Positions 1 to 64,000 of a DNA stretch of 64,000 bases are shown one piece after another. The position numbers were made by a program, and so were the translations under genes. The stretch is from Dyella sp. 2HG41-7 (lineage in GTDB: Bacteria; Pseudomonadota; Gammaproteobacteria; Xanthomonadales; Rhodanobacteraceae). Every line of letters begins with the position of its first letter. Position 1 is the first letter of the stretch. The notes under the pieces are model-generated. The model saw only the letters and a list, made by a program, of their open reading frames with translations, did not search any database and was not told the origin of the DNA. The DNA lies in NCBI RefSeq assembly GCF_021390675.1, contig NZ_JAJEJV010000004.1, positions 3,224,001 through 3,288,000 of the forward strand, read 5' to 3'.

Positions 1-1
1 G

Positions 2-235
2 CCGATGAAAACCCTGGTGATCGACGCCGGCCGCAAAGACAAGCTTCGACCGGGCGATATCTTGGGCGCGCTTACGGGCGATGCCGGACTCTCGGCGGAT
101 GCGGTCGGCAAGATCGACGTTTTCGCGACGCGCGCCTACGTTGCGGTCAACCGATCTCTTGCGAACAAAGCGCTGGAGCGTCTGCGCGCTGGAAAGATCA
201 AGGGACGCAATCTTCGCGTCCGCACGCTGGGTTGA
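2..235 (+). CDS. dbpA: ATP-dependent RNA helicase DbpA, C-terminal fragment
   Basis: Only the last 77 residues are in the window; the gene continues upstream of base 1. They match the DbpA RNA-binding domain, an RRM-like fold that follows the DEAD-box helicase core and directs the enzyme to hairpin 92 of 23S rRNA during 50S subunit assembly. Visible hallmarks are the segment KDKLRPGDILGALTG and the closing KIKGRNLRVR. The reading frame is open from base 2 without a start, which fits a gene cut by the window edge. The helicase motifs cannot be checked here. Confidence 0.88.
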   Translation, partial: PMKTLVIDAGRKDKLRPGDILGALTGDAGLSADAVGKIDVFATRAYVAVNRSLANKALERLRAGKIKGRNLRVRTLG

Positions 236-274
236 TTTCAAGCTTTCGAACGAGTCGCTCGCGACATCGTTCGC

Positions 275-769
275 TTATGCATTCGGCGACGCATTGCGGT
301 TGATGTGTTGCGCCAACCATCGATCGAGTTGATTGGCAAAGGATTGCCGATCTCGCATATGAAACGCCGACGGGCCGCCCGTCTGTACGCCGGCGCCACG
401 TAACTCTTCCATGAAATTGCGCATCGACAAGCGTTCGGCCATGTTCTCGGGCGTATAGCGTTCGCCACGCGGATTGATCGCGACGCCACCCTTCTCGATC
501 ACGCGCGCGGCGAGCGGAATATCCTGCGTGACCACAAGATCGCCGGCATGCATGCGCTCGACAATTTCGTTATCCGCGACGTCAAACCCGCCCTGCACCG
601 TCACCGAACGAATAAAACGGGACGACGGTCGCGGCAATGCGTGATTGGCCACCAAAGTCACCATGATTTTTGCGCGCTCGGCAGCTCGGAACAGAATCTC
701 TTTGATCACGGCCGGACAGGCGTCGGCATCGACCCATATTTGCGGTGAGGGGATCTCGGGCGTTTGCAT
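275..769 (-). CDS. YaiI/YqxD family protein (UPF0178, DUF188)
   Basis: A 164-residue cytosolic protein of full family length. The N-terminal half carries the family hallmark [19 protein letters not shown], followed by [10 protein letters not shown] and [19 protein letters not shown], which together resemble a PIN-like or NYN-like nuclease fold with conserved acidic residues. The biological role of the family is not established. The ATG start at 769 has no competing upstream start. It is convergent with dbpA, with a 39-base gap. Confidence 0.9.
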
Positions 770-949
770 AGTTTGCTGAATGAAAGAGTCTAGGCGGGCA
801 CCCGACGGTACGTATCGCGGGACACTAGAAGAAACGAATTGCTTAGAAATTCATAGTAGTACAACGCATCGCGAAGACGGACTTCATGTACTGCGAGCGC
901 CAACCTGATACCGAAAAGGATAAACCTGCATAACGCGCGGCTTAGGAGT
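770..949. other. Intergenic region, no gene recognised
   Basis: This stretch between the start of the YaiI-type gene (minus strand) and a doubtful small ORF is more AT-rich than its surroundings around 830-870. It must hold the promoter of the minus-strand gene, but I do not see a convincing -35/-10 pair. With the doubtful ORF discounted, the gene-free stretch runs on to 1241. Confidence 0.4.
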
Positions 950-1177
950 ATGGTTGAAGGTCAATCCATCTACCGCCCGGGCACCCGAATGAACGAGACA
1001 CCCAAACCTTTGTCAGCCGTGACAATTCATTCGATCTATTCAAGCAAGAAAATTGCGCCTGTCGTCGAACAGGCCAAGGACTTTAAGTCCACGAACAGTT
1101 TTGCGCGCGACGCTTCGCATTCGGGCCAGGCGCCCGAGAAACCCAAAGTCGAAAAGAAGCGCCCCAGCCGCTCGTAA
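950..1177 (+). CDS. Hypothetical small protein (doubtful)
   Basis: A possible 75-residue protein that I do not recognise. It is hydrophilic, rich in Lys, Ser and Pro, and ends in a basic tail (EKKRPSRS). An AGGAG sits only one base before the ATG at 950, which is too close for a normal ribosome binding site; an in-frame ATG at 989 has none. No membrane segment or motif is visible. It may be a spurious ORF in a 470-base intergenic region. Confidence 0.3.
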   Translation: MVEGQSIYRPGTRMNETPKPLSAVTIHSIYSSKKIAPVVEQAKDFKSTNSFARDASHSGQAPEKPKVEKKRPSRS

Positions 1178-1241
1178 CGAAGCGAACATCGCCTTGCGAG
1201 TGAGCGACATCCGTCGCCGCTGCGCTGTCGCTCTCAGCGTA

Positions 1242-1559
1242 CTAGCTGTTCCCGCCCGACCATCGCGCATGTCGATACGTTCTTACGTGCCTCGCATGCG
1301 CGCGCTTTTCCCGCAGAACAAACGCCACTCCCATCAGTAGTGCGCCAACGCATGCCGCGACCATCGCGTGCGATGAAAGCCCTCGCGCACTGGCCCAGAC
1401 AAATCCTGCGACCACCGCGCCGACGGCTCCGCCACGGGTAAAGGCCGATTCGATTTCCCTGAAGGTCGCACCGTAGATGACGGAACCCTTACAACCCGCA
1501 CATACCTGCGCGCCCCGGTGCAGCGGGGTTCTGCAAAGTCCACAAATGCGCTGCTTCAT
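1242..1559 (-). CDS. Zinc-ribbon membrane protein, hypothetical
   Basis: A 105-residue protein with an N-terminal CxxC-x10-CxxC zinc ribbon (CGLCRTPLHRGAQVCAGC, about residues 5-22), then two hydrophobic stretches (about residues 40-80) likely to be membrane helices, and a basic C-terminus. The ATG at 1559 is chosen over longer upstream readings because GGAG precedes it with a spacing of 6 and the zinc ribbon starts directly after it. The design, a cytosolic zinc finger anchored by two helices, is common in small proteobacterial proteins of unknown role. Confidence 0.65.
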   Translation of the reverse strand: MKQRICGLCRTPLHRGAQVCAGCKGSVIYGATFREIESAFTRGGAVGAVVAGFVWASARGLSSHAMVAACVGALLMGVAFVLREKRAHARHVRTYRHARWSGGNS

Positions 1560-1691
1560 ACGGCTCTCCGACCTTTTTGCACAGGTTAGGTGTACAAGGG
1601 CTATCGGCATCCGGCCTGACGTCTTGAGGCGCCCAGGTCGGCGGGGTGAGAACAATCGGTGGAAGCCTTCGAATATCGGAAGGAGATCGGA

Positions 1692-2219
1692 ATGAGTCTT
1701 CAACGGCGCCAAGTGCTGCAACTGTTGACCAGCGCTTTCGGGGTTGGATTGACGCTGTCCCGAAATGAATCCATGGCGGCGCAGAGCCCTGCAGCGCCGG
1801 CAAGTTCTGCCCTGCCCAAAAAGGCGGCGGCCAAACATTCATCAGGAGAAACGGAAATGGAAAAAGTCGCCGGAATCGGAGGATTGTTCTTCCGGGCTCG
1901 TGACCCCGACGCGTTGGGGAAGTGGTACGCGCAACACTTGGGCATCAACCTCACGCCGACCAGCGAAGGCGGAACCGTTTGGCAGCAGGAAGCCGGGCCG
2001 ACTGCGTTCACGCCTTTCTCCGAGAAAAGCACTTATTTCGGCGACCCCAACAAGATGTGGATGGTGAATTTTCGCGTGCACGACATGGACAAGATGGTGG
2101 CGCAGTTGCGAGCCGCGGGCATCGAAGTCAAAGATCCGGAAACGTATCCCAAGATCGGGCGCTTTACGCGTCTGCATGATCCTGAGGGAAATCCGATCGA
2201 GCTGTGGCAGCCCGAATAA
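1692..2219 (+). CDS. VOC (glyoxalase/bleomycin-resistance fold) family protein with N-terminal export-type leader
   Basis: A 175-residue protein in two parts. Residues 1 to about 30 are a leader with RRQVLQLLTSAFGVGLTLS, a twin-arginine-like or Sec signal. From about residue 56 a single VOC domain follows (IGGLFFRARDPDALGKWYAQHLG, ending HDPEGNPIELWQP), a fold used for metal-dependent lyase, dioxygenase or binding functions. AGGAG precedes the ATG at 1692 with normal spacing. A second in-frame ATG at 1857, preceded by AGGAG nine bases upstream, would yield just the VOC domain without the leader. The substrate is unknown. Confidence 0.8.
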   Translation: MSLQRRQVLQLLTSAFGVGLTLSRNESMAAQSPAAPASSALPKKAAAKHSSGETEMEKVAGIGGLFFRARDPDALGKWYAQHLGINLTPTSEGGTVWQQEAGPTAFTPFSEKSTYFGDPNKMWMVNFRVHDMDKMVAQLRAAGIEVKDPETYPKIGRFTRLHDPEGNPIELWQPE

Positions 2220-2237
2220 ATCGACGCGATAAAGCGA

Positions 2238-2259
2238 GGGCCTCGTAAGACCGAGGCCC
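2238..2259. terminator. Hairpin after VOC gene, weak terminator candidate
   Basis: GGGCCTCG and CGAGGCCC form a perfect 8-bp stem around a six-base loop 18 bases after the stop codon at 2219. No T-run follows, so it may stabilise the mRNA end or act only as a weak terminator. Confidence 0.4.
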
Positions 2260-2330
2260 ATCGCATCTTGATGCCGGCGCGATAACCCTGCACCCTTCCC
2301 CGTCAGGTCGCGAAAAACGAAGAGGAGCGG

Positions 2331-3176
2331 ATGAAGCGCGGGACTTTTGATCTGCTGGCGGTGATTGGCATCTTCGCGGCATATGCGATAACGCTACGGC
2401 TCGCGCTGCACAGCGATCTGCGCGGAAGTCTGCTGGGAGGTTTGGCGAATACGGTGCCGGTGGTGATCTTCGGGGCGCTGGTGCGCCGAATCATTTTTCG
2501 CAGACTCATCGGCAAACCAGCCGCCAATCAACTGGCTGCCCACGTGGTGATGTGCGCGGCATTCGCCGTGCTGTCGTACGGTTTGCTGATCGTGCTGCTG
2601 GGCTTTTTGTTCGGTGGCGGGACGCCTGGCGGTTTTTTGGTGCAACCCTTTTCAACGAGCGGTACGGCGTGGCAGTCGCTCGAGAACGTCACCACGTATG
2701 CGTTGATCGCCACCGTGTCCCATCTGCAGGCGCTGCACGCGGCAACCATTGCACCACGCGCCGAATCCAATGGAGGCGCCGATTTACGGCTCGCCTCGAA
2801 GTCCGCCGACGCTGCGCTTGCGCCCGCCGCAGCAACGGAAACCGATCCCGCGCTCTCGCGCTATTTCGTGCGCATCGGCGACGAATTGCGGCCGCTCGAC
2901 ATGGATACCGTCGTCAGTATCGGTGGCGCGGACGACTATGCGGAAGTCCGCACGCTGACCGGCAAGCACCTTGTTCGGGTGACGCTGGCGGAATTCAGCA
3001 AGTCGCTCGACCCCGCCGAATACGTACGCGCGCATCGCTCCTGGATCGTCAATGTGCGCCGCATCGCGCGGGCGGAGCCGGCCGGCGGCGGGCGCTTGTT
3101 GCTGCATATGGAAACCGGGCAGACCATTTCCACCAGTCGCGCGGGCGCCAAGCTATTGCGCGATCGCGTTATCTGA
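2331..3176 (+). CDS. Membrane-anchored LytTR-type DNA-binding regulator
   Basis: A 281-residue protein. The N-terminal ~140 residues hold about four hydrophobic helices (for example LLAVIGIFAAYAITLRLAL and VLSYGLLIVLLGFLFGGG). A polar, Ala-rich linker follows, and a LytTR domain occupies the C-terminal ~100 residues, with the typical VRIGDELRPLDMDTVVSIGGADDY start and AEYVRAHRSWIVNVRRIA core. There is no receiver domain, so any signal is sensed by the membrane part rather than by phosphorylation. The next gene downstream is a CocE-type hydrolase, and two direct repeats with LytTR-like spacing lie between them. Confidence 0.88.
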   Translation: MKRGTFDLLAVIGIFAAYAITLRLALHSDLRGSLLGGLANTVPVVIFGALVRRIIFRRLIGKPAANQLAAHVVMCAAFAVLSYGLLIVLLGFLFGGGTPGGFLVQPFSTSGTAWQSLENVTTYALIATVSHLQALHAATIAPRAESNGGADLRLASKSADAALAPAAATETDPALSRYFVRIGDELRPLDMDTVVSIGGADDYAEVRTLTGKHLVRVTLAEFSKSLDPAEYVRAHRSWIVNVRRIARAEPAGGGRLLLHMETGQTISTSRAGAKLLRDRVI

Positions 3177-3187
3177 CCGCCCGCGGC

Positions 3188-3221
3188 GTTCGTTCGCCGA
3201 TCAAAACGGTTCATTCGCCGA
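3188..3221 (+). promoter_or_regulatory. Pair of 13-bp direct repeats, possible LytTR binding site
   Basis: GTTCGTTCGCCGA at 3188-3200 and GTTCATTCGCCGA at 3209-3221 match at 12 of 13 positions and are exactly 21 bp apart, two helical turns. LytTR proteins of the AlgR/AgrA class bind paired repeats with about this period, and the repeats contain a CGTTCGTT core like that of AlgR sites. The site is downstream of the LytTR gene and about 100 bp before the hydrolase start. Confidence 0.5.
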
Positions 3222-3321
3222 ATTTCTGACCCTTTTCCCTCAGTGCTCGAGATCATCGCAGCGTTCGGGCCTCGACCCTACACGCGCTATCCATCCGAGC
3301 GAATCAGAGGGAAATGATCGT

Positions 3322-5547
3322 ATGCATGCTTTCGTTTTATCCGCCTTGCTGGCCGTGAGCCCCGCCGCCGCAGGTCATTCCGCCGTCGCCAACAAAGGGG
3401 ACACGTACGCCACGATCGCCGCCAGGCTGATCGCCGCACGCGCCCCCGCGCAGACGGCAAGCGCGTTGAACGAACGGTTCCATCTCCAGCTCGCCGCCGG
3501 TCAAAACGCGGATGCGCTGGTCACGCTCGATCGCCTGGAAACCGTCTATCGCTCGAGCGAGCCTCGACTCGTTTCCAACCTGACGCCGTGGCGCATCTAC
3601 ATCCATTCCAAAATCTACGAGAACGCCGGCGCCGCGCCTGCCGCCGCGTTGGACCGTGCGTTTTCCGAAGGTTACGCCTCGCTTTCGGATGTTCAGGCGG
3701 CGCGCATCCTGCCTTGGTACAGCGCAGACCTCGATCGCCTGCGCGCCGACCAATCGAAACAGGAAAAAGCGTGCGCAGGTACGTCGCTGGCGCGCTGCGC
3801 GTCTGCGGCGCAACTCATTGCCGCACACGAGGCATACGTCGCGCTGTCTTACCTCATACCGGCATCGACACCGCTCTTGAATGCCGATACCGCGCGGCGG
3901 TACGTGGTCGACGACCGCGTGTTGATTCCGACGCCAGACGGTGCGCAGATCGCCGCAATCATTGTGCGTCCGCGCGCCGGTGCAACGAAAAAACTCACCG
4001 CGCTGCTGAATTTCACCATTTACGCCAAGGACGAATGGAGCATCAGCGACGCCATCACAATGGCGGCCCACGGTTATGCGGGCGTGGTCGCTTACACGCG
4101 CGGCAAAGGCCGAAGTCCCGGTCCGGTGGTTCCGTATGTGCACGACGGCGCCGATGCCGCCACTGTGATCGACTGGCTGTCTCGCCAGCCCTGGAGCGAC
4201 GGTCGAGTCGGCATGTTCAGCGGCAGCTACAACGGCTTTACGCAATGGGCCGCGGCAAAACATCACCCACCCGCACTGAAAGCGATCGCCACCAACGCCA
4301 CCAATGCGCCGGGCATCGATACGCCGATGCAGGGCAATGTGTTTCAGAGTTTTATCTACTACTGGCCGTTCTACACCACCGACACCAAAGACTTGGACGA
4401 TGCGGTGTTCGACGATCGATCGCATTGGAATGCGCTGGAACGAAAATGGTACGCAAGTGGCAAACCGTATCGCGATCTCGACAAGATCGACGGCAAGCCC
4501 AATCCAATCTTCGACACCTGGCTGCAACACCCTTCTTACGATGCATTCTGGCAGCGCTTGATACCGTTCGGCCGCGAATTTGCGAGTATCGATATTCCCG
4601 TATTTGTCGAGACCGGCTATTACGACGGCGGCATGGTCGGCGCCCTTTACTACTTCGAACAGCATCTGAAATACCGACCATTGGCCGACGACCGCATGGT
4701 GATCGGTCCTTACCATCACGTCGCCATGCAGACGGGCGTGCTGTCGAAGGTGGATGGCTACGCGATCGATAAGGCGGCCTTGATCGATCTTCAGGATCTG
4801 CGACTGCAATGGTTCGACCATGTGTTCCGCGGCAGGCCGTTGCCGGACGTGCTCAGTGATCGCGTCAACTTCGAAGTGATGGGCGCCAATACATGGCGGC
4901 ACGCATCGACGCTTGCCGACATGGCAGAGAACCGCACGCGCTTTTATCTCACGGGGCGTACTGAAGCGCATCGGCTACAACTTGCCGACACGTCGGACAA
5001 CCCTCCTGCGCCCGAGTTGAACGTCAACTTCGCCGACCGCAACGATGTGGATTTCCAACCGTCTCCTGGCATGTCCGATACACGTAATGCGCTCGTCTTC
5101 GAAACCAAGCCGCTAAAAACTTCCGTGGAAATCGATGGTTTGTTTAAAGGGCAATTCCGCATCGTTGCCAACAAGCGCGATTTCGATCTGTTCGTCAACT
5201 TTTATGCCTTGGCCCCCGACGGCACGTATCTCGATCTCGCCTCGTATCTCGGTCGTGTGAGCTATATGCAGGATCGCACCCGACGCCAACTCCTGACACC
5301 GGGAAAGGCATATACCTTGAACTTCCAGAGCCAGACAGTAACGTCCCGGTTGCTGACTCCGGGAAGTCGCATCGTGGCCGTCGTCGGTGTTCCGAAAGTA
5401 CCGCAGATTCAGATCAACTACGGCACCGGGCGCGATGTCAGTTCGGAGTCGATTGCCGATGCGCGAGAACCGTTGCGGGTTCGCTGGTCCGCTGACAGCT
5501 ATCTAGAACTTGGCACTCGTGGTAGTTCCGAGTTCGTCCAACACTAA
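3322..5547 (+). CDS. CocE/NonD family (S15-type) alpha/beta hydrolase, exported
   Basis: A 741-residue protein with an N-terminal signal peptide (MHAFVLSALLAVSPAAAGHS) and an extra ~200-residue N-terminal region before the hydrolase domain. The nucleophile elbow GSYNG places the catalytic Ser near residue 302, after SRQPWSDGRVGMFS. A C-terminal X-Pro-dipeptidyl-peptidase-like beta domain follows (SFYLTGRTEAHR to VVGVPKVPQIQINYGTG). Such enzymes cleave acyl esters or amide bonds, including peptides and beta-lactam side chains; the substrate here is unknown. The ATG at 3322 is chosen because the signal peptide begins there; an open frame continues upstream without coding character. It is convergent with the SGNH gene, 14 bases away. 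Confidence 0.87.
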   Translation: MHAFVLSALLAVSPAAAGHSAVANKGDTYATIAARLIAARAPAQTASALNERFHLQLAAGQNADALVTLDRLETVYRSSEPRLVSNLTPWRIYIHSKIYENAGAAPAAALDRAFSEGYASLSDVQAARILPWYSADLDRLRADQSKQEKACAGTSLARCASAAQLIAAHEAYVALSYLIPASTPLLNADTARRYVVDDRVLIPTPDGAQIAAIIVRPRAGATKKLTALLNFTIYAKDEWSISDAITMAAHGYAGVVAYTRGKGRSPGPVVPYVHDGADAATVIDWLSRQPWSDGRVGMFSGSYNGFTQWAAAKHHPPALKAIATNATNAPGIDTPMQGNVFQSFIYYWPFYTTDTKDLDDAVFDDRSHWNALERKWYASGKPYRDLDKIDGKPNPIFDTWLQHPSYDAFWQRLIPFGREFASIDIPVFVETGYYDGGMVGALYYFEQHLKYRPLADDRMVIGPYHHVAMQTGVLSKVDGYAIDKAALIDLQDLRLQWFDHVFRGRPLPDVLSDRVNFEVMGANTWRHASTLADMAENRTRFYLTGRTEAHRLQLADTSDNPPAPELNVNFADRNDVDFQPSPGMSDTRNALVFETKPLKTSVEIDGLFKGQFRIVANKRDFDLFVNFYALAPDGTYLDLASYLGRVSYMQDRTRRQLLTPGKAYTLNFQSQTVTSRLLTPGSRIVAVVGVPKVPQIQINYGTGRDVSSESIADAREPLRVRWSADSYLELGTRGSSEFVQH

Positions 5548-5561
5548 CCTGGGCGCATCCG

Positions 5562-6818
5562 TCAACGCGTAAACAGCGAAAGCGGAATCGTTTCGCCCAT
5601 GGCTTTGTATCCCGCGGGCGAAGGATGCAGATGATCGCCGCAATCGTACGCAGGCAAGAGACGATCCGGTTGATGCGGATCGCGCACGGTGGCATCGAAA
5701 TCGATCACCGCATCGAAATGTCCAGGCTTGCGAATCCATGCGTTGATCGCCTGCCTGTCGGCTTCCGTCTGCGCACCGGGATGATAGAAGTCGGAACCGA
5801 CAAACGGCGTGATCGTTCCACCAATAACGCGCAGTCCACGCGCGTGAGCGCGGTCGATGATCTGCTGATAGGCGGCGATGATTTGATGCTCCAGATCCGC
5901 ATGTTTTGCCGCCGGCACGTCGCCATTGATGGTCAGGCCGCCAAGATCGTTCACGCCTTCTAGCACGATAAGCCAGTGCACGCCGGACGGCGCGAGCACG
6001 TCGCGATCGAAGCGCGCCAGCGCATTGGGACCAAGGCCGTCGCTCAAAAGATGGTTGCCGCCAATGCCTTTGTTGACGACGCCGATCATGCGGGTCGCGG
6101 ACGTTGCCTGTAGACGCTTCGCCAACACATCCGGCCAGCGGTCATTGCCGTTCGGCGTGGAAGCATGTCCGTCGGTGATCGAGTCCCCCAGCGTAACGAT
6201 CGATCCTGCGTCATTCGCTCCTTCGACATCGACCTCCGCAACCTGGTACCAGTGCTCCACTTTCTCGGGCGTCGCGAAGCTTGCCGCGGCAACTTGATTG
6301 CCATGCACGACATAGGAAGTCGCTCGCGACCCCGGATGCCCTGTCTCGACCTCCGGCGCTTTATCCAGATGAAACGTGACCGCGAGATTCGACAGCGCGC
6401 CAACCGGGTAGTCGATGGGATCGGACAGATAGTCTGCGCCCGCCGGGATGACTACATCGGCCGCGCCTGCAAAACTCAACGCCCGATCGCTTGCCGGATC
6501 GATGGCGGGCGAATCCGCCGCAACGGGACGCGCGATATGCGCGGCGGTGACATGCAATCTCGCGTTGCCGAACGCATTCGAAATCCGCACGCGCAGCTTC
6601 TGCCCCGCCACGGAAACGTGAAAAATCTGCCGCACGGTGGCGTCATCGAGATCCTTCGATGGCAGCGCGTTCTGAGGCTCGGGAATCTGCTGCGCGGCGC
6701 CCCATGTGCCGATCCAGACCTGGGAGTGATCGGCGGCTTGAACATGCAAGCAGGTTGCCGTTAAAGCCAGTCCTACCGACAACGCTAGATGCGCAAGATT
6801 CTTATTGATGAATTTCAT
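5562..6818 (-). CDS. SGNH/GDSL-type esterase, exported
   Basis: A 418-residue protein with a clear signal peptide ending near LHVQAAD. An N-terminal beta domain of about 170 residues, typical of the subgroup with an inserted jelly-roll, precedes the hydrolase domain. Catalytic blocks are GDSITDG (Ser near 213), GVNDLGG (block III Asn) and DHLHPSPAGY (Asp/His pair). It is probably a periplasmic or secreted esterase or carbohydrate deacetylase. The gene stands alone, with about 175 bases separating its start from the preceding minus-strand gene. Confidence 0.9.
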   Translation of the reverse strand: MKFINKNLAHLALSVGLALTATCLHVQAADHSQVWIGTWGAAQQIPEPQNALPSKDLDDATVRQIFHVSVAGQKLRVRISNAFGNARLHVTAAHIARPVAADSPAIDPASDRALSFAGAADVVIPAGADYLSDPIDYPVGALSNLAVTFHLDKAPEVETGHPGSRATSYVVHGNQVAAASFATPEKVEHWYQVAEVDVEGANDAGSIVTLGDSITDGHASTPNGNDRWPDVLAKRLQATSATRMIGVVNKGIGGNHLLSDGLGPNALARFDRDVLAPSGVHWLIVLEGVNDLGGLTINGDVPAAKHADLEHQIIAAYQQIIDRAHARGLRVIGGTITPFVGSDFYHPGAQTEADRQAINAWIRKPGHFDAVIDFDATVRDPHQPDRLLPAYDCGDHLHPSPAGYKAMGETIPLSLFTR

Positions 6819-6994
6819 AAGCCTGGACTTCAGCCTCGATCAGCAGCAAAGCGACTCGCGAACCCTACAAGAATAGCCGCTCACTCCGCCGCCACAACAC
6901 CTGCAATGCGGCAATCGGCCACATATGTCTTTCTGCGAATGATCAGCGCGCAAGCAGTACACGCCGGCTTGCGGGCGCGATGGCTCGGAGGCGC

Positions 6995-7429
6995 TTACTC
7001 CGGCGGATCTTTGTCGTAGCGCACGATACTCTTCGGCAATTGCACCCAGGCATGTCGGCGGCATTCGTAAACGGAATCCTGCGGAGCGGGAAAGTGCGGA
7101 TCGGCAAATGCGCCTACCGCCACCATGACGAATGCGTCGTTTCCTTCCATGGTGTGGAATACCGTGCTACCGCAAACAGGGCAGAATCGGAAACGAAATG
7201 CCGTGCCTTGATCGCCGGTTCGAACGAATTCCGTAGCCTTGCCGCGCACGGTAAACGGCGCGGCGTATCCCGCCAAAGCCGCGAAAACGCTGCCTGTTCG
7301 CTGCTGACACGCCAGGCAGTGGCAAACGCCTGCTCCCAGTGTTTCGCCCTGCACGTCGATTTGGAGTTGTCCGCAAACGCAAGAAGCGGTTCGTTGCACC
7401 ATGAAGCCCTCAGCCAAATCAATCGCCAT
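6995..7429 (-). CDS. GFA family protein (glutathione-dependent formaldehyde-activating-like)
   Basis: A 144-residue zinc-binding protein with the family cysteines: CVCGQLQ, CHCLACQQRTGSVF and FCPVCGSTVF. The family includes GSH-dependent formaldehyde-activating enzyme, but most members have no assigned reaction, so the name is a fold assignment. The ATG at 7429 overlaps the end of the STAS gene by 11 bases, which suggests translational coupling. An internal ATG at 7402 with GAGGG before it is an equally possible start, and the domain begins just after it. Confidence 0.85.
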   Translation of the reverse strand: MAIDLAEGFMVQRTASCVCGQLQIDVQGETLGAGVCHCLACQQRTGSVFAALAGYAAPFTVRGKATEFVRTGDQGTAFRFRFCPVCGSTVFHTMEGNDAFVMVAVGAFADPHFPAPQDSVYECRRHAWVQLPKSIVRYDKDPPE

Positions 7430-7808
7430 CGTCTTCGCTCAACACCTTCTGTTGAATTCGCGCAAGGTAATCGTCCAGTTCCTGCTCGTTCGCGAAGATC
7501 TCTTTCAGCGGCGTAGCTTTGACGATATCGAACACTTTGCGCACTTGCACCTGCGGATTGAGAATCAGCGTCTGCCCGTTTCGAGCGCGCATGACCTTTC
7601 TGATTTTCGCGATGCTCCGCAACCCGGCGCTGCTGATGTAGTTGAGCGCGGACAAGTCCAATACCACGGTGCCTCGCTCCGCCATTTGCGCCAAGACGCT
7701 TTCGGCCTTCTTGTCGAAATCGCCGAAGGTGAGCGCATCCAGACGGCCTTGCAAATGAAGCGTGGATTTCTCCGGCCGCAACGACTCGATGCGAAGTTCA
7801 AAGGTCAT
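7419..7808 (-). CDS. STAS-domain anti-sigma factor antagonist (RsbV/SpoIIAA-like)
   Basis: A 129-residue single STAS domain. The phosphorylatable site lies in LDLSALNYISSAGLR, with Ser60 matching the SpoIIAA/RsbV serine. Such proteins bind an anti-sigma kinase when dephosphorylated and release its target. The ATG at 7808 has GGAGGG upstream at good spacing and overlaps the end of the preceding phosphatase/kinase gene by 11 bases, so the two are almost surely co-translated partners. Confidence 0.9.
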   Translation of the reverse strand: MTFELRIESLRPEKSTLHLQGRLDALTFGDFDKKAESVLAQMAERGTVVLDLSALNYISSAGLRSIAKIRKVMRARNGQTLILNPQVQVRKVFDIVKATPLKEIFANEQELDDYLARIQQKVLSEDDGD

Positions 7809-10122
7809 GATCGCTTCCCTCCATGCCAGAACAAGCAAAACGCAGTTGCAGATGATTGCCATATTCGTCGTGCGTGTAGCTCAGTTCGCTGGCCATGGCG
7901 CGCACGAGGTGAATGCCAAGACCACCCTCTCGGTCTTTGTCCGCAATGTCGCCCGTGAGATGCGGGGAGGCGAATTGCAGCGGATCGAAGGGCGCGCCAT
8001 TGTGGTTCAACTCGGCCAACACAGCGCCTTCCACGACCGTGAGGCGAAGGCCGATCATGCCGTCGCCGTCGCGCATACCGCCGTGCTCGACCATATTGAT
8101 CATCAGCTCCTCGAGCACCAGGCGCACATCGGTTCGCACATCGTCTCGCACGCGCGCCTGCGCCAACGTTTCGTCGCTCCGTTCCAACGCTTCAAATACG
8201 TTATCGACCGCAGCGGGAAAAACGAGGTCGAGCATGGAGGCACCTTTTTCCAACCCAACGTGATTCCAACGCAACGCAAGCAGTGCAATGTCGTCGGCCT
8301 GACCCAATGCCGCCGAGTAGGCCTCGACGTCGTCACCCAGAAACTTCACCGGATCGGCGGCGCCCGAATGACTGAACTCCTCGATCTTAGCGAGTATCCG
8401 CTCGCTGCCGTACAACCCTAAAACGTCGTTGACAGCCTCCGTTACGCCGTCGGTATACATCAACAGCGTGTCGCCCGGCTTCATGCGGATACGAAAAACC
8501 GGGTACGACGCCTCCTCGTCCAATCCTAGCGCAGGACCCGACGCAAGCTGCAACAGTTTTGGCGCGTTTTCTCCCCACAGCACCGGCGGATCGTGCCCTG
8601 CGCTGGCGAGGGCCACGCTTCCGCTCGCAGTATCCAAGAATCCGCAAAGCAGAGTGACAAACATGCAATTGTCGTTGTTCCTGCACAACTCGCTGTTGAG
8701 CAATTGAAGCAAATGCTGCGGCGACTGAGCACGGGACGCCATCGCCTTGGCGAGCGTAATGGTGCGCGCCATAAAGAGCGCCGCAGGAATACCCTTGTCG
8801 GCCACGTCGCCGATCAGCACGCAGAACCGTTGACCGGGCAGCATGAAATAGCTGTATAGATCGCCGCCCACTGTCCTGGCAGGTCTTAACGCCGCGAACA
8901 GTTCGAAGTTTTGGCAGCGCGCATCGAGATAGTGCGGGCCTGGCAGCAACGCTGTTTGAATCTGCTGGGCGATTTCCAATTCGCTGGCGAGGCGTTGTTG
9001 TTCGCGCGCAATGCGTGTGAGTTCGACCAGATGCGCCGCCAATTCCTGTCGCATCTTGTCGAACGCACCGGTAAGCCGCCCTACTTCGTCATGCTGTCGC
9101 ATGGGCGGCAATGCAAAATCCAACGCACCGCGCGCGACAAACTCCGCACGTTCGGCGAGCACGCCTAGCGGCGCCAGCATGCGCCGAATGATCATCATGG
9201 TGAACAGCGCGAGCAACAGCAGCGTCAGCGCGCCGACCGCAAGCACGGCGAGAAACGCGTGCCGAACATCGGCGTAAATCAGTTCGTCGGGCACGATCAA
9301 CCCTAACGTCCAATCTGTGCCCTGAATGGGCTCGTCGTAAACCCAAACGTTGTCGTCCTGCTCATTCAACGCGGCGAGCTTCGACCATTTTTCAGCGGAG
9401 TCCGTCGCATTCAATTTGTCGAGCAGCGAGGAGTCGGCTTTGTCACCGACCAGGCTCGCGGTGTCGTTCGCCAGATAGGTGCCGTCGCGATCGACCACAA
9501 ACGCATGAATGCCTGCAGGCACTTTCATCGCCAGCAAAACGCCTTGCAGCCAATCCAGCGTGACGTCGGCATTGACCACGCCGACCGCGCTGCCATGGAT
9601 GACAATCGCAGAGGAATAACTGACCAGCTTTTGATGTCGCGAATGCGACAGGAATGGCGGTTGCCAGCACCCGCGGTCGCAGGTAAGTCCCTTCTGGAAC
9701 CAAGGCGCATTCCAATAGGGCGCAGGATCTTTAAAGAGATCCCGCGTCGCCAGAACGCCTTCGCTTGTTCGACCCACAAACGGCGATTGTCCGGCCGTTT
9801 GCGCGACCGTCGTGCCTGGCACAAACGCAACGGCCAAACCTGCCAGATCGGAGTCGCCGGCAATCGCATCGTGTATGAGAGGTTCCGCATCGAGAGGGCG
9901 CGGGCCGACGATGGTTGAAAGCACGCGCGCGGTGTCGGTGATTTTGTCCAACCGCTTCTGGATCAGGCTGCTTCCTTCGATCGCCAGCGCACCGGATTCG
10001 CGGTGCGCCTGCTCCAGAATTTGGCCGCCCACCATGCGAAACAACAGAAATCCGCTTGCGACGAACACAAGCGTCGCACCGGACAACACCCATAGAGCCA
10101 ACCTTGAGGCGAGGCTGCGCAC
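7798..10122 (-). CDS. Sensor phosphatase: extracellular sensor, HAMP, SpoIIE/RsbU PP2C domain, RsbW-like ATPase domain
   Basis: A 774-residue inner-membrane protein: TM helix near the start (ALWVLSGATLVFVASGFLLF), a Cache-like periplasmic sensor of about 250 residues, a second TM (AVLAVGALTLLLLALFTMMI), HAMP, a PP2C-type phosphatase (VGGDLYSYFMLP, ILIGDVADKGIPAALFMA, LLMYTDGVTEA), and a C-terminal HATPase_c domain of the RsbW/SpoIIAB type (RLVLEELMINMVEHG, GLGIHLVRAMASEL). It therefore joins the phosphatase that activates a STAS protein with the kinase that inactivates it. The GTG at 10122 is chosen for its GGGGGA upstream; an ATG at 10203 adds 27 residues but has no ribosome binding site. 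Confidence 0.88.
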   Translation of the reverse strand: MRSLASRLALWVLSGATLVFVASGFLLFRMVGGQILEQAHRESGALAIEGSSLIQKRLDKITDTARVLSTIVGPRPLDAEPLIHDAIAGDSDLAGLAVAFVPGTTVAQTAGQSPFVGRTSEGVLATRDLFKDPAPYWNAPWFQKGLTCDRGCWQPPFLSHSRHQKLVSYSSAIVIHGSAVGVVNADVTLDWLQGVLLAMKVPAGIHAFVVDRDGTYLANDTASLVGDKADSSLLDKLNATDSAEKWSKLAALNEQDDNVWVYDEPIQGTDWTLGLIVPDELIYADVRHAFLAVLAVGALTLLLLALFTMMIIRRMLAPLGVLAERAEFVARGALDFALPPMRQHDEVGRLTGAFDKMRQELAAHLVELTRIAREQQRLASELEIAQQIQTALLPGPHYLDARCQNFELFAALRPARTVGGDLYSYFMLPGQRFCVLIGDVADKGIPAALFMARTITLAKAMASRAQSPQHLLQLLNSELCRNNDNCMFVTLLCGFLDTASGSVALASAGHDPPVLWGENAPKLLQLASGPALGLDEEASYPVFRIRMKPGDTLLMYTDGVTEAVNDVLGLYGSERILAKIEEFSHSGAADPVKFLGDDVEAYSAALGQADDIALLALRWNHVGLEKGASMLDLVFPAAVDNVFEALERSDETLAQARVRDDVRTDVRLVLEELMINMVEHGGMRDGDGMIGLRLTVVEGAVLAELNHNGAPFDPLQFASPHLTGDIADKDREGGLGIHLVRAMASELSYTHDEYGNHLQLRFACSGMEGSDHDL

Positions 10123-10312
10123 CGCTATGAATCCCCCGTGTCGCGACCGGTCGTTCCATCGAACATCGATGGTGCGGAAAACCGTAGCGCGTAACTCAAG
10201 CATGCGCCAAAAAGCCAGGGAAATCCGGGATTAGATCAACGATCCGGATATTCGCTCTCAACGTTCCGCAACGGCTCGTCCGCGTTCGCGATAAAGTTAA
10301 TCAACCAATTGC

Positions 10313-10341
10313 TTGACAATCAACTTATATGTTGATATTAA
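10313..10341 (+). promoter_or_regulatory. Promoter with embedded inverted-repeat operator for the ArsR gene
   Basis: TTGACA at 10313-10318 and TATTAA at 10336-10341 are separated by 17 bp, a near-consensus sigma-70 promoter just before the ATG at 10348. Within the spacer, ATCAAC (10319-10324) and GTTGAT (10331-10336) form a perfect inverted repeat around TTATAT, as expected for an operator of the adjacent ArsR-type protein. A further AATCAAC lies at 10299-10305. The short distance to the ATG leaves almost no 5' leader. Confidence 0.7.
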
Positions 10342-10347
10342 AGCTAC

Positions 10348-10797
10348 ATGGTGAATATCCGACAGACATTGCACGTGGTGGACGGCGCCGAGACCAACCC
10401 CGATTTGGCGCAAGCGCGCCTGGATGAGGTGTTTTTCGCGCTCTCCGATCCGGTGCGGCGACAGATTCTGGAGCGACTCGACGGTCAGGCTCTGCTGGTC
10501 TCCGAGTTGGCCGCGTCCTTCGATATTTCGCTGCAGGCGGTTTCGCGTCATATCCAGGTACTGGTGCGAACCGGACTGATTCAACAGGAACGCACGGGAC
10601 GCATCAGCCGTTGCAGCCTCGACGCAGGCCCCATGCTCGACGCCGCCGTGTGGATGAATCGCTACAGCAAATACTGGCAGCAACAGTTCGACCTGCTCGC
10701 CGCCACCTTGGCCGATATCGACGAACGAAAGATGGCGCAATCGGCCCAGAAATCGGCACGCAAGCAGACCAGGAAGCCTCCGCCTCGAAAGAAATAA
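10348..10797 (+). CDS. ArsR/SmtB-family winged-helix regulator
   Basis: A 149-residue regulator. The winged helix spans about residues 25-95 (ALSDPVRRQILERLDGQ, LVSELAASFDISLQAVSRHIQVL, GLIQQERTGR). The usual metal-binding cysteines of ArsR/SmtB are absent, placing it with the metal-independent SdpR/YgaV-like group that controls its neighbours. The C-terminus is an unusual Lys/Arg-rich tail (KKSARKQTRKPPPRKK). The operator inside its own promoter predicts autorepression. The following DUF899 genes are probably regulated with it. Confidence 0.88.
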   Translation: MVNIRQTLHVVDGAETNPDLAQARLDEVFFALSDPVRRQILERLDGQALLVSELAASFDISLQAVSRHIQVLVRTGLIQQERTGRISRCSLDAGPMLDAAVWMNRYSKYWQQQFDLLAATLADIDERKMAQSAQKSARKQTRKPPPRKK

Positions 10798-10855
10798 GCG
10801 GCGCTCCGTTCGCAGCGCCGCACCGCCAAAATCACAACGTCCTATGGAGGGTGCT

Positions 10856-11560
10856 ATGGCAAAGCATCAAGTCGTCAGTCATCAAGATTGGATTGCCGCG
10901 CGCAAACAATTTCTCGCCAAAGAGAAAGAATTTACGCATCTGCGCGATGCGTTGAGCCGGCAGCGGCGCGAGCTGCCGTGGGAACGCGTCGAAAAGAACT
11001 ATGTTTTCGACACGGCACACGGCAAGGAAACGCTCGCCGATCTGTTCGGCAAGCACAGCCAGCTGATCGTTTATCACTTTATGTTCGCGCCGGATTGGGA
11101 TATCGGCTGCGCCAGCTGTTCGTTCTGGGCGGACAACTTCAACGGCATCATTCCGCATCTGAATCATCGGGATGTGTCGATGGTGGCCGTATCGCGCGCG
11201 CCGCTGCCGAAGCTGCAAGAACAGGCCAGAAAATTCGGCTGGACCTTCAAGTGGGTGTCGTCGTTCGGCAACGATTTCAATACCGATTTCAACGTGTCGT
11301 TTTCAGAAGACGCCATCGCGCGCGGCGAGGCGCGTTACAACTACGACATGCAACAAGTGAAGTCTCCGGAATGGCCGGGAGTGAGCGTGTTCTTTAAAGA
11401 AGACGGGCAAATCTTCCACACGTATTCCACGTACTCGCGCGGCATCGACATGTTCAACACGGCCTATCACTACCTCGATGTAGCGCCAAAGGGACGCGAC
11501 GAAGACGCGCTGTCGTTCGCCATGGCCTGGGTAAAGCATCGCATTGCCTACGATACTTAA
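10856..11560 (+). CDS. DUF899 family thioredoxin-fold protein (first copy)
   Basis: A 234-residue cytosolic protein. The central region has the DUF899 pattern DIGCASCSFWADNFNGIIPHL followed by VAVSRAPLPKLQEQARKFGW, a thioredoxin-like fold with the CxxC pair CASC. The function of DUF899 proteins is unproven; redox or peroxide-related roles are suggested by the fold. The start at ATG 10856 is preceded by GGAGG with spacing 5-6; an upstream in-frame ATG at 10844 overlaps that site. It lies 58 bases after the ArsR gene and 26 bases before a second DUF899 gene. Confidence 0.87.
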   Translation: MAKHQVVSHQDWIAARKQFLAKEKEFTHLRDALSRQRRELPWERVEKNYVFDTAHGKETLADLFGKHSQLIVYHFMFAPDWDIGCASCSFWADNFNGIIPHLNHRDVSMVAVSRAPLPKLQEQARKFGWTFKWVSSFGNDFNTDFNVSFSEDAIARGEARYNYDMQQVKSPEWPGVSVFFKEDGQIFHTYSTYSRGIDMFNTAYHYLDVAPKGRDEDALSFAMAWVKHRIAYDT

Positions 11561-11586
11561 GTCATCGTTGATGGGAGGATGTATCC

Positions 11587-12183
11587 ATGAAATACGCAGA
11601 AGTAAGCGGAAAACTGGCGGATTATCGCCATCAGATCGCGGATATCCGAGAAAAAATGCGCGACACGCTCGCCACCGTCGAACCGCAGGAAGTGAAGGAT
11701 TATGAATTCACGACCGCCGACGGCACGGTGCGGCTGTCCGAACTTTTCGGCGACCACGACGACTTGATTGTCGTCCACAACATGGGAATTTCCTGCTCGG
11801 CGTGCACCTTATGGGCCGATGGCTACAACGGGCTGCATCAGCACGTGGTGGCCCGCGCCGGCTTTGTGGTGTCGAGCCCCGATCGCCCAAACGTGCAGCA
11901 GCGATTCGCCCAAAGCCGCGGCTGGAAATTCCCGATGGTGAGCCATGCCGAGTCGAGCTTTGCAAAAGATATGGGCTTCGTGTCGGAGAAAGGTGGATGG
12001 ACGCCCGGCGTATCGGTGTTCCGGCGCGAAGACGGCGCAATCACCCGCGTGTCGGACACAAGCTTCCATCCCGGCGACGACTTCTGCACGTTGTGGCATT
12101 TCTTCGACATGCTGCCGGGCGGCGTCGGCGCGGCGCCGTCGCCAAGCTCGTCGACGAAATCGTCTTGCTGCAGCACGTCCTGA
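11587..12183 (+). CDS. DUF899 family thioredoxin-fold protein (second copy)
   Basis: A 198-residue protein that belongs to the same family as its upstream neighbour but is strongly diverged. It carries MGISCSACTLWADGYNGLHQHV and the later VSHAESSFAKDMGF; the pair CSAC replaces CASC. GGGAGG precedes the ATG at normal distance. The C-terminus ends in an atypical Ser/Cys-rich tail (STKSSCCSTS), and the last few residues may reflect drift. Tandem DUF899 genes behind an ArsR regulator suggest a single regulated unit. Confidence 0.85.
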   Translation: MKYAEVSGKLADYRHQIADIREKMRDTLATVEPQEVKDYEFTTADGTVRLSELFGDHDDLIVVHNMGISCSACTLWADGYNGLHQHVVARAGFVVSSPDRPNVQQRFAQSRGWKFPMVSHAESSFAKDMGFVSEKGGWTPGVSVFRREDGAITRVSDTSFHPGDDFCTLWHFFDMLPGGVGAAPSPSSSTKSSCCSTS

Positions 12184-12198
12184 GTTGGAACGCGCATC

Positions 12199-12417
12199 AT
12201 GTGCCCGATTTGCATCGGAACCGCACTTTATCTGCTGAGCGGAGCGGGTTCGGCGGGCGGCGTTACGGCACTCACGCTGCGGTCGATTACGCGTCGCCGC
12301 AGCGACGATTCGCCGAAAGCGGCGATACGATCGTCGAACGTTTCAGTCGATGGCATGCGCGCTTGCAAACACCAAGCGCGCCTCGACCGAACCGACGGCG
12401 CCATACCGACAAAGTAG
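12199..12417 (+). CDS. Small CPIC-motif protein, hypothetical
   Basis: A possible 72-residue protein starting MCPICIGTALYLLSGAGSAGG, a CxxC at residues 2-5 leading straight into a hydrophobic Gly/Ala helix. Short proteins beginning with MCPxC plus one helix are found near thioredoxin-like genes in other proteobacteria. It starts 15 bases after the second DUF899 stop, consistent with the same operon. The remaining ~45 residues are basic and unremarkable. The ribosome binding site is weak (GGAA), so the call rests on the N-terminal motif and context. Confidence 0.5.
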   Translation: MCPICIGTALYLLSGAGSAGGVTALTLRSITRRRSDDSPKAAIRSSNVSVDGMRACKHQARLDRTDGAIPTK

Positions 12418-12444
12418 CTTTGCACGACGAGGCGACGGAAGCGC

Positions 12445-13170
12445 CTACAAATGCTTCCAGACGAACTCGCTCAGTTTTCGCAGTTCATCGAACTGGCTTG
12501 CCAGCTCGAAGCTCAATAGAAAAATGCCGACGTGGAACAAGGCTTCGTATTTGACGGACCAATCCAGAAAAGGCGCTGCGAGGCGTTCTCGCAGCGCTGC
12601 CTGATTGAGCACCAGGCTAATCGCCACGCCAAGCACTGCACCGGCCAGCACGTCCGTGGGGTAATGCATGCCCAAATAAATGCGTGGGAAGCAAATAAAA
12701 GCCAGGGTGTACAAAAACGCGATGATGCCCAGCCGCTTCGAATAGAGAAAAATGCCGGTCGATACCGCACACCACATCATCGCGTGATCGCTGGGAAACG
12801 AGCTCCACGTGCGAATGATGGGCACCTTGCAGGCGGATGCGTCAGCAGGGAATCGCATCATCAGATCCGGGTCGGCGAAGGGCCGAATCCGAAACGGCAT
12901 GTAATGCGCAAGCAGCCTGCCGACGACTAATGCGACAAACGTGGCAATCGTTGTCGCGATCACTATCTCGCGATTGCGACGCTGGGTCGGGCCACCCGCA
13001 AACCACATCCACCACAAAATGCAGACCAGCCCGAGGCCGCGGGTGAAATAAAACTTTTCCATCGCCATGGCCATGTAATCGAACATGGGCCAGCGAAACG
13101 CGAAATGGTTAATAAACCGTAGAATGGTGAGATCGAATGTATTCACTGGGAGATGATATTCACGACACAA
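12445..13170 (-). CDS. PAP2-family membrane phosphatase
   Basis: A 241-residue integral membrane protein with the three lipid phosphatase motifs: RIRPFADPD, SSFPSDHAMM and RIYLGMHYPTDVLAG. About five to six hydrophobic helices are visible. Family members dephosphorylate undecaprenyl pyrophosphate, phosphatidic acid or other lipid phosphates, and a role in cell-envelope lipid recycling is likely. The frame begins with a TTG at 13170 (GGTGAG upstream); a GTG eight codons later is an alternative. Confidence 0.88.
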   Translation of the reverse strand: MCREYHLPVNTFDLTILRFINHFAFRWPMFDYMAMAMEKFYFTRGLGLVCILWWMWFAGGPTQRRNREIVIATTIATFVALVVGRLLAHYMPFRIRPFADPDLMMRFPADASACKVPIIRTWSSFPSDHAMMWCAVSTGIFLYSKRLGIIAFLYTLAFICFPRIYLGMHYPTDVLAGAVLGVAISLVLNQAALRERLAAPFLDWSVKYEALFHVGIFLLSFELASQFDELRKLSEFVWKHL

Positions 13171-13319
13171 TCGTTACATCTCACCATCTACTCAGTCTTC
13201 CGTAGTGCAGGCGTGAAAAGAGCTTAAACGCTCGGCCTCAAGTGAATAGTTAAAAGCTGCCGTAATTCGGTATTCAAACCGTAACTTACGCGCAACATCC
13301 CGACAGTTTGTATCAAGAC

Positions 13320-13724
13320 CTATCCGCGCCGAATTTCGGTGCGTCCGCCGCCGAAAAACAGGTATCGGCATTCGCCGTCGAAAGCCAATCGATGCCAGAC
13401 GCCGCACGGAATAAGTGTCGCTTCATTTTCCTGAAGCGCGATGGTTTCTTGAACGCCGCCGTGGTCGTCGAGGAGAACCACCGTGAGTTGCCCCGATATC
13501 GCGACGATCAGTTCGTCGCCTTCCAGATGACGTTCGCCGGCGTGGTCGCCGCTGAATGCCTGCACGACCAGACCGCCCAACACCCCGGCAATGGCGGGAT
13601 CCCAGGTCAAAATATCGCCGCGTCGCGTCGCGGACGAGAAATCCGGCGTCAGAAAGCTCGATTCTTGTCCTCGCGTGAGATCCACACGAGATTGCAGGAA
13701 ATTCACTACTTTGCTGCCTGTCAT
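13320..13724 (-). CDS. Cupin-domain protein
   Basis: A 134-residue single cupin. The conserved motif 1 is seen as AGERHLEGDELIVAISGQL and motif 2 as TLIPCGVWHRLAF, giving two His and a Glu for metal binding. Small cupins of this type serve as enzymes or as ligand sensors; the role here is unknown. ATG 13724 is preferred over 13736 because GAGGG lies just upstream of it. It faces the PAP2 gene in the same direction across a 150-base gap and is divergent from the ClpP-like gene. Confidence 0.82.
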   Translation of the reverse strand: MTGSKVVNFLQSRVDLTRGQESSFLTPDFSSATRRGDILTWDPAIAGVLGGLVVQAFSGDHAGERHLEGDELIVAISGQLTVVLLDDHGGVQETIALQENEATLIPCGVWHRLAFDGECRYLFFGGGRTEIRRG

Positions 13725-13813
13725 GGCTGCCCTCATCGCTTCTGTTCACCCACCGGACATCCGCAAACTAGGAAACTGCGCTGTTCCCACTCGTTTCGCA
13801 GTTCTATCAGAGA

Positions 13814-14941
13814 ATGGCCGCGCCGCTTCGCAACATCCTTCGCCACGCACCACGCCGCACCGTATTGCGCTCCTTTCCCCTGGTTTGTGCATGGCTGCTT
13901 GTCGCGGCCTTTTGCAGTGCCGCCCACGCTGCGAAGAGCAAGCCTCGGGCAGAGCCGTCCAACCAGCTTTCCATGCAGGTCAATGATGACCGAATGACGC
14001 TGGCGATCACGAAAGTGCCGCAGATTTATCTTTACGGCACGATCGACGCCGACGCGCCCGCGCGCTTCGAATCCTTGATGAAGTCCGGCAGGATTCCGCC
14101 AGGCACTGATATTTATTTGAATTCGACCAGCGGCGATGTCAACGCCGGCATCGCGCTCGGCAGGTTGTTCCGTTCCGGCGTGATGGCGACTCACCTCGGC
14201 ACGCCGCGCCCGCCGCGAAATGCGACGAACGTCAATCGGACGGCTATTTGCGAAGGTGCCTGCGCCTATGCGTATCTTGGCGGCATTTATCGCTGGGCGC
14301 CGGCCGGCAGCGACCGCATCGGCTTCTCAACGTATTCCGCGCAGCAGACGCCGCCAAATGTCGCTGCGTATCTCAAGGAAATGGATGTCGACGCAAGCGT
14401 GCTTACCGCGTCTGCGGGCACATCATCCGACCCCGTGATTCGTCCAACCGCCGATCAGATGTTGGCGAACGGCTTGGCGAACAACGGACGCCAGAATCTG
14501 GTTGCCACGTATAAATATTCTTCCGGCGCGCCGTTCCTGGAACTCAAGCAGATCGACCGCAACGGCGAGCACCGCATTACGCTGCTGTGCAAGCAAGGTG
14601 GCGCGGAACTGACCACGTACGACACGATCGGCGACATGCGTGCGCGGCAGATTCTTTCGCGCACGGCCCGTTCGTATTTCGAGATCAATCAGCAAGAAAC
14701 GTTGGCGCAGGATCAAGGCGCTACGCTGCTCGATCAATCCATCGTGATTCAACGCACTTACCCGTTGGCGGATTTGTCGCGCGTCGCCTCCGCACAAGCG
14801 ATGGGCGCATGGGTCGGCGATCGCAGAGGCTTGTTCCGTTACGGCTTCGCGTTCGAGGTCGGCGGTGTGCGCAAAGTGCTTACCGATTTCTATAACGCCT
14901 GCACCAGCTTTGCGCCGTGGTCGAGCAACAAACGTTCTTGA
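13814..14941 (+). CDS. Exported ClpP/crotonase-fold protein (COG3904-like), probable pseudoenzyme
   Basis: A 375-residue protein with a signal peptide (SFPLVCAWLLVAAFCSAAHA). Residues ~70-190 resemble the ClpP-like fold: IYLNSTSGDVNAGIALGRLFR matches the oxyanion/turn region, and CEGACAYAYLGGIYRWAP matches the helix that starts with the nucleophile. In relatives the residue before the A-C pair is Ser; here it is Gly148, so peptidase activity may be lost. The C-terminal ~180 residues are not recognised. It is divergent from the cupin gene and convergent with the V4R gene. Confidence 0.7.
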   Translation: MAAPLRNILRHAPRRTVLRSFPLVCAWLLVAAFCSAAHAAKSKPRAEPSNQLSMQVNDDRMTLAITKVPQIYLYGTIDADAPARFESLMKSGRIPPGTDIYLNSTSGDVNAGIALGRLFRSGVMATHLGTPRPPRNATNVNRTAICEGACAYAYLGGIYRWAPAGSDRIGFSTYSAQQTPPNVAAYLKEMDVDASVLTASAGTSSDPVIRPTADQMLANGLANNGRQNLVATYKYSSGAPFLELKQIDRNGEHRITLLCKQGGAELTTYDTIGDMRARQILSRTARSYFEINQQETLAQDQGATLLDQSIVIQRTYPLADLSRVASAQAMGAWVGDRRGLFRYGFAFEVGGVRKVLTDFYNACTSFAPWSSNKRS

Positions 14942-14959
14942 GCCTCTCCTCGTCGTTGT

Positions 14960-15988
14960 TCAATCCATGATCGCCAGTACGCACTCGTTAGCGCCGCAAC
15001 TGCGGCAGCCGACTTCGAAAATCGACAGGTTTTTCGACGGAAGCAACGGCCCCAGCAAGCCTTCCAGGTAGCCGCTGAAGAACTTGCAGCTGGAACGCCC
15101 CTCTTCTGTGCACAACGGGCTGTGGCGGATGTACAACTGATTGCCTTTGCGATCCATCTCGACCAAGGCGCTTAAAGCGGGAACGCCAATGCGGTCCAGC
15201 GCTTCTGCCACGTTCATCGTGCCATCGTTTGCATGGTTGCGCTCAAAGGCCCAGGTGCCGATACGCTGTCCCGCCAACTGCAAGGTCGATTCGCGCGCGC
15301 CTTCGGCGACGGATCGCTCCAGCTTTTTCACATGCGGAAAGATTTGCGGATAACTGCTCGTTAGTACAGGCAGCATGTCTTCAACGGCTTGCGTATCCGC
15401 ATCCAGAGGCGCCACGTCGACAAAGGGCTTCGAGGGTGCGGAGGGCGCACGCGACGGCGCGGGCGGGCGAACCAGGACGATGTCTGGCTCCTGCTTCGCA
15501 ACGATCGGCGGCGGCGGTGGCGCCATTTCCGGCTCTGCCGACCGACGTTCCACCGCAGCCGGAATGGGATCTATCGCTTGCTCGCTTGTTTCCGCCGGCA
15601 ACGTCGATACCTTCGGAGTCGACGCCTGCGAAACCGTCGATGGCGCTGGCGCGGGTTCGATTTTCGGCATGACCTGCGGCGGCGGCGCCGGAGGCGGAAC
15701 GTATCCCGAGGACATCGAGCGCGACGCGGCGAAGTGCGGCCTGGACTGCCCTTGCACATACGGAGCGATGTCGAAGCTGACGATGCGCGGATGCGTTTCC
15801 AGCATCGCTTCCAGAGTGCGCTGCTTTTGCGCAAGGCCCCGTACCACCAAGGTCAACAGCACGCCGTTGGCGTCATCGGCTAGACGCTGTTTTACGAGAG
15901 AAAATCCAAGACCAATGATGGAACGGCCCACATCAACCAGCAGGCCTTCTCGCGAATGCGATAGCCCCTGTACTTCCAGCTCGATCAT
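14960..15988 (-). CDS. ACT-like plus V4R domain protein with Pro-rich linker
   Basis: A 342-residue cytosolic protein. Residues 1-80 look like a small regulatory beta-alpha fold similar to ACT (HSREGLLVDVGRSIIGLGFSLVKQRL, TLEAMLETHPRIVSFDIAPY). Residues ~100-190 are a Pro/Ala-rich linker. The C-terminal ~140 residues resemble V4R: SPLCTEEGRSSCKFFSGYLEG and IFEVGCRSCGANECVLAI give a cysteine cluster suited to metal binding. V4R domains bind small hydrophobic ligands in sensors such as DmpR-type activators. With no output domain attached, it may act by protein contacts. Confidence 0.65.
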   Translation of the reverse strand: MIELEVQGLSHSREGLLVDVGRSIIGLGFSLVKQRLADDANGVLLTLVVRGLAQKQRTLEAMLETHPRIVSFDIAPYVQGQSRPHFAASRSMSSGYVPPPAPPPQVMPKIEPAPAPSTVSQASTPKVSTLPAETSEQAIDPIPAAVERRSAEPEMAPPPPPIVAKQEPDIVLVRPPAPSRAPSAPSKPFVDVAPLDADTQAVEDMLPVLTSSYPQIFPHVKKLERSVAEGARESTLQLAGQRIGTWAFERNHANDGTMNVAEALDRIGVPALSALVEMDRKGNQLYIRHSPLCTEEGRSSCKFFSGYLEGLLGPLLPSKNLSIFEVGCRSCGANECVLAIMD

Positions 15989-16093
15989 TAGGCCCCCCTG
16001 TGTTCGATGCTGGGTGATTCAATTGTCTTCAATACTGTGACCCATTTCGCAATCGAAAACCGTGACCCGCCTCAAACCGCGGTCAACGGAACC
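15989..16093. other. Intergenic spacer between divergent genes, 5' of foldback element
   Basis: This holds the presumed promoter of the V4R gene. No ORF is supported. Two GTGACCC words occur (near 16036 and 16061), without clear meaning. With the following foldback element and the short stretch to 16443 it makes a 455-base gene-free interval. Confidence 0.5.
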
Positions 16094-16364
16094 CTAGGGT
16101 CTGTTCGCACTATTTGCGTGGCCCGCGCCGGGAGCTGTTTGCGCGCCAGGCAAGGAAGAGCGAGGGAGTGTACGTCCGTACACGACTGAGCGATGACGCC
16201 GGCTGGCGCGCAAACAGACCCGGCCCTTTGGGTTGTCGATGAGTGGCCGCCATGCGGCAGCGCGCGGCTTGGCTTGACGGCCAGTCAAGCCGTCGCCACG
16301 CACTACCACCTGACGGCCACTCATCGACAACGCGGGCCACGCAAATAGTGCGAACAGACCCTAG
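16094..16364. repeat. Foldback element copy A (cloverleaf-like, 271 bp)
   Basis: Perfect 34-bp terminal inverted repeats (16094-16127 and 16331-16364, outer end CTAGGGTCTGTTCGCAC). Inside are two long stem-loops: 16135-16149 with 16203-16217 (15 bp perfect), whose loop contains the hairpin GTGTACG-TC-CGTACAC, and 16232-16249 with 16314-16331 (18 bp perfect), whose loop contains GGCTTGAC-GGCCA-GTCAAGCC at 16271-16291. No coding frame is plausible. It sits between divergent genes and shares layout and loop motifs with copies C and D, but not their stem sequences. Confidence 0.88.
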
Positions 16365-16443
16365 CCCGAGACGCCAGGCGCACTTCGCACGCATGTGGGT
16401 CTTTGCTACTGTCTGAACCCGCTATCCACCTCAGGGGAATCCC

Positions 16444-17388
16444 ATGCGTCTCGGCCAACTTCGTGCGGCACTGGTTTTGACGAGCGCGTTGCTTGCGCTA
16501 CCGGCCATGGCCGATACGACCAAGGCGACGCCCACCTCGAAAGAGCTGATCGCCAAATCCAAGCCGGCCGAATGGCGCACGCCCGACCCGGAAAATCTGC
16601 TCTATATGCAGTTGCCGCAAGGCCGCGTGGTGATCGAATTGGCGCCCGACTTCACGCCATTGCACGCGCAGAACATCCGCACACTGGTGCGCGAACACTA
16701 CTTCGACGGTCTGGCGATCATTCGCGTGCAGGATAATTTTGTTACGCAATGGGGCGACCCCAACGACGATGACAACGGCGACAAAAGCAAGATCAAACCG
16801 CTAGGCACCGCCAAGCCGAAACTTGCGCCCGAATACACGCGCAGCATCGATCCGAAACTGCCTTGGACCGCGCTGCCCGATGGCGATGTGTATGCACCGC
16901 AGGTCGGTTTCAGCGAAGGATTTCCGGTCGCGCGCGATCCGGCCAAGGGTCGTGAGTGGCTGGTGCATTGCTACGGCATGGTGGGCGTCGCGCGCGATGT
17001 GGCGCCTGACAGCGGCAGCGGCAGTTCGCTTTATACGGTGATCGGTCAGGCGCCGCGCCAGATCGATCGCAATCTCGCCATTGCCGGTCGCGTGATCGAA
17101 GGCATGCCTTATCTTTCCGCGTTGCCGCGCGGCACCGGACCACTGGGTTTCTACACGCAAGCGGCGCAACGTACGCCGATTCTGTCGGTCAAAGTGGCCG
17201 CCGATCTGCCCGCCTCGCAACGCGAAAATCTGCAGGTCTTGCGCACCGACAGCGCCACGTTCGCGGCGATCGTCGAGGCCAAGCGCAATCGTCGCGATGC
17301 GTTCTACACGCTGCCTGCCGGCAAGATCGGACTCTGCAGTATCGATGTTCCCGTGCGCACGGAAACATCGGCCGAAGCGAAACACTAA
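16444..17388 (+). CDS. Periplasmic cyclophilin-type peptidyl-prolyl isomerase
   Basis: A 314-residue protein with a signal peptide cut near LPAMADTT. The cyclophilin fold is seen in LLYMQLPQGRVVIELAPDFTPLHAQNIRTLVREHYFDG, then IRVQDNFVTQWGDP, and after an insert GMVGVARDVAPDSGSGSSLYTVIGQAPRQIDR. It is longer than typical PpiA (about 190 residues) through insertions and a C-terminal extension. It probably assists folding of envelope proteins. The gene follows foldback copy A and appears monocistronic. Confidence 0.88.
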   Translation: MRLGQLRAALVLTSALLALPAMADTTKATPTSKELIAKSKPAEWRTPDPENLLYMQLPQGRVVIELAPDFTPLHAQNIRTLVREHYFDGLAIIRVQDNFVTQWGDPNDDDNGDKSKIKPLGTAKPKLAPEYTRSIDPKLPWTALPDGDVYAPQVGFSEGFPVARDPAKGREWLVHCYGMVGVARDVAPDSGSGSSLYTVIGQAPRQIDRNLAIAGRVIEGMPYLSALPRGTGPLGFYTQAAQRTPILSVKVAADLPASQRENLQVLRTDSATFAAIVEAKRNRRDAFYTLPAGKIGLCSIDVPVRTETSAEAKH

Positions 17389-17539
17389 ATTTGGGGCTTT
17401 TCCTGCGTTGAACGGCCAGCAGATGAATCCGTGCTAAGCATCGGCGCTCAATTACACAAATTCTTCGCCTTGACCATAGTTTCCTGAATAACTGCGCGAG
17501 GCAGCGCGCAAACTCATTCAGCAGCGAAGGCGGAATGTC

Positions 17540-19675
17540 ATGAAGCGCAGCCGAAAAGTACTGATTGGCATCACTGGCGTCGTGTTGGCGCTGGTCGTTG
17601 CGTTGGTGCTGTTCATTGCGCTGTTCGATTGGAATCGGTTGCGTCCGCTGATCAACGACAAGGTCAGCGCGGCGATTGGCCGGCCCTTCGTGATCGAGGG
17701 CAATTTGACCGCGGCATGGCAGCGCGAGCCTTCCGAACCAGGATGGCGTGCCATCGTTCCGTGGCCGACGTTCACCGCCAACGACATCCATATCGACAAT
17801 CCGTCGTGGACCAAGCAGCCGCAATTCGTTCGACTCGATGCGTTGCGCTTGCGAATCTCGCCGCTTCCGCTGCTGATTCATCACATCTATCTGCCTTTCG
17901 TGCAGTTGGTCGGACCGCACCTGGATCTGGAGCGCGACAACAAAGGCGAAGCCAATTGGGAGCTCACGCTTCCGCAAAGCTCGACGCCATCGCCGTGGTC
18001 GTTCACGCTGGGCACAATCCAATTCGACAAAGGCGATATCGCGCTGGACGATGCGAAGACGCGCCTGAAGTTGCACGTCGACATCACGCCGTTGCAGCAA
18101 GCCATTCCGTATGACCAGATCGTGTCGCAAGCGACCAACGACGCGCGCGCAGACGTCGGCCACGACGTAGGCAAAAGTGTGGACGCCACCAAGACCCATC
18201 CGGATGCCTCCAGCAACGCGGAGCGCACAAGCTATCAATTCTCCTGGACGACCGACGGCAGTTATCAAGGCGCAGCCGTAACCGGCACCGGCAAAACCGG
18301 CGCGGTGCTCGCGCTACAGCAGACCGATGTGCCCTTCCCCGTGCAGGCGCGCATGCATATCGGTGACAGCAAGATCGCGCTGGTCGGTACGCTTACCGAC
18401 CCCACGCATCTGGGCGCTTTGAATTTGCGCGTGTGGTTCGCCGGCACGAGCATGGCGAAGCTGTATCCCATCATCGGCATTACCTTGCCCGAAACGCCGC
18501 CGTATGCGACCGAAGGTCATTTGACGGCAGAATTGCACGCACACGGCAGCCACTTCAGTTACAACGATTTCAAAGGCCGCGTCGGCGAAAGCGACGTCGG
18601 TGGCAATTTGCAGGTCATCACCGGCGGCGCGCGGCCCAAGCTCAGCGGCGACGTGCATTCGAAATTGCTGCGCTTTGTGGATCTTGCGCCGCTTATCGGC
18701 GCAGACACCAAGGCGCAAAAACAACAGCGCGGCGACACCACAGCGCAACCTACGGACAAGGCGTTGCCCGTCGAGCAATTCCGCACCGATCGCCTGCGCA
18801 CGATGGATGCGGACGTGACTTTCGACGCCGCGCATATCGAGCATCCCAGCTCCATGCCGATCGATGCGCTGAGCACCCATGTGCTGCTCGACGACGGTTC
18901 GCTGAAACTCGATCCGCTGCATTTGGATGTGGCCGGCGGCACGATCAACGGACGTCTGCGCGTGGACGGCAATGCGCAACCCATGCATACCGCGATGGAT
19001 TTGCGTGCGCGCCATCTGCGCCTGAAGCAGCTATTCCCTACCGTCCAAACGATGCAAAACAGCTTCGGTGAAATCAACGGCGATATTGCGTTGAACGCCA
19101 CCGGCAATTCCGTGGCGGCGTTGATGGGTAGCGCGAATGGCGAATTGAAGTTGCTGATGAACGATGGCGCCATCAGCAAAACCTTACTGGAAGCAGCCGG
19201 TTTGAATGTCGCCAATGTCGTGGTCGAAAAGCTGTTCGGCGACAAGACGGTGCATATCAATTGCGCGGCCGCGGATTTGGCCGGAACGAACGGTCTGTTC
19301 AACAGCAGACTGTTCGTGCTGGATACCGCCGATGCCACCGTGGACGTCGACGGCACCATCAACTTCGCCGACGAAAAACTCGACCTCGACGTCGTACCGC
19401 ATACGAAGGGTTTGCGCATCTTTTCGCTGCGCACGCCGCTGTACGTGAAAGGTACCTTCAAGAAACCCGATGTCGGCTTGCATCCGGGCCCGCTGATTTT
19501 GCGTGGCGGTGGCGCTGTGGCGCTTGCCGTTGTCGCGGCCCCGGCTGCGGCCTTGCTTGCCGTGATCGTGCCCAGTCGCGGGGATCAGACCAATACCTGT
19601 CAAACGGTGCTGACGCAGCTGCATAACGAACCTCCGCCGACAGCGCCGAAAAAACCAAGCGCAAAGACCAAATAA
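17540..19675 (+). CDS. AsmA family protein
   Basis: A 711-residue inner-membrane-anchored periplasmic protein. One N-terminal TM (LIGITGVVLALVVALVLFIALFDWN) leads into the AsmA N-terminal domain (RLRPLINDKVSAAIGRPFVIEGNL). The C-terminal AsmA-2 domain is marked by LNATGNSVAALMGSANGELKLLMNDGAI and FNSRLFVLDTADATVDVDGTINF. AsmA-like proteins form beta-rich bridges and take part in phospholipid transport to the outer membrane. The last ~60 residues contain a Gly/Ala stretch and CQT. It is monocistronic, about 150 bases after the cyclophilin gene. Confidence 0.9.
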   Translation: MKRSRKVLIGITGVVLALVVALVLFIALFDWNRLRPLINDKVSAAIGRPFVIEGNLTAAWQREPSEPGWRAIVPWPTFTANDIHIDNPSWTKQPQFVRLDALRLRISPLPLLIHHIYLPFVQLVGPHLDLERDNKGEANWELTLPQSSTPSPWSFTLGTIQFDKGDIALDDAKTRLKLHVDITPLQQAIPYDQIVSQATNDARADVGHDVGKSVDATKTHPDASSNAERTSYQFSWTTDGSYQGAAVTGTGKTGAVLALQQTDVPFPVQARMHIGDSKIALVGTLTDPTHLGALNLRVWFAGTSMAKLYPIIGITLPETPPYATEGHLTAELHAHGSHFSYNDFKGRVGESDVGGNLQVITGGARPKLSGDVHSKLLRFVDLAPLIGADTKAQKQQRGDTTAQPTDKALPVEQFRTDRLRTMDADVTFDAAHIEHPSSMPIDALSTHVLLDDGSLKLDPLHLDVAGGTINGRLRVDGNAQPMHTAMDLRARHLRLKQLFPTVQTMQNSFGEINGDIALNATGNSVAALMGSANGELKLLMNDGAISKTLLEAAGLNVANVVVEKLFGDKTVHINCAAADLAGTNGLFNSRLFVLDTADATVDVDGTINFADEKLDLDVVPHTKGLRIFSLRTPLYVKGTFKKPDVGLHPGPLILRGGGAVALAVVAAPAAALLAVIVPSRGDQTNTCQTVLTQLHNEPPPTAPKKPSAKTK

Positions 19676-19795
19676 CCGATAGCGGCTTGGGTCGCCTTTG
19701 CGTCATGGGCGCATAGCCCTACAAATCCTTCCGCTCAAAAGCAGCGCCCGCCTCGGCTAGAATGAGCGACCGTTCCCCGCACGTGCTCGCTCCCC

Positions 19796-20722
19796 ATGCA
19801 GCCTGTCATCAAGGCCCGCCTGCAAATTCATTTCTGCGTACTGCTGTGGGGCTTTACCGCCATTCTCGGCAAGCTGATCACGCTGCCCGCCATCGCGTTG
19901 GTATGGTGGCGCATGTTGTTGGTGGCGGGCGCGTTGCTCTTGATGCCGAAAGTGTGGCGCGATTTGCGCGCCATGCCGAGAAAGCTGCTGCTCTCGTATG
20001 CCGGCATCGGCGTGCTGGTGTCCATACACTGGCTAACGTTTTATGCGTCGATCAAGCTCGCGAACGCCTCGGTAGGTGCGACATGCATTGCGCTGGGGCC
20101 GGCGTTTTTGGCGTTTGTGGAGCCGTGGGTCGCACGACGCCGTTTCGATCCGCGCGAACTGTTGATCGCCATCGCCGTGGTTCCAGGCGTGGCGATGGTT
20201 GCGGGCGGCGTGCCGGGCCATATGCGCATCGGCATTGCGGTGGGTGTGGTTTCGGCACTTTTCGTAGCGTTGTTCGGCGCGTTCAACAAACGCATGGTCG
20301 ATCATGCCGATCCATTGACGGTGACCTGCATCGAACTGGGCACCGGCGCCGTGTTTCTCACCGTGATGGCGCCTTTGCTGCCGCACACCGGCCCTGCGTT
20401 TCCCATTCCGAACCTGCGCGACGCGGCCTTGCTGCTTACGTTGTCGTTCGCTTGCACATTGTTGCCGTTTTCGCTGGTGCTGGTGGCATTGAGGCACGTC
20501 AGCGCTTTCGCCATGCAGATGATCACCAATCTCGAACCCGTCTATGCGATCGTGCTGGCCATGCTGTTCCTGAGCGAACAACGCCAATTGGATGGTTGGT
20601 TTTACGCAGGCGTGGCCGTGATTCTTGCTGCGGTGTTCGCGCATCCGTTGCTGCATCGAAAGGACCGGATTTCGGTGCAGCCGGAATTGCTCGGCACCGC
20701 CGAAAGCCACAACCTCGATTGA
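19796..20722 (+). CDS. EamA/DMT family transporter
   Basis: A 308-residue protein with about ten membrane helices in two EamA repeats: FCVLLWGFTAILGKL to VEPWVARRRF and GVVSALFVALFGAFNKRM to FLSEQRQLDGWFYAGVAVIL. The closing motif NLEPVYAIVLAMLFLSE is typical. Family members export metabolites such as amino acids; the substrate cannot be inferred. The frame at 19762 also opens but the protein begins naturally at ATG 19796. A TAGAAT at 19758-19763 could serve as its -10 element. Confidence 0.9.
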   Translation: MQPVIKARLQIHFCVLLWGFTAILGKLITLPAIALVWWRMLLVAGALLLMPKVWRDLRAMPRKLLLSYAGIGVLVSIHWLTFYASIKLANASVGATCIALGPAFLAFVEPWVARRRFDPRELLIAIAVVPGVAMVAGGVPGHMRIGIAVGVVSALFVALFGAFNKRMVDHADPLTVTCIELGTGAVFLTVMAPLLPHTGPAFPIPNLRDAALLLTLSFACTLLPFSLVLVALRHVSAFAMQMITNLEPVYAIVLAMLFLSEQRQLDGWFYAGVAVILAAVFAHPLLHRKDRISVQPELLGTAESHNLD

Positions 20723-20800
20723 TCACGGCCAGTTATCGCTGCACACGCTGATTTGGCATATAGTCGATTGGCTGCATCGGACGCCTCGGCGGAGATCACC

Positions 20801-21442
20801 ATGAAAATCGTGCTATTTGGTGCGACCGGCCATATCGGCGGCGCCATCCTTGACGAAGCGCTTGCGCGCGGTCATGACGTAACCGCCGTGGTACGCGACC
20901 CTTCGCGACTCACCAAACACCACGCGCATCTGCATGTCGTGACCGGCGACGTAGCGCAACCCAATACGTGGGCCGCTGCAGCCAAAGGCGCGGACGCGGT
21001 CATCGCTAGTCTTTCCGCACGCCGAAGCGGCAACCCGAATGACATCGCGGCGGCTGCGAAAACCTTGCTCGATTCGTTACCTGCCGCAAACGTGAAGCGG
21101 CTGCTGTGGGTCGGCGGCGCAGGAAGCCTGGACGTAGCGCCTGGCGTACGCGTAATCGACGACCCACACTTCCCCACCGCATGGAAGCCGGAAGCGGAGG
21201 CGCAGGCAAAGGCACTGGACGTGTTCCGCGCAAGCAAGGCCGATATCGATTGGACGTACATCAGCCCCGCCGCCCTGATCGAAGATGGCGCACGCACCGG
21301 CCAGTACCGCGTCGGCGGCGACACCCTGCTGACAGACTCCAACGGCGTCAGCCGTATCACCGTGCCCGACTATGCGGTGGCCCTGCTCGACCGCCTCGAT
21401 AAGCACGACGCACTGCGCCGGCGCATCACCGTCGCGTATTGA
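20801..21442 (+). CDS. NAD(P)-binding atypical SDR (NmrA/YwnB-like)
   Basis: A 213-residue Rossmann-fold protein with MKIVLFGATGHIGGAILDEAL (GxxGxxG dinucleotide site) at the N-terminus and the later WTYISPAALIEDGARTGQYRVGGDTLL, typical of the atypical short-chain dehydrogenase group that includes flavin reductase/NmrA-like proteins. The active Tyr-x3-Lys motif is not evident, as usual for this group. GGAG lies seven bases before the ATG at 20801. It is followed after 57 bases by rlmJ, with no sign of shared function. Confidence 0.87.
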   Translation: MKIVLFGATGHIGGAILDEALARGHDVTAVVRDPSRLTKHHAHLHVVTGDVAQPNTWAAAAKGADAVIASLSARRSGNPNDIAAAAKTLLDSLPAANVKRLLWVGGAGSLDVAPGVRVIDDPHFPTAWKPEAEAQAKALDVFRASKADIDWTYISPAALIEDGARTGQYRVGGDTLLTDSNGVSRITVPDYAVALLDRLDKHDALRRRITVAY

Positions 21443-21499
21443 TGACGTGGCGGCGGCAGACTGGGACGTATACTGAGCCATCCCAGCCCGCCGACCGCC

Positions 21500-22429
21500 A
21501 TGAATTATCGCCACGCCTATCACGCAGGCAATTTCGCCGACGTACTCAAACACAGCGTGCTGTTTGCGCTGATCCAGGCGCTGCAGGCGAAAGACACGCC
21601 GTTCGCCCTGATCGATACGCATGCCGGCAGCGGTTGCTACGCGCTCGACAGCGAAGAAGCTGGCAAAACCGGCGAATACCGCGACGGCATCGCGCGCCTG
21701 CTGTTTCCGGATTTGAAGCGTACGCAACAAACCACCCTGCCGCCGCTGCTGCGCCATTGGCTGGATGCGATTCTTGCCGTGCCGGGCAACGAGCATGGTT
21801 TGAAGGTGTATCCAGGTTCACCGCTGCAAGCCGCGCGCGCGATGCGCGCCACGGACAGCGCGCAATTGTGCGAATTGCATCCGGAAGAAGTCTCGCGCTT
21901 GCGGGATCTGTTCCATCACGATCACCGCGTGCATGTCCATCATCGCAATGGTTATGAAGCGCTGAAGGCTCTGCTTCCGCCGAAGGAAAAGCGTGGCCTG
22001 GTATTGATCGATCCGCCGTTCGAAGCGCAAGAAGCGGAGTTCCGTTTGATCGAATCCGCATTGAAGTCGGCGCTTCAGCGCTGGCCGACCGGCATTTACG
22101 CGATCTGGTATCCGATCAAACAGCGCAGCATGGTGCAACCGTTTTTGCGCTGGACCCAGCACTGCGGTGCGCGCCGCGTATTGCGCGCGGAATTGATGGT
22201 GTATCCGGACGACTCTCCGCTGCGCTTGAACGGCTCGGGCATGGTCGTTCTCAATGCGCCCTGGAATCTGGATCAGGTATTGCGCGAACCCTTGCAGGTC
22301 ATCGCGCGCTTGCTTTCGCAAGAACGCTCGGCGGAATGGCGTCTGGATTGGTTGGTGCAGGACAACGATGCGCAAACCTCACAAACGCATCACGCAAAGC
22401 CGCTTCCGCGCTCGGGCCGCCCCCGTTAA
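21500..22429 (+). CDS. rlmJ: 23S rRNA (adenine(2030)-N6)-methyltransferase RlmJ
   Basis: A 309-residue SAM-dependent methyltransferase. Diagnostic motifs are MNYRHAYHAGNFADVLKH at the start, IDTHAGSGCYAL (SAM site), and LVLIDPPFEAQEAEF (the catalytic DPPF of N6-adenine methylases), all in the usual order and length. RlmJ modifies A2030 of 23S rRNA in ribosome assembly. A TATACT about 25 bases before the ATG could be its -10 box. Confidence 0.95.
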   Translation: MNYRHAYHAGNFADVLKHSVLFALIQALQAKDTPFALIDTHAGSGCYALDSEEAGKTGEYRDGIARLLFPDLKRTQQTTLPPLLRHWLDAILAVPGNEHGLKVYPGSPLQAARAMRATDSAQLCELHPEEVSRLRDLFHHDHRVHVHHRNGYEALKALLPPKEKRGLVLIDPPFEAQEAEFRLIESALKSALQRWPTGIYAIWYPIKQRSMVQPFLRWTQHCGARRVLRAELMVYPDDSPLRLNGSGMVVLNAPWNLDQVLREPLQVIARLLSQERSAEWRLDWLVQDNDAQTSQTHHAKPLPRSGRPR

Positions 22430-22472
22430 GCTCGAACCTGACCGTCGCTCGATTCGCCGCAAGGAAATCGTC

Positions 22473-22979
22473 ATGAACACTCGATTGTGCGTTCGCTGGT
22501 TCGCGCCGTTGTCTTTGCTGCTGTTGACCGCGTGCGCGCCCGCGCCGATCTACAAAGTCACGTCCACCACGGTGACGGCGATACCGATGCAAGTGGCGCA
22601 TTCGCCCGACCAATACGCGAAGGGCGATGTGATCTGGGGCGGCAGCGTGGTCAACGTGCGCAATTTCCCCGATCACACGGAAATGGAAATTCTGGCGTAT
22701 CCGCTGGATTCCTCGCAGCGCCCGCAGCCAAATGCGCAAGGTATCGGTCGTTTTATCGCGATTTTTCCGGGCTATCTCGAAGCCTTCAATTATCCGAACG
22801 GTGGATTGGTCACGGTGAGCGGACAAATCAGCGGCAATCGTACGGGTGCGGTGGATCAGGCGTCATACGTGTACCCGGAGGTCACGGTGGCGCAATCGCA
22901 CCAGTGGACATCCGCCGAGCTGCGCCAAGGGCATCCCAACGTTAGCTTTGGCGTGGGTGTGGGTGTCGGGATTCATTGA
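22473..22979 (+). CDS. Slp-family outer-membrane lipoprotein
   Basis: A 168-residue lipoprotein. The signal ends in the lipobox LLTACA, with Cys near residue 20. The Slp fold is recognisable from GDVIWGGSVVNVRNFPDHTEMEILAYPLDSSQRPQ and GRFIAIFPGYLEAFNYPNGGLVTVSGQISG. Slp proteins are starvation- or acid-inducible envelope lipoproteins of unclear biochemical role. ATG 22473 is chosen for the AAGGA upstream and the signal peptide. It lies 43 bases after rlmJ and 24 bases before a CDF transporter gene, possibly in one transcript. Confidence 0.9.
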   Translation: MNTRLCVRWFAPLSLLLLTACAPAPIYKVTSTTVTAIPMQVAHSPDQYAKGDVIWGGSVVNVRNFPDHTEMEILAYPLDSSQRPQPNAQGIGRFIAIFPGYLEAFNYPNGGLVTVSGQISGNRTGAVDQASYVYPEVTVAQSHQWTSAELRQGHPNVSFGVGVGVGIH

Positions 22980-23003
22980 CCGTACTTCGCGCAGGGGGCG
23001 CTT

Positions 23004-23912
23004 ATGTCCGGACACGGCAATTCGCTTAGAGCAATCCTGCTTGCGTTAGGCGCCAATTTCGCGATCTTCGTCGCCAAATTGATCGCCGCAGTCGTCACCG
23101 GCTCCGGCGCGATGCTTGCCGAAGCCGTGCACTCGCTGGCCGATTGCGGCAATCAAGGCTTGTTGTTGCTCGGCATACGGCAATCGAAAAGACCGCCGTC
23201 CGACGAATACCCGCTGGGCTGGGGACGCGCGCTGTATTTCTGGTCGTTCGTGGTGGCCGTGCTGTTGTTTGCGGTGGGCGGACTGTTTTCGATTTACGAA
23301 GGCACGCACAAGCTGGCGCAACCCGAGCCGCTACGCTGGCCGTGGGTGGCGCTCGGCGTGCTGTTGTTCGGCATCGTGATGGAAAGCATTTCCATGCACG
23401 GCTGCCTGCGCGAAGTGAATCAAGCGCGCGGCGAACAAAGTTTGTGGCGCTGGTTTCGCGAAACGCGTTCGAGCGAATTGCTGGTGATTTTCGGCGAAGA
23501 CCTCGCTGCCCTGCTCGGCCTGTGTTTGGCCGCGCTCGCCATCGGCGCCACCATGCTTACCGGCAATCTGCTGTTCGATGCGCTAGGCACCATCGCCATC
23601 GGCGTGCTGCTGGTCGCCGTCGCCATCGCGCTGTCGATCGAAGTGAAGGCCTTGTTGATTGGCCAAGGTGTGGAGCCCCGCCGCCGCGCGGAGCTGCTGA
23701 CGTTTCTGCACGGCCGCGCCGAAATTGCCGAAGTCTTGAACTTGATTACGTTACAAATGGGCCCGGACGTGATGGTGGCGATCAAGGCCCGCATGACGCC
23801 CACACCCGACAACCTCAGCCTGATCGAGGCCATCAACACGGTGGAGCAGGACATGAAGGCACAGTTCGCGGATGTGCGCTGGAGCTTTTTCGAGCCCGAT
23901 GTAAGCGATTAG
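23004..23912 (+). CDS. Cation diffusion facilitator (CDF) family transporter
   Basis: A 302-residue membrane protein. TM helices include LLALGANFAIFVAKLIAAVVTGSGAMLAEAVHSLADCGNQGLLLLG, where the D-x3-D-like metal site of CDF proteins is present as H-x3-D (HSLAD), and a C-terminal cytosolic domain with EVLNLITLQMGPDVMVAIKARM. Such proteins export divalent cations (Zn, Fe, Mn, Co) by proton exchange; the subgroup with a GWGRALYFWSF loop is often annotated as a cation transporter of unknown specificity. The metal is not predictable here. Confidence 0.88.
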   Translation: MSGHGNSLRAILLALGANFAIFVAKLIAAVVTGSGAMLAEAVHSLADCGNQGLLLLGIRQSKRPPSDEYPLGWGRALYFWSFVVAVLLFAVGGLFSIYEGTHKLAQPEPLRWPWVALGVLLFGIVMESISMHGCLREVNQARGEQSLWRWFRETRSSELLVIFGEDLAALLGLCLAALAIGATMLTGNLLFDALGTIAIGVLLVAVAIALSIEVKALLIGQGVEPRRRAELLTFLHGRAEIAEVLNLITLQMGPDVMVAIKARMTPTPDNLSLIEAINTVEQDMKAQFADVRWSFFEPDVSD

Positions 23913-24041
23913 CCGGCCGCGCAGCCTTGTTGCGACGCGCCATATATTAGGAGCTAGATACTATTTTCTGTCACGGATGGCGTCGATTCGGCCCCAATAT
24001 TTGCCGCCCATTAATGTTGCATAGCAAAAATACGCTATAGT

Positions 24042-24656
24042 ATGGTTATGACGACGACCACCGCACGCGACTTCGACAACTACCGTTACGCCGAGCTGCC
24101 GGCTCGCACCCGCGAGCGATTCGCTCCCGCAGCGGTTTCGAGCACGCCCCGCGGCGAAGCGGTCCGCACCGCTGACGGACGCGAACTGGTCTTGCGCACG
24201 ATCGAGCCCGGCGACGTCAACGCAATACAGCGCTGCTTCAAGCGGCTTTCGCCGCAGGATGTACGCCGCCGCTTTATGCATGCAATGTCCGAGTTACCAA
24301 TGGCGATGGCGCAGCGCTTGTGCCGCATCGATCCTGAAGTGGAAGCCGCTTTCGTGCTGATCGATGAAAACGTGCAACCCGCCGAGCTGCGTGGCGTGGG
24401 TCGCATCTTCGTCGATATTCCCAGCAACACGGCGGAATTTTCGGTGCTGGTGGAGCTGGAATGGACCCGTATCGGTCTTGGCGCCATGCTGATGCAGCGA
24501 CTGGTCGACGAATGTCGTCGCCGTGGCGTCGGCGAGCTTTGGGGCTACGTGCTGATGGAAAATCGCCCGATGCTCGACCTCTGCAAAGAGCTGGGCTTCG
24601 TCGCCAAAATGGTGCCTGGCGAAGCGTCCTTGGCGCAGATCAGCCTGAAGCTTTGA
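24042..24656 (+). CDS. GNAT family N-acetyltransferase
   Basis: A 204-residue protein with a GNAT domain: VLRTIEPGDVNAIQRCFKRLSPQDVRRRFMHAM, then FSVLVELEWTRIGLGAMLMQRLVDECRRRGVGELWGYVLMENRPM (acetyl-CoA pyrophosphate loop GLGAML). It resembles the acetyltransferase domain attached to acyl-CoA synthetases or acting alone on proteins, but here it stands alone. No ribosome binding site precedes either ATG (24042 or 24048), and TATAGT directly abuts the first. This would fit a leaderless mRNA beginning at 24048. Confidence 0.85.
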   Translation: MVMTTTTARDFDNYRYAELPARTRERFAPAAVSSTPRGEAVRTADGRELVLRTIEPGDVNAIQRCFKRLSPQDVRRRFMHAMSELPMAMAQRLCRIDPEVEAAFVLIDENVQPAELRGVGRIFVDIPSNTAEFSVLVELEWTRIGLGAMLMQRLVDECRRRGVGELWGYVLMENRPMLDLCKELGFVAKMVPGEASLAQISLKL

Positions 24657-24761
24657 CCAAAGCGAGCCGGCCCTCAGTGGCCGCCGCCTGATCGCAACGC
24701 GTTACACTTGCGCGTTCCATTGACGCGGCATACGGGTCGCGTCGCTCACGCAGCGCGCCCC

Positions 24762-27700
24762 ATGTCGAATCCGATCAGTCACCCGCCCCTTCCAACCACC
24801 CCCAAGCAACGCCGCTTCTGGACCCCGCCACACGGGTCTGCGCGCGCCTTGCTGGTTGCCGAGGCCGCCAGGTCGCATAACGGCCTACTGGTGGTGGTGA
24901 CTCGCGATACTCAGCGCGCACATGCGCTGGAAGACGAATTGCGCTTGTTCGCAGGCTCGCTTCCGGTGTTGCATTTCCCGGATTGGGAAACGCTGCCGTA
25001 CGACGTTTTCAGTCCGCATCCCGACATCGTTTCGCAACGCGTCGCCACGCTGTATCAATTGCCGAGCGTCAAACGCGGCGTGTTGGTCGTGCCGGCGGCC
25101 ACGCTGATGCAGCGCATTGCGCCACGTGCGCACATCACCGGCGCGGGATTGATGCTGCGCAAAGGGCAGAAACTCGATCTCGCCTCCGAGCAACGTCGCC
25201 TCGAAGCTTCTGGCTATCGACATGTGCCGCAAGTGGCAGAGCCAGGCGATTTCGCGGTGCGCGGCGCGTTGATCGATATCTTTCCGATGGGCGCGGGCGA
25301 GCCGTATCGCATCGAATTGTTCGATGACGAAGTGGAATCGATCCGCAGTTTCGATCCGGAAACGCAGCGCTCGCAGCAACAGGTCGACAACGTCGAACTG
25401 CTGCCGGCGCGCGAATTTCCCGTCACCGACGAAGCCGCCAAATCATTCCGCAGCCGTCTGCGCGAACGCTTCCCGATCGACGTACGCCGCTGCCCGGTCT
25501 ATCAGGACATGAAGGAAGGCGTGACGCCCGGCGGCATCGAGTATTACCTACCGCTGTTTTTCGACCAAACCGCCACGCTGTTCGACTATCTCGCCGACGA
25601 CGCACTGTTCGTACTCGGCGAAGGCACGCATGATGCGTCCGAGCAATTCTGGACGCAGACTGCCGAACGCTACGATCAGCGCGCGCACGATATCGAACGC
25701 CCCGTACTGCCTCCAGCCGAGCTTTATCTTTCGCCCGAGCAGTTGCGCGAACAACTCAACAAGCGTCTGCGCGTGGAAGTGGTCGATAGCGGTCACGAGC
25801 ACGCGGTGGACGCTGGCACGCAACCGGCGCCGGATGTTCCGCTCAATCGCAAAGGCGAGGAACCGGGCACATCGTTGCGCCATTTCGTCGAAGCGTATTC
25901 CGGCCGTATTTTGATCGCCGCCGATTCGGCCGGCCGCCGCGAAGCCTTGCTCGAACAATTGGCAGCCGCTGGTCTGAATCCACCGAATGTGGATGGATGG
26001 CAAGCGTTTCTGGATGACGCCAACAAACTCACCATCGCTGTCGCTCCGCTGGAACAAGGCTTCGCGCTCAAGAAACCAGCGCTCACGGTACTCACGGAAC
26101 GCGAGCTGTTCGGTGAACGCGTACGCACCGAACGGCGGCGCCGTCGCGGTGCGGCGCGCGATCCTGAAACGATCATTCGCGACCTGACGGAGCTTTCGGT
26201 CGGCGCGCCGATCGTGCACGTCGATCATGGCGTCGGCCGCTATCAAGGCTTGGTGTCGATGGAACTCGGCGGCATGGAGGGCGAGTTCCTTACCATCGAA
26301 TACGCCAAGGGCGACAAGCTGTACGTACCGGTGGCGCAGCTCGGGCTGGTGAGCCGCTACTCGGGCACGGCGCCGGAACTGGCGCCGCTGCATTCACTGG
26401 GCGGCGACGCATGGGAGCGCGCGCGCAAGCGCGCGGCGGAGAAAGTTCGCGACGTCGCGGCGGAGTTGTTGGCGATCTATGCGCAACGCGAAGCGCGCGG
26501 CGGTGAATCGCTGTCGATCGATCGCCAGATGGTGGAAGAATTTGGGAGCAGTTTCCCGTTCGAGGAAACGCCCGATCAGCTGCGCGCCATCGACTCCGTG
26601 CTGGGCGATCTTGCCGCACCGCGCGCGATGGATCGCGTGATCTGCGGCGACGTGGGCTTCGGCAAAACCGAAGTCGCCTTGCGCGCCGCATTCGCGGCGG
26701 CCACCGCGGGCAAGCAAGTTGCTGTGCTCGTGCCGACGACTTTGCTCGCGCAACAGCATTACCGCAACTTCGCCGACCGCTTTGCCGATTGGCCGGTGCG
26801 CGTCGATGTGCTGTCACGCTTCCGTTCTACCAAGGACGTGAACGAAGCGCTGAAGCGCCTTGCCGAAGGCACGATCGATGTCATCGTCGGCACGCACAAG
26901 CTGCTGCAGTCGGACGTGAAGTTCAAGAACCTCGGCCTGGTCATCGTCGACGAAGAACAACGTTTCGGCGTACGCCAGAAAGAGCAATTGAAAAAGCTTC
27001 GTGCCGAAGTCGATCTGCTCACCATGACCGCTACGCCGATTCCGCGCACGCTGAACATGGCGATGAGCGGGTTGCGCGATCTCTCGCTGATCGCCACGCC
27101 GCCGGCGCATCGCATGGCAGTGCGCACCTTCGTTTCCATCTGGGAGCCGGCGCTGATTCGCGAGGCATTCCAGCGCGAACTGCAGCGCGGCGGCCAGGTG
27201 TATTTGCTGCACAACGAAGTGGAATCCATCGAACGCAAAGCCCGCGAAGTGCAGGAGTTGATTCCCGATGCGCGCATCGGCGTGGCGCACGGTCAGATGC
27301 CGGAGCGCGAGCTGGAACAGGTCATGGCCGATTTCCATCGCCAGCGCTTCAACGTGCTGGTGTGCACCACGATTATTGAAACGGGCATCGATATTCCGAC
27401 CGCCAACACCATCATCATCGATCGCGCGGACCGCTTTGGCCTGGCGCAGTTGCATCAATTGCGCGGCCGCGTGGGGCGTTCGCATCATCGCGCGTATGCG
27501 TATTTGATCGTGCCGGATCGCAAGTCCATTACGGCGGATGCGGAGAAGCGCCTGGAAGCGCTCGCATCGCTGGAAGAACTCGGCGCGGGCTTTACGCTCG
27601 CCACGCACGATCTGGAAATTCGCGGCGCCGGCGAGTTGCTGGGCGACGAGCAATCGGGACAGATTCAGGAAATCGGCTTCGGCCTTTACACCGAATTGCT

Positions 27701-28211
27701 GGAACGCGCGGTGCGCGCATTGAAATCCGGCAAAGTACCCGACTTCGATTTAAGCAGCGAACACGAGACCGAAGTCGAGCTGCATCTGCCTGCGCTTATT
27801 CCCGATGATTACCTGCCCGACGTGCATGCGCGCCTGACGCTCTACAAACGCATCGCCAGCGCGCGCGATCATGAAAGCCTACGAGAATTGCAGGTGGAGA
27901 TGATCGACCGCTTCGGCCTGCTGCCCGATGCCGTGAAGCACCTGTTCGCCATCGCAAGCTTGAAACTGATGGCGACGCCGCTCGGTATTCGCAAACTGGA
28001 TTTCGGCGCCAACGGTGGACGCGTCACCTTCCGCGACAAGCCCGAAGTCGATCCGATGGCGATCATTCGTTTGATCCAAAGCCAACCGCGCGTCTACAAA
28101 CTGGAAGGCCAGGACAAGTTGAAGATCAACCTGGAACTTCCCGGCTCCAGCGAGCGCCTCCGTGCGGCCGAAGACATTCTCGGCCGACTCGGTGCGCGCA
28201 AGGCGGCGTAG
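24762..28211 (+). CDS. mfd: Transcription-repair coupling factor Mfd
   Basis: A 1149-residue protein of full Mfd length. In order: UvrB-like N-terminal part (LLVVVTRDTQRAHALEDEL, DVFSPHPDIVSQRVATLY), the RNA-polymerase-interacting domain (APIVHVDHGVGRYQGLVSMEL), RecG-like helicase motifs (GDVGFGKTEVALRAAFAA near residue 628, VIVDEEQRFGV near 728, LTMTATPIPRTLNMAM, VCTTIIETGIDIPTANTIII) and the C-terminal TRCF domain (LGDEQSGQIQEIGFGLYTELL). Mfd removes stalled RNA polymerase at DNA lesions and recruits UvrA. ATG 24762 is chosen over an upstream TTG (24708). Confidence 0.97.
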   Translation: MSNPISHPPLPTTPKQRRFWTPPHGSARALLVAEAARSHNGLLVVVTRDTQRAHALEDELRLFAGSLPVLHFPDWETLPYDVFSPHPDIVSQRVATLYQLPSVKRGVLVVPAATLMQRIAPRAHITGAGLMLRKGQKLDLASEQRRLEASGYRHVPQVAEPGDFAVRGALIDIFPMGAGEPYRIELFDDEVESIRSFDPETQRSQQQVDNVELLPAREFPVTDEAAKSFRSRLRERFPIDVRRCPVYQDMKEGVTPGGIEYYLPLFFDQTATLFDYLADDALFVLGEGTHDASEQFWTQTAERYDQRAHDIERPVLPPAELYLSPEQLREQLNKRLRVEVVDSGHEHAVDAGTQPAPDVPLNRKGEEPGTSLRHFVEAYSGRILIAADSAGRREALLEQLAAAGLNPPNVDGWQAFLDDANKLTIAVAPLEQGFALKKPALTVLTERELFGERVRTERRRRRGAARDPETIIRDLTELSVGAPIVHVDHGVGRYQGLVSMELGGMEGEFLTIEYAKGDKLYVPVAQLGLVSRYSGTAPELAPLHSLGGDAWERARKRAAEKVRDVAAELLAIYAQREARGGESLSIDRQMVEEFGSSFPFEETPDQLRAIDSVLGDLAAPRAMDRVICGDVGFGKTEVALRAAFAAATAGKQVAVLVPTTLLAQQHYRNFADRFADWPVRVDVLSRFRSTKDVNEALKRLAEGTIDVIVGTHKLLQSDVKFKNLGLVIVDEEQRFGVRQKEQLKKLRAEVDLLTMTATPIPRTLNMAMSGLRDLSLIATPPAHRMAVRTFVSIWEPALIREAFQRELQRGGQVYLLHNEVESIERKAREVQELIPDARIGVAHGQMPERELEQVMADFHRQRFNVLVCTTIIETGIDIPTANTIIIDRADRFGLAQLHQLRGRVGRSHHRAYAYLIVPDRKSITADAEKRLEALASLEELGAGFTLATHDLEIRGAGELLGDEQSGQIQEIGFGLYTELLERAVRALKSGKVPDFDLSSEHETEVELHLPALIPDDYLPDVHARLTLYKRIASARDHESLRELQVEMIDRFGLLPDAVKHLFAIASLKLMATPLGIRKLDFGANGGRVTFRDKPEVDPMAIIRLIQSQPRVYKLEGQDKLKINLELPGSSERLRAAEDILGRLGARKAA

Positions 28212-28216
28212 CACAA

Positions 28217-28294
28217 GGATGCTCTGCGCCACGCAACACACCCTGCGAACCCTCTGGACATCATGCCGCCTACGTAGAATGGATCAGAGCATCC
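28217..28294. repeat. Foldback element copy B (internally deleted, 78 bp)
   Basis: This remnant has only GGATGCTCTG of the left terminus joined to the right quarter of a copy-C-type element: CGCCACGCAACACACCCTG, CCTCTGGACATCATGCCGCC and the terminal repeat ending GGATCAGAGCATCC. The join falls at a shared CTG, so it looks like a microhomology deletion. It fills the gap between the convergent mfd and egtD genes and no longer forms the internal stem-loops. Confidence 0.8.
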
Positions 28295-29269
28295 CTATAC
28301 GGCCCGTGCGGTGAGGTATTGCAGGCTGAACAATCCTTCGGGGTCCAGCCAAACGTGCTGCACGGCCAAGCCGGCCGTCGCCGCCAGCGCGGCGAAATCC
28401 TCCAGCGAGTATTTGCAGCTGTATTCCACCAGCATGGCTTCGTCTTCGCGAAACGGAATGTCGTAACGCCCCACCTGCACGCGCTGGTCGCGGTTGCTAA
28501 GGATATGCGTTTCGATGCGACCTGCCATCGCGTTGTAACGCGCGCGATGACGAAACCCGCCGAGGTCGAAGTTGCAACCCAGCTCGCGATTCAAACGCGT
28601 CAGCATATTGAGTGTAAACGCTGTCGTGATACCGGCGCGGTCGTTGTATGCCGCTTCGATCGTCTTACGGCTTTTCTTCAAATCCGCGCCGACCAGAATG
28701 CCGCCGTTGTCGCCCATTTCGCCGCGCATTTTGCGCAACAGCTGCGCGGCATCGCGATCTTCGAAATTGCCGATGGTAGAGCCCGGGAAATACAACACCG
28801 TACGACGCGGCGCGCGCGGCGGAACTGGCAATCGCAACGACTTGGTGAAATCGACGGCCAACGGCTGAATCGGCAGATCGGGAAAGTGCGTGGACATGCG
28901 CGCCATCGCCTGACGCAACGGCTCGGCGGAAAGCTCGATCGGCACCCATGCGACGGGATTGACGAGATGTTCCAGCAACAGACGCGTTTTGATCGCGTGC
29001 CCGCTGCCGTATTCCACCAGACGCACATCCGGGCCGAGCACGCCGGCAATATCGCCCGCGTGTTGATTCAACAACGCGATTTCCGCGCGGGTCAGGTAAT
29101 ACTCGGGCTGTTCGCAAATCTGTTCGAACAACGCGGAACCCTGCTCGTCGTAGAACAACCACGACGGTAAGCGCTTGGGTGTTGCGCGCAACCCACGCTG
29201 TACCACTTGGAGTAGTACATCGTCGGGTGGGCGTTGTTCGTCTCGTACTGCATAAGCTTGCACACTCAT
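28295..29269 (-). CDS. egtD: L-histidine N(alpha)-methyltransferase EgtD
   Basis: A 324-residue SAM-dependent methyltransferase that trimethylates histidine to hercynine, the first step of ergothioneine synthesis. Family signatures: LPSWLFYDEQGSALFEQICEQPEYYLTRAE, VRLVEYGSGHAIKTRLLL (SAM site), and VLYFPGSTIGNF. The ATG at 29269 overlaps the stop of egtB by four bases (ATGA), so the genes are translationally coupled. Its end touches foldback copy B. Confidence 0.95.
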   Translation of the reverse strand: MSVQAYAVRDEQRPPDDVLLQVVQRGLRATPKRLPSWLFYDEQGSALFEQICEQPEYYLTRAEIALLNQHAGDIAGVLGPDVRLVEYGSGHAIKTRLLLEHLVNPVAWVPIELSAEPLRQAMARMSTHFPDLPIQPLAVDFTKSLRLPVPPRAPRRTVLYFPGSTIGNFEDRDAAQLLRKMRGEMGDNGGILVGADLKKSRKTIEAAYNDRAGITTAFTLNMLTRLNRELGCNFDLGGFRHRARYNAMAGRIETHILSNRDQRVQVGRYDIPFREDEAMLVEYSCKYSLEDFAALAATAGLAVQHVWLDPEGLFSLQYLTARAV

Positions 29270-30516
29270 CGGTCCTGTCCCAATCGGATGCCCGCAAACT
29301 GCCAGCGGGCATGGGGCGGAAAGAAATTGCGGTAGCTGGCTCGAATGTGATCGCGCGGCGTGGCACACGAGCCGCCGCGCAAGACCCACTGACCATTCAT
29401 GAATTTGCCGTTGTATTCGCCGAGTGCGCCGGGCAACGGTTTGAATCCCGGATAGCTCACATACGGCGAAGCCGTCCATTCCCAGACGTCGCCGTACATC
29501 TGAAGTAGTCCGTCGCCGGCCGGTATGGCGGTGGGATGGAAGCCAAGGTTCTCTTGGAAGTTGCCGTGGATGGGCAATGACGATGCGGCGTCTTCCCATT
29601 CGGCTTCGGTCGGCAAGCGCGCATCGGCCCAACGCGCGAACGCGTCGGCTTCGAAGTAGCTGATATGGCAGACCGGCGCGTGCGGATCCAAGGCTTGAAT
29701 ACCCGCAAGCGTGAACTCGCTGGACAAATCGTCCTGCCAATACAGCGGATGTTGCCAGCCTTCGCGCTGCACGATCGCCCAGCCGTCGGAAAGCCAAAGG
29801 CCTGCTTCGCGATAGCCGCCATCGCGTATGAAAGCGACGTATTCGGCGTTGGTGACCAATCGGTTTGCCAATGCGTGCGCCGACAACCACGTCGTATGCC
29901 GTGGCAATTCGTTGTCGTATGCGAAGCCCCCGTCTTCCTGGCCGATGTCCACCGGACCCTGTCGCCCAGGCAAGAAGCGCATGGACGATGTTCGGCTCTC
30001 ACCACGCGCGTTCGCCTTGCGATAGATCGGTCGCAAAGGATTGCACCAAAACGCGTGCTTGATGTCGGTGAGCAACAGTTCCTGATGTTGCTGTTCGTGT
30101 TGTAAACCCAGCTCGATTCTGGCCGTTAGCGTAGCGTCCACGCCGCGCACCAGCAGCTCGCCCACGGCTTCATCGACGCGTGCGCGATAATCGCGAATCT
30201 CCTCCAGCGACGGCCTCGACAGCAGGCCGCGCTGCGGTCGCGCATGCATTGAACCGACCGATTCGTAGTAGGAATTAAGCAGGTGGTACCAATCGGCATT
30301 CGGCGAACGGTAAGCCGGGTCGTAACCCAAGACGAACTGTTCGAAAAACCAGGTGGTATGCGCCAAGTGCCACTTGCCCGGACTGGCGTCGGGCATGGAT
30401 TGCACTTGCAGGTCTTCGCCGGTCAACCCAGAGCACAGTCCCAGCGTTTGTCGACGTATACGCATGAATCGCGCTACGGCATCTTCGGTGTGTATGGCGA
30501 ATGCGGGGACATTCAT
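29266..30516 (-). CDS. egtB: Ergothioneine biosynthesis sulfoxide synthase EgtB
   Basis: A 416-residue non-heme-iron enzyme that joins hercynine to a thiol (gamma-glutamylcysteine or cysteine) with O2. The N-terminal DinB-like domain carries the iron ligands in HLAHTTWFFEQFVLG and LQHEQQHQELLLTDIKH; the C-terminal FGE-sulfatase-like domain carries LPTEAEWEDAA, DVWEWTASPYVSYPGF and WVLRGGSCATPRDHIRASYRNFF. Start ATG 30516 is chosen from protein alignment memory; a TTG 11 codons upstream is possible. It is the first gene of a two-gene egtBD operon; egtC and egtE are not adjacent. Confidence 0.92.
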   Translation of the reverse strand: MNVPAFAIHTEDAVARFMRIRRQTLGLCSGLTGEDLQVQSMPDASPGKWHLAHTTWFFEQFVLGYDPAYRSPNADWYHLLNSYYESVGSMHARPQRGLLSRPSLEEIRDYRARVDEAVGELLVRGVDATLTARIELGLQHEQQHQELLLTDIKHAFWCNPLRPIYRKANARGESRTSSMRFLPGRQGPVDIGQEDGGFAYDNELPRHTTWLSAHALANRLVTNAEYVAFIRDGGYREAGLWLSDGWAIVQREGWQHPLYWQDDLSSEFTLAGIQALDPHAPVCHISYFEADAFARWADARLPTEAEWEDAASSLPIHGNFQENLGFHPTAIPAGDGLLQMYGDVWEWTASPYVSYPGFKPLPGALGEYNGKFMNGQWVLRGGSCATPRDHIRASYRNFFPPHARWQFAGIRLGQDR

Positions 30517-30689
30517 GACGCAGGCTCGAGAAGGGCGAACGTGCTGCAATACACCTTGTGAAGCGCGAAACAGCAGACGATCATACTGCCACCATGCCGC
30601 AAAGATCGTTCATATTATGTGATGCGCGTATGGCAGAAATATGGACCAGGCCTACCGCCTTGTATTACCCCCACAGTGAGGTGATCTTT

Positions 30690-31133
30690 ATGAAAACCAT
30701 TATTTCTGCAGTACTTGCATTGGCGATGGCGGCGACCGCCGGCTCGGCTTTGGCGCAATCGGCGCCTCCTGGCAGCAGCCTGCCTTTCAAGGATTGCATC
30801 CGACTGGATCAAATCAACGAATGGCATGTCGTGGATCCGCAAACAGCCATTGTACGTACCGGCCCCTACCAACGTTACCTGGTCAAAATACATGCAGCCT
30901 GTCCGCAACTGGGGATCGGCGCCGACGGTTTGATTTTTATTCCGAGCATGGCCGATAAAGCGGTAGCGCCCATGCGCATTTGCGGCGGCATCGGCGAAAA
31001 AGTGCGCGCGCGAGGCCAACCGGCATGCGCGATCGATTCGGTCAGTCTGATCGACGAAGCCACGTTTACCGGCATGCGCGACAAAGCCAAATATCACAGC
31101 ACCAGGACACAACAGCCGAGCACAAGTCCTTAA
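30690..31133 (+). CDS. DUF6491-like exported protein
   Basis: A 147-residue protein with a signal peptide (TIISAVLALAMAATAGSALAQ). The mature part reads CIRLDQINEWHVVDPQTAIVRTGPYQRYLVKI and a later CGGIGEKVRARGQPACAIDSVSLI, the layout of a small periplasmic family (DUF6491) common in Xanthomonadales. Four cysteines suggest disulfides. Function is unknown. GAGGTG precedes the ATG at 30690; a longer upstream frame lacks a signal. A strong terminator follows. Confidence 0.8.
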   Translation: MKTIISAVLALAMAATAGSALAQSAPPGSSLPFKDCIRLDQINEWHVVDPQTAIVRTGPYQRYLVKIHAACPQLGIGADGLIFIPSMADKAVAPMRICGGIGEKVRARGQPACAIDSVSLIDEATFTGMRDKAKYHSTRTQQPSTSP

Positions 31134-31145
31134 ATAAATCGCTCA

Positions 31146-31177
31146 TAAAAAAAGCCCGGCATGGCCGGGCTTTTTTT
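31146..31177. terminator. Bidirectional rho-independent terminator
   Basis: GCCCGGC (31154-31160) and GCCGGGC (31164-31170) form a 7-bp stem with loop ATG, flanked by an A-run on the left and T7 on the right. It can terminate the DUF6491 gene on the plus strand and the Gly/Tyr-rich gene on the minus strand. Confidence 0.92.
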
Positions 31178-31189
31178 AGCGCGTATCGA

Positions 31190-31582
31190 TTAGTAAGCCG
31201 GACCGATATACCGCGTCTGGTAAGGATCGCTGGTTACGACCGTCGTGGTGACAACCGGCGGTGGCGCCGACTGGTACACCACGGTGCCCGGTGCGTAGAC
31301 GACCGCCGGCGGCGGTGCGTAATACACCGGCGGACCCGCTACGGCACCAGCGACGAGACCCGCCACGGCACCACCGACGATTGCGCCGGCGATCCAGCGG
31401 CCACCACTCCAATAACCACCGCGATAGCAGCAACCGCCACGGTAATAGCCACCGTGATAGTAGCCGCCGCCGTGCCAGCCCGGGCCACCCCATGGGTGGG
31501 CCGATGCGCCGACGGGTGCAGCCGCGGCTCCAGCAAGCGCCAGGCCGATAGCAACGAATTTGCCGACACTACGTTTGACCAT
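31190..31582 (-). CDS. Exported Gly/Tyr-rich protein with glycine zipper, hypothetical
   Basis: A 130-residue protein: signal peptide (GKFVAIGLALAGAAAAPVGASAHP), a low-complexity Gly/Tyr/His stretch (GGGYYHGGYYRGGCCYRGGYW), a glycine-zipper helix (AGAIVGGAVAGLVAGAVAG), and a Pro/Val/Tyr-rich tail. Proteins of this build are found in the outer membrane or on the surface of many gammaproteobacteria; the role is unknown. GGAGG precedes the ATG at good spacing. It ends just before the shared terminator. Confidence 0.75.
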   Translation of the reverse strand: MVKRSVGKFVAIGLALAGAAAAPVGASAHPWGGPGWHGGGYYHGGYYRGGCCYRGGYWSGGRWIAGAIVGGAVAGLVAGAVAGPPVYYAPPPAVVYAPGTVVYQSAPPPVVTTTVVTSDPYQTRYIGPAY

Positions 31583-31645
31583 GACACACCTCCGTCAGTA
31601 CGAAGCGAATGGTGGTCCCGTCGCGCTTAATCTGTACTGAAGGGT

Positions 31646-33832
31646 TTACTTCTTGATACGCGCGCTGTCCCAAGGGTTTGCCTGACCTTCGGCTCCGCGC
31701 AATCGCAAGATCCAGCAGTCGTGAATATTTGCGCGGCGGGAAAAATCGAAGGGGATGCTGCCGGCTCCCCAGTTTTCGATTGTCATGCGCTCTTCCAACG
31801 CTTCGCGATCGAGCGTGAATCGCCGGAAATTGTTCGAAAAGACGATCACGCCGTCGTTCGTCAACCGATCCGCGCACGCCAGCAACAATTTGACGTGATC
31901 GCGCTGCACATCGAAATCTTCTGCGCGTTTGGAATTGGAAAAGGTCGGCGGATCGACATAAATCAATCCGTAACGCTCGCGCGCATGTTGCAGAAATTCG
32001 CTTGCATCCGATTGCACCAATCGATGTTTGTCGCCGGCAAATCCGTTCAACGCGAGATTGCGCGACGCCCACTCCAAATACGTACCGGACAAATCGACGC
32101 TGGTGGTGTCGCGCGCGCCGCCTGCCGCCGCATACACGCTTGCCGTCGCGGTGTAAGCAAACAAATTGAGGAATCGCTTGCCGGCGGCCAATTCGCGCAC
32201 TTTTGCGCGGACCAGGCGATGATCGAGAAACAGGCCGGTGTCCAGGTAATCGAAAAGATTTACCAGAAACGCCAAACCACCCTCTTCGACTTCGATAAAT
32301 TCGCCGCGCTGATCGAATTGACCGTACTTGGAACCGCCCTTGCCCCGCTCGCGCGTTTTGATCGCCATGCGTGCGCGCGGCGTATCGAACACTTCGCCGG
32401 CGACGCGCGCGATTTCGCGCATGCGCGTGCGCGCCAATTCGGCAGGCACGTCGGCGGGCGCACGGTATTCCTGGATATGCAAATGCGTGGCGCCAGCGTT
32501 ATCCGTATAAACGTCGATGGCCGCCGCATATTCGGGCAGATCCTGATCGTAAGCGCGCCACGCATGCACGCCTTCGCGCTCCAGCCGCTTGCGCAAATGC
32601 TTGACGTTCTTTTCCAGACGATTCTTGAGCATCTGCGCGCCGGGCGACAACGGCGCTTTTTCGCGCGGCGTGTCGTTGCGCGGATGCAATTCAAACGTCA
32701 GCAACACGGTTTCCAGCGCGCCGTTGTAAAGCGCGTATTTCTTGTCGGCGCGCAATGTCATGGCGCGCCCCAGTTCGGCATCGCCCGCAAGCACTGCGGC
32801 GCGCCAACCAGTGAAGTGATCTCGCAGGGTTTCACCCAAGGCGCGATACAACTTCGGCATGCTTTCGCGTTCGCCCAATCGCTCGCCATAGGGCGGATTG
32901 GTGATGACGAGACCTTGCGTCATGCCCGATGGTGGCCGCACGTGCTGCATATCGTGCTTATCCAACGTGAGGAAGCCGGCGATGCCTGCCTCCTGCGCGT
33001 TGCGTTTGGCCGTCTGCACCATCCGCGCATCCGCGTCGGAGCCGAAGAAACAGCTGCGCAACACCGGCAGACCCGCTTCGGCGCGTTGATTCGCTTCCTG
33101 AAGCAAATTTCGCCACAGCGCGATGTCGTGTTGCTTCCAGCCGAGAAAACCGAAGTAGGAACGGCGCAAGCCCGGCGCAACATCGGCCACCATCAAGGCG
33201 CCTTCGATCAGCAGCGTTCCCGAGCCGCACATGGGATCGAGCAACGCACCACCTTGCGCGTAGATCGCGGGCCAATCCGCGCGCAGCAGCATCGCGGCGG
33301 CGAGGTTTTCTTTCAGCGGCGCCTCGCCTTGCATTTCGCGCCAGCCACGGCGATGCAAGGGCGCGCCCGCAAGATCGATCGATACGGTGGCGCGATCGCG
33401 ACGCAAGCGCACGTTGATGCGCACATCGGGTTCTTCCGTATCGACATCGGGACGCGCGAGACCTTTTTCGCGGAATTGATCGACCACGGCGTCTTTCACG
33501 CGCTGCGCGAGAAATTGGCTGTGCGTGAGCTTGCTTTGCGCCGTATTGGCATCCACCGCCATGGTGGCGTTTTGCGCAAGATGCTCAGTCCAATCGATGG
33601 ATTGCACGCCTGCGTACAGCGCATCGTCGGTCGCCGCGTCGAATTCGGCGATCGGCAACAAAATACGGCTTGCCAGACGCGACCACAGGCACGCGCGATA
33701 TGCGGTTTCCAAGGTGCCGGAAAAACGTACGCCGGCAAGCGTCTCATGCACGTCTTCCGCGCCGAGCGCGATCAGCTCGTCGCGCAGCAGATATTCGAGG
33801 CCCTTGGGACAAGTTGCGAAAAATGGATTCAA
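31646..33832 (-). CDS. rlmL: Bifunctional 23S rRNA methyltransferase RlmKL
   Basis: A 728-residue fusion. Residues 1-160 include the THUMP domain (TCPKGLEYLLRDELIALGAEDV). RlmL follows (LLDPMCGSGTLLIEGALMVADVAPG, VITNPPYGERLG), methylating G2445 on N2. The C-terminal RlmK part (RFLNLFAYTATASVYAAAGGA, YGLIYVDPPTFSNSK) makes m7G2069. Both catalytic motifs are intact and length matches the E. coli fusion. The start ATG at 33832 overlaps the end of the preceding hydrolase gene by four bases. Confidence 0.96.
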   Translation of the reverse strand: MNPFFATCPKGLEYLLRDELIALGAEDVHETLAGVRFSGTLETAYRACLWSRLASRILLPIAEFDAATDDALYAGVQSIDWTEHLAQNATMAVDANTAQSKLTHSQFLAQRVKDAVVDQFREKGLARPDVDTEEPDVRINVRLRRDRATVSIDLAGAPLHRRGWREMQGEAPLKENLAAAMLLRADWPAIYAQGGALLDPMCGSGTLLIEGALMVADVAPGLRRSYFGFLGWKQHDIALWRNLLQEANQRAEAGLPVLRSCFFGSDADARMVQTAKRNAQEAGIAGFLTLDKHDMQHVRPPSGMTQGLVITNPPYGERLGERESMPKLYRALGETLRDHFTGWRAAVLAGDAELGRAMTLRADKKYALYNGALETVLLTFELHPRNDTPREKAPLSPGAQMLKNRLEKNVKHLRKRLEREGVHAWRAYDQDLPEYAAAIDVYTDNAGATHLHIQEYRAPADVPAELARTRMREIARVAGEVFDTPRARMAIKTRERGKGGSKYGQFDQRGEFIEVEEGGLAFLVNLFDYLDTGLFLDHRLVRAKVRELAAGKRFLNLFAYTATASVYAAAGGARDTTSVDLSGTYLEWASRNLALNGFAGDKHRLVQSDASEFLQHARERYGLIYVDPPTFSNSKRAEDFDVQRDHVKLLLACADRLTNDGVIVFSNNFRRFTLDREALEERMTIENWGAGSIPFDFSRRANIHDCWILRLRGAEGQANPWDSARIKK

Positions 33833-34356
33833 CGTGAGCCCGCCAACGATTGCAAAAAGTATTCGAACTGCCGGCCGATCGCGTTGACGTGATCGCCCAG
33901 ACGATGATCGTCATCGACGATCAACAGCGGGAGCGATCGCCGCCCGGCGAATTCGTACATCTCGTCCAACGGGCAAACATCGTCGTGCCAGCCGTGGATA
34001 AGCAACGTGGGAACATCCAGTCGCACATCGAACGCCAGATTGTTGCCCGGAATCAATGCGGGTGTGGCGAGCAAAAACAGCCCAGCCACCGGCAATTCCA
34101 ACGACGCCAACCCGGAGACGAACGCACCCATGCTGGAACCCACCAAAATCGGCGGCGCACTGCACGCGGCGATGCGCTCGTGCAGACGGGCAATGCGCGG
34201 CGCGATGGAGTCGGCGTGGCCGAGCTTGTCGTCCTCGCGATAGTCCGGGCGCTCCGTGCTCCAGCCCATCGACTCGGCGATCTTCGCCAATGCGCTGACT
34301 TTGGTGGCGTCCGGGCCGGAATCCGAGCCGTGGGAAAGAATGACGTGTCCGGGCAT
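33829..34356 (-). CDS. Small alpha/beta hydrolase (RBBP9/YdeN-like)
   Basis: A 175-residue serine hydrolase fold. MPGHVILSHGSDSGPDATKVSALA holds the oxyanion-hole strand, ILVGSSMGAFVSGLA the nucleophile elbow (GSSMG), LLIHGWHDDVCPLDEMYEF the acid, and DDDHRLGDHV the His. Substrate unknown. It is coupled to rlmKL by an ATGA overlap, though the two have no known common role. It is divergent from the amidase gene. Confidence 0.85.
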   Translation of the reverse strand: MPGHVILSHGSDSGPDATKVSALAKIAESMGWSTERPDYREDDKLGHADSIAPRIARLHERIAACSAPPILVGSSMGAFVSGLASLELPVAGLFLLATPALIPGNNLAFDVRLDVPTLLIHGWHDDVCPLDEMYEFAGRRSLPLLIVDDDHRLGDHVNAIGRQFEYFLQSLAGSR

Positions 34357-34466
34357 GGCGGGGGCTCCATGGAAGGCGCAGGGGGACGCGCATGATAGCC
34401 GCTTGGCCCGAAGCCCGACGTGTCATGGCGCGTATCTGCCTGCACGGATATGCAAAACTCACCGCC

Positions 34467-35033
34467 ATGCCGATGCTAACCGTCCACGATCAGCCCCTTC
34501 CGTACGTCGCCAAATTGCCCGAGCGGCCGGCCGACGCCGTGACCCTGGTCGTCATCCATTGCACGGAATTGCCCGACCTGGCCACCGCGCGCGAATACGG
34601 TGAAAAAGCGCTGTACGAGAACGGTACCGGCAACAGCGGCCACTACTACATCGACCGCGACGGCGCGGTTTATCGCTACGTGCCGGGGACGCGCATCGCC
34701 AACCATGTGCGCGGCTACAACCCGCCTTCGATCGGCATCGAACTGGTCAATCGCGGGCGCTACCCGAACTGGTTCGATACCCGCCAGCAAACCATGACCG
34801 AGCCTTACACCGCCGCCCAGATTGCGGCGCTGCGCGCGCTGCTCGCGCAATTGCGCAGCGAGTTCCCTAACCTGCATGAGATCGCCGGTCACGAAGATCT
34901 GGACACCGCCCGCGTGCCCGCCAGCGACGACCCGAGCCGGGAGGTATCGCGCAAGCTCGATCCCGGCCCGCTATTCCCTTGGAACGACGTATTGCCGGGC
35001 AGCGGACTGACCCGAATTCGCGCCAATCACTGA
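34467..35033 (+). CDS. N-acetylmuramoyl-L-alanine amidase (AmpD-like, Amidase_2)
   Basis: A 188-residue zinc amidase that trims muropeptides in peptidoglycan recycling. Probable zinc ligands are the His in VVIHCTELPD, the His in EIAGHEDLD and the Asp in RKLDPGPLFPW; the middle block NSGHYYIDRDGAVYRYVPGTRIANHVRG is the substrate groove. No signal peptide is present at this start, suggesting a cytosolic enzyme. The frame opens at ATG 34392 with GGGGGA upstream; 34467 is preferred because the family domain begins there. Confidence 0.88.
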   Translation: MPMLTVHDQPLPYVAKLPERPADAVTLVVIHCTELPDLATAREYGEKALYENGTGNSGHYYIDRDGAVYRYVPGTRIANHVRGYNPPSIGIELVNRGRYPNWFDTRQQTMTEPYTAAQIAALRALLAQLRSEFPNLHEIAGHEDLDTARVPASDDPSREVSRKLDPGPLFPWNDVLPGSGLTRIRANH

Positions 35034-35053
35034 GCGACCCGACCCGCCCCGGC

Positions 35054-35059
35054 TATAAT
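35054..35059 (+). promoter_or_regulatory. TATAAT -10 element before tesB
   Basis: A perfect TATAAT lies 33 bases before the tesB ATG, with no TTGACA-like -35 at the normal distance (TGAGCG at 17 bp). A promoter is likely but its -35 half is weak. Confidence 0.5.
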
Positions 35060-35091
35060 TCCCGGCCATTTGAGCTTCAGGGGTTTGCGGT

Positions 35092-35958
35092 ATGCGGGAT
35101 ACACACGTCAAGGAACTGGTCGAGCTGCTGCAGCTCGAACGACTGGAAGACAACCTCTTCCGTGGCCAGAGCCGCGACATCGGCACCCGCTACGTATTCG
35201 GCGGCCAAGTGCTGGGCCAGGCGCTGTCCGCCGCGCAGCAGACGGTAGATCCCAAGCGCGAGGCGCACTCGCTGCATGCCTATTTCCTGCGCGCCGGCGA
35301 TATCGATGCGCCGATCGTGTACAGCGTCGAACATGCGCGCGACGGCGGCACGTTCTCGGCCCGCCGCGTGGTGGCGATCCAGCACGGCCAGCCGATCCTC
35401 AACGGCGCCATTTCGTTCCAGGTGCCTGAAAAGGGCGTCGAACACCAATCCTCGATGCCGGAGGTCCCGGCGCCGGAAGACGTGGAGCCCATGCATCGCG
35501 TGCCGCCCGACGAGCTTGCCCGTTTGCCGGTGAAGCTGCAGCGCTGGCTGGGCAGCGACGGTCCGTTCGAGTTCCGCCAGGTGTGGCCGCGCGACGAGCT
35601 GCATCCGTCCAAGCGCCCGCCGATCCAGCACATCTGGTTCCGGCTTAGCTCGCCGATCGTCGATTCGGCGGTCCTGCATCGCGCCCTGCTGGCCTACGCC
35701 TCGGACTTCCACCTGATCGGCACCGCCACCTTGCCGCACGGCATTTCCTACCTCACCCACAACGTGCAGATGGCCAGCCTGGATCACGCGCTGTGGTTCC
35801 ACCGCCCATTCAAGGTGGACGAATGGCTGCTGTATTCCTGCGACAGCCCCACGGCGCAAGGTGCGCGCGGGCTCGCCCGGGGGCAGATTTTCAGCCGCGA
35901 CGGCCACCTGGTGGCCTCGACCGCGCAGGAAGGGCTGATCCGGCTGCGCGGCGAGTAA
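35092..35958 (+). CDS. tesB: Acyl-CoA thioesterase II TesB
   Basis: A 288-residue double hot-dog thioesterase. The first hot-dog begins YVFGGQVLGQALSAAQQTV and contains AHSLHAYFLRAGD; the second includes QHIWFRLSSPIVDSAVLHRALLAYASDFHL (with the catalytic Asp) and LDHALWFHRPFKVDEWLLY. It hydrolyses medium- and long-chain acyl-CoA in the cytosol. Length equals the E. coli protein (286). The next gene starts ten bases later, so the two may be co-transcribed. Confidence 0.95.
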   Translation: MRDTHVKELVELLQLERLEDNLFRGQSRDIGTRYVFGGQVLGQALSAAQQTVDPKREAHSLHAYFLRAGDIDAPIVYSVEHARDGGTFSARRVVAIQHGQPILNGAISFQVPEKGVEHQSSMPEVPAPEDVEPMHRVPPDELARLPVKLQRWLGSDGPFEFRQVWPRDELHPSKRPPIQHIWFRLSSPIVDSAVLHRALLAYASDFHLIGTATLPHGISYLTHNVQMASLDHALWFHRPFKVDEWLLYSCDSPTAQGARGLARGQIFSRDGHLVASTAQEGLIRLRGE

Positions 35959-35967
35959 ACTGCCCGC

Positions 35968-36366
35968 ATGCGCCTGCTCTATACCTCGCCCCGGCAAGAA
36001 AACATCGACCGCGTCGTCGCCTTCATGGCCGAAAACGATGTGGAGACCACCATCACCAACCGCTCCAACTGGAATCGGCCCAGCTACCAGCGTTTCAGCT
36101 ACTCCCAGCGCACCGAAAATCGAGATGTCTGGCCGCAGGTCTGGGTGAGCCGCGCGGACGATTACACCAAGGCGCGTGAGCTGCTGCGCAAGCTGGGCAT
36201 CGAGCCGGAAATTCGCCACGGCGTGGAACTGAAAGCGTCTCGCGATCCGGTTGCGTCGGTGTATGTGCGCCGTGAACATACCGTGGCGCGGGTACGCCGC
36301 ATCGCGCTGTTGGCGATTTTGGGCGTCTTCATGGTGCTGGCGCTGCATTACCTTCACATTCTCTGA
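35968..36366 (+). CDS. Hypothetical protein with DUF2007-like domain and C-terminal membrane helix
   Basis: A 132-residue protein. Residues 1-80 form a small alpha/beta segment (MRLLYTSPRQENIDRVVAFMAENDVETTITNRS, ARELLRKLGIEPE) similar to DUF2007-type signal-transducing proteins; relatives in Xanthomonas carry the label pathogenicity-like protein, which is not evidence of function. A basic patch (RREHTVARVRR) precedes one C-terminal TM (IALLAILGVFMVLALHYLHIL), so the domain faces the cytosol as a tail-anchored protein. Confidence 0.7.
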   Translation: MRLLYTSPRQENIDRVVAFMAENDVETTITNRSNWNRPSYQRFSYSQRTENRDVWPQVWVSRADDYTKARELLRKLGIEPEIRHGVELKASRDPVASVYVRREHTVARVRRIALLAILGVFMVLALHYLHIL

Positions 36367-36434
36367 AGGCAAATCGCTCGTTTTAAAGGCAAAACGCTTG
36401 CCATATCGGTCGCGGGCAGTCATAGAATCATCCC

Positions 36435-37145
36435 ATGCGTTCCGATCATGTCCGACTGTTCCAGACGCTGCCGCACGCCTGCGGTTATTACCCCGGGCGT
36501 ACGGCACAGAATCTGGTGATCGATCCAGCCGCCCCGCAGCTGGATCGGCTTTATGGCGCGGCCTTAGACCATGGATTTCGTCGCGCGGGCGGCCATCTTT
36601 ATTTTCCGCACTGCCCTAATTGCCACGCGTGCACGCCCTGCCGTATCGACGTGGCGAATTTCAAACCGGATCGTGCACAACGCCGCTGCTTGAAGCGCAA
36701 CGCAGATCTCATCGTCACCGAGCACATGGCCGGCTACAACAGCGAACGTCACGCGCTGTATTCGCGCTATCTGCGCACGCGCCATCCGGGCGGCGGGATG
36801 GACGAAGCGGAAGCCAGCGATTTTCGCCGCTTCCTTACCGCGCCGTGGAGCCCCACGGTGTTCGTGGAACTGCACCAGGGCGAACGCTTGCTCGGCGTGG
36901 CAGTGACGGACGTGTGCATCACCGGCGTTTCAGCCGTCTATACGTTCTACGATCCCGACGAACAGGATCGCAGCCTGGGTACGTTCGCCATTCTGCAGCA
37001 GGTGGAATTGGCGCGCAGGCGCGGCATTCCGTGGGTCTATCTCGGTTTCTGGATCAAGGATCATCCGAAAATGGATTACAAGCGCCGCTTCAAACCGTTG
37101 CAGGTGCGTGGCGCGGACGGTTGGAAAAATCTGCCGGATCCTTGA
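36435..37145 (+). CDS. bpt: Aspartate/glutamate leucyltransferase Bpt
   Basis: A 236-residue leucyl-tRNA-protein transferase of the bacterial ATE1-like (Bpt) family, which adds Leu to proteins starting with Asp or Glu and so feeds the N-degron/ClpS-ClpAP route. Typical blocks: LPHACGYYPGRTAQNLVIDP, YFPHCPNCHACTPCRIDVANF (cysteine-rich site), and VYLGFWIKDHPKMDYKRRFKPLQV. A TAGAAT near 36423 may be its -10. It is convergent with the glutamate-synthase-like gene. Confidence 0.94.
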   Translation: MRSDHVRLFQTLPHACGYYPGRTAQNLVIDPAAPQLDRLYGAALDHGFRRAGGHLYFPHCPNCHACTPCRIDVANFKPDRAQRRCLKRNADLIVTEHMAGYNSERHALYSRYLRTRHPGGGMDEAEASDFRRFLTAPWSPTVFVELHQGERLLGVAVTDVCITGVSAVYTFYDPDEQDRSLGTFAILQQVELARRRGIPWVYLGFWIKDHPKMDYKRRFKPLQVRGADGWKNLPDP

Positions 37146-37184
37146 TCGCCGAAAACCTCCGTAGCGGCGGCGCGCATGCCAACG

Positions 37185-38714
37185 TCATGCGCTTTTTACG
37201 GTGATTTGCTCTGCGCTGATCTTCGGATACGGGAACAGTTTGATCAGCGGCACGGAAATGCCGTCGTCGCCTACGACACGACAATGCGTGCGATCGAGTT
37301 CGCGCGGATCTTCCACGCCGCAGCTGTGCGCGATGATGCCGACTTCGTGCATCACGTTGCGCGCGTAATTCGCCACGCGCTCGCTCTTGTCCGCAACCAC
37401 CAATCCGCGTTGCAACCGCGGATTTTGCGTGGTGATACCCGTGGGACAGGTATTGCGATTGCACTGCAGCGACTGAATGCAACCCAATGCGAGCATGAAA
37501 CCGCGTGCGGAATTGACGAAATCGGCGCCCATCGAAATCGCCCATGCGACGTCGTACGCGGTAATGCATTTACCCGAACAAATGACTTTGATGCGATCCC
37601 TCAGCCCTTTCTCGATCAGCGTATTGACCAGTGCCGGCAGCGCTTCGTGCAGCGGCAAGCCGACACCTTCCATCAAGGTTTGCGGCGCCGCGCCGGTGCC
37701 GCCTTCGGAACCGTCGATGATGATGAAATCCGGCGCGCTTTCGATGCCGCGCTTGCCAATCTCATCGCACAACTCTTCGATCCACTCCATGCCGCCGAAC
37801 ACGGCCTTGAAGCCGGTGGGCTTGCCGGTGAGACGACGAATGTGCGTGATCGCATCCATCAATTGCGTCACGTTGCCGATATCCAGATGGCGATTGGGAC
37901 TCTGCGAATCCTGACCCACGGGAATGCCGCGAATAGCGGCAATTTCCGGCGTCACTTTCGCGGCCGGCAACAAACCGCCCATGCCAGGCTTAGCGCCCTG
38001 CCCGAGCTTGATGCTGACCATCTTCACTTGCTTGTGCGCGCAGATCGCCAGCAGTTTTTGATCGTCCAATTTGCCGTCCGGCGTGCGTACGCCGTATTTG
38101 GCGGTGCCGATTTCGAACACGATGTCGCAACCGCCTTCCAGATGATACGGCGCCAAACCGCCCTCACCTGTATCCATCCAGATGCCTGCTTTCGCCGCAC
38201 CGCTGGACAGCGCACGCACCGCTGGCGCCGATAGCGCGCCGAAGCTCATCGCGGAAATATTGAAGAACGCCGCATGATCGTAAGGCTCCCGCGCAAACGG
38301 TCCGATGCGCACCGGCTTGGGCTCCACATGATGGTCGCCCAGCGCAGGAAACGGCGCATTGACGAAAAACGGAACGCCCTCGCCGCGCAAATCGCGCGTG
38401 GAACCGAACGCGTTGGTGTTTTCGGAATTCTTGGCGGCGCGATACACCCATACGCGTTGCGCGCGATTGAACGGAAATTCTTCGCGATCGCTGGAAAAAA
38501 GATATTGGCGAAAGAACTCGCCCAGATGCAGGAAGAAGTAACGGAAGTGCCCGATCACCGGGTAATTGCGCAACACCGAGTTGTGCGTCTGATTGCGGTC
38601 GACCACCCATACCACGGCCAACACCAACACGGCGGTGATCAGCAGCAGCATAAACAACGCTGCAAAGGTTTCCACCAGCACGATTAGCCAATGCGAAAAA
38701 CCAGTCGATTCCAT
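37185..38714 (-). CDS. Membrane-anchored FMN-binding glutamate-synthase-like protein
   Basis: A 509-residue protein. Two N-terminal TM helices (ETFAALFMLLLITAVLVLAVVW) are followed by the glutamate synthase central-like domain: FFNISAMSFGALSAPAVRALSSGA, VKMVSIKLGQGAKPGMGGLLPAAKV, FIIIDGSEGGTGAAPQTLMEGVGLPL and LQCNRNTCPTGITTQNPRLQRGL. The FMN site and a Cys-rich Fe-S-like segment are present, but amidotransferase and GXGXG domains of GltB are absent. Members of this family lack an established reaction; relation to archaeal-type glutamate synthases is by fold. It appears monocistronic. Confidence 0.88.
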   Translation of the reverse strand: MESTGFSHWLIVLVETFAALFMLLLITAVLVLAVVWVVDRNQTHNSVLRNYPVIGHFRYFFLHLGEFFRQYLFSSDREEFPFNRAQRVWVYRAAKNSENTNAFGSTRDLRGEGVPFFVNAPFPALGDHHVEPKPVRIGPFAREPYDHAAFFNISAMSFGALSAPAVRALSSGAAKAGIWMDTGEGGLAPYHLEGGCDIVFEIGTAKYGVRTPDGKLDDQKLLAICAHKQVKMVSIKLGQGAKPGMGGLLPAAKVTPEIAAIRGIPVGQDSQSPNRHLDIGNVTQLMDAITHIRRLTGKPTGFKAVFGGMEWIEELCDEIGKRGIESAPDFIIIDGSEGGTGAAPQTLMEGVGLPLHEALPALVNTLIEKGLRDRIKVICSGKCITAYDVAWAISMGADFVNSARGFMLALGCIQSLQCNRNTCPTGITTQNPRLQRGLVVADKSERVANYARNVMHEVGIIAHSCGVEDPRELDRTHCRVVGDDGISVPLIKLFPYPKISAEQITVKSA

Positions 38715-38776
38715 CCCTGCTCTCCGCCGTGTTTTGGGGGCCCTTTCTCAGCATAGAGAGGGCGCGCTTTGGGATT

Positions 38777-39958
38777 CTACAACTCTGTACGAATCGGTTT
38801 CGCGGCCCGGATGGCCTTGGCTTTGGCCGACTCGATATCACTGTCGCGCGCCAAGGTTACCGCCATGCGGCGGCGGCCTTTGACTTCGGGCTTGCCGAAA
38901 ATGCGCAGCTGCGTATCGGGCTCCGCCAAGGCCTCGGCAATACCGTGGTAACGCGGCGCCGGACCATCACCCTCCACCAGCACCGCGCACGACGCGGATG
39001 GACCGTTCTGGCGGATCACCGGTATGGGTAAACCGAGAATGGCGCGCGCGTGCAAGGCGAATTCGGAGAGGTCCTGCGAAATGAGCGTCACCAACCCGGT
39101 GTCGTGCGGACGCGGGCTCACTTCTGAAAAAATGACTTGGTCGCCTTTCACGAAGAACTCGACGCCGAATACGCCCCAACCGCCGAGCGCACCGGTAATC
39201 GCCTGCGCCTGACGCTGCGCCTCAGCCAACGCGACATCGCTCATCGGTTGCGGTTGCCACGATTCGCGGTAATCACCGTCTTCCTGTCGATGCCCGATCG
39301 GCGCGCAGAAACTCGTGCCGTCTTTGTGGCGCACGGTAAGCAGGGTGATTTCGTAATCGAAGGGAACGAATCCTTCCACGATCACGCGCCCCTTGCCTGC
39401 GCGGCCGCCCGATTGCGCGTAATCCCAGGCTTTGTGCATGCCCGCGGTATCGCGCACCACGCTCTGGCCCTTGCCCGACGAACTCATCACGGGCTTGATC
39501 ACGAAGGGAAATCCAATCGCTGTGGTCGCGTCGCGAAATTCGCTTTCGCTGTCGCAGAAACGATAAGGCGACGTCGGCAATCCCAATTCTTCAGCGGCCA
39601 GACGGCGAATGCCTTCACGGTCCATGGTCAGCCAGGCGGCACGCGCCGTCGGGATAACTTTCAGACCTTCTTTTTCCAATTCCACCAGCGTGGGCGTGTG
39701 GATAGCCTCGATTTCGGGCACCACCAGATCCGGCTTTTCCTGTTCGATCAGCGCGCGCAGGGCGTTGCCGTCCAACATATCGATGACATGGCTGCGGTGC
39801 GCCACTTGCATGCCGGGCGCATGCGCGTAGCGGTCTACCGCAATCACTTCCACGGCAAACCGTTGCAATTCGATCGCGACCTCCTTTCCAAGCTCGCCTG
39901 CACCGAGCAACAGCACCTTCAAGGCGTGGTTGGAATGGGGGGTGCCAAAGGGCTTCAT
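38777..39958 (-). CDS. purT: Formate-dependent phosphoribosylglycinamide formyltransferase PurT
   Basis: A 393-residue ATP-grasp enzyme that makes formyl-GAR from formate, GAR and ATP in purine synthesis. Hallmarks: [37 protein letters not shown] (ATP lid), [33 protein letters not shown]. Length is as in E. coli (392). It may back up the folate-dependent PurN. Start ATG 39958 has AGGT-like sequence upstream. It is divergent from the transglutaminase gene. Confidence 0.96.
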
Positions 39959-40071
39959 TGCGATCTCCGGTCAAAGCGCCATTGTACGTCCTAAGCGTTG
40001 ATGCACTGCAGATTGACGTCGAACAAAAGCAGGTATCCACTCATCTCAACTCCGTTCCCCACGGATCGAAT

Positions 40072-41595
40072 ATGCGCAGCGCTACTGCCCCGCTTTTGCT
40101 GGTGCTGGTGTTGTGCTTTGTCCCCACCACGGACAGAGCGGCCACGGATGCTGCCCCCGCAAATACCACCTGGATGACCGTGCTGCTCAACGGCCGCAAG
40201 ATCGGCTACGAAAAAATTCACCGCGAACAGGTCGGCGACACCGTCACCACGACGGAAACGCTAGTGATGAATATCGAGCGCAATCACCGATCGGTGCCTT
40301 ACACCAATATCAGTCGCAGCGTGGAAACGACGGAAGGCAAGCCCATCAGCTTCGACATGCGCACCCTGATGTCTGCCGGCGTAACGAGAGTGGAAGGCAG
40401 AATTCTGTCCGACGGCCGCCTGGAATTGATCAACACGAGCGAAGGCAATTCGCGTCAATCAATCACCGATTGGCCGTCCGACGCCGTATTGGTCGAAGGC
40501 CAACGCAAGGCCATGCAGGCGGCGATCGAACACCCCGGAGCTCATTACGACCTGCGCCTCTACAACCAGGCAGGTCAGCAGGCGATGGATCTCAACGTGG
40601 ACGTTATCGGCAACGAGCAAGTGCCGTTGCAGGATCACGTCGAAACGCTGAGCCATCAACGCGAAGTCCTGCAGCAGGCGACCGGCACGCAGACCGTCGA
40701 ACTCTGGGTCGATACGCATGGCGATATCCGCAAAGGTTCCATTTCGCTGCTGGGCGCGCCGATGGACATGATCGCTTGCAGCGAGACATGCGCCGAGGCG
40801 CCTGCGCAAAGCTTGAATATGATGCAGTCGGCGTTGATCGATTCGCCGCGCCCGCTCAACGCGGAAATGCTCTCCGACTTCCTCGGTTATCACGCGCATG
40901 TCACGAACAAGGCGATTACCAAACCCTTTATCGCTACCGACCAGCAATCAGTATCCGATTTGGGAAACGGCGAGTGGCTGATCAAGGTTTATCGTGGCGT
41001 ATCGGACGCGCAAAGCGCACCCACGCCATCGGACACGCAACCCAATGCATGGGTTCAATCCGACGATCCGGAAATTCGCCGTCTCGCCGCGATGGCCGCT
41101 GGTGATGCGCAGACGAAGTCGCACATCATGGGCAACCTCAGCAGCTTCGTGAGCGGCTATCTCTCCAGGCGCGGGTTGGATATCGGTTACGCGTCGGCAC
41201 TGGAAGTCGCCCGAGATCGTCAAGGCGACTGCGCGGAGTACGCCGTGCTACTTACAGCGCTCGCTCGCGCTGAAGGTATTCCCGCCCGTGTCGTTGTCGG
41301 CGTTCTTTATGCCGATCGATACGACAACAAGGTGCGCGTTTTCGTACCGCATGCGTGGGTTTCCGCGTGGGTCAATGGTCACTGGCGCAGTTTCGATCCG
41401 GTTACCCTGGGATTTGATAGCGGCCATATTGCGCTCGATACCGGCGATGGCAATCCTTGGCATTTCTTTAACGCCATGAATGAATTGGGCAGCATTCAAA
41501 TCGACTCCGTGCAAACCTTTTCCGAGATGTACGATTTTTGGGAAAAGGGTTTGGAATTGAGTCCGGATGGCGTTCCAGGCGGATCGGCGAGATAG
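40072..41595 (+). CDS. Exported transglutaminase-like (papain-fold) protein
   Basis: A 507-residue protein with a signal peptide (APLLLVLVLCFVPTTDRAA). The first ~300 residues are beta-rich and not identified. The transglutaminase-like domain has QGDCAEYAVLLTALARAEGIPARVVVG (catalytic Cys), FVPHAWVSAWVNG (His) and WRSFDPVTLG (Asp). Such proteins act as periplasmic proteases or amidases in envelope biology. The frame opens at 39958, but ATG 40072 starts the signal peptide. Its end is followed by the convergent DUF423 gene. Confidence 0.86.
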   Translation: MRSATAPLLLVLVLCFVPTTDRAATDAAPANTTWMTVLLNGRKIGYEKIHREQVGDTVTTTETLVMNIERNHRSVPYTNISRSVETTEGKPISFDMRTLMSAGVTRVEGRILSDGRLELINTSEGNSRQSITDWPSDAVLVEGQRKAMQAAIEHPGAHYDLRLYNQAGQQAMDLNVDVIGNEQVPLQDHVETLSHQREVLQQATGTQTVELWVDTHGDIRKGSISLLGAPMDMIACSETCAEAPAQSLNMMQSALIDSPRPLNAEMLSDFLGYHAHVTNKAITKPFIATDQQSVSDLGNGEWLIKVYRGVSDAQSAPTPSDTQPNAWVQSDDPEIRRLAAMAAGDAQTKSHIMGNLSSFVSGYLSRRGLDIGYASALEVARDRQGDCAEYAVLLTALARAEGIPARVVVGVLYADRYDNKVRVFVPHAWVSAWVNGHWRSFDPVTLGFDSGHIALDTGDGNPWHFFNAMNELGSIQIDSVQTFSEMYDFWEKGLELSPDGVPGGSAR

Positions 41596-41639
41596 GTTTC
41601 AGCGGCGTCGATCCTGCGCAGCAAATCCATGCTTGGCCA

Positions 41640-42023
41640 TCACGAGCTTGCGGATTTCGCCCGCAATCCGAAACCCAACGCAATCCATCCGACGATAAAC
41701 GCGACGCCACCAATCGGTGTCGCGATGCCGATCCATCGCATCGCTCCAAGCGCGAGTGCGTACAAGCTGCCACTGAACAACACGATACCTATGCCAAACG
41801 CCAGCAGCGCGATCCCGCGCCACCGCCCCTTGACCGCAAACGCCGTAAGCGCCAAAGCCAGGGCATGCCAAAAGTGATAGTCGACAGCCGTATGCCAAAG
41901 CTCGTAGTGCGGCGCATCGAGCACGCTTCTGAGCGCATGCGCGCCGAAGGCCCCGCACAACACGGCGCTGGCGCCCGCTGCGCCGGCAAGCAGGCCGGCA
42001 TGATTTTGGGCAAGTTGTCGCAT
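41640..42023 (-). CDS. DUF423 family membrane protein
   Basis: A 127-residue membrane protein with four hydrophobic helices, including GLLAGAAGASAVLCGAFGAHALR near the start and YHFWHALALALTAFAV. The motif FGAHALR followed by W-x-T-A-x-x-Y-x-x-x-H (WHTAVDYHFWH) defines the family (YgdD in E. coli), whose function is unknown. It is divergent from the SCO gene, with 84 bases between starts. Confidence 0.9.
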   Translation of the reverse strand: MRQLAQNHAGLLAGAAGASAVLCGAFGAHALRSVLDAPHYELWHTAVDYHFWHALALALTAFAVKGRWRGIALLAFGIGIVLFSGSLYALALGAMRWIGIATPIGGVAFIVGWIALGFGLRAKSASS

Positions 42024-42107
42024 CGGCGAGGTTTCCTGTCGTCAAGGCCGCGATGAATCGTCGCGCGTGGCGTATGCTGGCTGGGTTCCGCCGCATGGAA
42101 TTCTTGC

Positions 42108-42728
42108 ATGAAGCTCTTGCGATTCGCCCGCGTTGCCGTCTTTTCGATCGTACTCGGCGCTCCCCTCCTGCTCACCGCGTGTCAGCAGCAGGACAGTGCA
42201 TCCCCATGGCAGCTGACGGATATCTCCGGGCATATGCCGGACTTGATGTTCCGGCTTACCGACGACCAGGGCAAAGCCGTCACAGCGGCCGATTATCGCA
42301 ACAAAGTCACCCTGCTCTACTTTGGCTATACGCATTGCCCGGACGTTTGCCCGTTGACCCTCGCGCATCTGCATGTGGTTATGCAACGGCTTGGCAATCT
42401 CGCCGATGGCGCCCGTATTCTCTTTGTGAGCGTCGATCCGTCCCGCGATACGCCGGAAGTGCTGCATGCGTACGTCGCCGCGTTCGATTCGCACGCCATC
42501 GGCTTAACCGGCTCGCCCTCCGATATCGAAGCGCTGACCAAGCGTTACCGCGCGGCATTTTCCCGCGAACCGGATAAGCGCGGCGGTAGTTACGACGTCA
42601 GCCACAGCTCGGGTATTTATGTTTTCGACGCTAGCGGCAAAGCGCGCCTGCTCGCCACACCCACGGATTCGCAAGACAAGCTCGTGCACGACTTGCATTT
42701 GCTCTTGAGCCCAGGAGATGCGAAGTGA
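42108..42728 (+). CDS. SCO1/SenC family copper-chaperone lipoprotein
   Basis: A 206-residue lipoprotein; lipobox LLLTAC with Cys near residue 24. The thioredoxin-like SCO domain has the copper-binding pair in TLLYFGYTHCPDVCPLTLAHL and the distal His in SHSSGIYVFDASG. SCO proteins deliver copper to or reduce thiols of the CuA site of cytochrome c oxidase. It overlaps the next gene by four bases (GTGA), a PCu(A)C-type chaperone, which supports a copper role. Confidence 0.92.
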   Translation: MKLLRFARVAVFSIVLGAPLLLTACQQQDSASPWQLTDISGHMPDLMFRLTDDQGKAVTAADYRNKVTLLYFGYTHCPDVCPLTLAHLHVVMQRLGNLADGARILFVSVDPSRDTPEVLHAYVAAFDSHAIGLTGSPSDIEALTKRYRAAFSREPDKRGGSYDVSHSSGIYVFDASGKARLLATPTDSQDKLVHDLHLLLSPGDAK

Positions 42729-43168
42729 TCGGCCGTACGCTGCTGTTGACGCTGGCGATCCTGCTGCCCCTCAGCAGCGAAGCCGCGCAAGCGGACCATA
42801 TCAAGGCCAGCAACGCATGGATTCGCCTGCTTCCCGCGAATCTCCCGGCGGGTGGTTACGTTACGTTGCAAAACCAGGGCAGCTCCGCCGCGACACTGGT
42901 TTCAGTGCATAGCACCGCATACGCCTCGGCGATGCTTCATCAGAGCAGCGCAAGTGAAGCAGGCGGCAGCACGATGCGCATGCTCGATCGATTGGCGATC
43001 CCTGCGCAGGGCCAGGTTGCATTGGCGCCTGCTGGATACCATCTCATGCTTGAGCAAGCGACGCATCCACTAACGCCTGGCGACAAGATCGATATCACGC
43101 TGGATTTTTCGGATGGCAGTCACTTGCCCGTACAGTTCACCGTGCGACCCGCCAACGCATCCGAGTAA
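42725..43168 (+). CDS. Periplasmic copper chaperone PCu(A)C (DUF461)
   Basis: A 147-residue protein starting with GTG inside the end of the SCO gene; signal peptide LLLTLAILLPLSSEAAQA. The family copper motif H(M)x10Mx21HxM is partly seen: MLHQSSASEAGGSTMRML gives Met and His, and the C-terminal LAPAGYHLMLEQATHPL gives H-x-M. PCu(A)C hands copper(I) to SCO or directly to oxidase CuA. Tight coupling to SCO strongly supports the assignment. Confidence 0.92.
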   Translation: MIGRTLLLTLAILLPLSSEAAQADHIKASNAWIRLLPANLPAGGYVTLQNQGSSAATLVSVHSTAYASAMLHQSSASEAGGSTMRMLDRLAIPAQGQVALAPAGYHLMLEQATHPLTPGDKIDITLDFSDGSHLPVQFTVRPANASE

Positions 43169-43182
43169 ATAAAACCGACGTC

Positions 43183-43941
43183 ATGCGCGTCTTCGCCATT
43201 TCAGATTTGCATCTGGACTATGCCGCCAACCACGAATGGTTGAAGCAATTGTCCCTGCACGATTACCAGCACGACGTGCTGATACTCGCCGGCGACGTCT
43301 CCGATCGCTTGGCGTTGCTCGACGATGCATTCGGCATACTGACGCGACGCTTCGCCACGGTGTTGTTTGTACCGGGCAATCACGATCTCTGGGCCCGAAG
43401 GGAGCGCCTAAACGATTCCTTCGAAAAGCTCGACGCAGTGCGCGCCGCAGCTGACCAGCATGGTGTTGGCATGGACGTTTTCCGCCAAGGCGACTTGGCG
43501 ATCATTCCGCTGCTTGGGTGGTACGACTATTCGTTTGGCGCTGCCGACGATTATCTCAAGGCCGCATGGGCCGACTACCGCGCGTGCAAATGGCCCGACT
43601 TCGACGACGGAGCCTTGACGCGCCTCTTTACGGAACAAAACCCAACGCCATCGACGCTGCCCCTCGATGATGCGCAACGCATCGTAACGTTTTCGCACTT
43701 TTTGCCACGCATCGATCTAATGCCCGAACGCATTCCCGAGAAACATCGAAAGATCTACCCAGTGCTGGGCACGACGATTCTGGATGCGCAGCTTCGCGCG
43801 CTCGGTTCAACAACGCACGTTTACGGGCATAGCCACGTCAATCGACATGTCACGCTCGATGGCGTCACCTACATCAACAACGCGTTCGGCTATCCGTCGG
43901 AGTCGCATTTCACGGCACGCCAGCTCGCTCAGGTGTGCTGA
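43183..43941 (+). CDS. Calcineurin-like metallophosphoesterase
   Basis: A 252-residue cytosolic phosphoesterase with the metal-site motifs MRVFAISDLHLDYA, LILAGDVSD, LFVPGNHDLWAR and HVYGHSHVN in order. It acts on unknown phosphoesters. The end overlaps the end of the CtaG-like gene on the opposite strand by 32 bases. It starts 14 bases after the PCu(A)C gene, so it may ride the same transcript without sharing its function. Confidence 0.9.
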   Translation: MRVFAISDLHLDYAANHEWLKQLSLHDYQHDVLILAGDVSDRLALLDDAFGILTRRFATVLFVPGNHDLWARRERLNDSFEKLDAVRAAADQHGVGMDVFRQGDLAIIPLLGWYDYSFGAADDYLKAAWADYRACKWPDFDDGALTRLFTEQNPTPSTLPLDDAQRIVTFSHFLPRIDLMPERIPEKHRKIYPVLGTTILDAQLRALGSTTHVYGHSHVNRHVTLDGVTYINNAFGYPSESHFTARQLAQVC

Positions 43942-44818
43942 CCGATACCTGAGCGCGCGGCTGCGCATAGCGCGACTGGCGTCGAATGCGCCCACTGCGC
44001 GAAAGCCGCAGCCACTGCCGCATCGCGAGCAAGCCGCCTGCCGTCTCGATCATCGCCGCCGGCACCCAGATGATGATGCCGCCGATCAGCTGCCCTGTGA
44101 ATACATTGAAATTGAATGCGCGCCCGCAGATTTCAAAAATCGGGTAAAGGTCCGCCTTGGAGAACGTGATGATGGCGCCCGCCAAAATTTGCGGCGTCAT
44201 CGTAATGCCCGGCGACAACACGCGGATGCCTGGCGTCATGCGCCCTGGCGGCCTTGGCCGATGATCCAGCACCAGCCACCAATACACGAAACCGCTGACG
44301 ATCATCGACCAGTTCATAAAGCGGTAGATGCGCCAGTCGAGCATCGCCATCGTCTGCATCGATGGGATCAGCCAGATCAGGATGAAAGCCACGAACAAGA
44401 TGGTGGCGACCGCTGGATTCAGCAGCACTGCGCTCGCGAACCGCCAAACCCACGAGCGCATGGCGGGCCGCAGCACGCGTACGCGCCAGCTCAACGGCAA
44501 ACCCGCACGAAAAACGGTGCCGGGATACGACGCGACGATAATCAACGGCGCGATGTGATGCAGCAGCAACTGCTGAATGCGGTGCATGAAAAACTCGTGC
44601 TCCGCATAGAAATCGAAATACGTCTGCAAACTGAGATAAACGATCGCCATGCCCGACCAGAACGCGATCTTGCGCGCGGCGCTGACCGGCAGCGTCCGGC
44701 TGCCGCGCCAATAGAGCACGCACGCCCCCAGAAAGCTCGCGAAGAATACCCACGAAAACTCCCAGGGAACGAGCCATTTGAGCAAGGTGGCGATCATCGA
44801 CCCTAAAACCACTCCCAA
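43910..44818 (-). CDS. CtaG-like cytochrome c oxidase assembly protein (caa3_CtaG)
   Basis: A 302-residue protein with about seven hydrophobic helices. The family pattern is visible in FFMHRIQQLLLHHIAPLIIVASYP (His-rich), LDWRIYRFMNWSMIVSGFVYWWLVLDHRPRPPGRM and LYPIFEICGRAFNFNVFTGQLIGGIIIWVP. CtaG-type proteins of this class help assemble the copper centres of aa3/caa3 oxidases. It is convergent with, and slightly overlaps, the phosphoesterase gene beyond SCO and PCu(A)C, which fits a local copper/oxidase cluster. Confidence 0.85.
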   Translation of the reverse strand: MGVVLGSMIATLLKWLVPWEFSWVFFASFLGACVLYWRGSRTLPVSAARKIAFWSGMAIVYLSLQTYFDFYAEHEFFMHRIQQLLLHHIAPLIIVASYPGTVFRAGLPLSWRVRVLRPAMRSWVWRFASAVLLNPAVATILFVAFILIWLIPSMQTMAMLDWRIYRFMNWSMIVSGFVYWWLVLDHRPRPPGRMTPGIRVLSPGITMTPQILAGAIITFSKADLYPIFEICGRAFNFNVFTGQLIGGIIIWVPAAMIETAGGLLAMRQWLRLSRSGRIRRQSRYAQPRAQVSVSTPERAGVP

Positions 44819-44883
44819 CCATCGCCGACCAGCTTAAATCAGCTGAGGTCCGGACGGCACTAGCTTGCGGCATCTTGCCGTGA

Positions 44884-46794
44884 TCAGGCCCGCTGGCGGC
44901 GATTGCGGCGCGTACGACGCCAGCCATAAAGCAACCCTGCGACCGTAATGAACGCGGGCAGCAGCACGATATTGATCACTTTGATCCGCGTTCCCAGCGC
45001 GTCGATCTCCGCATTGAGCTGGTGCTGCACTTCGCGCAATTCCTTGCTGATCGCCAGCTCGCGTTGCAGGAATTGCTCGATCTCCTGCTTTTGCTCGGTG
45101 CTAGTCGACGCTGCGCGAGCGCCCTTGGCCGGCTGCAGTTCGTCAAGCCGCTGCTTGGTATCGGCTAATTCGTTTTGCAGTTCCTGCTTCTTTTGCAGAA
45201 ATTTGCGATCGGCGGCGCGTTGCAGCGCCTGCACGCGCGTAAACGGACGCAATGAACTGGAGCGTCCGCGGATTGACAACAACGCCGACGAACCGGTCAG
45301 GTTGTCCACCATGTTGTTGATGAAGTCGCCGTTATTGGCGAACGCGCTCAACATCGGTTGATCGAGGAAGGACGTCTGCGTTTCCACCCACAGGCGATCG
45401 GTCAACAGATCGGTATCGGCCACCAGAATCACTTCGGAATTCGGCGCCGATTGCGCCAAATGCCCCGGCTTCTTGGCGAATTCCGGGAACGCGCTGACGA
45501 AGGTTCCGCGTACGCGCGCAGCAATCACGTAATTTTGGTTCTGCGGTTGATAACTGTCCAACAAGCTCGAAGGATTGCTGCTTGCCTCAATAACGCGTTG
45601 CGTCGGAACCACCTCCGCATCCGCACTGCTTTGAATCAGCGGAATCAGGCGCGTGTTCGCGTTGGGCAGCAGATCGAAATATCCGGTCGTCGAGACATTG
45701 ATGCGCTGCAGACTGGCCGTAATCACATCGTCGCGATTGAGCTCGGACGCGCCCAACCCAAGCATCGCCGGGTGCGCGAGATTGACCCCAGCCAGCTCGA
45801 TCTGCAAAGCGCGTGCGCGGTCGAGCAGTACTTGATCGGGATTGAATTGCACGCCCCAATCGGCGAGCAAACGCGGCAGATTGGAACTGTGATTGTTGGT
45901 GGCGCTGGTCGCATCGTCGACCAGCGGCGTGGGATCGGATTCCGAGAATGGGTCGACAAAAACCACCAGATGTCCACCGCCCAGCACATATTGGTCGAGT
46001 GCGTATTGCACGGCGGCGGGAATGCCCTTGGGATGAATCAGCAGCAACACCTGGATATTTTTATCGACATGGCTGAGCTTGTCCGTATCGATCATCTCCA
46101 CATCGAACAATTGTTGCAGCTGGCGCATCACCGCCCAAGGTTGCGTACCTTGCGCAGCGTCGCCCATCACGGGCAGATCGGTGATCACGCCGATACGCGG
46201 CTTCTCCGGCTCGCTCAACTGATAGAGCAGCTTTGCCACGTCGTATTCGAGGAAGGTTTCCCGATTCGGGTCGAAGAACGGAATCGACAGCGTGCGATCG
46301 ATGCCCTTTCCGTCCGTCGGTGGCGTCTGGTCCGTCGCCGCTTCGCCGACAGGCGCGGTGGTGCTGCCTACCACGCCGAAGAAAATGCGTTCGCCGTTAC
46401 TACCCCCGTTGACCGCAGTAAGTCCGTTACCCTCGGCACGCGCTTCGTCGTCGGAATAAGGCACGGGATCGACGACCTGCAAGCGGATGCGACCATGCGA
46501 ACGCGCCACGATTTCCTGCAACATCTCCGCGACGCGTTGCTCGTAACTACGCACTTGCGGCAAATCTTTCGTCGCATGTTGCGAGAAGTACAACGTAAGC
46601 CACAGCGGTCGGTTCACGCTGTCGATGATCTGACGCGTACCCGTCGAGAGCGTGTAGAGACGATCCGTGGTGAGGTCGAATCGTTCCGGCGCAAGCCAAC
46701 GACTGGTAACAAGCGTAATGCTGCAATAACTCACGATCAGTGCAACCAGCGCGCTGATCAGTACGGTTCGTCGACGAAACGGCAGGCCGAACAT
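44884..46794 (-). CDS. GldG-like ABC transporter auxiliary protein
   Basis: A 636-residue protein with one N-terminal TM (VLISALVALIVSYCSITLVTS), a periplasmic region with tandem Gld-type alpha/beta parts (LSTGTRQIIDSVNRPLWLTLYFS, VLLLIHPKGIPAAVQYALDQYVLGGGHLVVFVDP), a long coiled coil (ELQNELADTKQRLDELQ) and a C-terminal TM (VINIVLLPAFITVAGLLYGW) with a basic tail. It is the substrate-side partner of the ABC system encoded just upstream, one base away. GldG relatives serve gliding motility in Bacteroidetes, but this proteobacterial version has an unknown substrate. Confidence 0.85.
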   Translation of the reverse strand: MFGLPFRRRTVLISALVALIVSYCSITLVTSRWLAPERFDLTTDRLYTLSTGTRQIIDSVNRPLWLTLYFSQHATKDLPQVRSYEQRVAEMLQEIVARSHGRIRLQVVDPVPYSDDEARAEGNGLTAVNGGSNGERIFFGVVGSTTAPVGEAATDQTPPTDGKGIDRTLSIPFFDPNRETFLEYDVAKLLYQLSEPEKPRIGVITDLPVMGDAAQGTQPWAVMRQLQQLFDVEMIDTDKLSHVDKNIQVLLLIHPKGIPAAVQYALDQYVLGGGHLVVFVDPFSESDPTPLVDDATSATNNHSSNLPRLLADWGVQFNPDQVLLDRARALQIELAGVNLAHPAMLGLGASELNRDDVITASLQRINVSTTGYFDLLPNANTRLIPLIQSSADAEVVPTQRVIEASSNPSSLLDSYQPQNQNYVIAARVRGTFVSAFPEFAKKPGHLAQSAPNSEVILVADTDLLTDRLWVETQTSFLDQPMLSAFANNGDFINNMVDNLTGSSALLSIRGRSSSLRPFTRVQALQRAADRKFLQKKQELQNELADTKQRLDELQPAKGARAASTSTEQKQEIEQFLQRELAISKELREVQHQLNAEIDALGTRIKVINIVLLPAFITVAGLLYGWRRTRRNRRQRA

Positions 46795-46795
46795 G

Positions 46796-47530
46796 TCAGC
46801 GGCTCCGCTTCATGTCGAGCACCAACACGCCGGCGTACAACCACGCCGCGATCGTGATGACGAAATACAGCAGATCGCGCACATCCAGCACGCCGCGTGC
46901 GATCGCTTCGTAATGGCGCAGCATCGACAAGTGCGCCACGCCGTTCACCAATTTGCGAGGCAGTGCGCCCTGAAAGAAATCCAGCACTTCCGATTGCCCG
47001 GCAAGTATCAGCAGCACGCACACCACAGCGGTAAGGATAAACGCCACCACCTGGCTGTTGGTAACGGCCGAAAGACACGCACCAATCGCAAGAAAAGCGC
47101 CAGCCATCAACCAGCTGCCGATATAACCGGCAATGATGATGCCGTTGTCGGGCGAGCCGAGATAATTGACCGTGATCCAAATGGGGAAAGTAAGCAGCAA
47201 CGCAAGGCCGACAAAAAACCAGGCAGCGAGAAATTTACCCAGCATCGCCTGCCACAGCTTGATCGGCAACGTAAGCAACAATTCCAGCGTGCCCGACTTG
47301 GCCTCTTCAGCCCACAAGCGCATCGACACCGCTGGCACCAGAATCAAATACAGCCACGGATGCATCACAAAGAACGGCTGCAGATCGGCGATATTGCGAT
47401 CGTAAAAATCGCCGGCGTAGAACGTGAGAATGCCGGAGAGCACCAAAAAGATAACCAGGAACACATACGCGACCGGCGTGACGAAATAGCTGCGCAACTC
47501 CCGGCGCATCACGGCGATAACCGGACTCAT
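46796..47530 (-). CDS. ABC transporter permease (GldF-like)
   Basis: A 244-residue membrane protein with six helices, beginning MSPVIAVMRRELRSYFVTPVAYVFLVIFLVLSGI and containing LRLWAEEAKSGTLELLLTLPIKLWQAMLGKF, the classic ABC-2 permease signature loop. It starts at 47530 inside the stop of the ATPase gene (ATGA) and ends one base before the GldG-like gene, so all three are one operon. Confidence 0.9.
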   Translation of the reverse strand: MSPVIAVMRRELRSYFVTPVAYVFLVIFLVLSGILTFYAGDFYDRNIADLQPFFVMHPWLYLILVPAVSMRLWAEEAKSGTLELLLTLPIKLWQAMLGKFLAAWFFVGLALLLTFPIWITVNYLGSPDNGIIIAGYIGSWLMAGAFLAIGACLSAVTNSQVVAFILTAVVCVLLILAGQSEVLDFFQGALPRKLVNGVAHLSMLRHYEAIARGVLDVRDLLYFVITIAAWLYAGVLVLDMKRSR

Positions 47531-48465
47531 GGCCGCGCTCCCGTTTCCGCGCCCAAGGTGATTTGACGAAACACTTCGTCGAGACGTCCGCGTTCGAGCT
47601 GTATTTCGGAGATCTCCAAACCTTGCTGGCGCAGCAACGTTTCGACTGGTTCCAGAATACGTTCGCCAGGCTTCGGGAACACAGTAATACGGCCGTCCAA
47701 AGGATCTACCTCGATACCGGCCACTTGCGGAAGACGTCCAAGCATCTCTTGCGACACGCCGCTGCCCGCCGCGCTGAATGACACGGCGCCGTGATAACGC
47801 GATCGCGCTTCCAACTCGGCCGGCGTGGCATCCGCGCGCAATTTTCCGCCGGCGATAATCACCACGCGATTGCACAAGGCATGCACTTCTTCCAGCAAAT
47901 GCGTGGAAATAAGAATCGTGCGTTCGCGCGCCATGGCGTCGATCAGTTGTCGCACGGTGTGTTTTTGATTCGGATCGAGACCGTCAGTCGGTTCGTCCAG
48001 CATCAACACCGGTGGATCGTGCAGAATCGCTTGCGCCAGTCCGACGCGTCTGCGCAAACCTTTGGAGAGCGTATCTACGCTTACGTTGAGCGCGTCTTCC
48101 AGCTGCAAATAGCTGACCACTTCGTCGAAACGGCGTCGACCGACATCCGCGCGCAATCCACGCACGCGCATGATGAAGACCAAAAATTCGCGTACCGTCA
48201 TTTCGCCGTAGCTAGGTGCGCCTTCCGGCAAGTAACCGAGCGCGCGCTTGGCCTTCAACGGCTCTTTGAGCACATCGTGACCGCACACGCGCGCCGTGCC
48301 TGATGTGGGCGCGAGAAACCCGGCGATCATGCGCATCGCGGTCGATTTCCCCGCGCCGTTTGGGCCCAGCAGCCCGAGCACCTGGCCTGGCTCCGCATAG
48401 ATGCTCAACGCATCCACGGCGGTCAAATGGCCATAGCGCTTGGTGAGCTTATCGGTCTCGATCAT
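47527..48465 (-). CDS. ABC transporter ATP-binding protein (GldA-like)
   Basis: A 312-residue ATPase: Walker A LLGPNGAGKSTAMRM near residue 34, signature TLSKGLRRRVGLAQA, Walker B VLMLDEPTDGLDPNQ, H-loop LISTHLLEEV, plus an extended C-terminal part common to GldA/CcmA-type proteins. Start ATG 48465 is chosen because the domain starts there; an open frame reaches 48504. It is the first gene of the three-gene ABC operon and lies beside foldback copy C. Confidence 0.92.
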   Translation of the reverse strand: MIETDKLTKRYGHLTAVDALSIYAEPGQVLGLLGPNGAGKSTAMRMIAGFLAPTSGTARVCGHDVLKEPLKAKRALGYLPEGAPSYGEMTVREFLVFIMRVRGLRADVGRRRFDEVVSYLQLEDALNVSVDTLSKGLRRRVGLAQAILHDPPVLMLDEPTDGLDPNQKHTVRQLIDAMARERTILISTHLLEEVHALCNRVVIIAGGKLRADATPAELEARSRYHGAVSFSAAGSGVSQEMLGRLPQVAGIEVDPLDGRITVFPKPGERILEPVETLLRQQGLEISEIQLERGRLDEVFRQITLGAETGARP

Positions 48466-48504
48466 GTTCGCTCGCGAAAAGAACTGCTCTGCAATGTACA
48501 GCAA

Positions 48505-48817
48505 GGGATGCTCTGATCCATTCTACGTAGGCGTCACCGGCTTTGTCCGTTCGCAGGCCACAGGACCATCGGCAAAGGCAGACTGGCTGTCTGTCGAGAC
48601 GATGCGCCGCGCGCGGGGAGGGTACATGGATGTACCCGGATTTGAGGAGCGAGGAAGGCATGCGAACGGACAAAGCCGGCCCGGAGTTTGATGTCCAGAG
48701 AGCTCGCAGGCTGCGCCGCGTAGCTTGAACAGACGGCCAGTCTGCACTGCGCCACGCAACACACCCTGCGAGCCCTCTGGACATCATGCCGCCTACGTAG
48801 AATGGATCAGAGCACCC
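48505..48817. repeat. Foldback element copy C (cloverleaf-like, about 310 bp)
   Basis: Terminal inverted repeats match perfectly over 25 bp (48509-48533 and 48790-48814, TGCTCTGATCCATTCTACGT and inward). Inner stem 1 pairs 48537-48555 with 48661-48679 (19 bp, perfect) and its loop holds GGGTACAT-GG-ATGTACCC plus a CAGAC/GTCTG hairpin. Inner stem 2 pairs 48690-48710 with 48765-48785 (20 of 21) and its loop holds CAGAC-GGCCA-GTCTG (48730-48744). It lies between the ABC operon start and the end of the SRPBCC gene. Confidence 0.88.
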
Positions 48818-48866
48818 ACGCGTGCGGCAAAGTTCGCCGAACCCTACGACACGCCAATGCGATAAC

Positions 48867-48896
48867 GAAAAAGCCCTCCAAAAGGAGGGCTTTTTC
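48867..48896. terminator. Rho-independent terminator of the SRPBCC gene
   Basis: GAAAAAGCCCTCC and GGAGGGCTTTTTC form a perfect 13-bp stem with an AAAA loop. It lies just past the minus-strand stop at 48917 and, being symmetrical with A and T runs at both ends, can act in either direction. Confidence 0.93.
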
Positions 48897-48916
48897 TGCA
48901 ACCGAAAGCGTAGAGC

Positions 48917-50305
48917 TTACTTCGCGGCGCTGCTGGCGGGCGCCGGCGCAGTGCTGGCCGGAGCCGGCGCGGTGCCGCTGGAAGCCGGCTGGCCGTTTGC
49001 GTTGATGATGCCCGGCTGCTTGATGCCGGCAGCCTGTTCCGGCGTCTGCTGCGGGAGCGCGGCGCCATCGGACGAATCCATGATCGGCAGGTACACGGCG
49101 TACTGCGCGTACGTCTGGATGTTGCCGCCGCCGTCTTTCACTTCCGGCTGCGTGAGGATGTCGTACAGACGGTTGGTCACTTCGTCGTACTTGTAGCCGT
49201 GCGTCTGCGCGTAGGCCTTCAGCATGTCGCGGGTCTGCGGCACGCCGGCAGCGGTGCCGTTCCACGGTGCTTCGAGCGCCGTGCCGCCGAAGGCGAGCGT
49301 CGCGCGCACGTTGTTGTCGATGATCAGACGGTTGTAGCGATCTTTGCCACCCGGCTGGTTGTTGTCGGCATTGGCCGGTGCAGCGGCGGTGCCGCTTGCA
49401 GCCGGAGCGGCCTGATCGTTCAACGAAGGCGGCGTCGCTGCCGTGAGCTTGGTGCTCTGGCCATTGACCGTCAGCGTGTCGCTGTCGATCGGCTGCGCCA
49501 CGTCGAACGTGTAGGTCTCGTCACCGTAGTTGGTGGTGAGGATCACGCGCGGACCGGTGGTGTGCACGCCCAGCTTCTTGGCGGCGTCGCCGATCTGCTT
49601 GACGGCGGCGTCAGTGGCTTCATTCAAGCCGTCCAGACCGTCCTTGCGCTTCATCTGAGTCGAAACGATCAGCACCGGCGTCGGCTTGGTCTGCACGATG
49701 TACGGATCGAGCGCGCTGTAGTCGATGTTCGGCACAGCGGCCAGCACGTTCTGCAGGTTGTTCAAGCTGTACTGGATGAACGCGTCCGGCTGACCGTGGA
49801 TGTACATGTTGGAGTAACGGTCCAGGATGTTGAAACCGTAGCTCACGTCATACGCCCACGTGATCTTGGTCAACTTACCGGTGTTGCCCTGACGCTGCAG
49901 ATCCAGCGTGAAGTGCTTGTCGCTACCGCGCCACGCATTGTCCAGATTCCAAATGATCTGCGCGCTGTTGACGGTGCTATCGATCTTGCTGAAATCCGGG
50001 GTGGCGCTGGCGACAGTCAACTTGCCGGTGCCAACTTTTTCGTCCTGGCTGTTCCAGCTGACTTCGGAACCGGGGCCGTAGGCGCTGCCGGAAAGCGTGT
50101 ACTGGGTACGCGGATCGTACGCGCGCAGCACGGCGTAATCAGGGAAGGGACGGAAATTTGCCATTACGTCATAGACCTGGCGCAGGTCTTTGCTGACCAC
50201 CAGCGACCGTTCAACGTGGCCACTGCCGGGCATGATGATGCCCACCACCACGCCAACTACGATGACGATGATGAAGGCAACGATGAATTCCAGAACACGC
50301 GTCAT
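48917..50305 (-). CDS. SRPBCC-fold membrane-anchored protein
   Basis: A 462-residue protein. One N-terminal TM (FIVAFIIVIVVGVVVGIIMPG) precedes a START/SRPBCC-like domain (HVERSLVVSKDLRQVYDVMANFRPFPDYAVLRAYDP, NAWRGSDKHFTLDLQ). The next ~200 residues resemble a GyrI-like or second ligand-binding unit (AVKQIGDAAKKLGVHTTGPRVILTTNYG), followed by a low-complexity Ala/Pro tail. Likely a periplasmic ligand-binding protein; function unknown. It is followed by a strong terminator. Confidence 0.8.
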   Translation of the reverse strand: MTRVLEFIVAFIIVIVVGVVVGIIMPGSGHVERSLVVSKDLRQVYDVMANFRPFPDYAVLRAYDPRTQYTLSGSAYGPGSEVSWNSQDEKVGTGKLTVASATPDFSKIDSTVNSAQIIWNLDNAWRGSDKHFTLDLQRQGNTGKLTKITWAYDVSYGFNILDRYSNMYIHGQPDAFIQYSLNNLQNVLAAVPNIDYSALDPYIVQTKPTPVLIVSTQMKRKDGLDGLNEATDAAVKQIGDAAKKLGVHTTGPRVILTTNYGDETYTFDVAQPIDSDTLTVNGQSTKLTAATPPSLNDQAAPAASGTAAAPANADNNQPGGKDRYNRLIIDNNVRATLAFGGTALEAPWNGTAAGVPQTRDMLKAYAQTHGYKYDEVTNRLYDILTQPEVKDGGGNIQTYAQYAVYLPIMDSSDGAALPQQTPEQAAGIKQPGIINANGQPASSGTAPAPASTAPAPASSAAK

Positions 50306-50514
50306 TCCAGGTTTCTCCGAGACGTCTCTTTAGTGCGGTGAGAAAGCGCCGGCTGGAACGGGGACCGCCAAAAGAGCTTTTCCCACGAGGGAAACCGCAT
50401 CAGGACGGGGTTCGGACAGCGCCTAAGAAGCCGATGGTACTTGCTCGCGCGCAGGAACGCTACGGGCCGGGGACGCCCGCTGCCGCGTTGCTACGCAGCA
50501 TTTTTCGGCCGATT

Positions 50515-50535
50515 GCGCGGCTTTCTTGGCCGCGC
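50515..50535. terminator. GC hairpin after the response-regulator gene
   Basis: GCGCGGC and GCCGCGC form a 7-bp stem with a seven-base loop directly after the stop codon of the minus-strand response regulator. No T-run follows on that strand, so termination strength is doubtful. Confidence 0.35.
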
Positions 50536-51177
50536 TTAAACGATGCCCAGCTCCAACGCTTTCAACACCGCGCGCGTACGATCGCGTACGCCGAGCTTGG
50601 AAAGGATGTTGGAAACGTGATTTTTCACCGTGCCTTCCGCCACCTTCAGCGAATTGGCGATTTCCTTGTTGCTGTAACCGCCTGACAGCAAACGCAGTAT
50701 CTCCGTCTCGCGTTCGGTCAACGGATCAGGTTGTTCGAGGCTGGTGAATTGATTGTGGATGCGACCCACACCGGCCAGCAGGCGCTGGGTCACCATCGGC
50801 GCGACCAGCGAACCGCCGCTGGCGACTGTGCGCACAGCCTCCACCAGCTGCTCCAAGGACACGTCTTTGAGCAGATAGCCGCGCGCGCCGGCCTTCAGGC
50901 CTTGCAGCACAAGCTGATCGTCGTCGAAGGTGGTGAGGATGATGGTCGGCGGCAATTCATTGCGCGCCGTGAGCGCCTGCAACACTTCCAGTCCGCTCAT
51001 GTTGGGCATGCGCAGATCCAGCAACACCACGTCCGGCTTGATGCGTGGAATATCTTGCACGGCCTGCACGCCATCGGCGCATTCGGCCACGACGCGAATA
51101 TCCTCCGCCAGATCGAGCAGGGAACGCACACCCTGGCGTACCAGGTTCTGATCGTCGACGAGACAAACGGAAATCAT
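50536..51177 (-). CDS. NarL/LuxR-family response regulator (DesR-like)
   Basis: A 213-residue regulator. The receiver domain has the acidic pocket VDDQN and phospho-acceptor Asp54 in [10 protein letters not shown]; the LuxR-type HTH is at the C-terminus ([45 protein letters not shown]). It is paired with the sensor kinase gene upstream on the same strand, 67 bases away. Targets cannot be inferred from sequence alone; the fit to the DesKR group is by fold. Confidence 0.93.
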   Translation of the reverse strand: [213 protein letters not shown]

Positions 51178-51244
51178 CGCGCATCCTCAAAGCAAAGGTG
51201 GTACCCGTAAACCACACGCGTACTTATGACATTCTGGCAATTCA

Positions 51245-52462
51245 TTAGGTAAGGCTCAATGCGGGCGGTTCAAAACGTGAAGGCGTATGCGCCAGCACGG
51301 AGGGTTCGCCCAATGGAAGACGGATGCTGAGCGCAAAACCCTGCCCTGCTCCGCTTTCCATGGTGACGTCGCCACCGAACTCAACCAGGCGCTCGCGCAT
51401 GCCGGCCAGACCGTTGCCGGGCGCGATGTCGGCCGTGCCGCGGCCATCGTCCCTTGCGCACAAACTAAGCAGCGTCTCGCCTTCGTAGGTGAAGGTCAGC
51501 CACAGATTGCGCGCTCCGGCGTGCCGGGCGGTATTGGTAATGATTTCTTGCACACAGCGCAACAGCACCTGCGCGCGCCGCGGGTCTTCCACGCTGAAGC
51601 GCGACGGTGTCGTCAGATGCACGTGCAGGCTGGGCACGCCGTCGATCAAGCTTTGCAGCGCTTGCGTGAGATCGATGGCGTCGTCCTGACGCAATTCGCT
51701 CACCGCCTCGCGCACGTCCGCCAGCAATAGGCGCGCCGTGCTTTGCGCTTTGCGCACATGCACCGAGGCGGCTTCGTTGCTGAGATGACTGGCCACTTCC
51801 AGATTGAGGCTCAACGCGGTGAGGTGATGCCCGATCAAATCGTGCAGCTCGCGGGCGATGCGCATGCGCTCGGCGATGCGCGTGGATTCGGCCAGCAGCG
51901 CACGCGTGGCGCGCAATTCGGAAATAAGGCGGCGCTGCGCTTCGCGCTCCTCCGCTTGCTGACTGGCGACGGTGGAAACCACGAACACCAGCCCCGAGAA
52001 CGCCGTATAGATGCATGCCTGCAGCAGCGCCAGGGTGAAGCTGAACTTCAGCTCGGGGAAATTGGAAAACAGCACGGTGAGACAGACCGTCTGCAACACC
52101 ATCCACGCCACCCCCACCCAGGCCGGCACCACCCAGGGCAGGATCACCATCATGACCACCAACAAAATCGCCGACAAACCGCTATGGCTATACCAACCCA
52201 CCAGCAAGGCCGCCGCAGTCATCAAAAGCAAGCCAAACAGACGCGAACCAACGTGGGTGCGCGAACCCAGATTGTCGGTGATCAGTAGATACAAGATGCC
52301 GAACACCAGGTAGAACAGGGTCCACAGCAGCAATGCGAAATTGGGGCGATGCAGCAAATCCAGCCGCTCCATGGCCCAGTTGGTGAATAGCGGCGTGCCG
52401 ACGCACAGGTAGGCGAGCAAACCCGTAATGCGCAAAAGCCGTTTATGGTCGAAATTGGTCAT
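51245..52462 (-). CDS. Sensor histidine kinase (HisKA_3, DesK-like)
   Basis: A 405-residue kinase. About five to six TM helices fill the first ~150 residues (LLRITGLLAYLCVGTPLFTNW, LIVMMVILPWVVPAWVG). The dimerisation domain contains RIARELHDLIGHHLTALSLNLEVASHL with phospho-His near residue 207, and the ATPase domain has NGLAGMRERLVEFGGDVTMES. The ATG at 52462 starts the first helix; longer readings add a basic stretch. It pairs with the NarL-type regulator to form a membrane-sensing two-component system. Confidence 0.9.
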   Translation of the reverse strand: MTNFDHKRLLRITGLLAYLCVGTPLFTNWAMERLDLLHRPNFALLLWTLFYLVFGILYLLITDNLGSRTHVGSRLFGLLLMTAAALLVGWYSHSGLSAILLVVMMVILPWVVPAWVGVAWMVLQTVCLTVLFSNFPELKFSFTLALLQACIYTAFSGLVFVVSTVASQQAEEREAQRRLISELRATRALLAESTRIAERMRIARELHDLIGHHLTALSLNLEVASHLSNEAASVHVRKAQSTARLLLADVREAVSELRQDDAIDLTQALQSLIDGVPSLHVHLTTPSRFSVEDPRRAQVLLRCVQEIITNTARHAGARNLWLTFTYEGETLLSLCARDDGRGTADIAPGNGLAGMRERLVEFGGDVTMESGAGQGFALSIRLPLGEPSVLAHTPSRFEPPALSLT

Positions 52463-52667
52463 GGGCATGACTCGCATCATAGGGCCGCGTGGGGACCTCG
52501 CCATGCGCGGGAAGTCATGCGCCGCAGCGGAGCCGTCGCGCGGGGACACGTCCGTTTTACTCCCGCCACGCTGCCGCCTCAACACTCGGTTTTACAAAGC
52601 TTTTACATGCCGAATCTTGCCGCAGCACGGGATGTACCATGAGGTGTCACATGCCATAATGCGGCAA
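52463..52667. other. Intergenic spacer before foldback copy D
   Basis: A 205-base stretch upstream of the sensor kinase, presumably carrying its promoter. No convincing gene or -35/-10 pair is visible. With foldback copy D it makes a gene-free interval of over 500 bases between divergent genes. Confidence 0.5.
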
Positions 52668-52936
52668 GGAATGCTCTGATCAATTCTACGTAGGTGGCAT
52701 GATGTCCAGAAGGCTCACAGGGTGTGTTGCGCGGCGCAGGGCAGACTGGCCGTCTGTTCAAGCCGCGCGGCACAGCCTGTGAGCCTTCTGGACATCACCC
52801 TCCGGGCCGGTGCTGTCTGTCCGCACGCCTTCGGCTCATCGTCTCGACAGACGGCCAGTCTGCCTTCGCCGATGGTCCTGTGGCCTGCGAACAGACAGCA
52901 CCGGTGACACCTACGTAGAATTGATCAGAGCATTCC
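52668..52936. repeat. Foldback element copy D (cloverleaf-like, 269 bp, inverted relative to C)
   Basis: Perfect 29-bp terminal inverted repeats (52668-52696, 52908-52936; GGAATGCTCTGATCAATTCT outward). Inner stems: 52701-52721 with 52776-52796 (21 bp, perfect) and 52807-52824 with 52887-52904 (18 bp, one mismatch). Each loop contains a CAGAC/GTCTG hairpin. Read backwards it aligns to copy C, except that the GTACAT hairpin region is missing and many stem bases differ in matched pairs. Confidence 0.88.
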
Positions 52937-52990
52937 TATAGCTAGGCCGTCACCGGTCTTAATTAGCCACCACTCACTGCGGAGCAACGA

Positions 52991-53614
52991 ATGGCCCTTG
53001 CCATCCGCGACGTGCGCGAGCACGACTTGGATGCCGTACTGGCACTCAACAACACCGCCGGCCGGTCCATTCTGGTTTTGGATGCCGCGCAGTTGCGGTA
53101 CTTCTACGACCACGCCGATTATTTCCGCGTGGCCGAAATCGACGGTGAACTTGCGGGCTTTCTGATCGCCCTGCGCAACGGCCAGGAATACGTCAGCCCC
53201 AATTACCGGTGGTTTGGCGAACACTACCCGTCGTTCGTCTACATCGACCGCATCGTGATCGCCAACGCGTACCGCCGTCACGGCCTGGGCCGCATCTTCT
53301 ATTGCGACGTGAACAGCTTCGCCGAAGTGCGCGTACCGCTGCTGACGTGCGAAGTGTTTCTGGAGCCGGCCGACGATGTGGTCGTACTGTTCCACGGCAC
53401 CTACGGTTTCCAAGAGGTGGGCCAGCAACGCATGGGCGAGCATGGACCGCAGGTGAGTCTGCTCGCCAAAGATTTGCCCAGCTTTACCTACGTGCGCGAT
53501 ACCTATCTCGAACAGGGCGGCCTGCCGGATCTGCCCTGGCTGACAAGCCGGATAACGCTTTTGAACCATCAAGAAGACCAAACTCGCCGCCTCGCCGGAG
53601 AGCGGCGTTCATGA
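52991..53614 (+). CDS. GNAT family N-acetyltransferase
   Basis: A 207-residue acetyltransferase. The acetyl-CoA binding region is VYIDRIVIANAYRRHGLGRIFY; the N-terminal half begins LAIRDVREHDLDAVLALNNTAGRSIL. Homologs next to minC occur in related genomes by memory, but the substrate is unknown. Its stop overlaps the minC ATG by four bases (ATGA), so the two are translationally coupled. The gene starts 54 bases after foldback copy D. Confidence 0.88.
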   Translation: MALAIRDVREHDLDAVLALNNTAGRSILVLDAAQLRYFYDHADYFRVAEIDGELAGFLIALRNGQEYVSPNYRWFGEHYPSFVYIDRIVIANAYRRHGLGRIFYCDVNSFAEVRVPLLTCEVFLEPADDVVVLFHGTYGFQEVGQQRMGEHGPQVSLLAKDLPSFTYVRDTYLEQGGLPDLPWLTSRITLLNHQEDQTRRLAGERRS

Positions 53615-54396
53615 ATGCAAAAATGGATGCAACCACCGATGCGTGCGACCTGCGCTTTGGCCAGGTCGGTATTGCTTGCGTTCGTATAAAGCGGCCCGAC
53701 GCGGCGGCGCTGTGCGAGGAACTCGAACGCCGCGTGCGCGCCGCGCCGCAGCTTTTTTCCCGCGCGGCGGTCGTGCTCGATCTAAGCCATTTGCTCAACC
53801 TGCCCGATGAGGGCACGGTCGACGCCTTGCTCGAAGCGGTGCGCAGCGCCGGCATGCTGCCGGTCGGCCTCGCCTACGGCACCAGCGCCACCGAAGCGTT
53901 GGCGCAACGCATGGGTCTGCCGTTGATCGCGAAGTTTCGCGCCGCGTACGAGCCCGCCGACGGCAGCAGCATCGCGCCGCCCGCGCCAAGCGCAGCGCCC
54001 ACGCCTGTACCCGCCGCGCCGCCTGCGCCGGTGCGCGAACCTGTGCTGTCGCAACCGGAAGGTTCGGTCGGCGCGCAACGCCACGACGGCGCCGTGCGTT
54101 CCGGCCAGCAGGTGTATGCGCGCGATCGCGACCTCGTTGTGATCGGCGCCATCGCCAACGGCGCCGAAGTGATCGCCGACGGCAGCATCCACATCTACGG
54201 CAGCTTGAAAGGCCGTGCGATGGCCGGTGCGCAAGGCGATGCGAAGGCGCGTATTTTCATTTCGGATTTCCGCGCGGAGCTCGTCGCCATCGCCGGCCAC
54301 TACCGCGTGTTCGAGCAAATACCGAAAGACCTGGAGGGCCAGACTGTGCAATGCTGGCTCGACGGCGAAAAGCTGCTGATTGCAGCGTTGAAGTAA
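53611..54396 (+). CDS. minC: Septum site-determining protein MinC
   Basis: A 261-residue FtsZ assembly inhibitor. N-terminal MinC_N domain (DLRFGQVGIACVRIKRPDAAALCEELERR); a Pro/Ala-rich linker (SIAPPAPSAAPTPVPAAPPAP); and the C-terminal beta-helix (QVYARDRDLVVIGAIANGAEVIADGSIHIYGSLKGRAMAGAQGD) that binds MinD. The linker is longer than in E. coli. It is coupled to the upstream GNAT gene and followed by minD after 36 bases, in the usual minCDE order. Confidence 0.95.
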   Translation: MNAKMDATTDACDLRFGQVGIACVRIKRPDAAALCEELERRVRAAPQLFSRAAVVLDLSHLLNLPDEGTVDALLEAVRSAGMLPVGLAYGTSATEALAQRMGLPLIAKFRAAYEPADGSSIAPPAPSAAPTPVPAAPPAPVREPVLSQPEGSVGAQRHDGAVRSGQQVYARDRDLVVIGAIANGAEVIADGSIHIYGSLKGRAMAGAQGDAKARIFISDFRAELVAIAGHYRVFEQIPKDLEGQTVQCWLDGEKLLIAALK

Positions 54397-54432
54397 CCAC
54401 TATTACAAGAACATATTTTTCGGAGATGAGCC

Positions 54433-55248
54433 TTGAGTGCTGAGATTATCGTTGTGACGTCCGGCAAGGGCGGCGTGGGCAAGACCACGACCAGCGCGTC
54501 GCTTGCCACCGGCCTGGCCATGCAAGGCAAAAAAGTGGCCGTGATCGACTTCGACGTTGGCTTGCGCAATCTCGATTTGATCATGGGCTGCGAGCGCCGC
54601 GTCGTATACGACTTCGTCAACGTGATTCAAGGCGAGGCCACGATCAAGCAGGCGCTGATCAAAGACAAACGCCACGAAAATCTCTACGTCCTCGCCGCCA
54701 GCCAGACGCGCGACAAAGACGCGCTGACGCAGGAAGGCGTGGAAAAAGTGCTCGACGATCTGGCCAAGGACGACTTCGACTATATCGTCTGCGACTCGCC
54801 CGCCGGCATCGAAAAAGGCGCGCATCTGGCGATGTATTTCGCCGATCACGCGGTGGTCGTGGTGAATCCCGAAGTCTCTTCGGTGCGCGACTCCGATCGC
54901 ATCCTGGGCCTCTTGGCCAGCAAGACGCGACGCGCGGAAAAGGATAACGGCACCGTCACCCAGCACCTGTTATTGACGCGCTACAACCCATCGCGTGTCG
55001 AACAAGGCGAAATGCTCAGCGTCAAAGACGTAGAAGAAATTCTCGGCATCAATGTCGTCGGCGTCATCCCGGAGTCGGAAAACGTGCTTGCCGCGTCCAA
55101 CTCGGGCGTGCCGGTGATCCTGGATGAAAACTCCAACGCCGGGCAGGCCTATCGCGACACCGTGGCCCGCATCCTCGGCGAAACACGCCCGATGCGCTTC
55201 CTTGATGTGCCGAAGAAGGGCTTCTTCCAGCGCGTATTCGGAGGCTGA
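54433..55248 (+). CDS. minD: Septum site-determining ATPase MinD
   Basis: A 271-residue membrane-associated ATPase that recruits MinC and is displaced by MinE. The deviant Walker [16 protein letters not shown] is at residues 8-22; [12 protein letters not shown] is Walker B; the C-terminal amphipathic helix is [12 protein letters not shown]. It starts with TTG at 54433, preceded by GGAGATGAG. The stop codon overlaps an ATG at 55248 by one base. Confidence 0.97.
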
Positions 55249-55253
55249 TGGCG

Positions 55254-55529
55254 ATGGGTATCCTCGATTTTCTCAAGCGCAAACCGGAACCCACCGCCGC
55301 CGTCGCGAAGGAACGTCTGCGCATCATCGTCGCCCAGGAGCGCTCCAACCGGGGCGCGCCCGATTACCTGCCGCTGCTGCGCAATGAATTGCTCGAGGTC
55401 ATCAAGAAATACGTAAACGTCGACCTCGACGCGATCAACATCAATGTCGAACGCGACAGCGGGCACGAAGTACTCGAGCTCTCGGTGGCCTTGCCGGAAG
55501 GCAAAGCCGCTGGAAACGCGGCCACCTAA
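55254..55529 (+). CDS. minE: Cell division topological specificity factor MinE
   Basis: A 91-residue protein. The N-terminal membrane-targeting helix is GILDFLKRK, then the anti-MinCD region [11 protein letters not shown] and the C-terminal topological-specificity domain ([42 protein letters not shown]). ATG 55254 is preferred because GGAGG sits nine bases upstream, while 55248 would overlap that site. It completes minCDE. Confidence 0.95.
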
Positions 55530-55537
55530 GCGAAGGT

Positions 55538-55561
55538 TTCTCTCCTCTTAAGAGGAGAGAA
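55538..55561 (+). promoter_or_regulatory. 24-bp perfect palindrome covering a ribosome binding site
   Basis: The palindrome (TTCTCTCCTCTTAA then its mirror) ends seven bases before the ATG at 55568. In RNA it would form a 10-bp hairpin with UUAA loop, hiding the GAGGAG of the next gene's start. It lies between minE and the HEAGH gene. Confidence 0.6.
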
Positions 55562-55567
55562 GGCACG

Positions 55568-56047
55568 ATGACCGCTTCTGTTCTGCGCGTCGCCGGCATT
55601 CGTCGCGGCGATATCGAAACACTGCTCGCGCACTATGGCCTGAGTCTGACGCTCGTCGACGATGGCGCCGCCATACCGGGAAGCTTCTGGGGCGACGACG
55701 AGGCCGGCATCATCGGCCACACCGTTTATGCGCGCGGCGATACACCCGTGCACTCGGTGCTACACGAAGCCGGGCATCTCATCGTGTTGCCGCCGGAGCG
55801 GCGCGCCGACGTCCACACGGATGCCACCGATTCCATCGAGGAAGAAGACGCCGTCTGCTATTTGCAGATCGTGCTCGGTGGCGTGCTCCAGGGCGTGGGC
55901 CGCGAACGCATCATGAAAGACATGGACGCCTGGGGGTATTCCTTTCGGCTAGGCTCGACCCGCGCCTGGTTCGAGCACGACGCGGAGAACGCCAAAGACT
56001 GGCTGATCCAGCACGGGCTGCTTACGGAGGCCGGCGAACCGGTATAG
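55568..56047 (+). CDS. Putative zinc-peptidase-like protein with HEAGH motif
   Basis: A 159-residue protein that I do not recognise as a named family. It has VHSVLHEAGHLIVLPP (HExxH, residues ~66-70) and a downstream acidic segment SIEEEDAVCYLQI where a third ligand Glu would fall, the layout of small gluzincin-like ImmA/IrrE peptidases. No signal peptide is visible. GAGGAG is hidden in a palindrome just upstream. It follows minE by 38 bases and precedes a glycosyltransferase gene. Confidence 0.7.
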   Translation: MTASVLRVAGIRRGDIETLLAHYGLSLTLVDDGAAIPGSFWGDDEAGIIGHTVYARGDTPVHSVLHEAGHLIVLPPERRADVHTDATDSIEEEDAVCYLQIVLGGVLQGVGRERIMKDMDAWGYSFRLGSTRAWFEHDAENAKDWLIQHGLLTEAGEPV

Positions 56048-56079
56048 TCGCCGTCGCCCTTTTTGTTGCCGACATCCCC

Positions 56080-57174
56080 GTGCTGAAGAACACGCGCTAC
56101 TACGATCCGATCAACGATTTCCGCCGCGGCGTCGCCCGCCGGCTCATGCGCCTATTTTTCGGCAATCACGGACAGCCGACGTCGGAACCGCTGCCGGCCA
56201 AAGGCATCTATCGCATTCTGGTTTGCCATGTCAGCCACAGCCTGGGCAACACCTTGCTGCTGACGCCGCTGCTGTCGGAGTTAGAAAAGGTCTATCCGGC
56301 GGCCGAGATCGACATTCTCACACGCAGCCCGATCGCGAACGATTTGTACGGACACTTCTTCAATGTGCTGCGTATTTTTCGTTTGCCGGCGCACGGCGTC
56401 GGACATCCGCTGCAGTTTTTCGGCACGCTGAGGCGCATGCGCAAGATGCGCTACGACCTTGCGATCGATGCCGATCCGCTGTCGCAAACTGGCCGCCTGC
56501 TGATGCTGCTGTCGAATTCGACGTACACGCTCGGTTTTAGCAGCCCCAAAAAACACGGCGAAATCACCCATCCCGTACCGCTGCCGTCGGAGTTGCTAAG
56601 CAAAGGGCGACGCCCGGTGTACCTGTTGCGCAGCGCGATGGGTCGCAACGACTCCGTCGACTACCCCGTTCCCGACATTCATTTGAGCGCCACCGAACGC
56701 GAACAAGGCAAAGCCGCGTTGACGCGATCGCTCGCAGCGAGCGGCATCACCTCGTCTGGGCGCGGCATCATCGGCATCTTCGCCAATGCGACGGGGCCAA
56801 AACAGCTGAGCGAAGCATGGTGGATGCGTTTGATCGGCGTCTTGGAAGCCGCGTTCCCCGAGCACCGCATCGTCGAGATCGTGCCTGCATCGGGCGCGTC
56901 GATGCTGAGCTCGCGCTACCCCGCGTACTTCTCCACGGATCTGCGCAAACTCGCCAGCGTGCTGTCCGGTTTGGACGTCTATATCAGCGCCGACTGCGGC
57001 ATCATGCATTTGGCCTGTGCTTCGGATGTGCCGACCCTGGGCATTTTTACCGTCACCAATGCCGACGAATGGGGTCCTTATGGACCGAATCGTCATGTGA
57101 TTCCCGCCCACGGCATGGAACCGGAAGACGTGGCGCGCGCGATTGCGGTTATGCCGGAATTTCATCGCGGATAA
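56080..57174 (+). CDS. Glycosyltransferase family 9 (heptosyltransferase-like)
   Basis: A 364-residue GT9 protein starting with GTG at 56080. The N-terminal Rossmann half has VCHVSHSLGNTLLLTPLLSELEKVYPAAEIDILTR and the C-terminal half has GIFANATGPKQLSEAWW and DVYISADCGIMHLACASDVPTLGIFTVTNADEWGPYGP, the ADP-heptose site. It likely adds sugars to the lipopolysaccharide core. TATAGT before the start could serve as a -10 box. A 226-base gap with a riboswitch follows. Confidence 0.9.
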   Translation: MLKNTRYYDPINDFRRGVARRLMRLFFGNHGQPTSEPLPAKGIYRILVCHVSHSLGNTLLLTPLLSELEKVYPAAEIDILTRSPIANDLYGHFFNVLRIFRLPAHGVGHPLQFFGTLRRMRKMRYDLAIDADPLSQTGRLLMLLSNSTYTLGFSSPKKHGEITHPVPLPSELLSKGRRPVYLLRSAMGRNDSVDYPVPDIHLSATEREQGKAALTRSLAASGITSSGRGIIGIFANATGPKQLSEAWWMRLIGVLEAAFPEHRIVEIVPASGASMLSSRYPAYFSTDLRKLASVLSGLDVYISADCGIMHLACASDVPTLGIFTVTNADEWGPYGPNRHVIPAHGMEPEDVARAIAVMPEFHRG

Positions 57175-57235
57175 CGCCTGCGACCGGCACCGCCGCTATT
57201 CAATCGCCGCTGGCATCGGCTAGCATGCCGACCAT

Positions 57236-57313
57236 GAGGGAGATGGCATGCCTCCCGTTCCACAGGACGCGTTCCCGTGGAGCGAACCACCGAAAGGTTG
57301 ATGATGCCTGCAC
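57236..57313 (+). ncRNA. Fluoride riboswitch (crcB motif)
   Basis: The segment begins GAGGGAGATGGCATGCCTCCC-like and ends TGATGATGCCTGCA, with a pairing GATGGCAT...ATGCC and central CGAACCACCGAAAGGT, matching the conserved crcB/fluoride aptamer layout including the pseudoknot strands. It lies about 90 bases before crcB, a fluoride channel gene. The expression platform between 57314 and 57400 has GC-rich repeats but no clear T-run, so control may be at translation. Confidence 0.88.
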
Positions 57314-57400
57314 CACCGGATCCCGGCGGCGCAGGCGTGCCTGTGTTTCCGGAATGTCGAACGACTGCTTCGAACCATTACACCCGGGAGACAACACAGC

Positions 57401-57787
57401 GTGAGCATGAGTGGATTCCTTGCCGTCGGATTGGGCGGCGCGTTGGGATGTTGGATGCGCTGGATACTCGGCATCCTGTTCAACCCCATTTTCCCAACCC
57501 TGCCCTTAGGCACCCTGGCCGCGAACTTGAGCGGCGGCCTGATCATGGGTTGCATGATGGGCATCTTCGAGCATTTTCAGACGCTGCCGCCGGAGCTGCG
57601 TCTCTTCGTCATGACAGGTTTTCTGGGCGGCCTGACCACCTTCTCGACATTCTCCGCCGAAGCGAACACGCTGTTGCTGCGTGGGCAGTTGTTCTGGTTT
57701 GGCGCCCATGTCGCAATCCATTTGTTCGGCAGTCTTTCGATGACCATCCTGGGCATCTTCCTGACACGCGGTCTGTTGCGCCACTGA
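57401..57787 (+). CDS. crcB: Fluoride ion channel CrcB/Fluc
   Basis: A 128-residue four-helix fluoride channel that exports F- as a dual-topology dimer. Hallmarks: VGLGGALGCWMRWIL, PLGTLAANLSGGLIMG, and VMTGFLGGLTTFSTFSAEANTLL with the Phe-box and the central Na+ site. It begins with GTG at 57401 (GGGAG ten bases upstream); ATG two codons later is also possible. The fluoride riboswitch upstream supports the function. Confidence 0.96.
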   Translation: MSMSGFLAVGLGGALGCWMRWILGILFNPIFPTLPLGTLAANLSGGLIMGCMMGIFEHFQTLPPELRLFVMTGFLGGLTTFSTFSAEANTLLLRGQLFWFGAHVAIHLFGSLSMTILGIFLTRGLLRH

Positions 57788-57804
57788 TACGGAGTCGGTA
57801 ACCC

Positions 57805-58167
57805 ATGAGCATCGACGCACCGTTCAACCATCAAGGCACCAGCGGCATTTGTTTGTGTTTCTACACGCATGTCCATGCCAGGCACGACGGTTTGTTGATT
57901 TCCGAATGGCTGCTGGAGCTCGCCAAACGTCAAAAACTAGGCGGCGGTTCCGTGTTTCGCGCCACCGCCGGATTCGGACGACACGGCGTGCTGCACCACG
58001 AAGCTTTTTTTGAGCTTGCCGACGATCTGCCTCAGAAAATCGAATTTCTGCTCAACGAAGCGAACGCGCAAACTTTGCTGCGACTGGTACGCGAAGCGGG
58101 TGTTGACCTGGTGTACGCGTGGTCGCCCGTACATTTCGGTGTCTTGGGCAAGGAAGACAACGGATGA
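57805..58167 (+). CDS. DUF190 family protein
   Basis: A 120-residue cytosolic protein with a PII-like alpha/beta fold: GICLCFYTHVHARHDGLLISEWLLELAKRQKLGGGSVFRATAGFGRHG and DLPQKIEFLLNEANAQTLL. DUF190 genes repeatedly neighbour crcB in bacteria, so a regulatory or accessory role in fluoride handling is inferred. It starts 18 bases after crcB and overlaps the next gene by four bases. Confidence 0.85.
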   Translation: MSIDAPFNHQGTSGICLCFYTHVHARHDGLLISEWLLELAKRQKLGGGSVFRATAGFGRHGVLHHEAFFELADDLPQKIEFLLNEANAQTLLRLVREAGVDLVYAWSPVHFGVLGKEDNG

Positions 58168-59282
58168 GCCAGGATTCTTTGCGACAGCGCGCGAACGAAC
58201 TGCTCGAAGCCGCAGGCGTGCATATCAATGGCGCCGGAGCCACCGACATCCGTGTGCACAACGATCAGTTCTACTCGCGCGTATTCGCGCACGGCTCGCT
58301 TGGGTTGGGCGAGTCGTACATGGATGGATGGTGGGATGCGGACGATATTCCCGGCCTTTTCACCAAGATTCTCTGCAGCCATCTGGACGAACATCTCAAA
58401 ACGCTCGACACACTGCTTGCGCATCTGAAAGCGCGCTTCATCAATATGCAACGCGGTCACCACGCGTTCGAGATCGGCAAGGCGCACTACGACCGCGGCA
58501 ACGACTTGTTCAAGGCCATGCTCGGCAAACGCATGGTGTATTCGTGCGGTTATTGGGCGCAGGCCACGAATCTGGACGACGCGCAGGAGGCCAAGCTCGA
58601 TCTGGTCTGCCGCAAAATGCGTTTGAAACCCGGGATGCGCGTACTCGATATCGGTTGCGGCTGGGGCGAAGCGCTGAAGTTCGCGGCCGAACGCTACGGC
58701 GTGAGCGGTGTGGGCATCACCGTTTCCAACGAACAGGCGGAACTCGCCCGCGAACTGTGCCAGGGCTTGCCGATCGAGATTCGCTTGCAGGATTACCGCG
58801 AACTTCACGAGCCGTACGACGCCATCATGTCGATCGGCATGTTCGAGCACGTTGGTGGCAAGAACTATCGCGAATTCTTCGAAGTCGCGCGCCGGTGCCT
58901 GACGGACGACGGGCTGTTCCTGCTTCACAACATCGGCACGAATCAAAGTCCGGGACGGCCCGATCCCTGGATCGAAAAGTACATCTTCCCCAACTCCATG
59001 ATCCCCGCCGCCAGCCAGGTTTCCGCCGCATTGGAGGGTTTGTTTGTGGTGGAGGATTGGCACAATTTCGGCGCGGATTACGATCGCACGCTTACCGCGT
59101 GGCGCAAAAATTTCGACACGGCATGGCCTGCCCTTTCCGCACGTTACGACGAACGTTTCCGTCGCATGTGGCATTACTATTTGTCGGTATCGTCCGCTGT
59201 ATTCCGCAGCCGGCGCGATCAGCTCTGGCAACTTACTTTGAGTCCGTACGGCGTGCCCGGCGGATACCGCGTACCTCGCTGA
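58164..59282 (+). CDS. Cyclopropane-fatty-acyl-phospholipid synthase (Cfa-like)
   Basis: A 372-residue SAM methyltransferase of full Cfa length. GLGESYMDGWWDADDIPGLFTKIL, AHYDRGNDLFKAMLGKRMVYSCGYW and RVLDIGCGWGEALKFAAERYGVSGVGITVSNEQ are classical blocks. It adds a methylene group to unsaturated phospholipid acyl chains in membranes. ATG 58164 overlaps the end of the DUF190 gene (ATGA), so it is coupled to the fluoride-responsive genes. A longer frame from 58119 is not needed. Confidence 0.92.
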   Translation: MSQDSLRQRANELLEAAGVHINGAGATDIRVHNDQFYSRVFAHGSLGLGESYMDGWWDADDIPGLFTKILCSHLDEHLKTLDTLLAHLKARFINMQRGHHAFEIGKAHYDRGNDLFKAMLGKRMVYSCGYWAQATNLDDAQEAKLDLVCRKMRLKPGMRVLDIGCGWGEALKFAAERYGVSGVGITVSNEQAELARELCQGLPIEIRLQDYRELHEPYDAIMSIGMFEHVGGKNYREFFEVARRCLTDDGLFLLHNIGTNQSPGRPDPWIEKYIFPNSMIPAASQVSAALEGLFVVEDWHNFGADYDRTLTAWRKNFDTAWPALSARYDERFRRMWHYYLSVSSAVFRSRRDQLWQLTLSPYGVPGGYRVPR

Positions 59283-59294
59283 GTTCTCCTATCC

Positions 59295-60164
59295 ATGCGC
59301 AACTTTCGACGCTCAATCGCCCTGCTAACGCTGCTGTTTCTGCTGTGCGGCAACGCATTGGCGCATCCCGCCTTGTGGCAAATCAAAAGCGGCGACAGCA
59401 CGGTCTATCTTTTCGGCACTGTGCATCTGCTGCCGAACGATGCAAATTGGCGCTTTCCCGCGCTGAATAAAGCGCTCGATCAAAGCGGCACGCTCTACAT
59501 CGAACTTACCGACGACGACCAGTCCAGCATGACATCGCTGATCATGCAGTACGGTCTCGACACAGAGCATCCGCTCTCCACGCAATTGAGCGAAAGCGAC
59601 AACGCCGCGTTGAGCAAAGCAGCGGAATTGGCCGGCTTGCCCGGCGGCGCAACAACCTTGCAGCCGATGAAGCCTTGGCTCGCGGCGCTCACGCTTTCCG
59701 TCGCGCCATTGATGAAAGCGGGCCTCGATCCAGCCGAAGGCGTGGACAAGCAACTCAAAGCACAAATGACGGAGGCCGGCAAATCGGTGTACGGCTTGGA
59801 GACCGCGGAACAGCAGATTCACTTCCTCGCCGATTTGCCCATGCCATTACAGCTCGGCTTTTTACGCGACACCTTGCGCGACGTACAAAAAAGCAAAGAC
59901 GAACTGCTGTCGCTGATCGACGCATGGAAGCAAGGCGACGTCGCCGCAATCGCCAAGCTCGAAAACGACGAGCTGAAAACCAAGGAGCCCGAGCTCTATC
60001 AGGAACTGATCGTGCAGCGAAACACAGCGTGGGCAGCGAAGATCAAGGACATGTTGAAACGACCCGGCACCGTGTTTATCGCCGTTGGCGCGGCCCATCT
60101 GGCCGGCCCCGATAGCGTGCAGGCGCAACTGGCGAAGTCGGGTATCACCGCACAACAAGATTGA
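59295..60164 (+). CDS. TraB/GumN-like protein (TIKI fold), exported
   Basis: A 289-residue protein with signal peptide (SIALLTLLFLLCGNALAHP). The family marks are LWQIKSGDSTVYLFGTVHLLP (GxVH) near the N-terminus and VFIAVGAAHLAGPDSVQAQL near the C-terminus. TIKI/GumN proteins form a metal-site fold of the EreA/ChaN-like superfamily; in bacteria their role is unclear. It starts 13 bases after cfa, with which it may be co-transcribed. Confidence 0.9.
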   Translation: MRNFRRSIALLTLLFLLCGNALAHPALWQIKSGDSTVYLFGTVHLLPNDANWRFPALNKALDQSGTLYIELTDDDQSSMTSLIMQYGLDTEHPLSTQLSESDNAALSKAAELAGLPGGATTLQPMKPWLAALTLSVAPLMKAGLDPAEGVDKQLKAQMTEAGKSVYGLETAEQQIHFLADLPMPLQLGFLRDTLRDVQKSKDELLSLIDAWKQGDVAAIAKLENDELKTKEPELYQELIVQRNTAWAAKIKDMLKRPGTVFIAVGAAHLAGPDSVQAQLAKSGITAQQD

Positions 60165-60198
60165 CGCGCGTACACATTCGCCGGACTGAACGCGAATT

Positions 60199-60660
60199 TC
60201 AGAAGTGCGCCGTGATCGCCTTCGGCGGCAACGGGAAGCGCGGCATATGGATGGTGTAGGCATCCTGCTGACCGAGATCTTGATACGTCGCTGTCAACAA
60301 CTTGCCGTCGTATGCGATATCGACGCGATACACATGCCCCGCCTGCACGTTGTCGATGGTCAGCTGCTGCCGATTGAGCACGTGCGAGTTCGACAACGTC
60401 AGCTTGATCACCTGCTTGCCGGGCAACACGCGCACCCACGGCGTCTTGCCGCCGTTGAATTTTTCCCAGGTCGCGGTTTGATTGACGCCCGTGATGCCGC
60501 ACATGTACTCCGGCTGCTCGGCGCAGGCGACGATCGCCGTATCCGATTGCGGGTGCGCCTTGTCTTTGTACCCCAGCAAGGGATGCCGGCCCGCCAAATG
60601 CGAGCAGCCCGCCACCAGGATGCAGGCCATGGCGACGACGGCGTTGCGTAGATAGTGCAT
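60199..60660 (-). CDS. Hypothetical lipoprotein
   Basis: A 153-residue lipoprotein with lipobox LVAGC (Cys near residue 19). The mature chain includes TWEKFNGGKTPWVRVLPGKQVIKLTLSN and GHVYRVDIAYDGKLLTATYQDLGQQD, which look like a beta-rich domain similar in style to carboxypeptidase-regulatory or PEGA-like folds. I do not recognise it. It is convergent with the GumN-like gene and divergent from parC. Confidence 0.72.
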   Translation of the reverse strand: MHYLRNAVVAMACILVAGCSHLAGRHPLLGYKDKAHPQSDTAIVACAEQPEYMCGITGVNQTATWEKFNGGKTPWVRVLPGKQVIKLTLSNSHVLNRQQLTIDNVQAGHVYRVDIAYDGKLLTATYQDLGQQDAYTIHMPRFPLPPKAITAHF

Positions 60661-60798
60661 GACTCACCCTGGGATGCGCGGTATTCGGGCATTCTAGCCC
60701 AAGGCCCTCGGCATCTGGCACCATCTAGCGGCTAGCGCAGGGCCTGACCCGCGCTTCGAAGAATCACCCGCCGTCACCCCTGGCAGTCCCTATACCCC

Positions 60799-63039
60799 AT
60801 GAACTTGCAAGCCAATTACGAACAGATCCCGCTGAAGGAATACGCCGAGCGGGCTTATCTCGATTACTCGATGTACGTGGTGCTCGACCGCGCCCTGCCC
60901 TTCGTCGGCGACGGTCTCAAACCCGTGCAACGACGAATCGTGTACGCGATGAGCGAACTGGGCCTGGCCGCCAGCGCCAAGCCGAAGAAATCCGCGCGTA
61001 CCGTCGGCGACGTGATCGGCAAGTTCCATCCGCATGGCGACAGCGCCTGCTACGAAGCGATGGTGCTGATGGCGCAGCCGTTCTCGTATCGCTATCCGCT
61101 GATCGACGGCCAGGGCAACTTCGGCTCGCCCGACGATCCCAAGAGCTTCGCGGCGATGCGTTACACCGAGTCCAAGCTCAATCCGATCGCCGACGTGCTG
61201 CTGGGCGAACTGGGCCAGGGCACGGTCGATTGGGTACCGAACTTCGACGGCACCCTGGAAGAACCGAGCTGGCTCCCCTCGCGCCTGCCGCACGTGCTGT
61301 TGAACGGTTCGATGGGCATCGCCGTGGGCATGGCCACGGATATTCCGCCGCACAATCTGCGCGAAGTCGCCAGCGCGTGCATTCGCTTGCTGGACGATCC
61401 GGACGCGACCGTCGCCGATCTGTGCGAACACGTGCGCGGCCCGGATTATCCGACGCCGGCGGAAATCATTACGTCGCGCAATGAATTGATCGCGATGTAT
61501 CAAAGCGGCAACGGCTCCATTCGCGCGCGCGCCGTCTACACGCACGAAGACAGCAATATCGTCATCACCGCGCTGCCGCATCAGGTGAGTCCGTCGAAGA
61601 TCCTTGAGCAGATCGCCGCGCAAATGCGCGCGAAGAAACTGCCGATGATCGAAGACCTGCGCGACGAGTCCGATCACGAAAATCCGATCCGCCTGGTGAT
61701 CGTGCCGCGCTCCAACCGCGTGGACGTGGACGAAGTGATGCAGCACTTGTTCGCCACCACGGATCTTGAAAAGAGCTTCCGCGTCAACCTCAACATGATC
61801 GGCCTGGACGGCCGTCCGCAGGTGAAGGATCTCAAGCGCATCCTTACCGAATGGCTGAGCTTCCGCGTCGATACGGTGACGCGTCGACTCAACCATCGCC
61901 TCGCCAAAGTCGAGCGCCGGCTGCATTTGCTGGAAGGTTTGCGCATCGCGTACCTCAACCTCGACGAAGTAATCCGCATCGTCCGCACCGAAGACGAACC
62001 CAAGCCGGTGCTGATGGCGCGCTTCACATTGAGCGAGGAGCAAACCGATTACATCCTCGAAACCAAGCTGCGCCAGTTGGCGCGCTTGGAGGAAATGAAG
62101 ATCAACGCCGAGCGCGATCAGCTCGAAGAAGAGCGCGCCAAGATCAACGTGCTGCTGAAGTCGCCGGCCAAACTCAAAGGCCTGATCAAGGAAGAATTGC
62201 GCGCCGACGCCGCCAAGTACGGCGACGACCGCCGCTCGCCGCTGGTGCAGCGCGAAGCCGCGCAAGCGCTGGACGAAAGCGCGCTGGTCGCCAGCGAACC
62301 GGTCACCGTGGTGCTGAGCCAGAAAGGTTGGATTCGCGCGGCCAAGGGCCACGATGTCGACGGCGAAGGCTTGTCGTATCGCGAAGGCGACAGCTTGTTG
62401 GCGACGGTGAAAGCGCGCACCACGCAGCAGATCGCGGTGATCGACTCCACCGGTCGCAGTTATTCCACGCCTGCGCATACCCTGCCTTCCGCCCGCGGCA
62501 ACGGCGAGCCGCTTACGGGCCGTTTCACGCCGCCAGCCGGCGCGCGTTTCGATGCCATCACCGCGGGCGACAACGATACGCGCCTCGTGCTCGCTACGGA
62601 TTTCGGCTACGGCTTCGTCACGCGTTTCGAAGCGCTGACCGGCCGCAACAAGGCCGGCAAGCAAATCATCACGCTGGGCGACGGTGCACGCGTGCTTGCG
62701 CCGCAAGTTAGTGCGGACCCTGCGCGCGATCGCATCGTCGTCGTGACGACCGACGGTCATCTGCTGATGTTCTCCGTGGCGGAGCTGCCGGAACTCGACA
62801 AGGGCAAAGGCAACAAACTGATCGAGATTCCGAAAGCGAAACTGAGCAATGGCGAAGAACGCGTGGCCGGCATTGCCGTGGTGACCGAAGGCAAAGGCGA
62901 AGTCACGCTGTTCGCGGGACAACGCAAGCTCACGCTGCGCTGGTCGGATCTGGTTGAGTACGGCGGCAACCGCGCAACCCGCGGCGGCTTGTTGCCGCGC
63001 GGTCTGCGTCGCGTGGAGTCCATCGAGACAACCGGTTAA
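60799..63039 (+). CDS. parC: DNA topoisomerase IV subunit A ParC
   Basis: A 746-residue type IIA subunit. The catalytic Tyr near residue 122 lies in [21 protein letters not shown]; the quinolone-resistance region reads [15 protein letters not shown] with the wild-type Ser and Glu. The C-terminal beta-pinwheel part has [18 protein letters not shown] and [13 protein letters not shown]. ParC with ParE decatenates replicated chromosomes. No antisense gene is supported despite a 775-codon open frame on the other strand. Confidence 0.97.
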
Positions 63040-63159
63040 CAAACCACGAACTCCACCAGTTGAAAGGAACTTCGTGCGGCCGCACGTCGTCAAAACACCA
63101 TGTGCACGGCAAGGCATGGCCGTGCGTTATGTGTGTGAAGACTCATGGAGCACCCGGTA

Positions 63160-63636
63160 ATGAAACGACGCGTCATCGCCGCCCTGACCGCGAGCCTGCT
63201 GATGACCGCGGCTTGGGCCCAGACGGGCAACCAGCCGCTGAATCTCAAGTTGCCCGGTGGCTACCAGGGATATCCCGCGTCGGCCTCTACCGCCGCGCAG
63301 CCGGCCTCGTCGAACAATGGCAAGGGCTCGGTGACGGTGAACGGCCATCCTGCCGCCATCAGCCCTGCGCCGGGCGTGTATTACGGCGATACCAGTGGCG
63401 CCCGCGGCAACGATCATGCGGGCGTCGCGCAGGCCTGCGACGACTCCACGTACAACAAAGCCCAGGTCCACGGCAGCGTCGGCATGGGCGTGGTCGGCGG
63501 CAGCCATATCGGCACCGGTAGCTATCAGTCCGGCAATGTCAGTGTCGTTCAGAACACCGGCAGCTGCGACCATCCGACGGGCTCCGTGGGCGTTTCCATC
63601 GGCGTCAGCCGGTTTGGCGGCCTCAACGGACACTAG
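63160..63636 (+). CDS. Exported hypothetical protein, Gly/Ser/Asn-rich
   Basis: A 158-residue protein with a signal peptide (VIAALTASLLMTAAWAQ). The mature chain is Gly-, Ser- and Asn-rich (QPLNLKLPGGYQGYPASAST, ISPAPGVYYGDTSGARGNDHAG, HGSVGMGVVGGSHIGTGSYQSG) with two cysteines. I do not recognise the family; a secreted or surface protein is likely. ATG 63160 is used since the signal peptide begins there; an ATG five codons upstream at 63145 is possible. Confidence 0.72.
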   Translation: MKRRVIAALTASLLMTAAWAQTGNQPLNLKLPGGYQGYPASASTAAQPASSNNGKGSVTVNGHPAAISPAPGVYYGDTSGARGNDHAGVAQACDDSTYNKAQVHGSVGMGVVGGSHIGTGSYQSGNVSVVQNTGSCDHPTGSVGVSIGVSRFGGLNGH

Positions 63637-63742
63637 GGTTTTTGCTCGTCGCGCGGGCGCGGGCGCCCCCGAAAGCGCATGGAAAGCCACTCCCTACAGA
63701 CTGTTGGACCATCCCGCCCTTTCGTCCGCAGTCGAGACCCTT

Positions 63743-64000
63743 GTGATTCAAAACGTCGAATTCCGCTTTGAAGGTGGCCGTATCGGCGTGCTGCTTATTC
63801 ATGGTCTCACCGGCACGCCCACCGAGATGCGTTTGGTCGGCAAGGGTTTGAACCGTGCTGGCTTCACCGTTTACGGCATGCAGTTGGCCGGCCATTGCGG
63901 CAATGTGGACGATTTGATCGCCACGAACTGGAAGGATTGGTACGCCAGCGTGGAAGCCGCCGCCGAATCGCTGCGTCACGAGGTAGATCACCTGTTCGTG
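63743..64000 (+). CDS. Alpha/beta hydrolase, 5' part (runs off window)
   Basis: The first 86 codons of a hydrolase gene: RIGVLLIHGLTGTPTEMR (oxyanion-hole HGLTG) and YGMQLAGHCGNVDDLIATNWKDWYASV are typical of monoacylglycerol-lipase/carboxylesterase-like alpha/beta hydrolases (Est30-like). The nucleophile elbow lies beyond base 64000. The GTG at 63743 is a guess; the frame is open further upstream, with a TTG at 63704. Confidence 0.75.
   Translation, partial: MIQNVEFRFEGGRIGVLLIHGLTGTPTEMRLVGKGLNRAGFTVYGMQLAGHCGNVDDLIATNWKDWYASVEAAAESLRHEVDHLFV

Follow-up and report, generated by a model that had tools for sequence, protein, structure and literature searches.

Bacterial MITEs such as RUP, Correia/NEMIS and ERIC, as well as Nezha and others, are described in the passages of PMC2229807 and PMC3733652 that treat them as short, multi-copy and mostly intergenic elements without long genes, which carry terminal inverted repeats and in several cases have TA ends or a TA-type duplication; the elements analysed here resemble them in all of these respects. 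The other MITEs form an end-to-end paired stem-loop with no arms or linker in the relevant part of PMC2229807, whereas in the present elements two arms and a linker lie within the end-to-end stem, and the core is conserved while the ends vary. CIR repeats of Caulobacter and Brucella, as outlined there, likewise have two long inverted-repeat arms with a linker, lie between genes and are conserved in structure, but they are about 110 bp long, contain a GANTC motif and have no terminal inverted repeats (section on CIR, PMC2229807); the elements reported here carry terminal repeats of 31–34 bp. REP sequences associated with RAYT are defined as palindromes of 20–40 bp tagged at one end (definition in PMC3733652), a size to which the present elements do not conform.

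The insertion sequences relevant here are those of the IS427 group (IS1248, ISPpa6 and others), for which the entries in PMC3281130 give 832–865 bp (820–860 bp for the partners identified below), together with overlapping ORFs and a TA-type duplication as in those partners; ten entries are listed with 2 bp duplications and one with 4 bp. Our placement of the partners in this group is provisional, by comparison with these descriptions. The foldback elements differ from the group in carrying only the ends, and their copies with GAG-type ends show a 3-bp TNA duplication. Their MITE nature is of a known kind; the unusual part is the two-armed core, kept across end types and, in shape more than in sequence, retained in many soil bacteria. 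The open-access literature searched yielded no named family built in this way, in line with the first-pass annotation, which knew of none.

We consider it probable (about 0.85) that the elements are MITEs which IS5-family transposases of the IS427 kind mobilise in trans; the fold of the core would aid their movement or persistence. This reading is backed by matching ends for family A and for a family in a relative, by duplicated targets and empty sites, and by the spread to many copies, with a recent burst in one relative; transposition itself and the role of the core we infer.

Foldback elements in the window and across genomes

The window, a stretch of 64 000 nucleotides from Dyella sp. 2HG41-7, contains four copies, with the following features and neighbours.

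16097..16361, + strand: family A element, 265 bp, arm1-first orientation (sequence comparison and DNA folding)
16095..16096, no strand: left TA of the target duplication, within CTAG, of the family A copy (sequence and family statistics)
16362..16363, no strand: right TA of the target duplication, within CTAG, of the family A copy (sequence)
16128..16221, + strand: family A arm 1, CTGTTTGC..GCAAACAG stem, limits approximate
16222..16333, + strand: family A spacer GGCCCTTTGGG and arm 2 with GACGGCCAGTC tip (covariance model R1, 118.3 bits)
14960..15988, − strand, and 16444..17388, + strand: neighbours of the family A element, a gene weakly matching V4R and one for a cyclophilin-type isomerase
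28217..28294, + strand: internally deleted (half) family B copy, 96% identical to 48743..48817
24708..28211, + strand, and 28295..29890, − strand: neighbours of the half copy, mfd and a Methyltransf_33 gene
48505..48817, + strand: family B element with an additional inner hairpin, arm1-first orientation, flanks now without a TA duplication
48610..48654, + strand: small nested hairpin repeat (GGGTACATGGATGTACCC..GAGGAGCGAGGAAGGC) inside arm 1 of the 48505 copy, limits approximate
48678..48789, + strand: family B spacer and arm 2 of the 48505 copy (covariance model R1, 89.6 bits)
52668..52936, − strand: family B element in reverse orientation, only the right-side TA retained
52697..52808, − strand: family B spacer and arm 2 of the 52668 copy (covariance model R1, 107 bits)
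51245..52585, − strand, and 52991..53614, + strand: neighbours of the 52668 copy, a histidine kinase gene and a GNAT acetyltransferase gene

All four copies lie where the first-pass annotation had placed them, with one adjustment: the CTA and TAG bordering 16094–16364 are target, so that the element proper spans 16097–16361. That annotation had treated them as a single family. Two related families are present, A (16097–16361) and B (48505–48817, 52668–52936 and the half copy 28217–28294), which are alike in plan and resemble each other in sequence mainly in arm 2. The two larger B copies are 75.8% alike and lie in opposite orientations. The half copy keeps the left end only in its first 10 bp, and these run straight into the descending half of arm 2, followed by the right end. 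The extra length of the 48505 copy comes from a hairpin repeat of about 45–50 bp within arm 1; most other B copies lack this insertion, which also has standalone matches of 44–55 bp at other sites of the genome. Non-coding and 265 or 269 bp long (313 bp in the B copy with the nested insert), the elements agree with the 70–300 bp non-coding format of MITEs.

The second arm common to both families occurs at 40 places in the Dyella sp. 2HG41-7 genome, and copies are also present in many relatives, so that the refuting outcome named in the first-pass annotation, a lack of comparable copies elsewhere in the genome, does not hold. Searched with the family A element, the own genome gave 12 further near-full copies at 91–96% and 4 cores at 79–82%. 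None of 35 own-genome copies examined, some of them partial, lay under a selected ORF by a simple ORF method, in agreement with the earlier description of the elements as gene-free. One relative, G019, has at least 14 near-identical copies (97–99% to the query copy), indicating a recent burst. About 190 nearly complete copies were analysed (152 rows from the family A query and 44 from the family B query, 8 shared), all from one bacterial family, with relatives in a second. Carriage by plasmids or phages gained no support, family A having no match in the plasmid collection and family B none in the phage collection; locus L397 (family f2) gave no BLAST alignment with the G019 element.

Ends, target duplications and partner insertion sequences

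The ends of family A match those of IS5-family (IS427-kind) insertion sequences in related genomes, the interiors being unrelated. Among 263 element termini, the end GAGCCTGTTCAAAGTCTC of insertion sequences L273 and L275 was matched at 18/18 positions by 8, the end GAGCCTGTTCACGATCTT of L239 at 18/18 by 1 and at 17/18 by 18 more, and the end of L240 at best at 16/18, by 2; shuffled-tail controls reached the L273/L275, L239 and L240 scores in 1, 0 and 0 per 1000, the 263 termini not being independent of one another. L238 (best 14/18) and L283 (best 10/18) fitted poorly. The first 18 letters of the G019 element, CTAG included, equal one end of insertion sequence L271. Beyond the ends, similarity between element and insertion sequence was weak (best interior E 0.054). 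Family A and the family of G019 share their terminal repeats with an autonomous element. For family B, whose ends are GGGATGCTCTGATC, a non-exhaustive search among the IS5 loci examined gave no insertion sequence with such ends, and a partner is presumed. G019 itself has one IS5-like locus, L280, whose ends could not be defined.

The six partner ORFs scanned (from L238, L239 and L240) matched DUF4096 or DDE_Tnp_1, with NCBIfam IS5_3 as the top match for all six, above cut-off for three. ORFs overlap in L238, L240 and L273 and are broken in L239. DUF4096 genes are patchy, present in 15 of 78 genomes of the bacterial family. The search for a partner transposase suggested in the first-pass annotation gave IS5-type candidates in relatives for family A and the G019 family, and none in the own genome or for B. 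An IS5 partner within the own genome was rejected, PF13586, PF01609 and PF13340 giving no match in Dyella sp. 2HG41-7, as was an IS630 partner, the genome having no DDE_3 gene (no PF13358 match). Because no partner was detected in their own genome, its copies are probably stranded.

The flanking duplications that the earlier annotation had proposed to look for were found as TA, TNA or CTAG. With 8 B-type rows removed and positions read at fixed alignment columns, TNA stood on both sides of 51 of 102 GAG-type copies, the middle letter being identical in 31 of the 51 (14.0 expected) and different in 20, and CTA..TAG bordered 17 of 38 GGG-type copies. In G019, CTAG was present on the left of all 14 copies read and on the right also in 13. 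Within the window, a complete target duplication surrounds only 16097–16361. Empty sites, likewise proposed as a check, were found in relatives at three of five own-genome loci compared letter by letter (out of ten queried), supported by 12, 8 and 8 relative loci; all three are family B. The remaining two loci showed no empty site among the relative loci examined, and the family A copy of the window had no spanning empty-site match among the matches listed.

Insertion-sequence ends, target duplications, empty sites and the burst in G019 uphold the view of a non-autonomous mobile element taken in the first-pass annotation. Its suggestion of a REP-associated transposase fared otherwise. Elements moved by a Y1 (RAYT) enzyme would be palindromic, intergenic and multi-copy, as these are; Y1_Tnp (PF01797), however, had no match in the own genome, with matches in 5 of 14 control genomes, and target duplications with IS5 ends indicate a DDE enzyme, the partner type found being IS5. 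We regard movement by a Y1 transposase as highly improbable.

On the preferred reading, an IS5-family transposase supplied in trans would act on the terminal inverted repeats of 265–313 bp of gene-free DNA, and insertion would duplicate TA, TNA or CTAG at the target. The two palindromic arms would be kept because copies able to fold, either into a cruciform or, while replication exposes single-stranded DNA, into hairpins, move or persist better. Selection on shape would leave many stem letters free, and the core, seen with four types of IS5 end, would not be bound to one partner.

Conservation of the two-armed core

Each full copy has a terminal stem around two arms; its spacer is of the GGCCC type and arm 2 bears a hairpin tip of the GGCCA type, as first described. 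In family B, arm 1 also has a GGCCA-type tip. As single-stranded DNA, the 16094, 48505 and 52668 copies fold at −117.6, −108.6 and −118.4 kcal/mol (z −17.8, −12.2 and −18.6), far beyond chance, and none of 200, 100 and 200 dinucleotide shuffles, respectively, was as stable. In arm 2, 93.1% of alignment cells are paired, against 66.1% when shuffled and 30.9–40.5% when slid, and 32 of 35 pairs show two-sided changes. The core of terminal stem and two arms occurs with four types of IS5 transposon end. Pairing in the outer stem does not prove folding, because both ends, being read by one transposase, can covary.

Pairing might instead be upheld by copying, through hairpin template switching or imperfect-palindrome correction in replication, and not by selection. 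Among A-query copies of less than 6% divergence, two-sided changes exceeded independence 24-fold and 12-fold in the outer stem and 5.6-fold and 8.8-fold in arm 2, which would fit such a process, though the copy pairs behind these figures are not independent. The youngest set argues against it: the 14 G019 copies, 97–99% identical to the query copy, had 21 single and no double changed stem cells, a lack of two-sided changes that also counts against the preferred reading. In arm 1 of family A, too, doubles were almost absent at low divergence, numbering 0 among 49 changed pairs and 1 among 88. We hold this explanation to be unlikely.

That the core works as an RNA with a regulatory, stabilising or terminating function, borne by insertion-sequence ends and with the transcript fold under selection, seems no more probable. 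The folds are very stable, tip letters are conserved, and parts of PMC10969869, PMC3733652 and PMC2229807 describe MITEs of bacteria that are transcribed and structured. Over the full set of 152 A-query rows, eight of which have a B-type signature (the set also used for the low-divergence counts), G-U and A-C were nevertheless balanced, at 424 versus 475, as they were in B (129 versus 119). The exception is arm 2 of family A, where private A-C exceeded G-U by 93 to 27 on the arm1-first strand, and a hand count of the mixed arm 2 alignment gave A-C 42 versus G-U 19. An A-C excess on that strand means a G-U excess on the opposite one, leaving room for an RNA there. Elsewhere the private G-U to A-C counts had no common direction (A outer stem 30 to 46, A arm 1 25 to 33; B outer stem 10 to 9, arm 1 32 to 19, arm 2 26 to 30), the last 12 A-query rows by rank having been dropped from the private counts, which removed six of the eight B-type rows. 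At paired arm 2 sites of family A, G>A outnumbered C>T (112 versus 73) alike on both sides, so that a mutational cause of the lean is possible.

The gene arrangement around the 35 copies (19 tandem, 8 divergent, 5 convergent, 3 undetermined) likewise shows no strong preference. Rfam 15 gave no match in the elements at gathering score, the sole match in the window being a riboswitch at 57230, and an E-value search of five loci with element copies returned six matches, all below gathering score and to unrelated families. A structured RNA, as raised in the first-pass annotation, finds no support as a general explanation.

Returning to a role in DNA, we tentatively raise the possibility that selection has kept the core as a DNA-structure module, for its folded two-arm shape and with the stem sequence largely free, and that this module may have freed the element from any single transposase. 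If its fold, cruciform or single-stranded hairpin, favours synapsis, excision or survival, this might explain how it came to move among several IS5 end types and from one bacterial family to another. A parasitic element would be expected to retain the ends read by the transposase while the middle decays; here the reverse is seen, the middle being kept by shape while the ends change. With roughly 190 copies, one can ask whether selection in a mobile element acts on the folding of chromosomal DNA as such, and how such an element exchanges one host transposon for another.

On a FastTree core tree, drawn without support values and with B-type rows unfiltered, and on which we build nothing, the end type changed at least 8 times among 147 labelled copies, compared with 31–41 times in 100 shuffles.

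Structure and kinship of the foldback elements

Reading of the sequence bore out the four foldback stretches described by the first-pass annotation, which are listed here with two smaller features of the window.

16094-16364: full copy, family A (element at 16097-16361)
28217-28294: half copy, family B
48505-48817: full copy, family B
48610-48654: nested hairpin repeat (read by eye; also at loci L011 and L014)
52668-52936, reverse: full copy, family B
57230-57317: fluoride riboswitch (Rfam RF01734, 36.8 bits)

The shared plan proposed for these stretches held for the full copies, in each of which a terminal stem of 31–34 bp (93.5–100% complementary) enclosed two long arms with a GGCCC-type spacer between them. 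As single-stranded DNA, the full copies folded 12–19 standard deviations under shuffled sequences. Membership of a single family did not hold, since pairwise comparison split the copies into families A and B: the two full B copies were 75.8% alike and 28220-28294 had 96% identity with the right part of 48505-48817, while 16094-16364 matched the B copies only weakly. Read arm 1 first, A and B could be aligned across arm 2 with tip letters in common (alignment A3, comprising 24 sequences obtained with the A query and six B-type sequences), indicating that the two families are relatives.

Searches of open-access literature showed neither a Dyella or Rhodanobacter family of this kind nor any family built on this plan, in line with the first-pass annotation, which knew of no named family so arranged. 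According to PMC2229807, CIRs have two arms and no terminal repeats, and the stem of other bacterial repeats runs end to end and bears no arms; the present elements combine an end-to-end stem with two arms. We file them as miniature inverted-repeat transposable elements (MITEs) of IS5-family insertion sequences, in a newly found variant.

Insertion sites and partner insertion sequences

Flanking duplications, empty sites and a partner transposase had all been proposed as checks on mobility; the first two were found, and candidate partners were found in relatives. TNA stood on both sides of 51 of 102 copies with GAGCC..GGCTC ends, the middle letter agreeing in 31 of those 51 (14.0 expected), and CTA..TAG surrounded 17 of 38 copies with GGGCC..GGCCC ends. 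Joined flanks of ten insertions from the strain's own genome were searched against 16 genomes of the genus, own included, and five of the ten sites were checked letter by letter in fetched loci. For three of the five, all family B, uninterrupted empty counterparts were seen in 12, 8 and 8 loci, some of them showing small gaps close to the junction; at the first, CACTA[element]TAGATG corresponded to CACTAGATG, with TA present once. The other two had no unoccupied counterpart among the fetched loci; for one of these (L008), junction-spanning matches were listed in the flank search. For the flanks of the window A copy, no junction-spanning match was among those listed for the 16 genomes.

IS5-family insertion sequences with matching ends were found in relatives. 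The ends of L273 and L275 (GAGCCTGTTCAAAGTCTC), L239 (GAGCCTGTTCACGATCTT) and L271 (GGGCGTGTCATCAAT) were the same or nearly the same as the element ends, and that of L240 (GGGCGTGTTAACACTAT) agreed at 16 of 18 positions; L238 (14/18) and L283 (10/18) fitted poorly. Six partner open reading frames (ORFs) were scanned, giving DUF4096 and DDE_Tnp_1; the NCBIfam model IS5_3 was the top match for all six and above cut-off for three. Compared with values tabulated for the IS427 group in PMC3281130, the partners fit that group by size, overlapping ORFs and duplication. Beyond the ends, similarity between element and insertion sequence was short and weak (E 0.054 or worse), and the core therefore did not arise from these partners by simple internal deletion. 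No partner insertion sequence was found for family B among the IS5-family loci compared, and B is filed as a MITE on the basis of its kinship to A, its own duplications and its empty sites. In L273, an ORF (1981-2589) extends beyond the IS5 right end and repeats the C-terminus of the transposase, which suggests that part of the insertion sequence is duplicated in tandem.

Decay was seen in the half copy, whose left end at 28217 is fused to the middle of arm 2, and in L337, the counterpart of one site in genome G005, in which arm 1 is almost completely missing and arm 2 lacks its tip; palindrome deletion is the simple reading of both. At the site of the own-genome copy L004, two other species (genomes G014 and G004) have different short insertions (L328 and L329) at an identical position; these measure roughly 70 and 110 bp, and one contains a CGTCATTCCCGCGAAAGC-type hairpin. 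The site is an intergenic hot spot common to the three genomes. In G015, a shrunken A-type element (L338) occupies the place of the B insertion L011.

Pairing of the arms

The core is retained while the ends vary among copies. Covariation in the outer stem is possible because one transposase reads both ends, and folding is not required; the arms are unlike it in that their stem letters are copy-specific, yet paired. Of the 1044 cells in A3 (30 sequences, 35 pairs), 93.1% were paired, against 66.1% with the 3' letters shuffled and 30.9–40.5% when slid. MAFFT made the alignment with no structural guide, but the structure was then taken from A3 itself, which introduces some bias toward pairing. 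Two-sided changes occurred in 32 of the 35 pairs, several columns contained all four Watson-Crick pairs, and the covariation score was 0.702 versus 0.186. None of 500 shuffles attained any of five measures, a test that kinship of the copies could by itself pass.

Pairing could also be kept if one arm were copied automatically onto its partner. Among A-query copies of <6% divergence, two-sided changes outnumbered the expectation under independence 24- and 12-fold in the outer stem and 5.6- and 8.8-fold in arm 2 (the copy pairs not being independent), but hardly any excess appeared in arm 1. In the young set of genome G019, 21 changed cells were one-sided and none two-sided; changes numbered 21 across 214 paired and 16 across 57 unpaired positions, one common to several copies being counted several times. 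The lack of two-sided changes in this small sample favours slow selection, and arm-onto-arm copying is disfavoured.

Pairing that acts in RNA should tolerate G-U more than A-C on the transcribed strand. Overall G-U to A-C counts were 424 to 475 in the A-query set and 129 to 119 in B. Private mismatches (G-U to A-C) in the outer stem, arm 1 and arm 2 numbered 30 to 46, 25 to 33 and 27 to 93 in family A, and 10 to 9, 32 to 19 and 26 to 30 in family B; a hand count from the A3 pair table gave 19 to 42. A lean toward G-U on the arm2-first strand is thus seen in arm 2, most strongly in family A; the other regions have no common direction. G>A exceeded C>T at paired arm 2 sites (112 to 73) and C>T exceeded G>A at unpaired ones (37 to 14), counts that do not settle whether the lean has a mutational cause. 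Pairing at the DNA level is the more likely reading, and for arm 2 pairing in RNA may also play a part.

Copy number and host range

The B and A queries gave 72 and 68 matching pieces in the own genome (4.26 Mb), and a covariance model of the shared arm 2, built from 30 copies including own-genome ones, gave 71 rows at 40 places, three within the window; copies are thus present elsewhere in the genome. As the first-pass annotation had stated for the window, the elements lie between genes, with no selected open reading frame running over any of the 35 own copies examined. Among 61 genomes, B was present in 28 and A in 29, all from the same bacterial family bar one weak A match. At least 119 stretches contained an exact match to a 25-base pattern from the A core, the 80 listed titles being Dyella, Rhodanobacter and Fulvimonas.

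With stricter filters, the covariance model matched 38 of 200 genomes of the order, comprising 17 of the same family (own genome counted) and 21 of other families. Six of the 21 belonged to a second family (E 8.8e-19 to 2.2e-8); the remaining fifteen had E weaker than 1e-9. Five of six loci fetched from the second family could be aligned along the full element (75–80%), four of them with CTAG on both sides; the sixth (L397) gave no BLAST alignment to the element.

A hairpin repeat of 45–50 bp (GGGAG..GTACATGGATGTAC..GAGGAGCGAGGAAGGC) is nested within arm 1 in three B copies. It sits there at either of two positions, each adjoining GAAGGC (by eye), and the own genome also contains standalone matches to it; it may be another, smaller mobile hairpin that prefers certain targets. 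In family A, the arm 1 tip resembles this repeat.

The relative G019 had at least 18 covariance model rows. Fourteen copies read there had 97–99% identity to the query copy, with CTAG on the left in all 14 and on the right in 13, pointing to a recent burst. The ends of these burst copies (L381-L393, L400) match those of L271, and they offer a good system for watching transposition.
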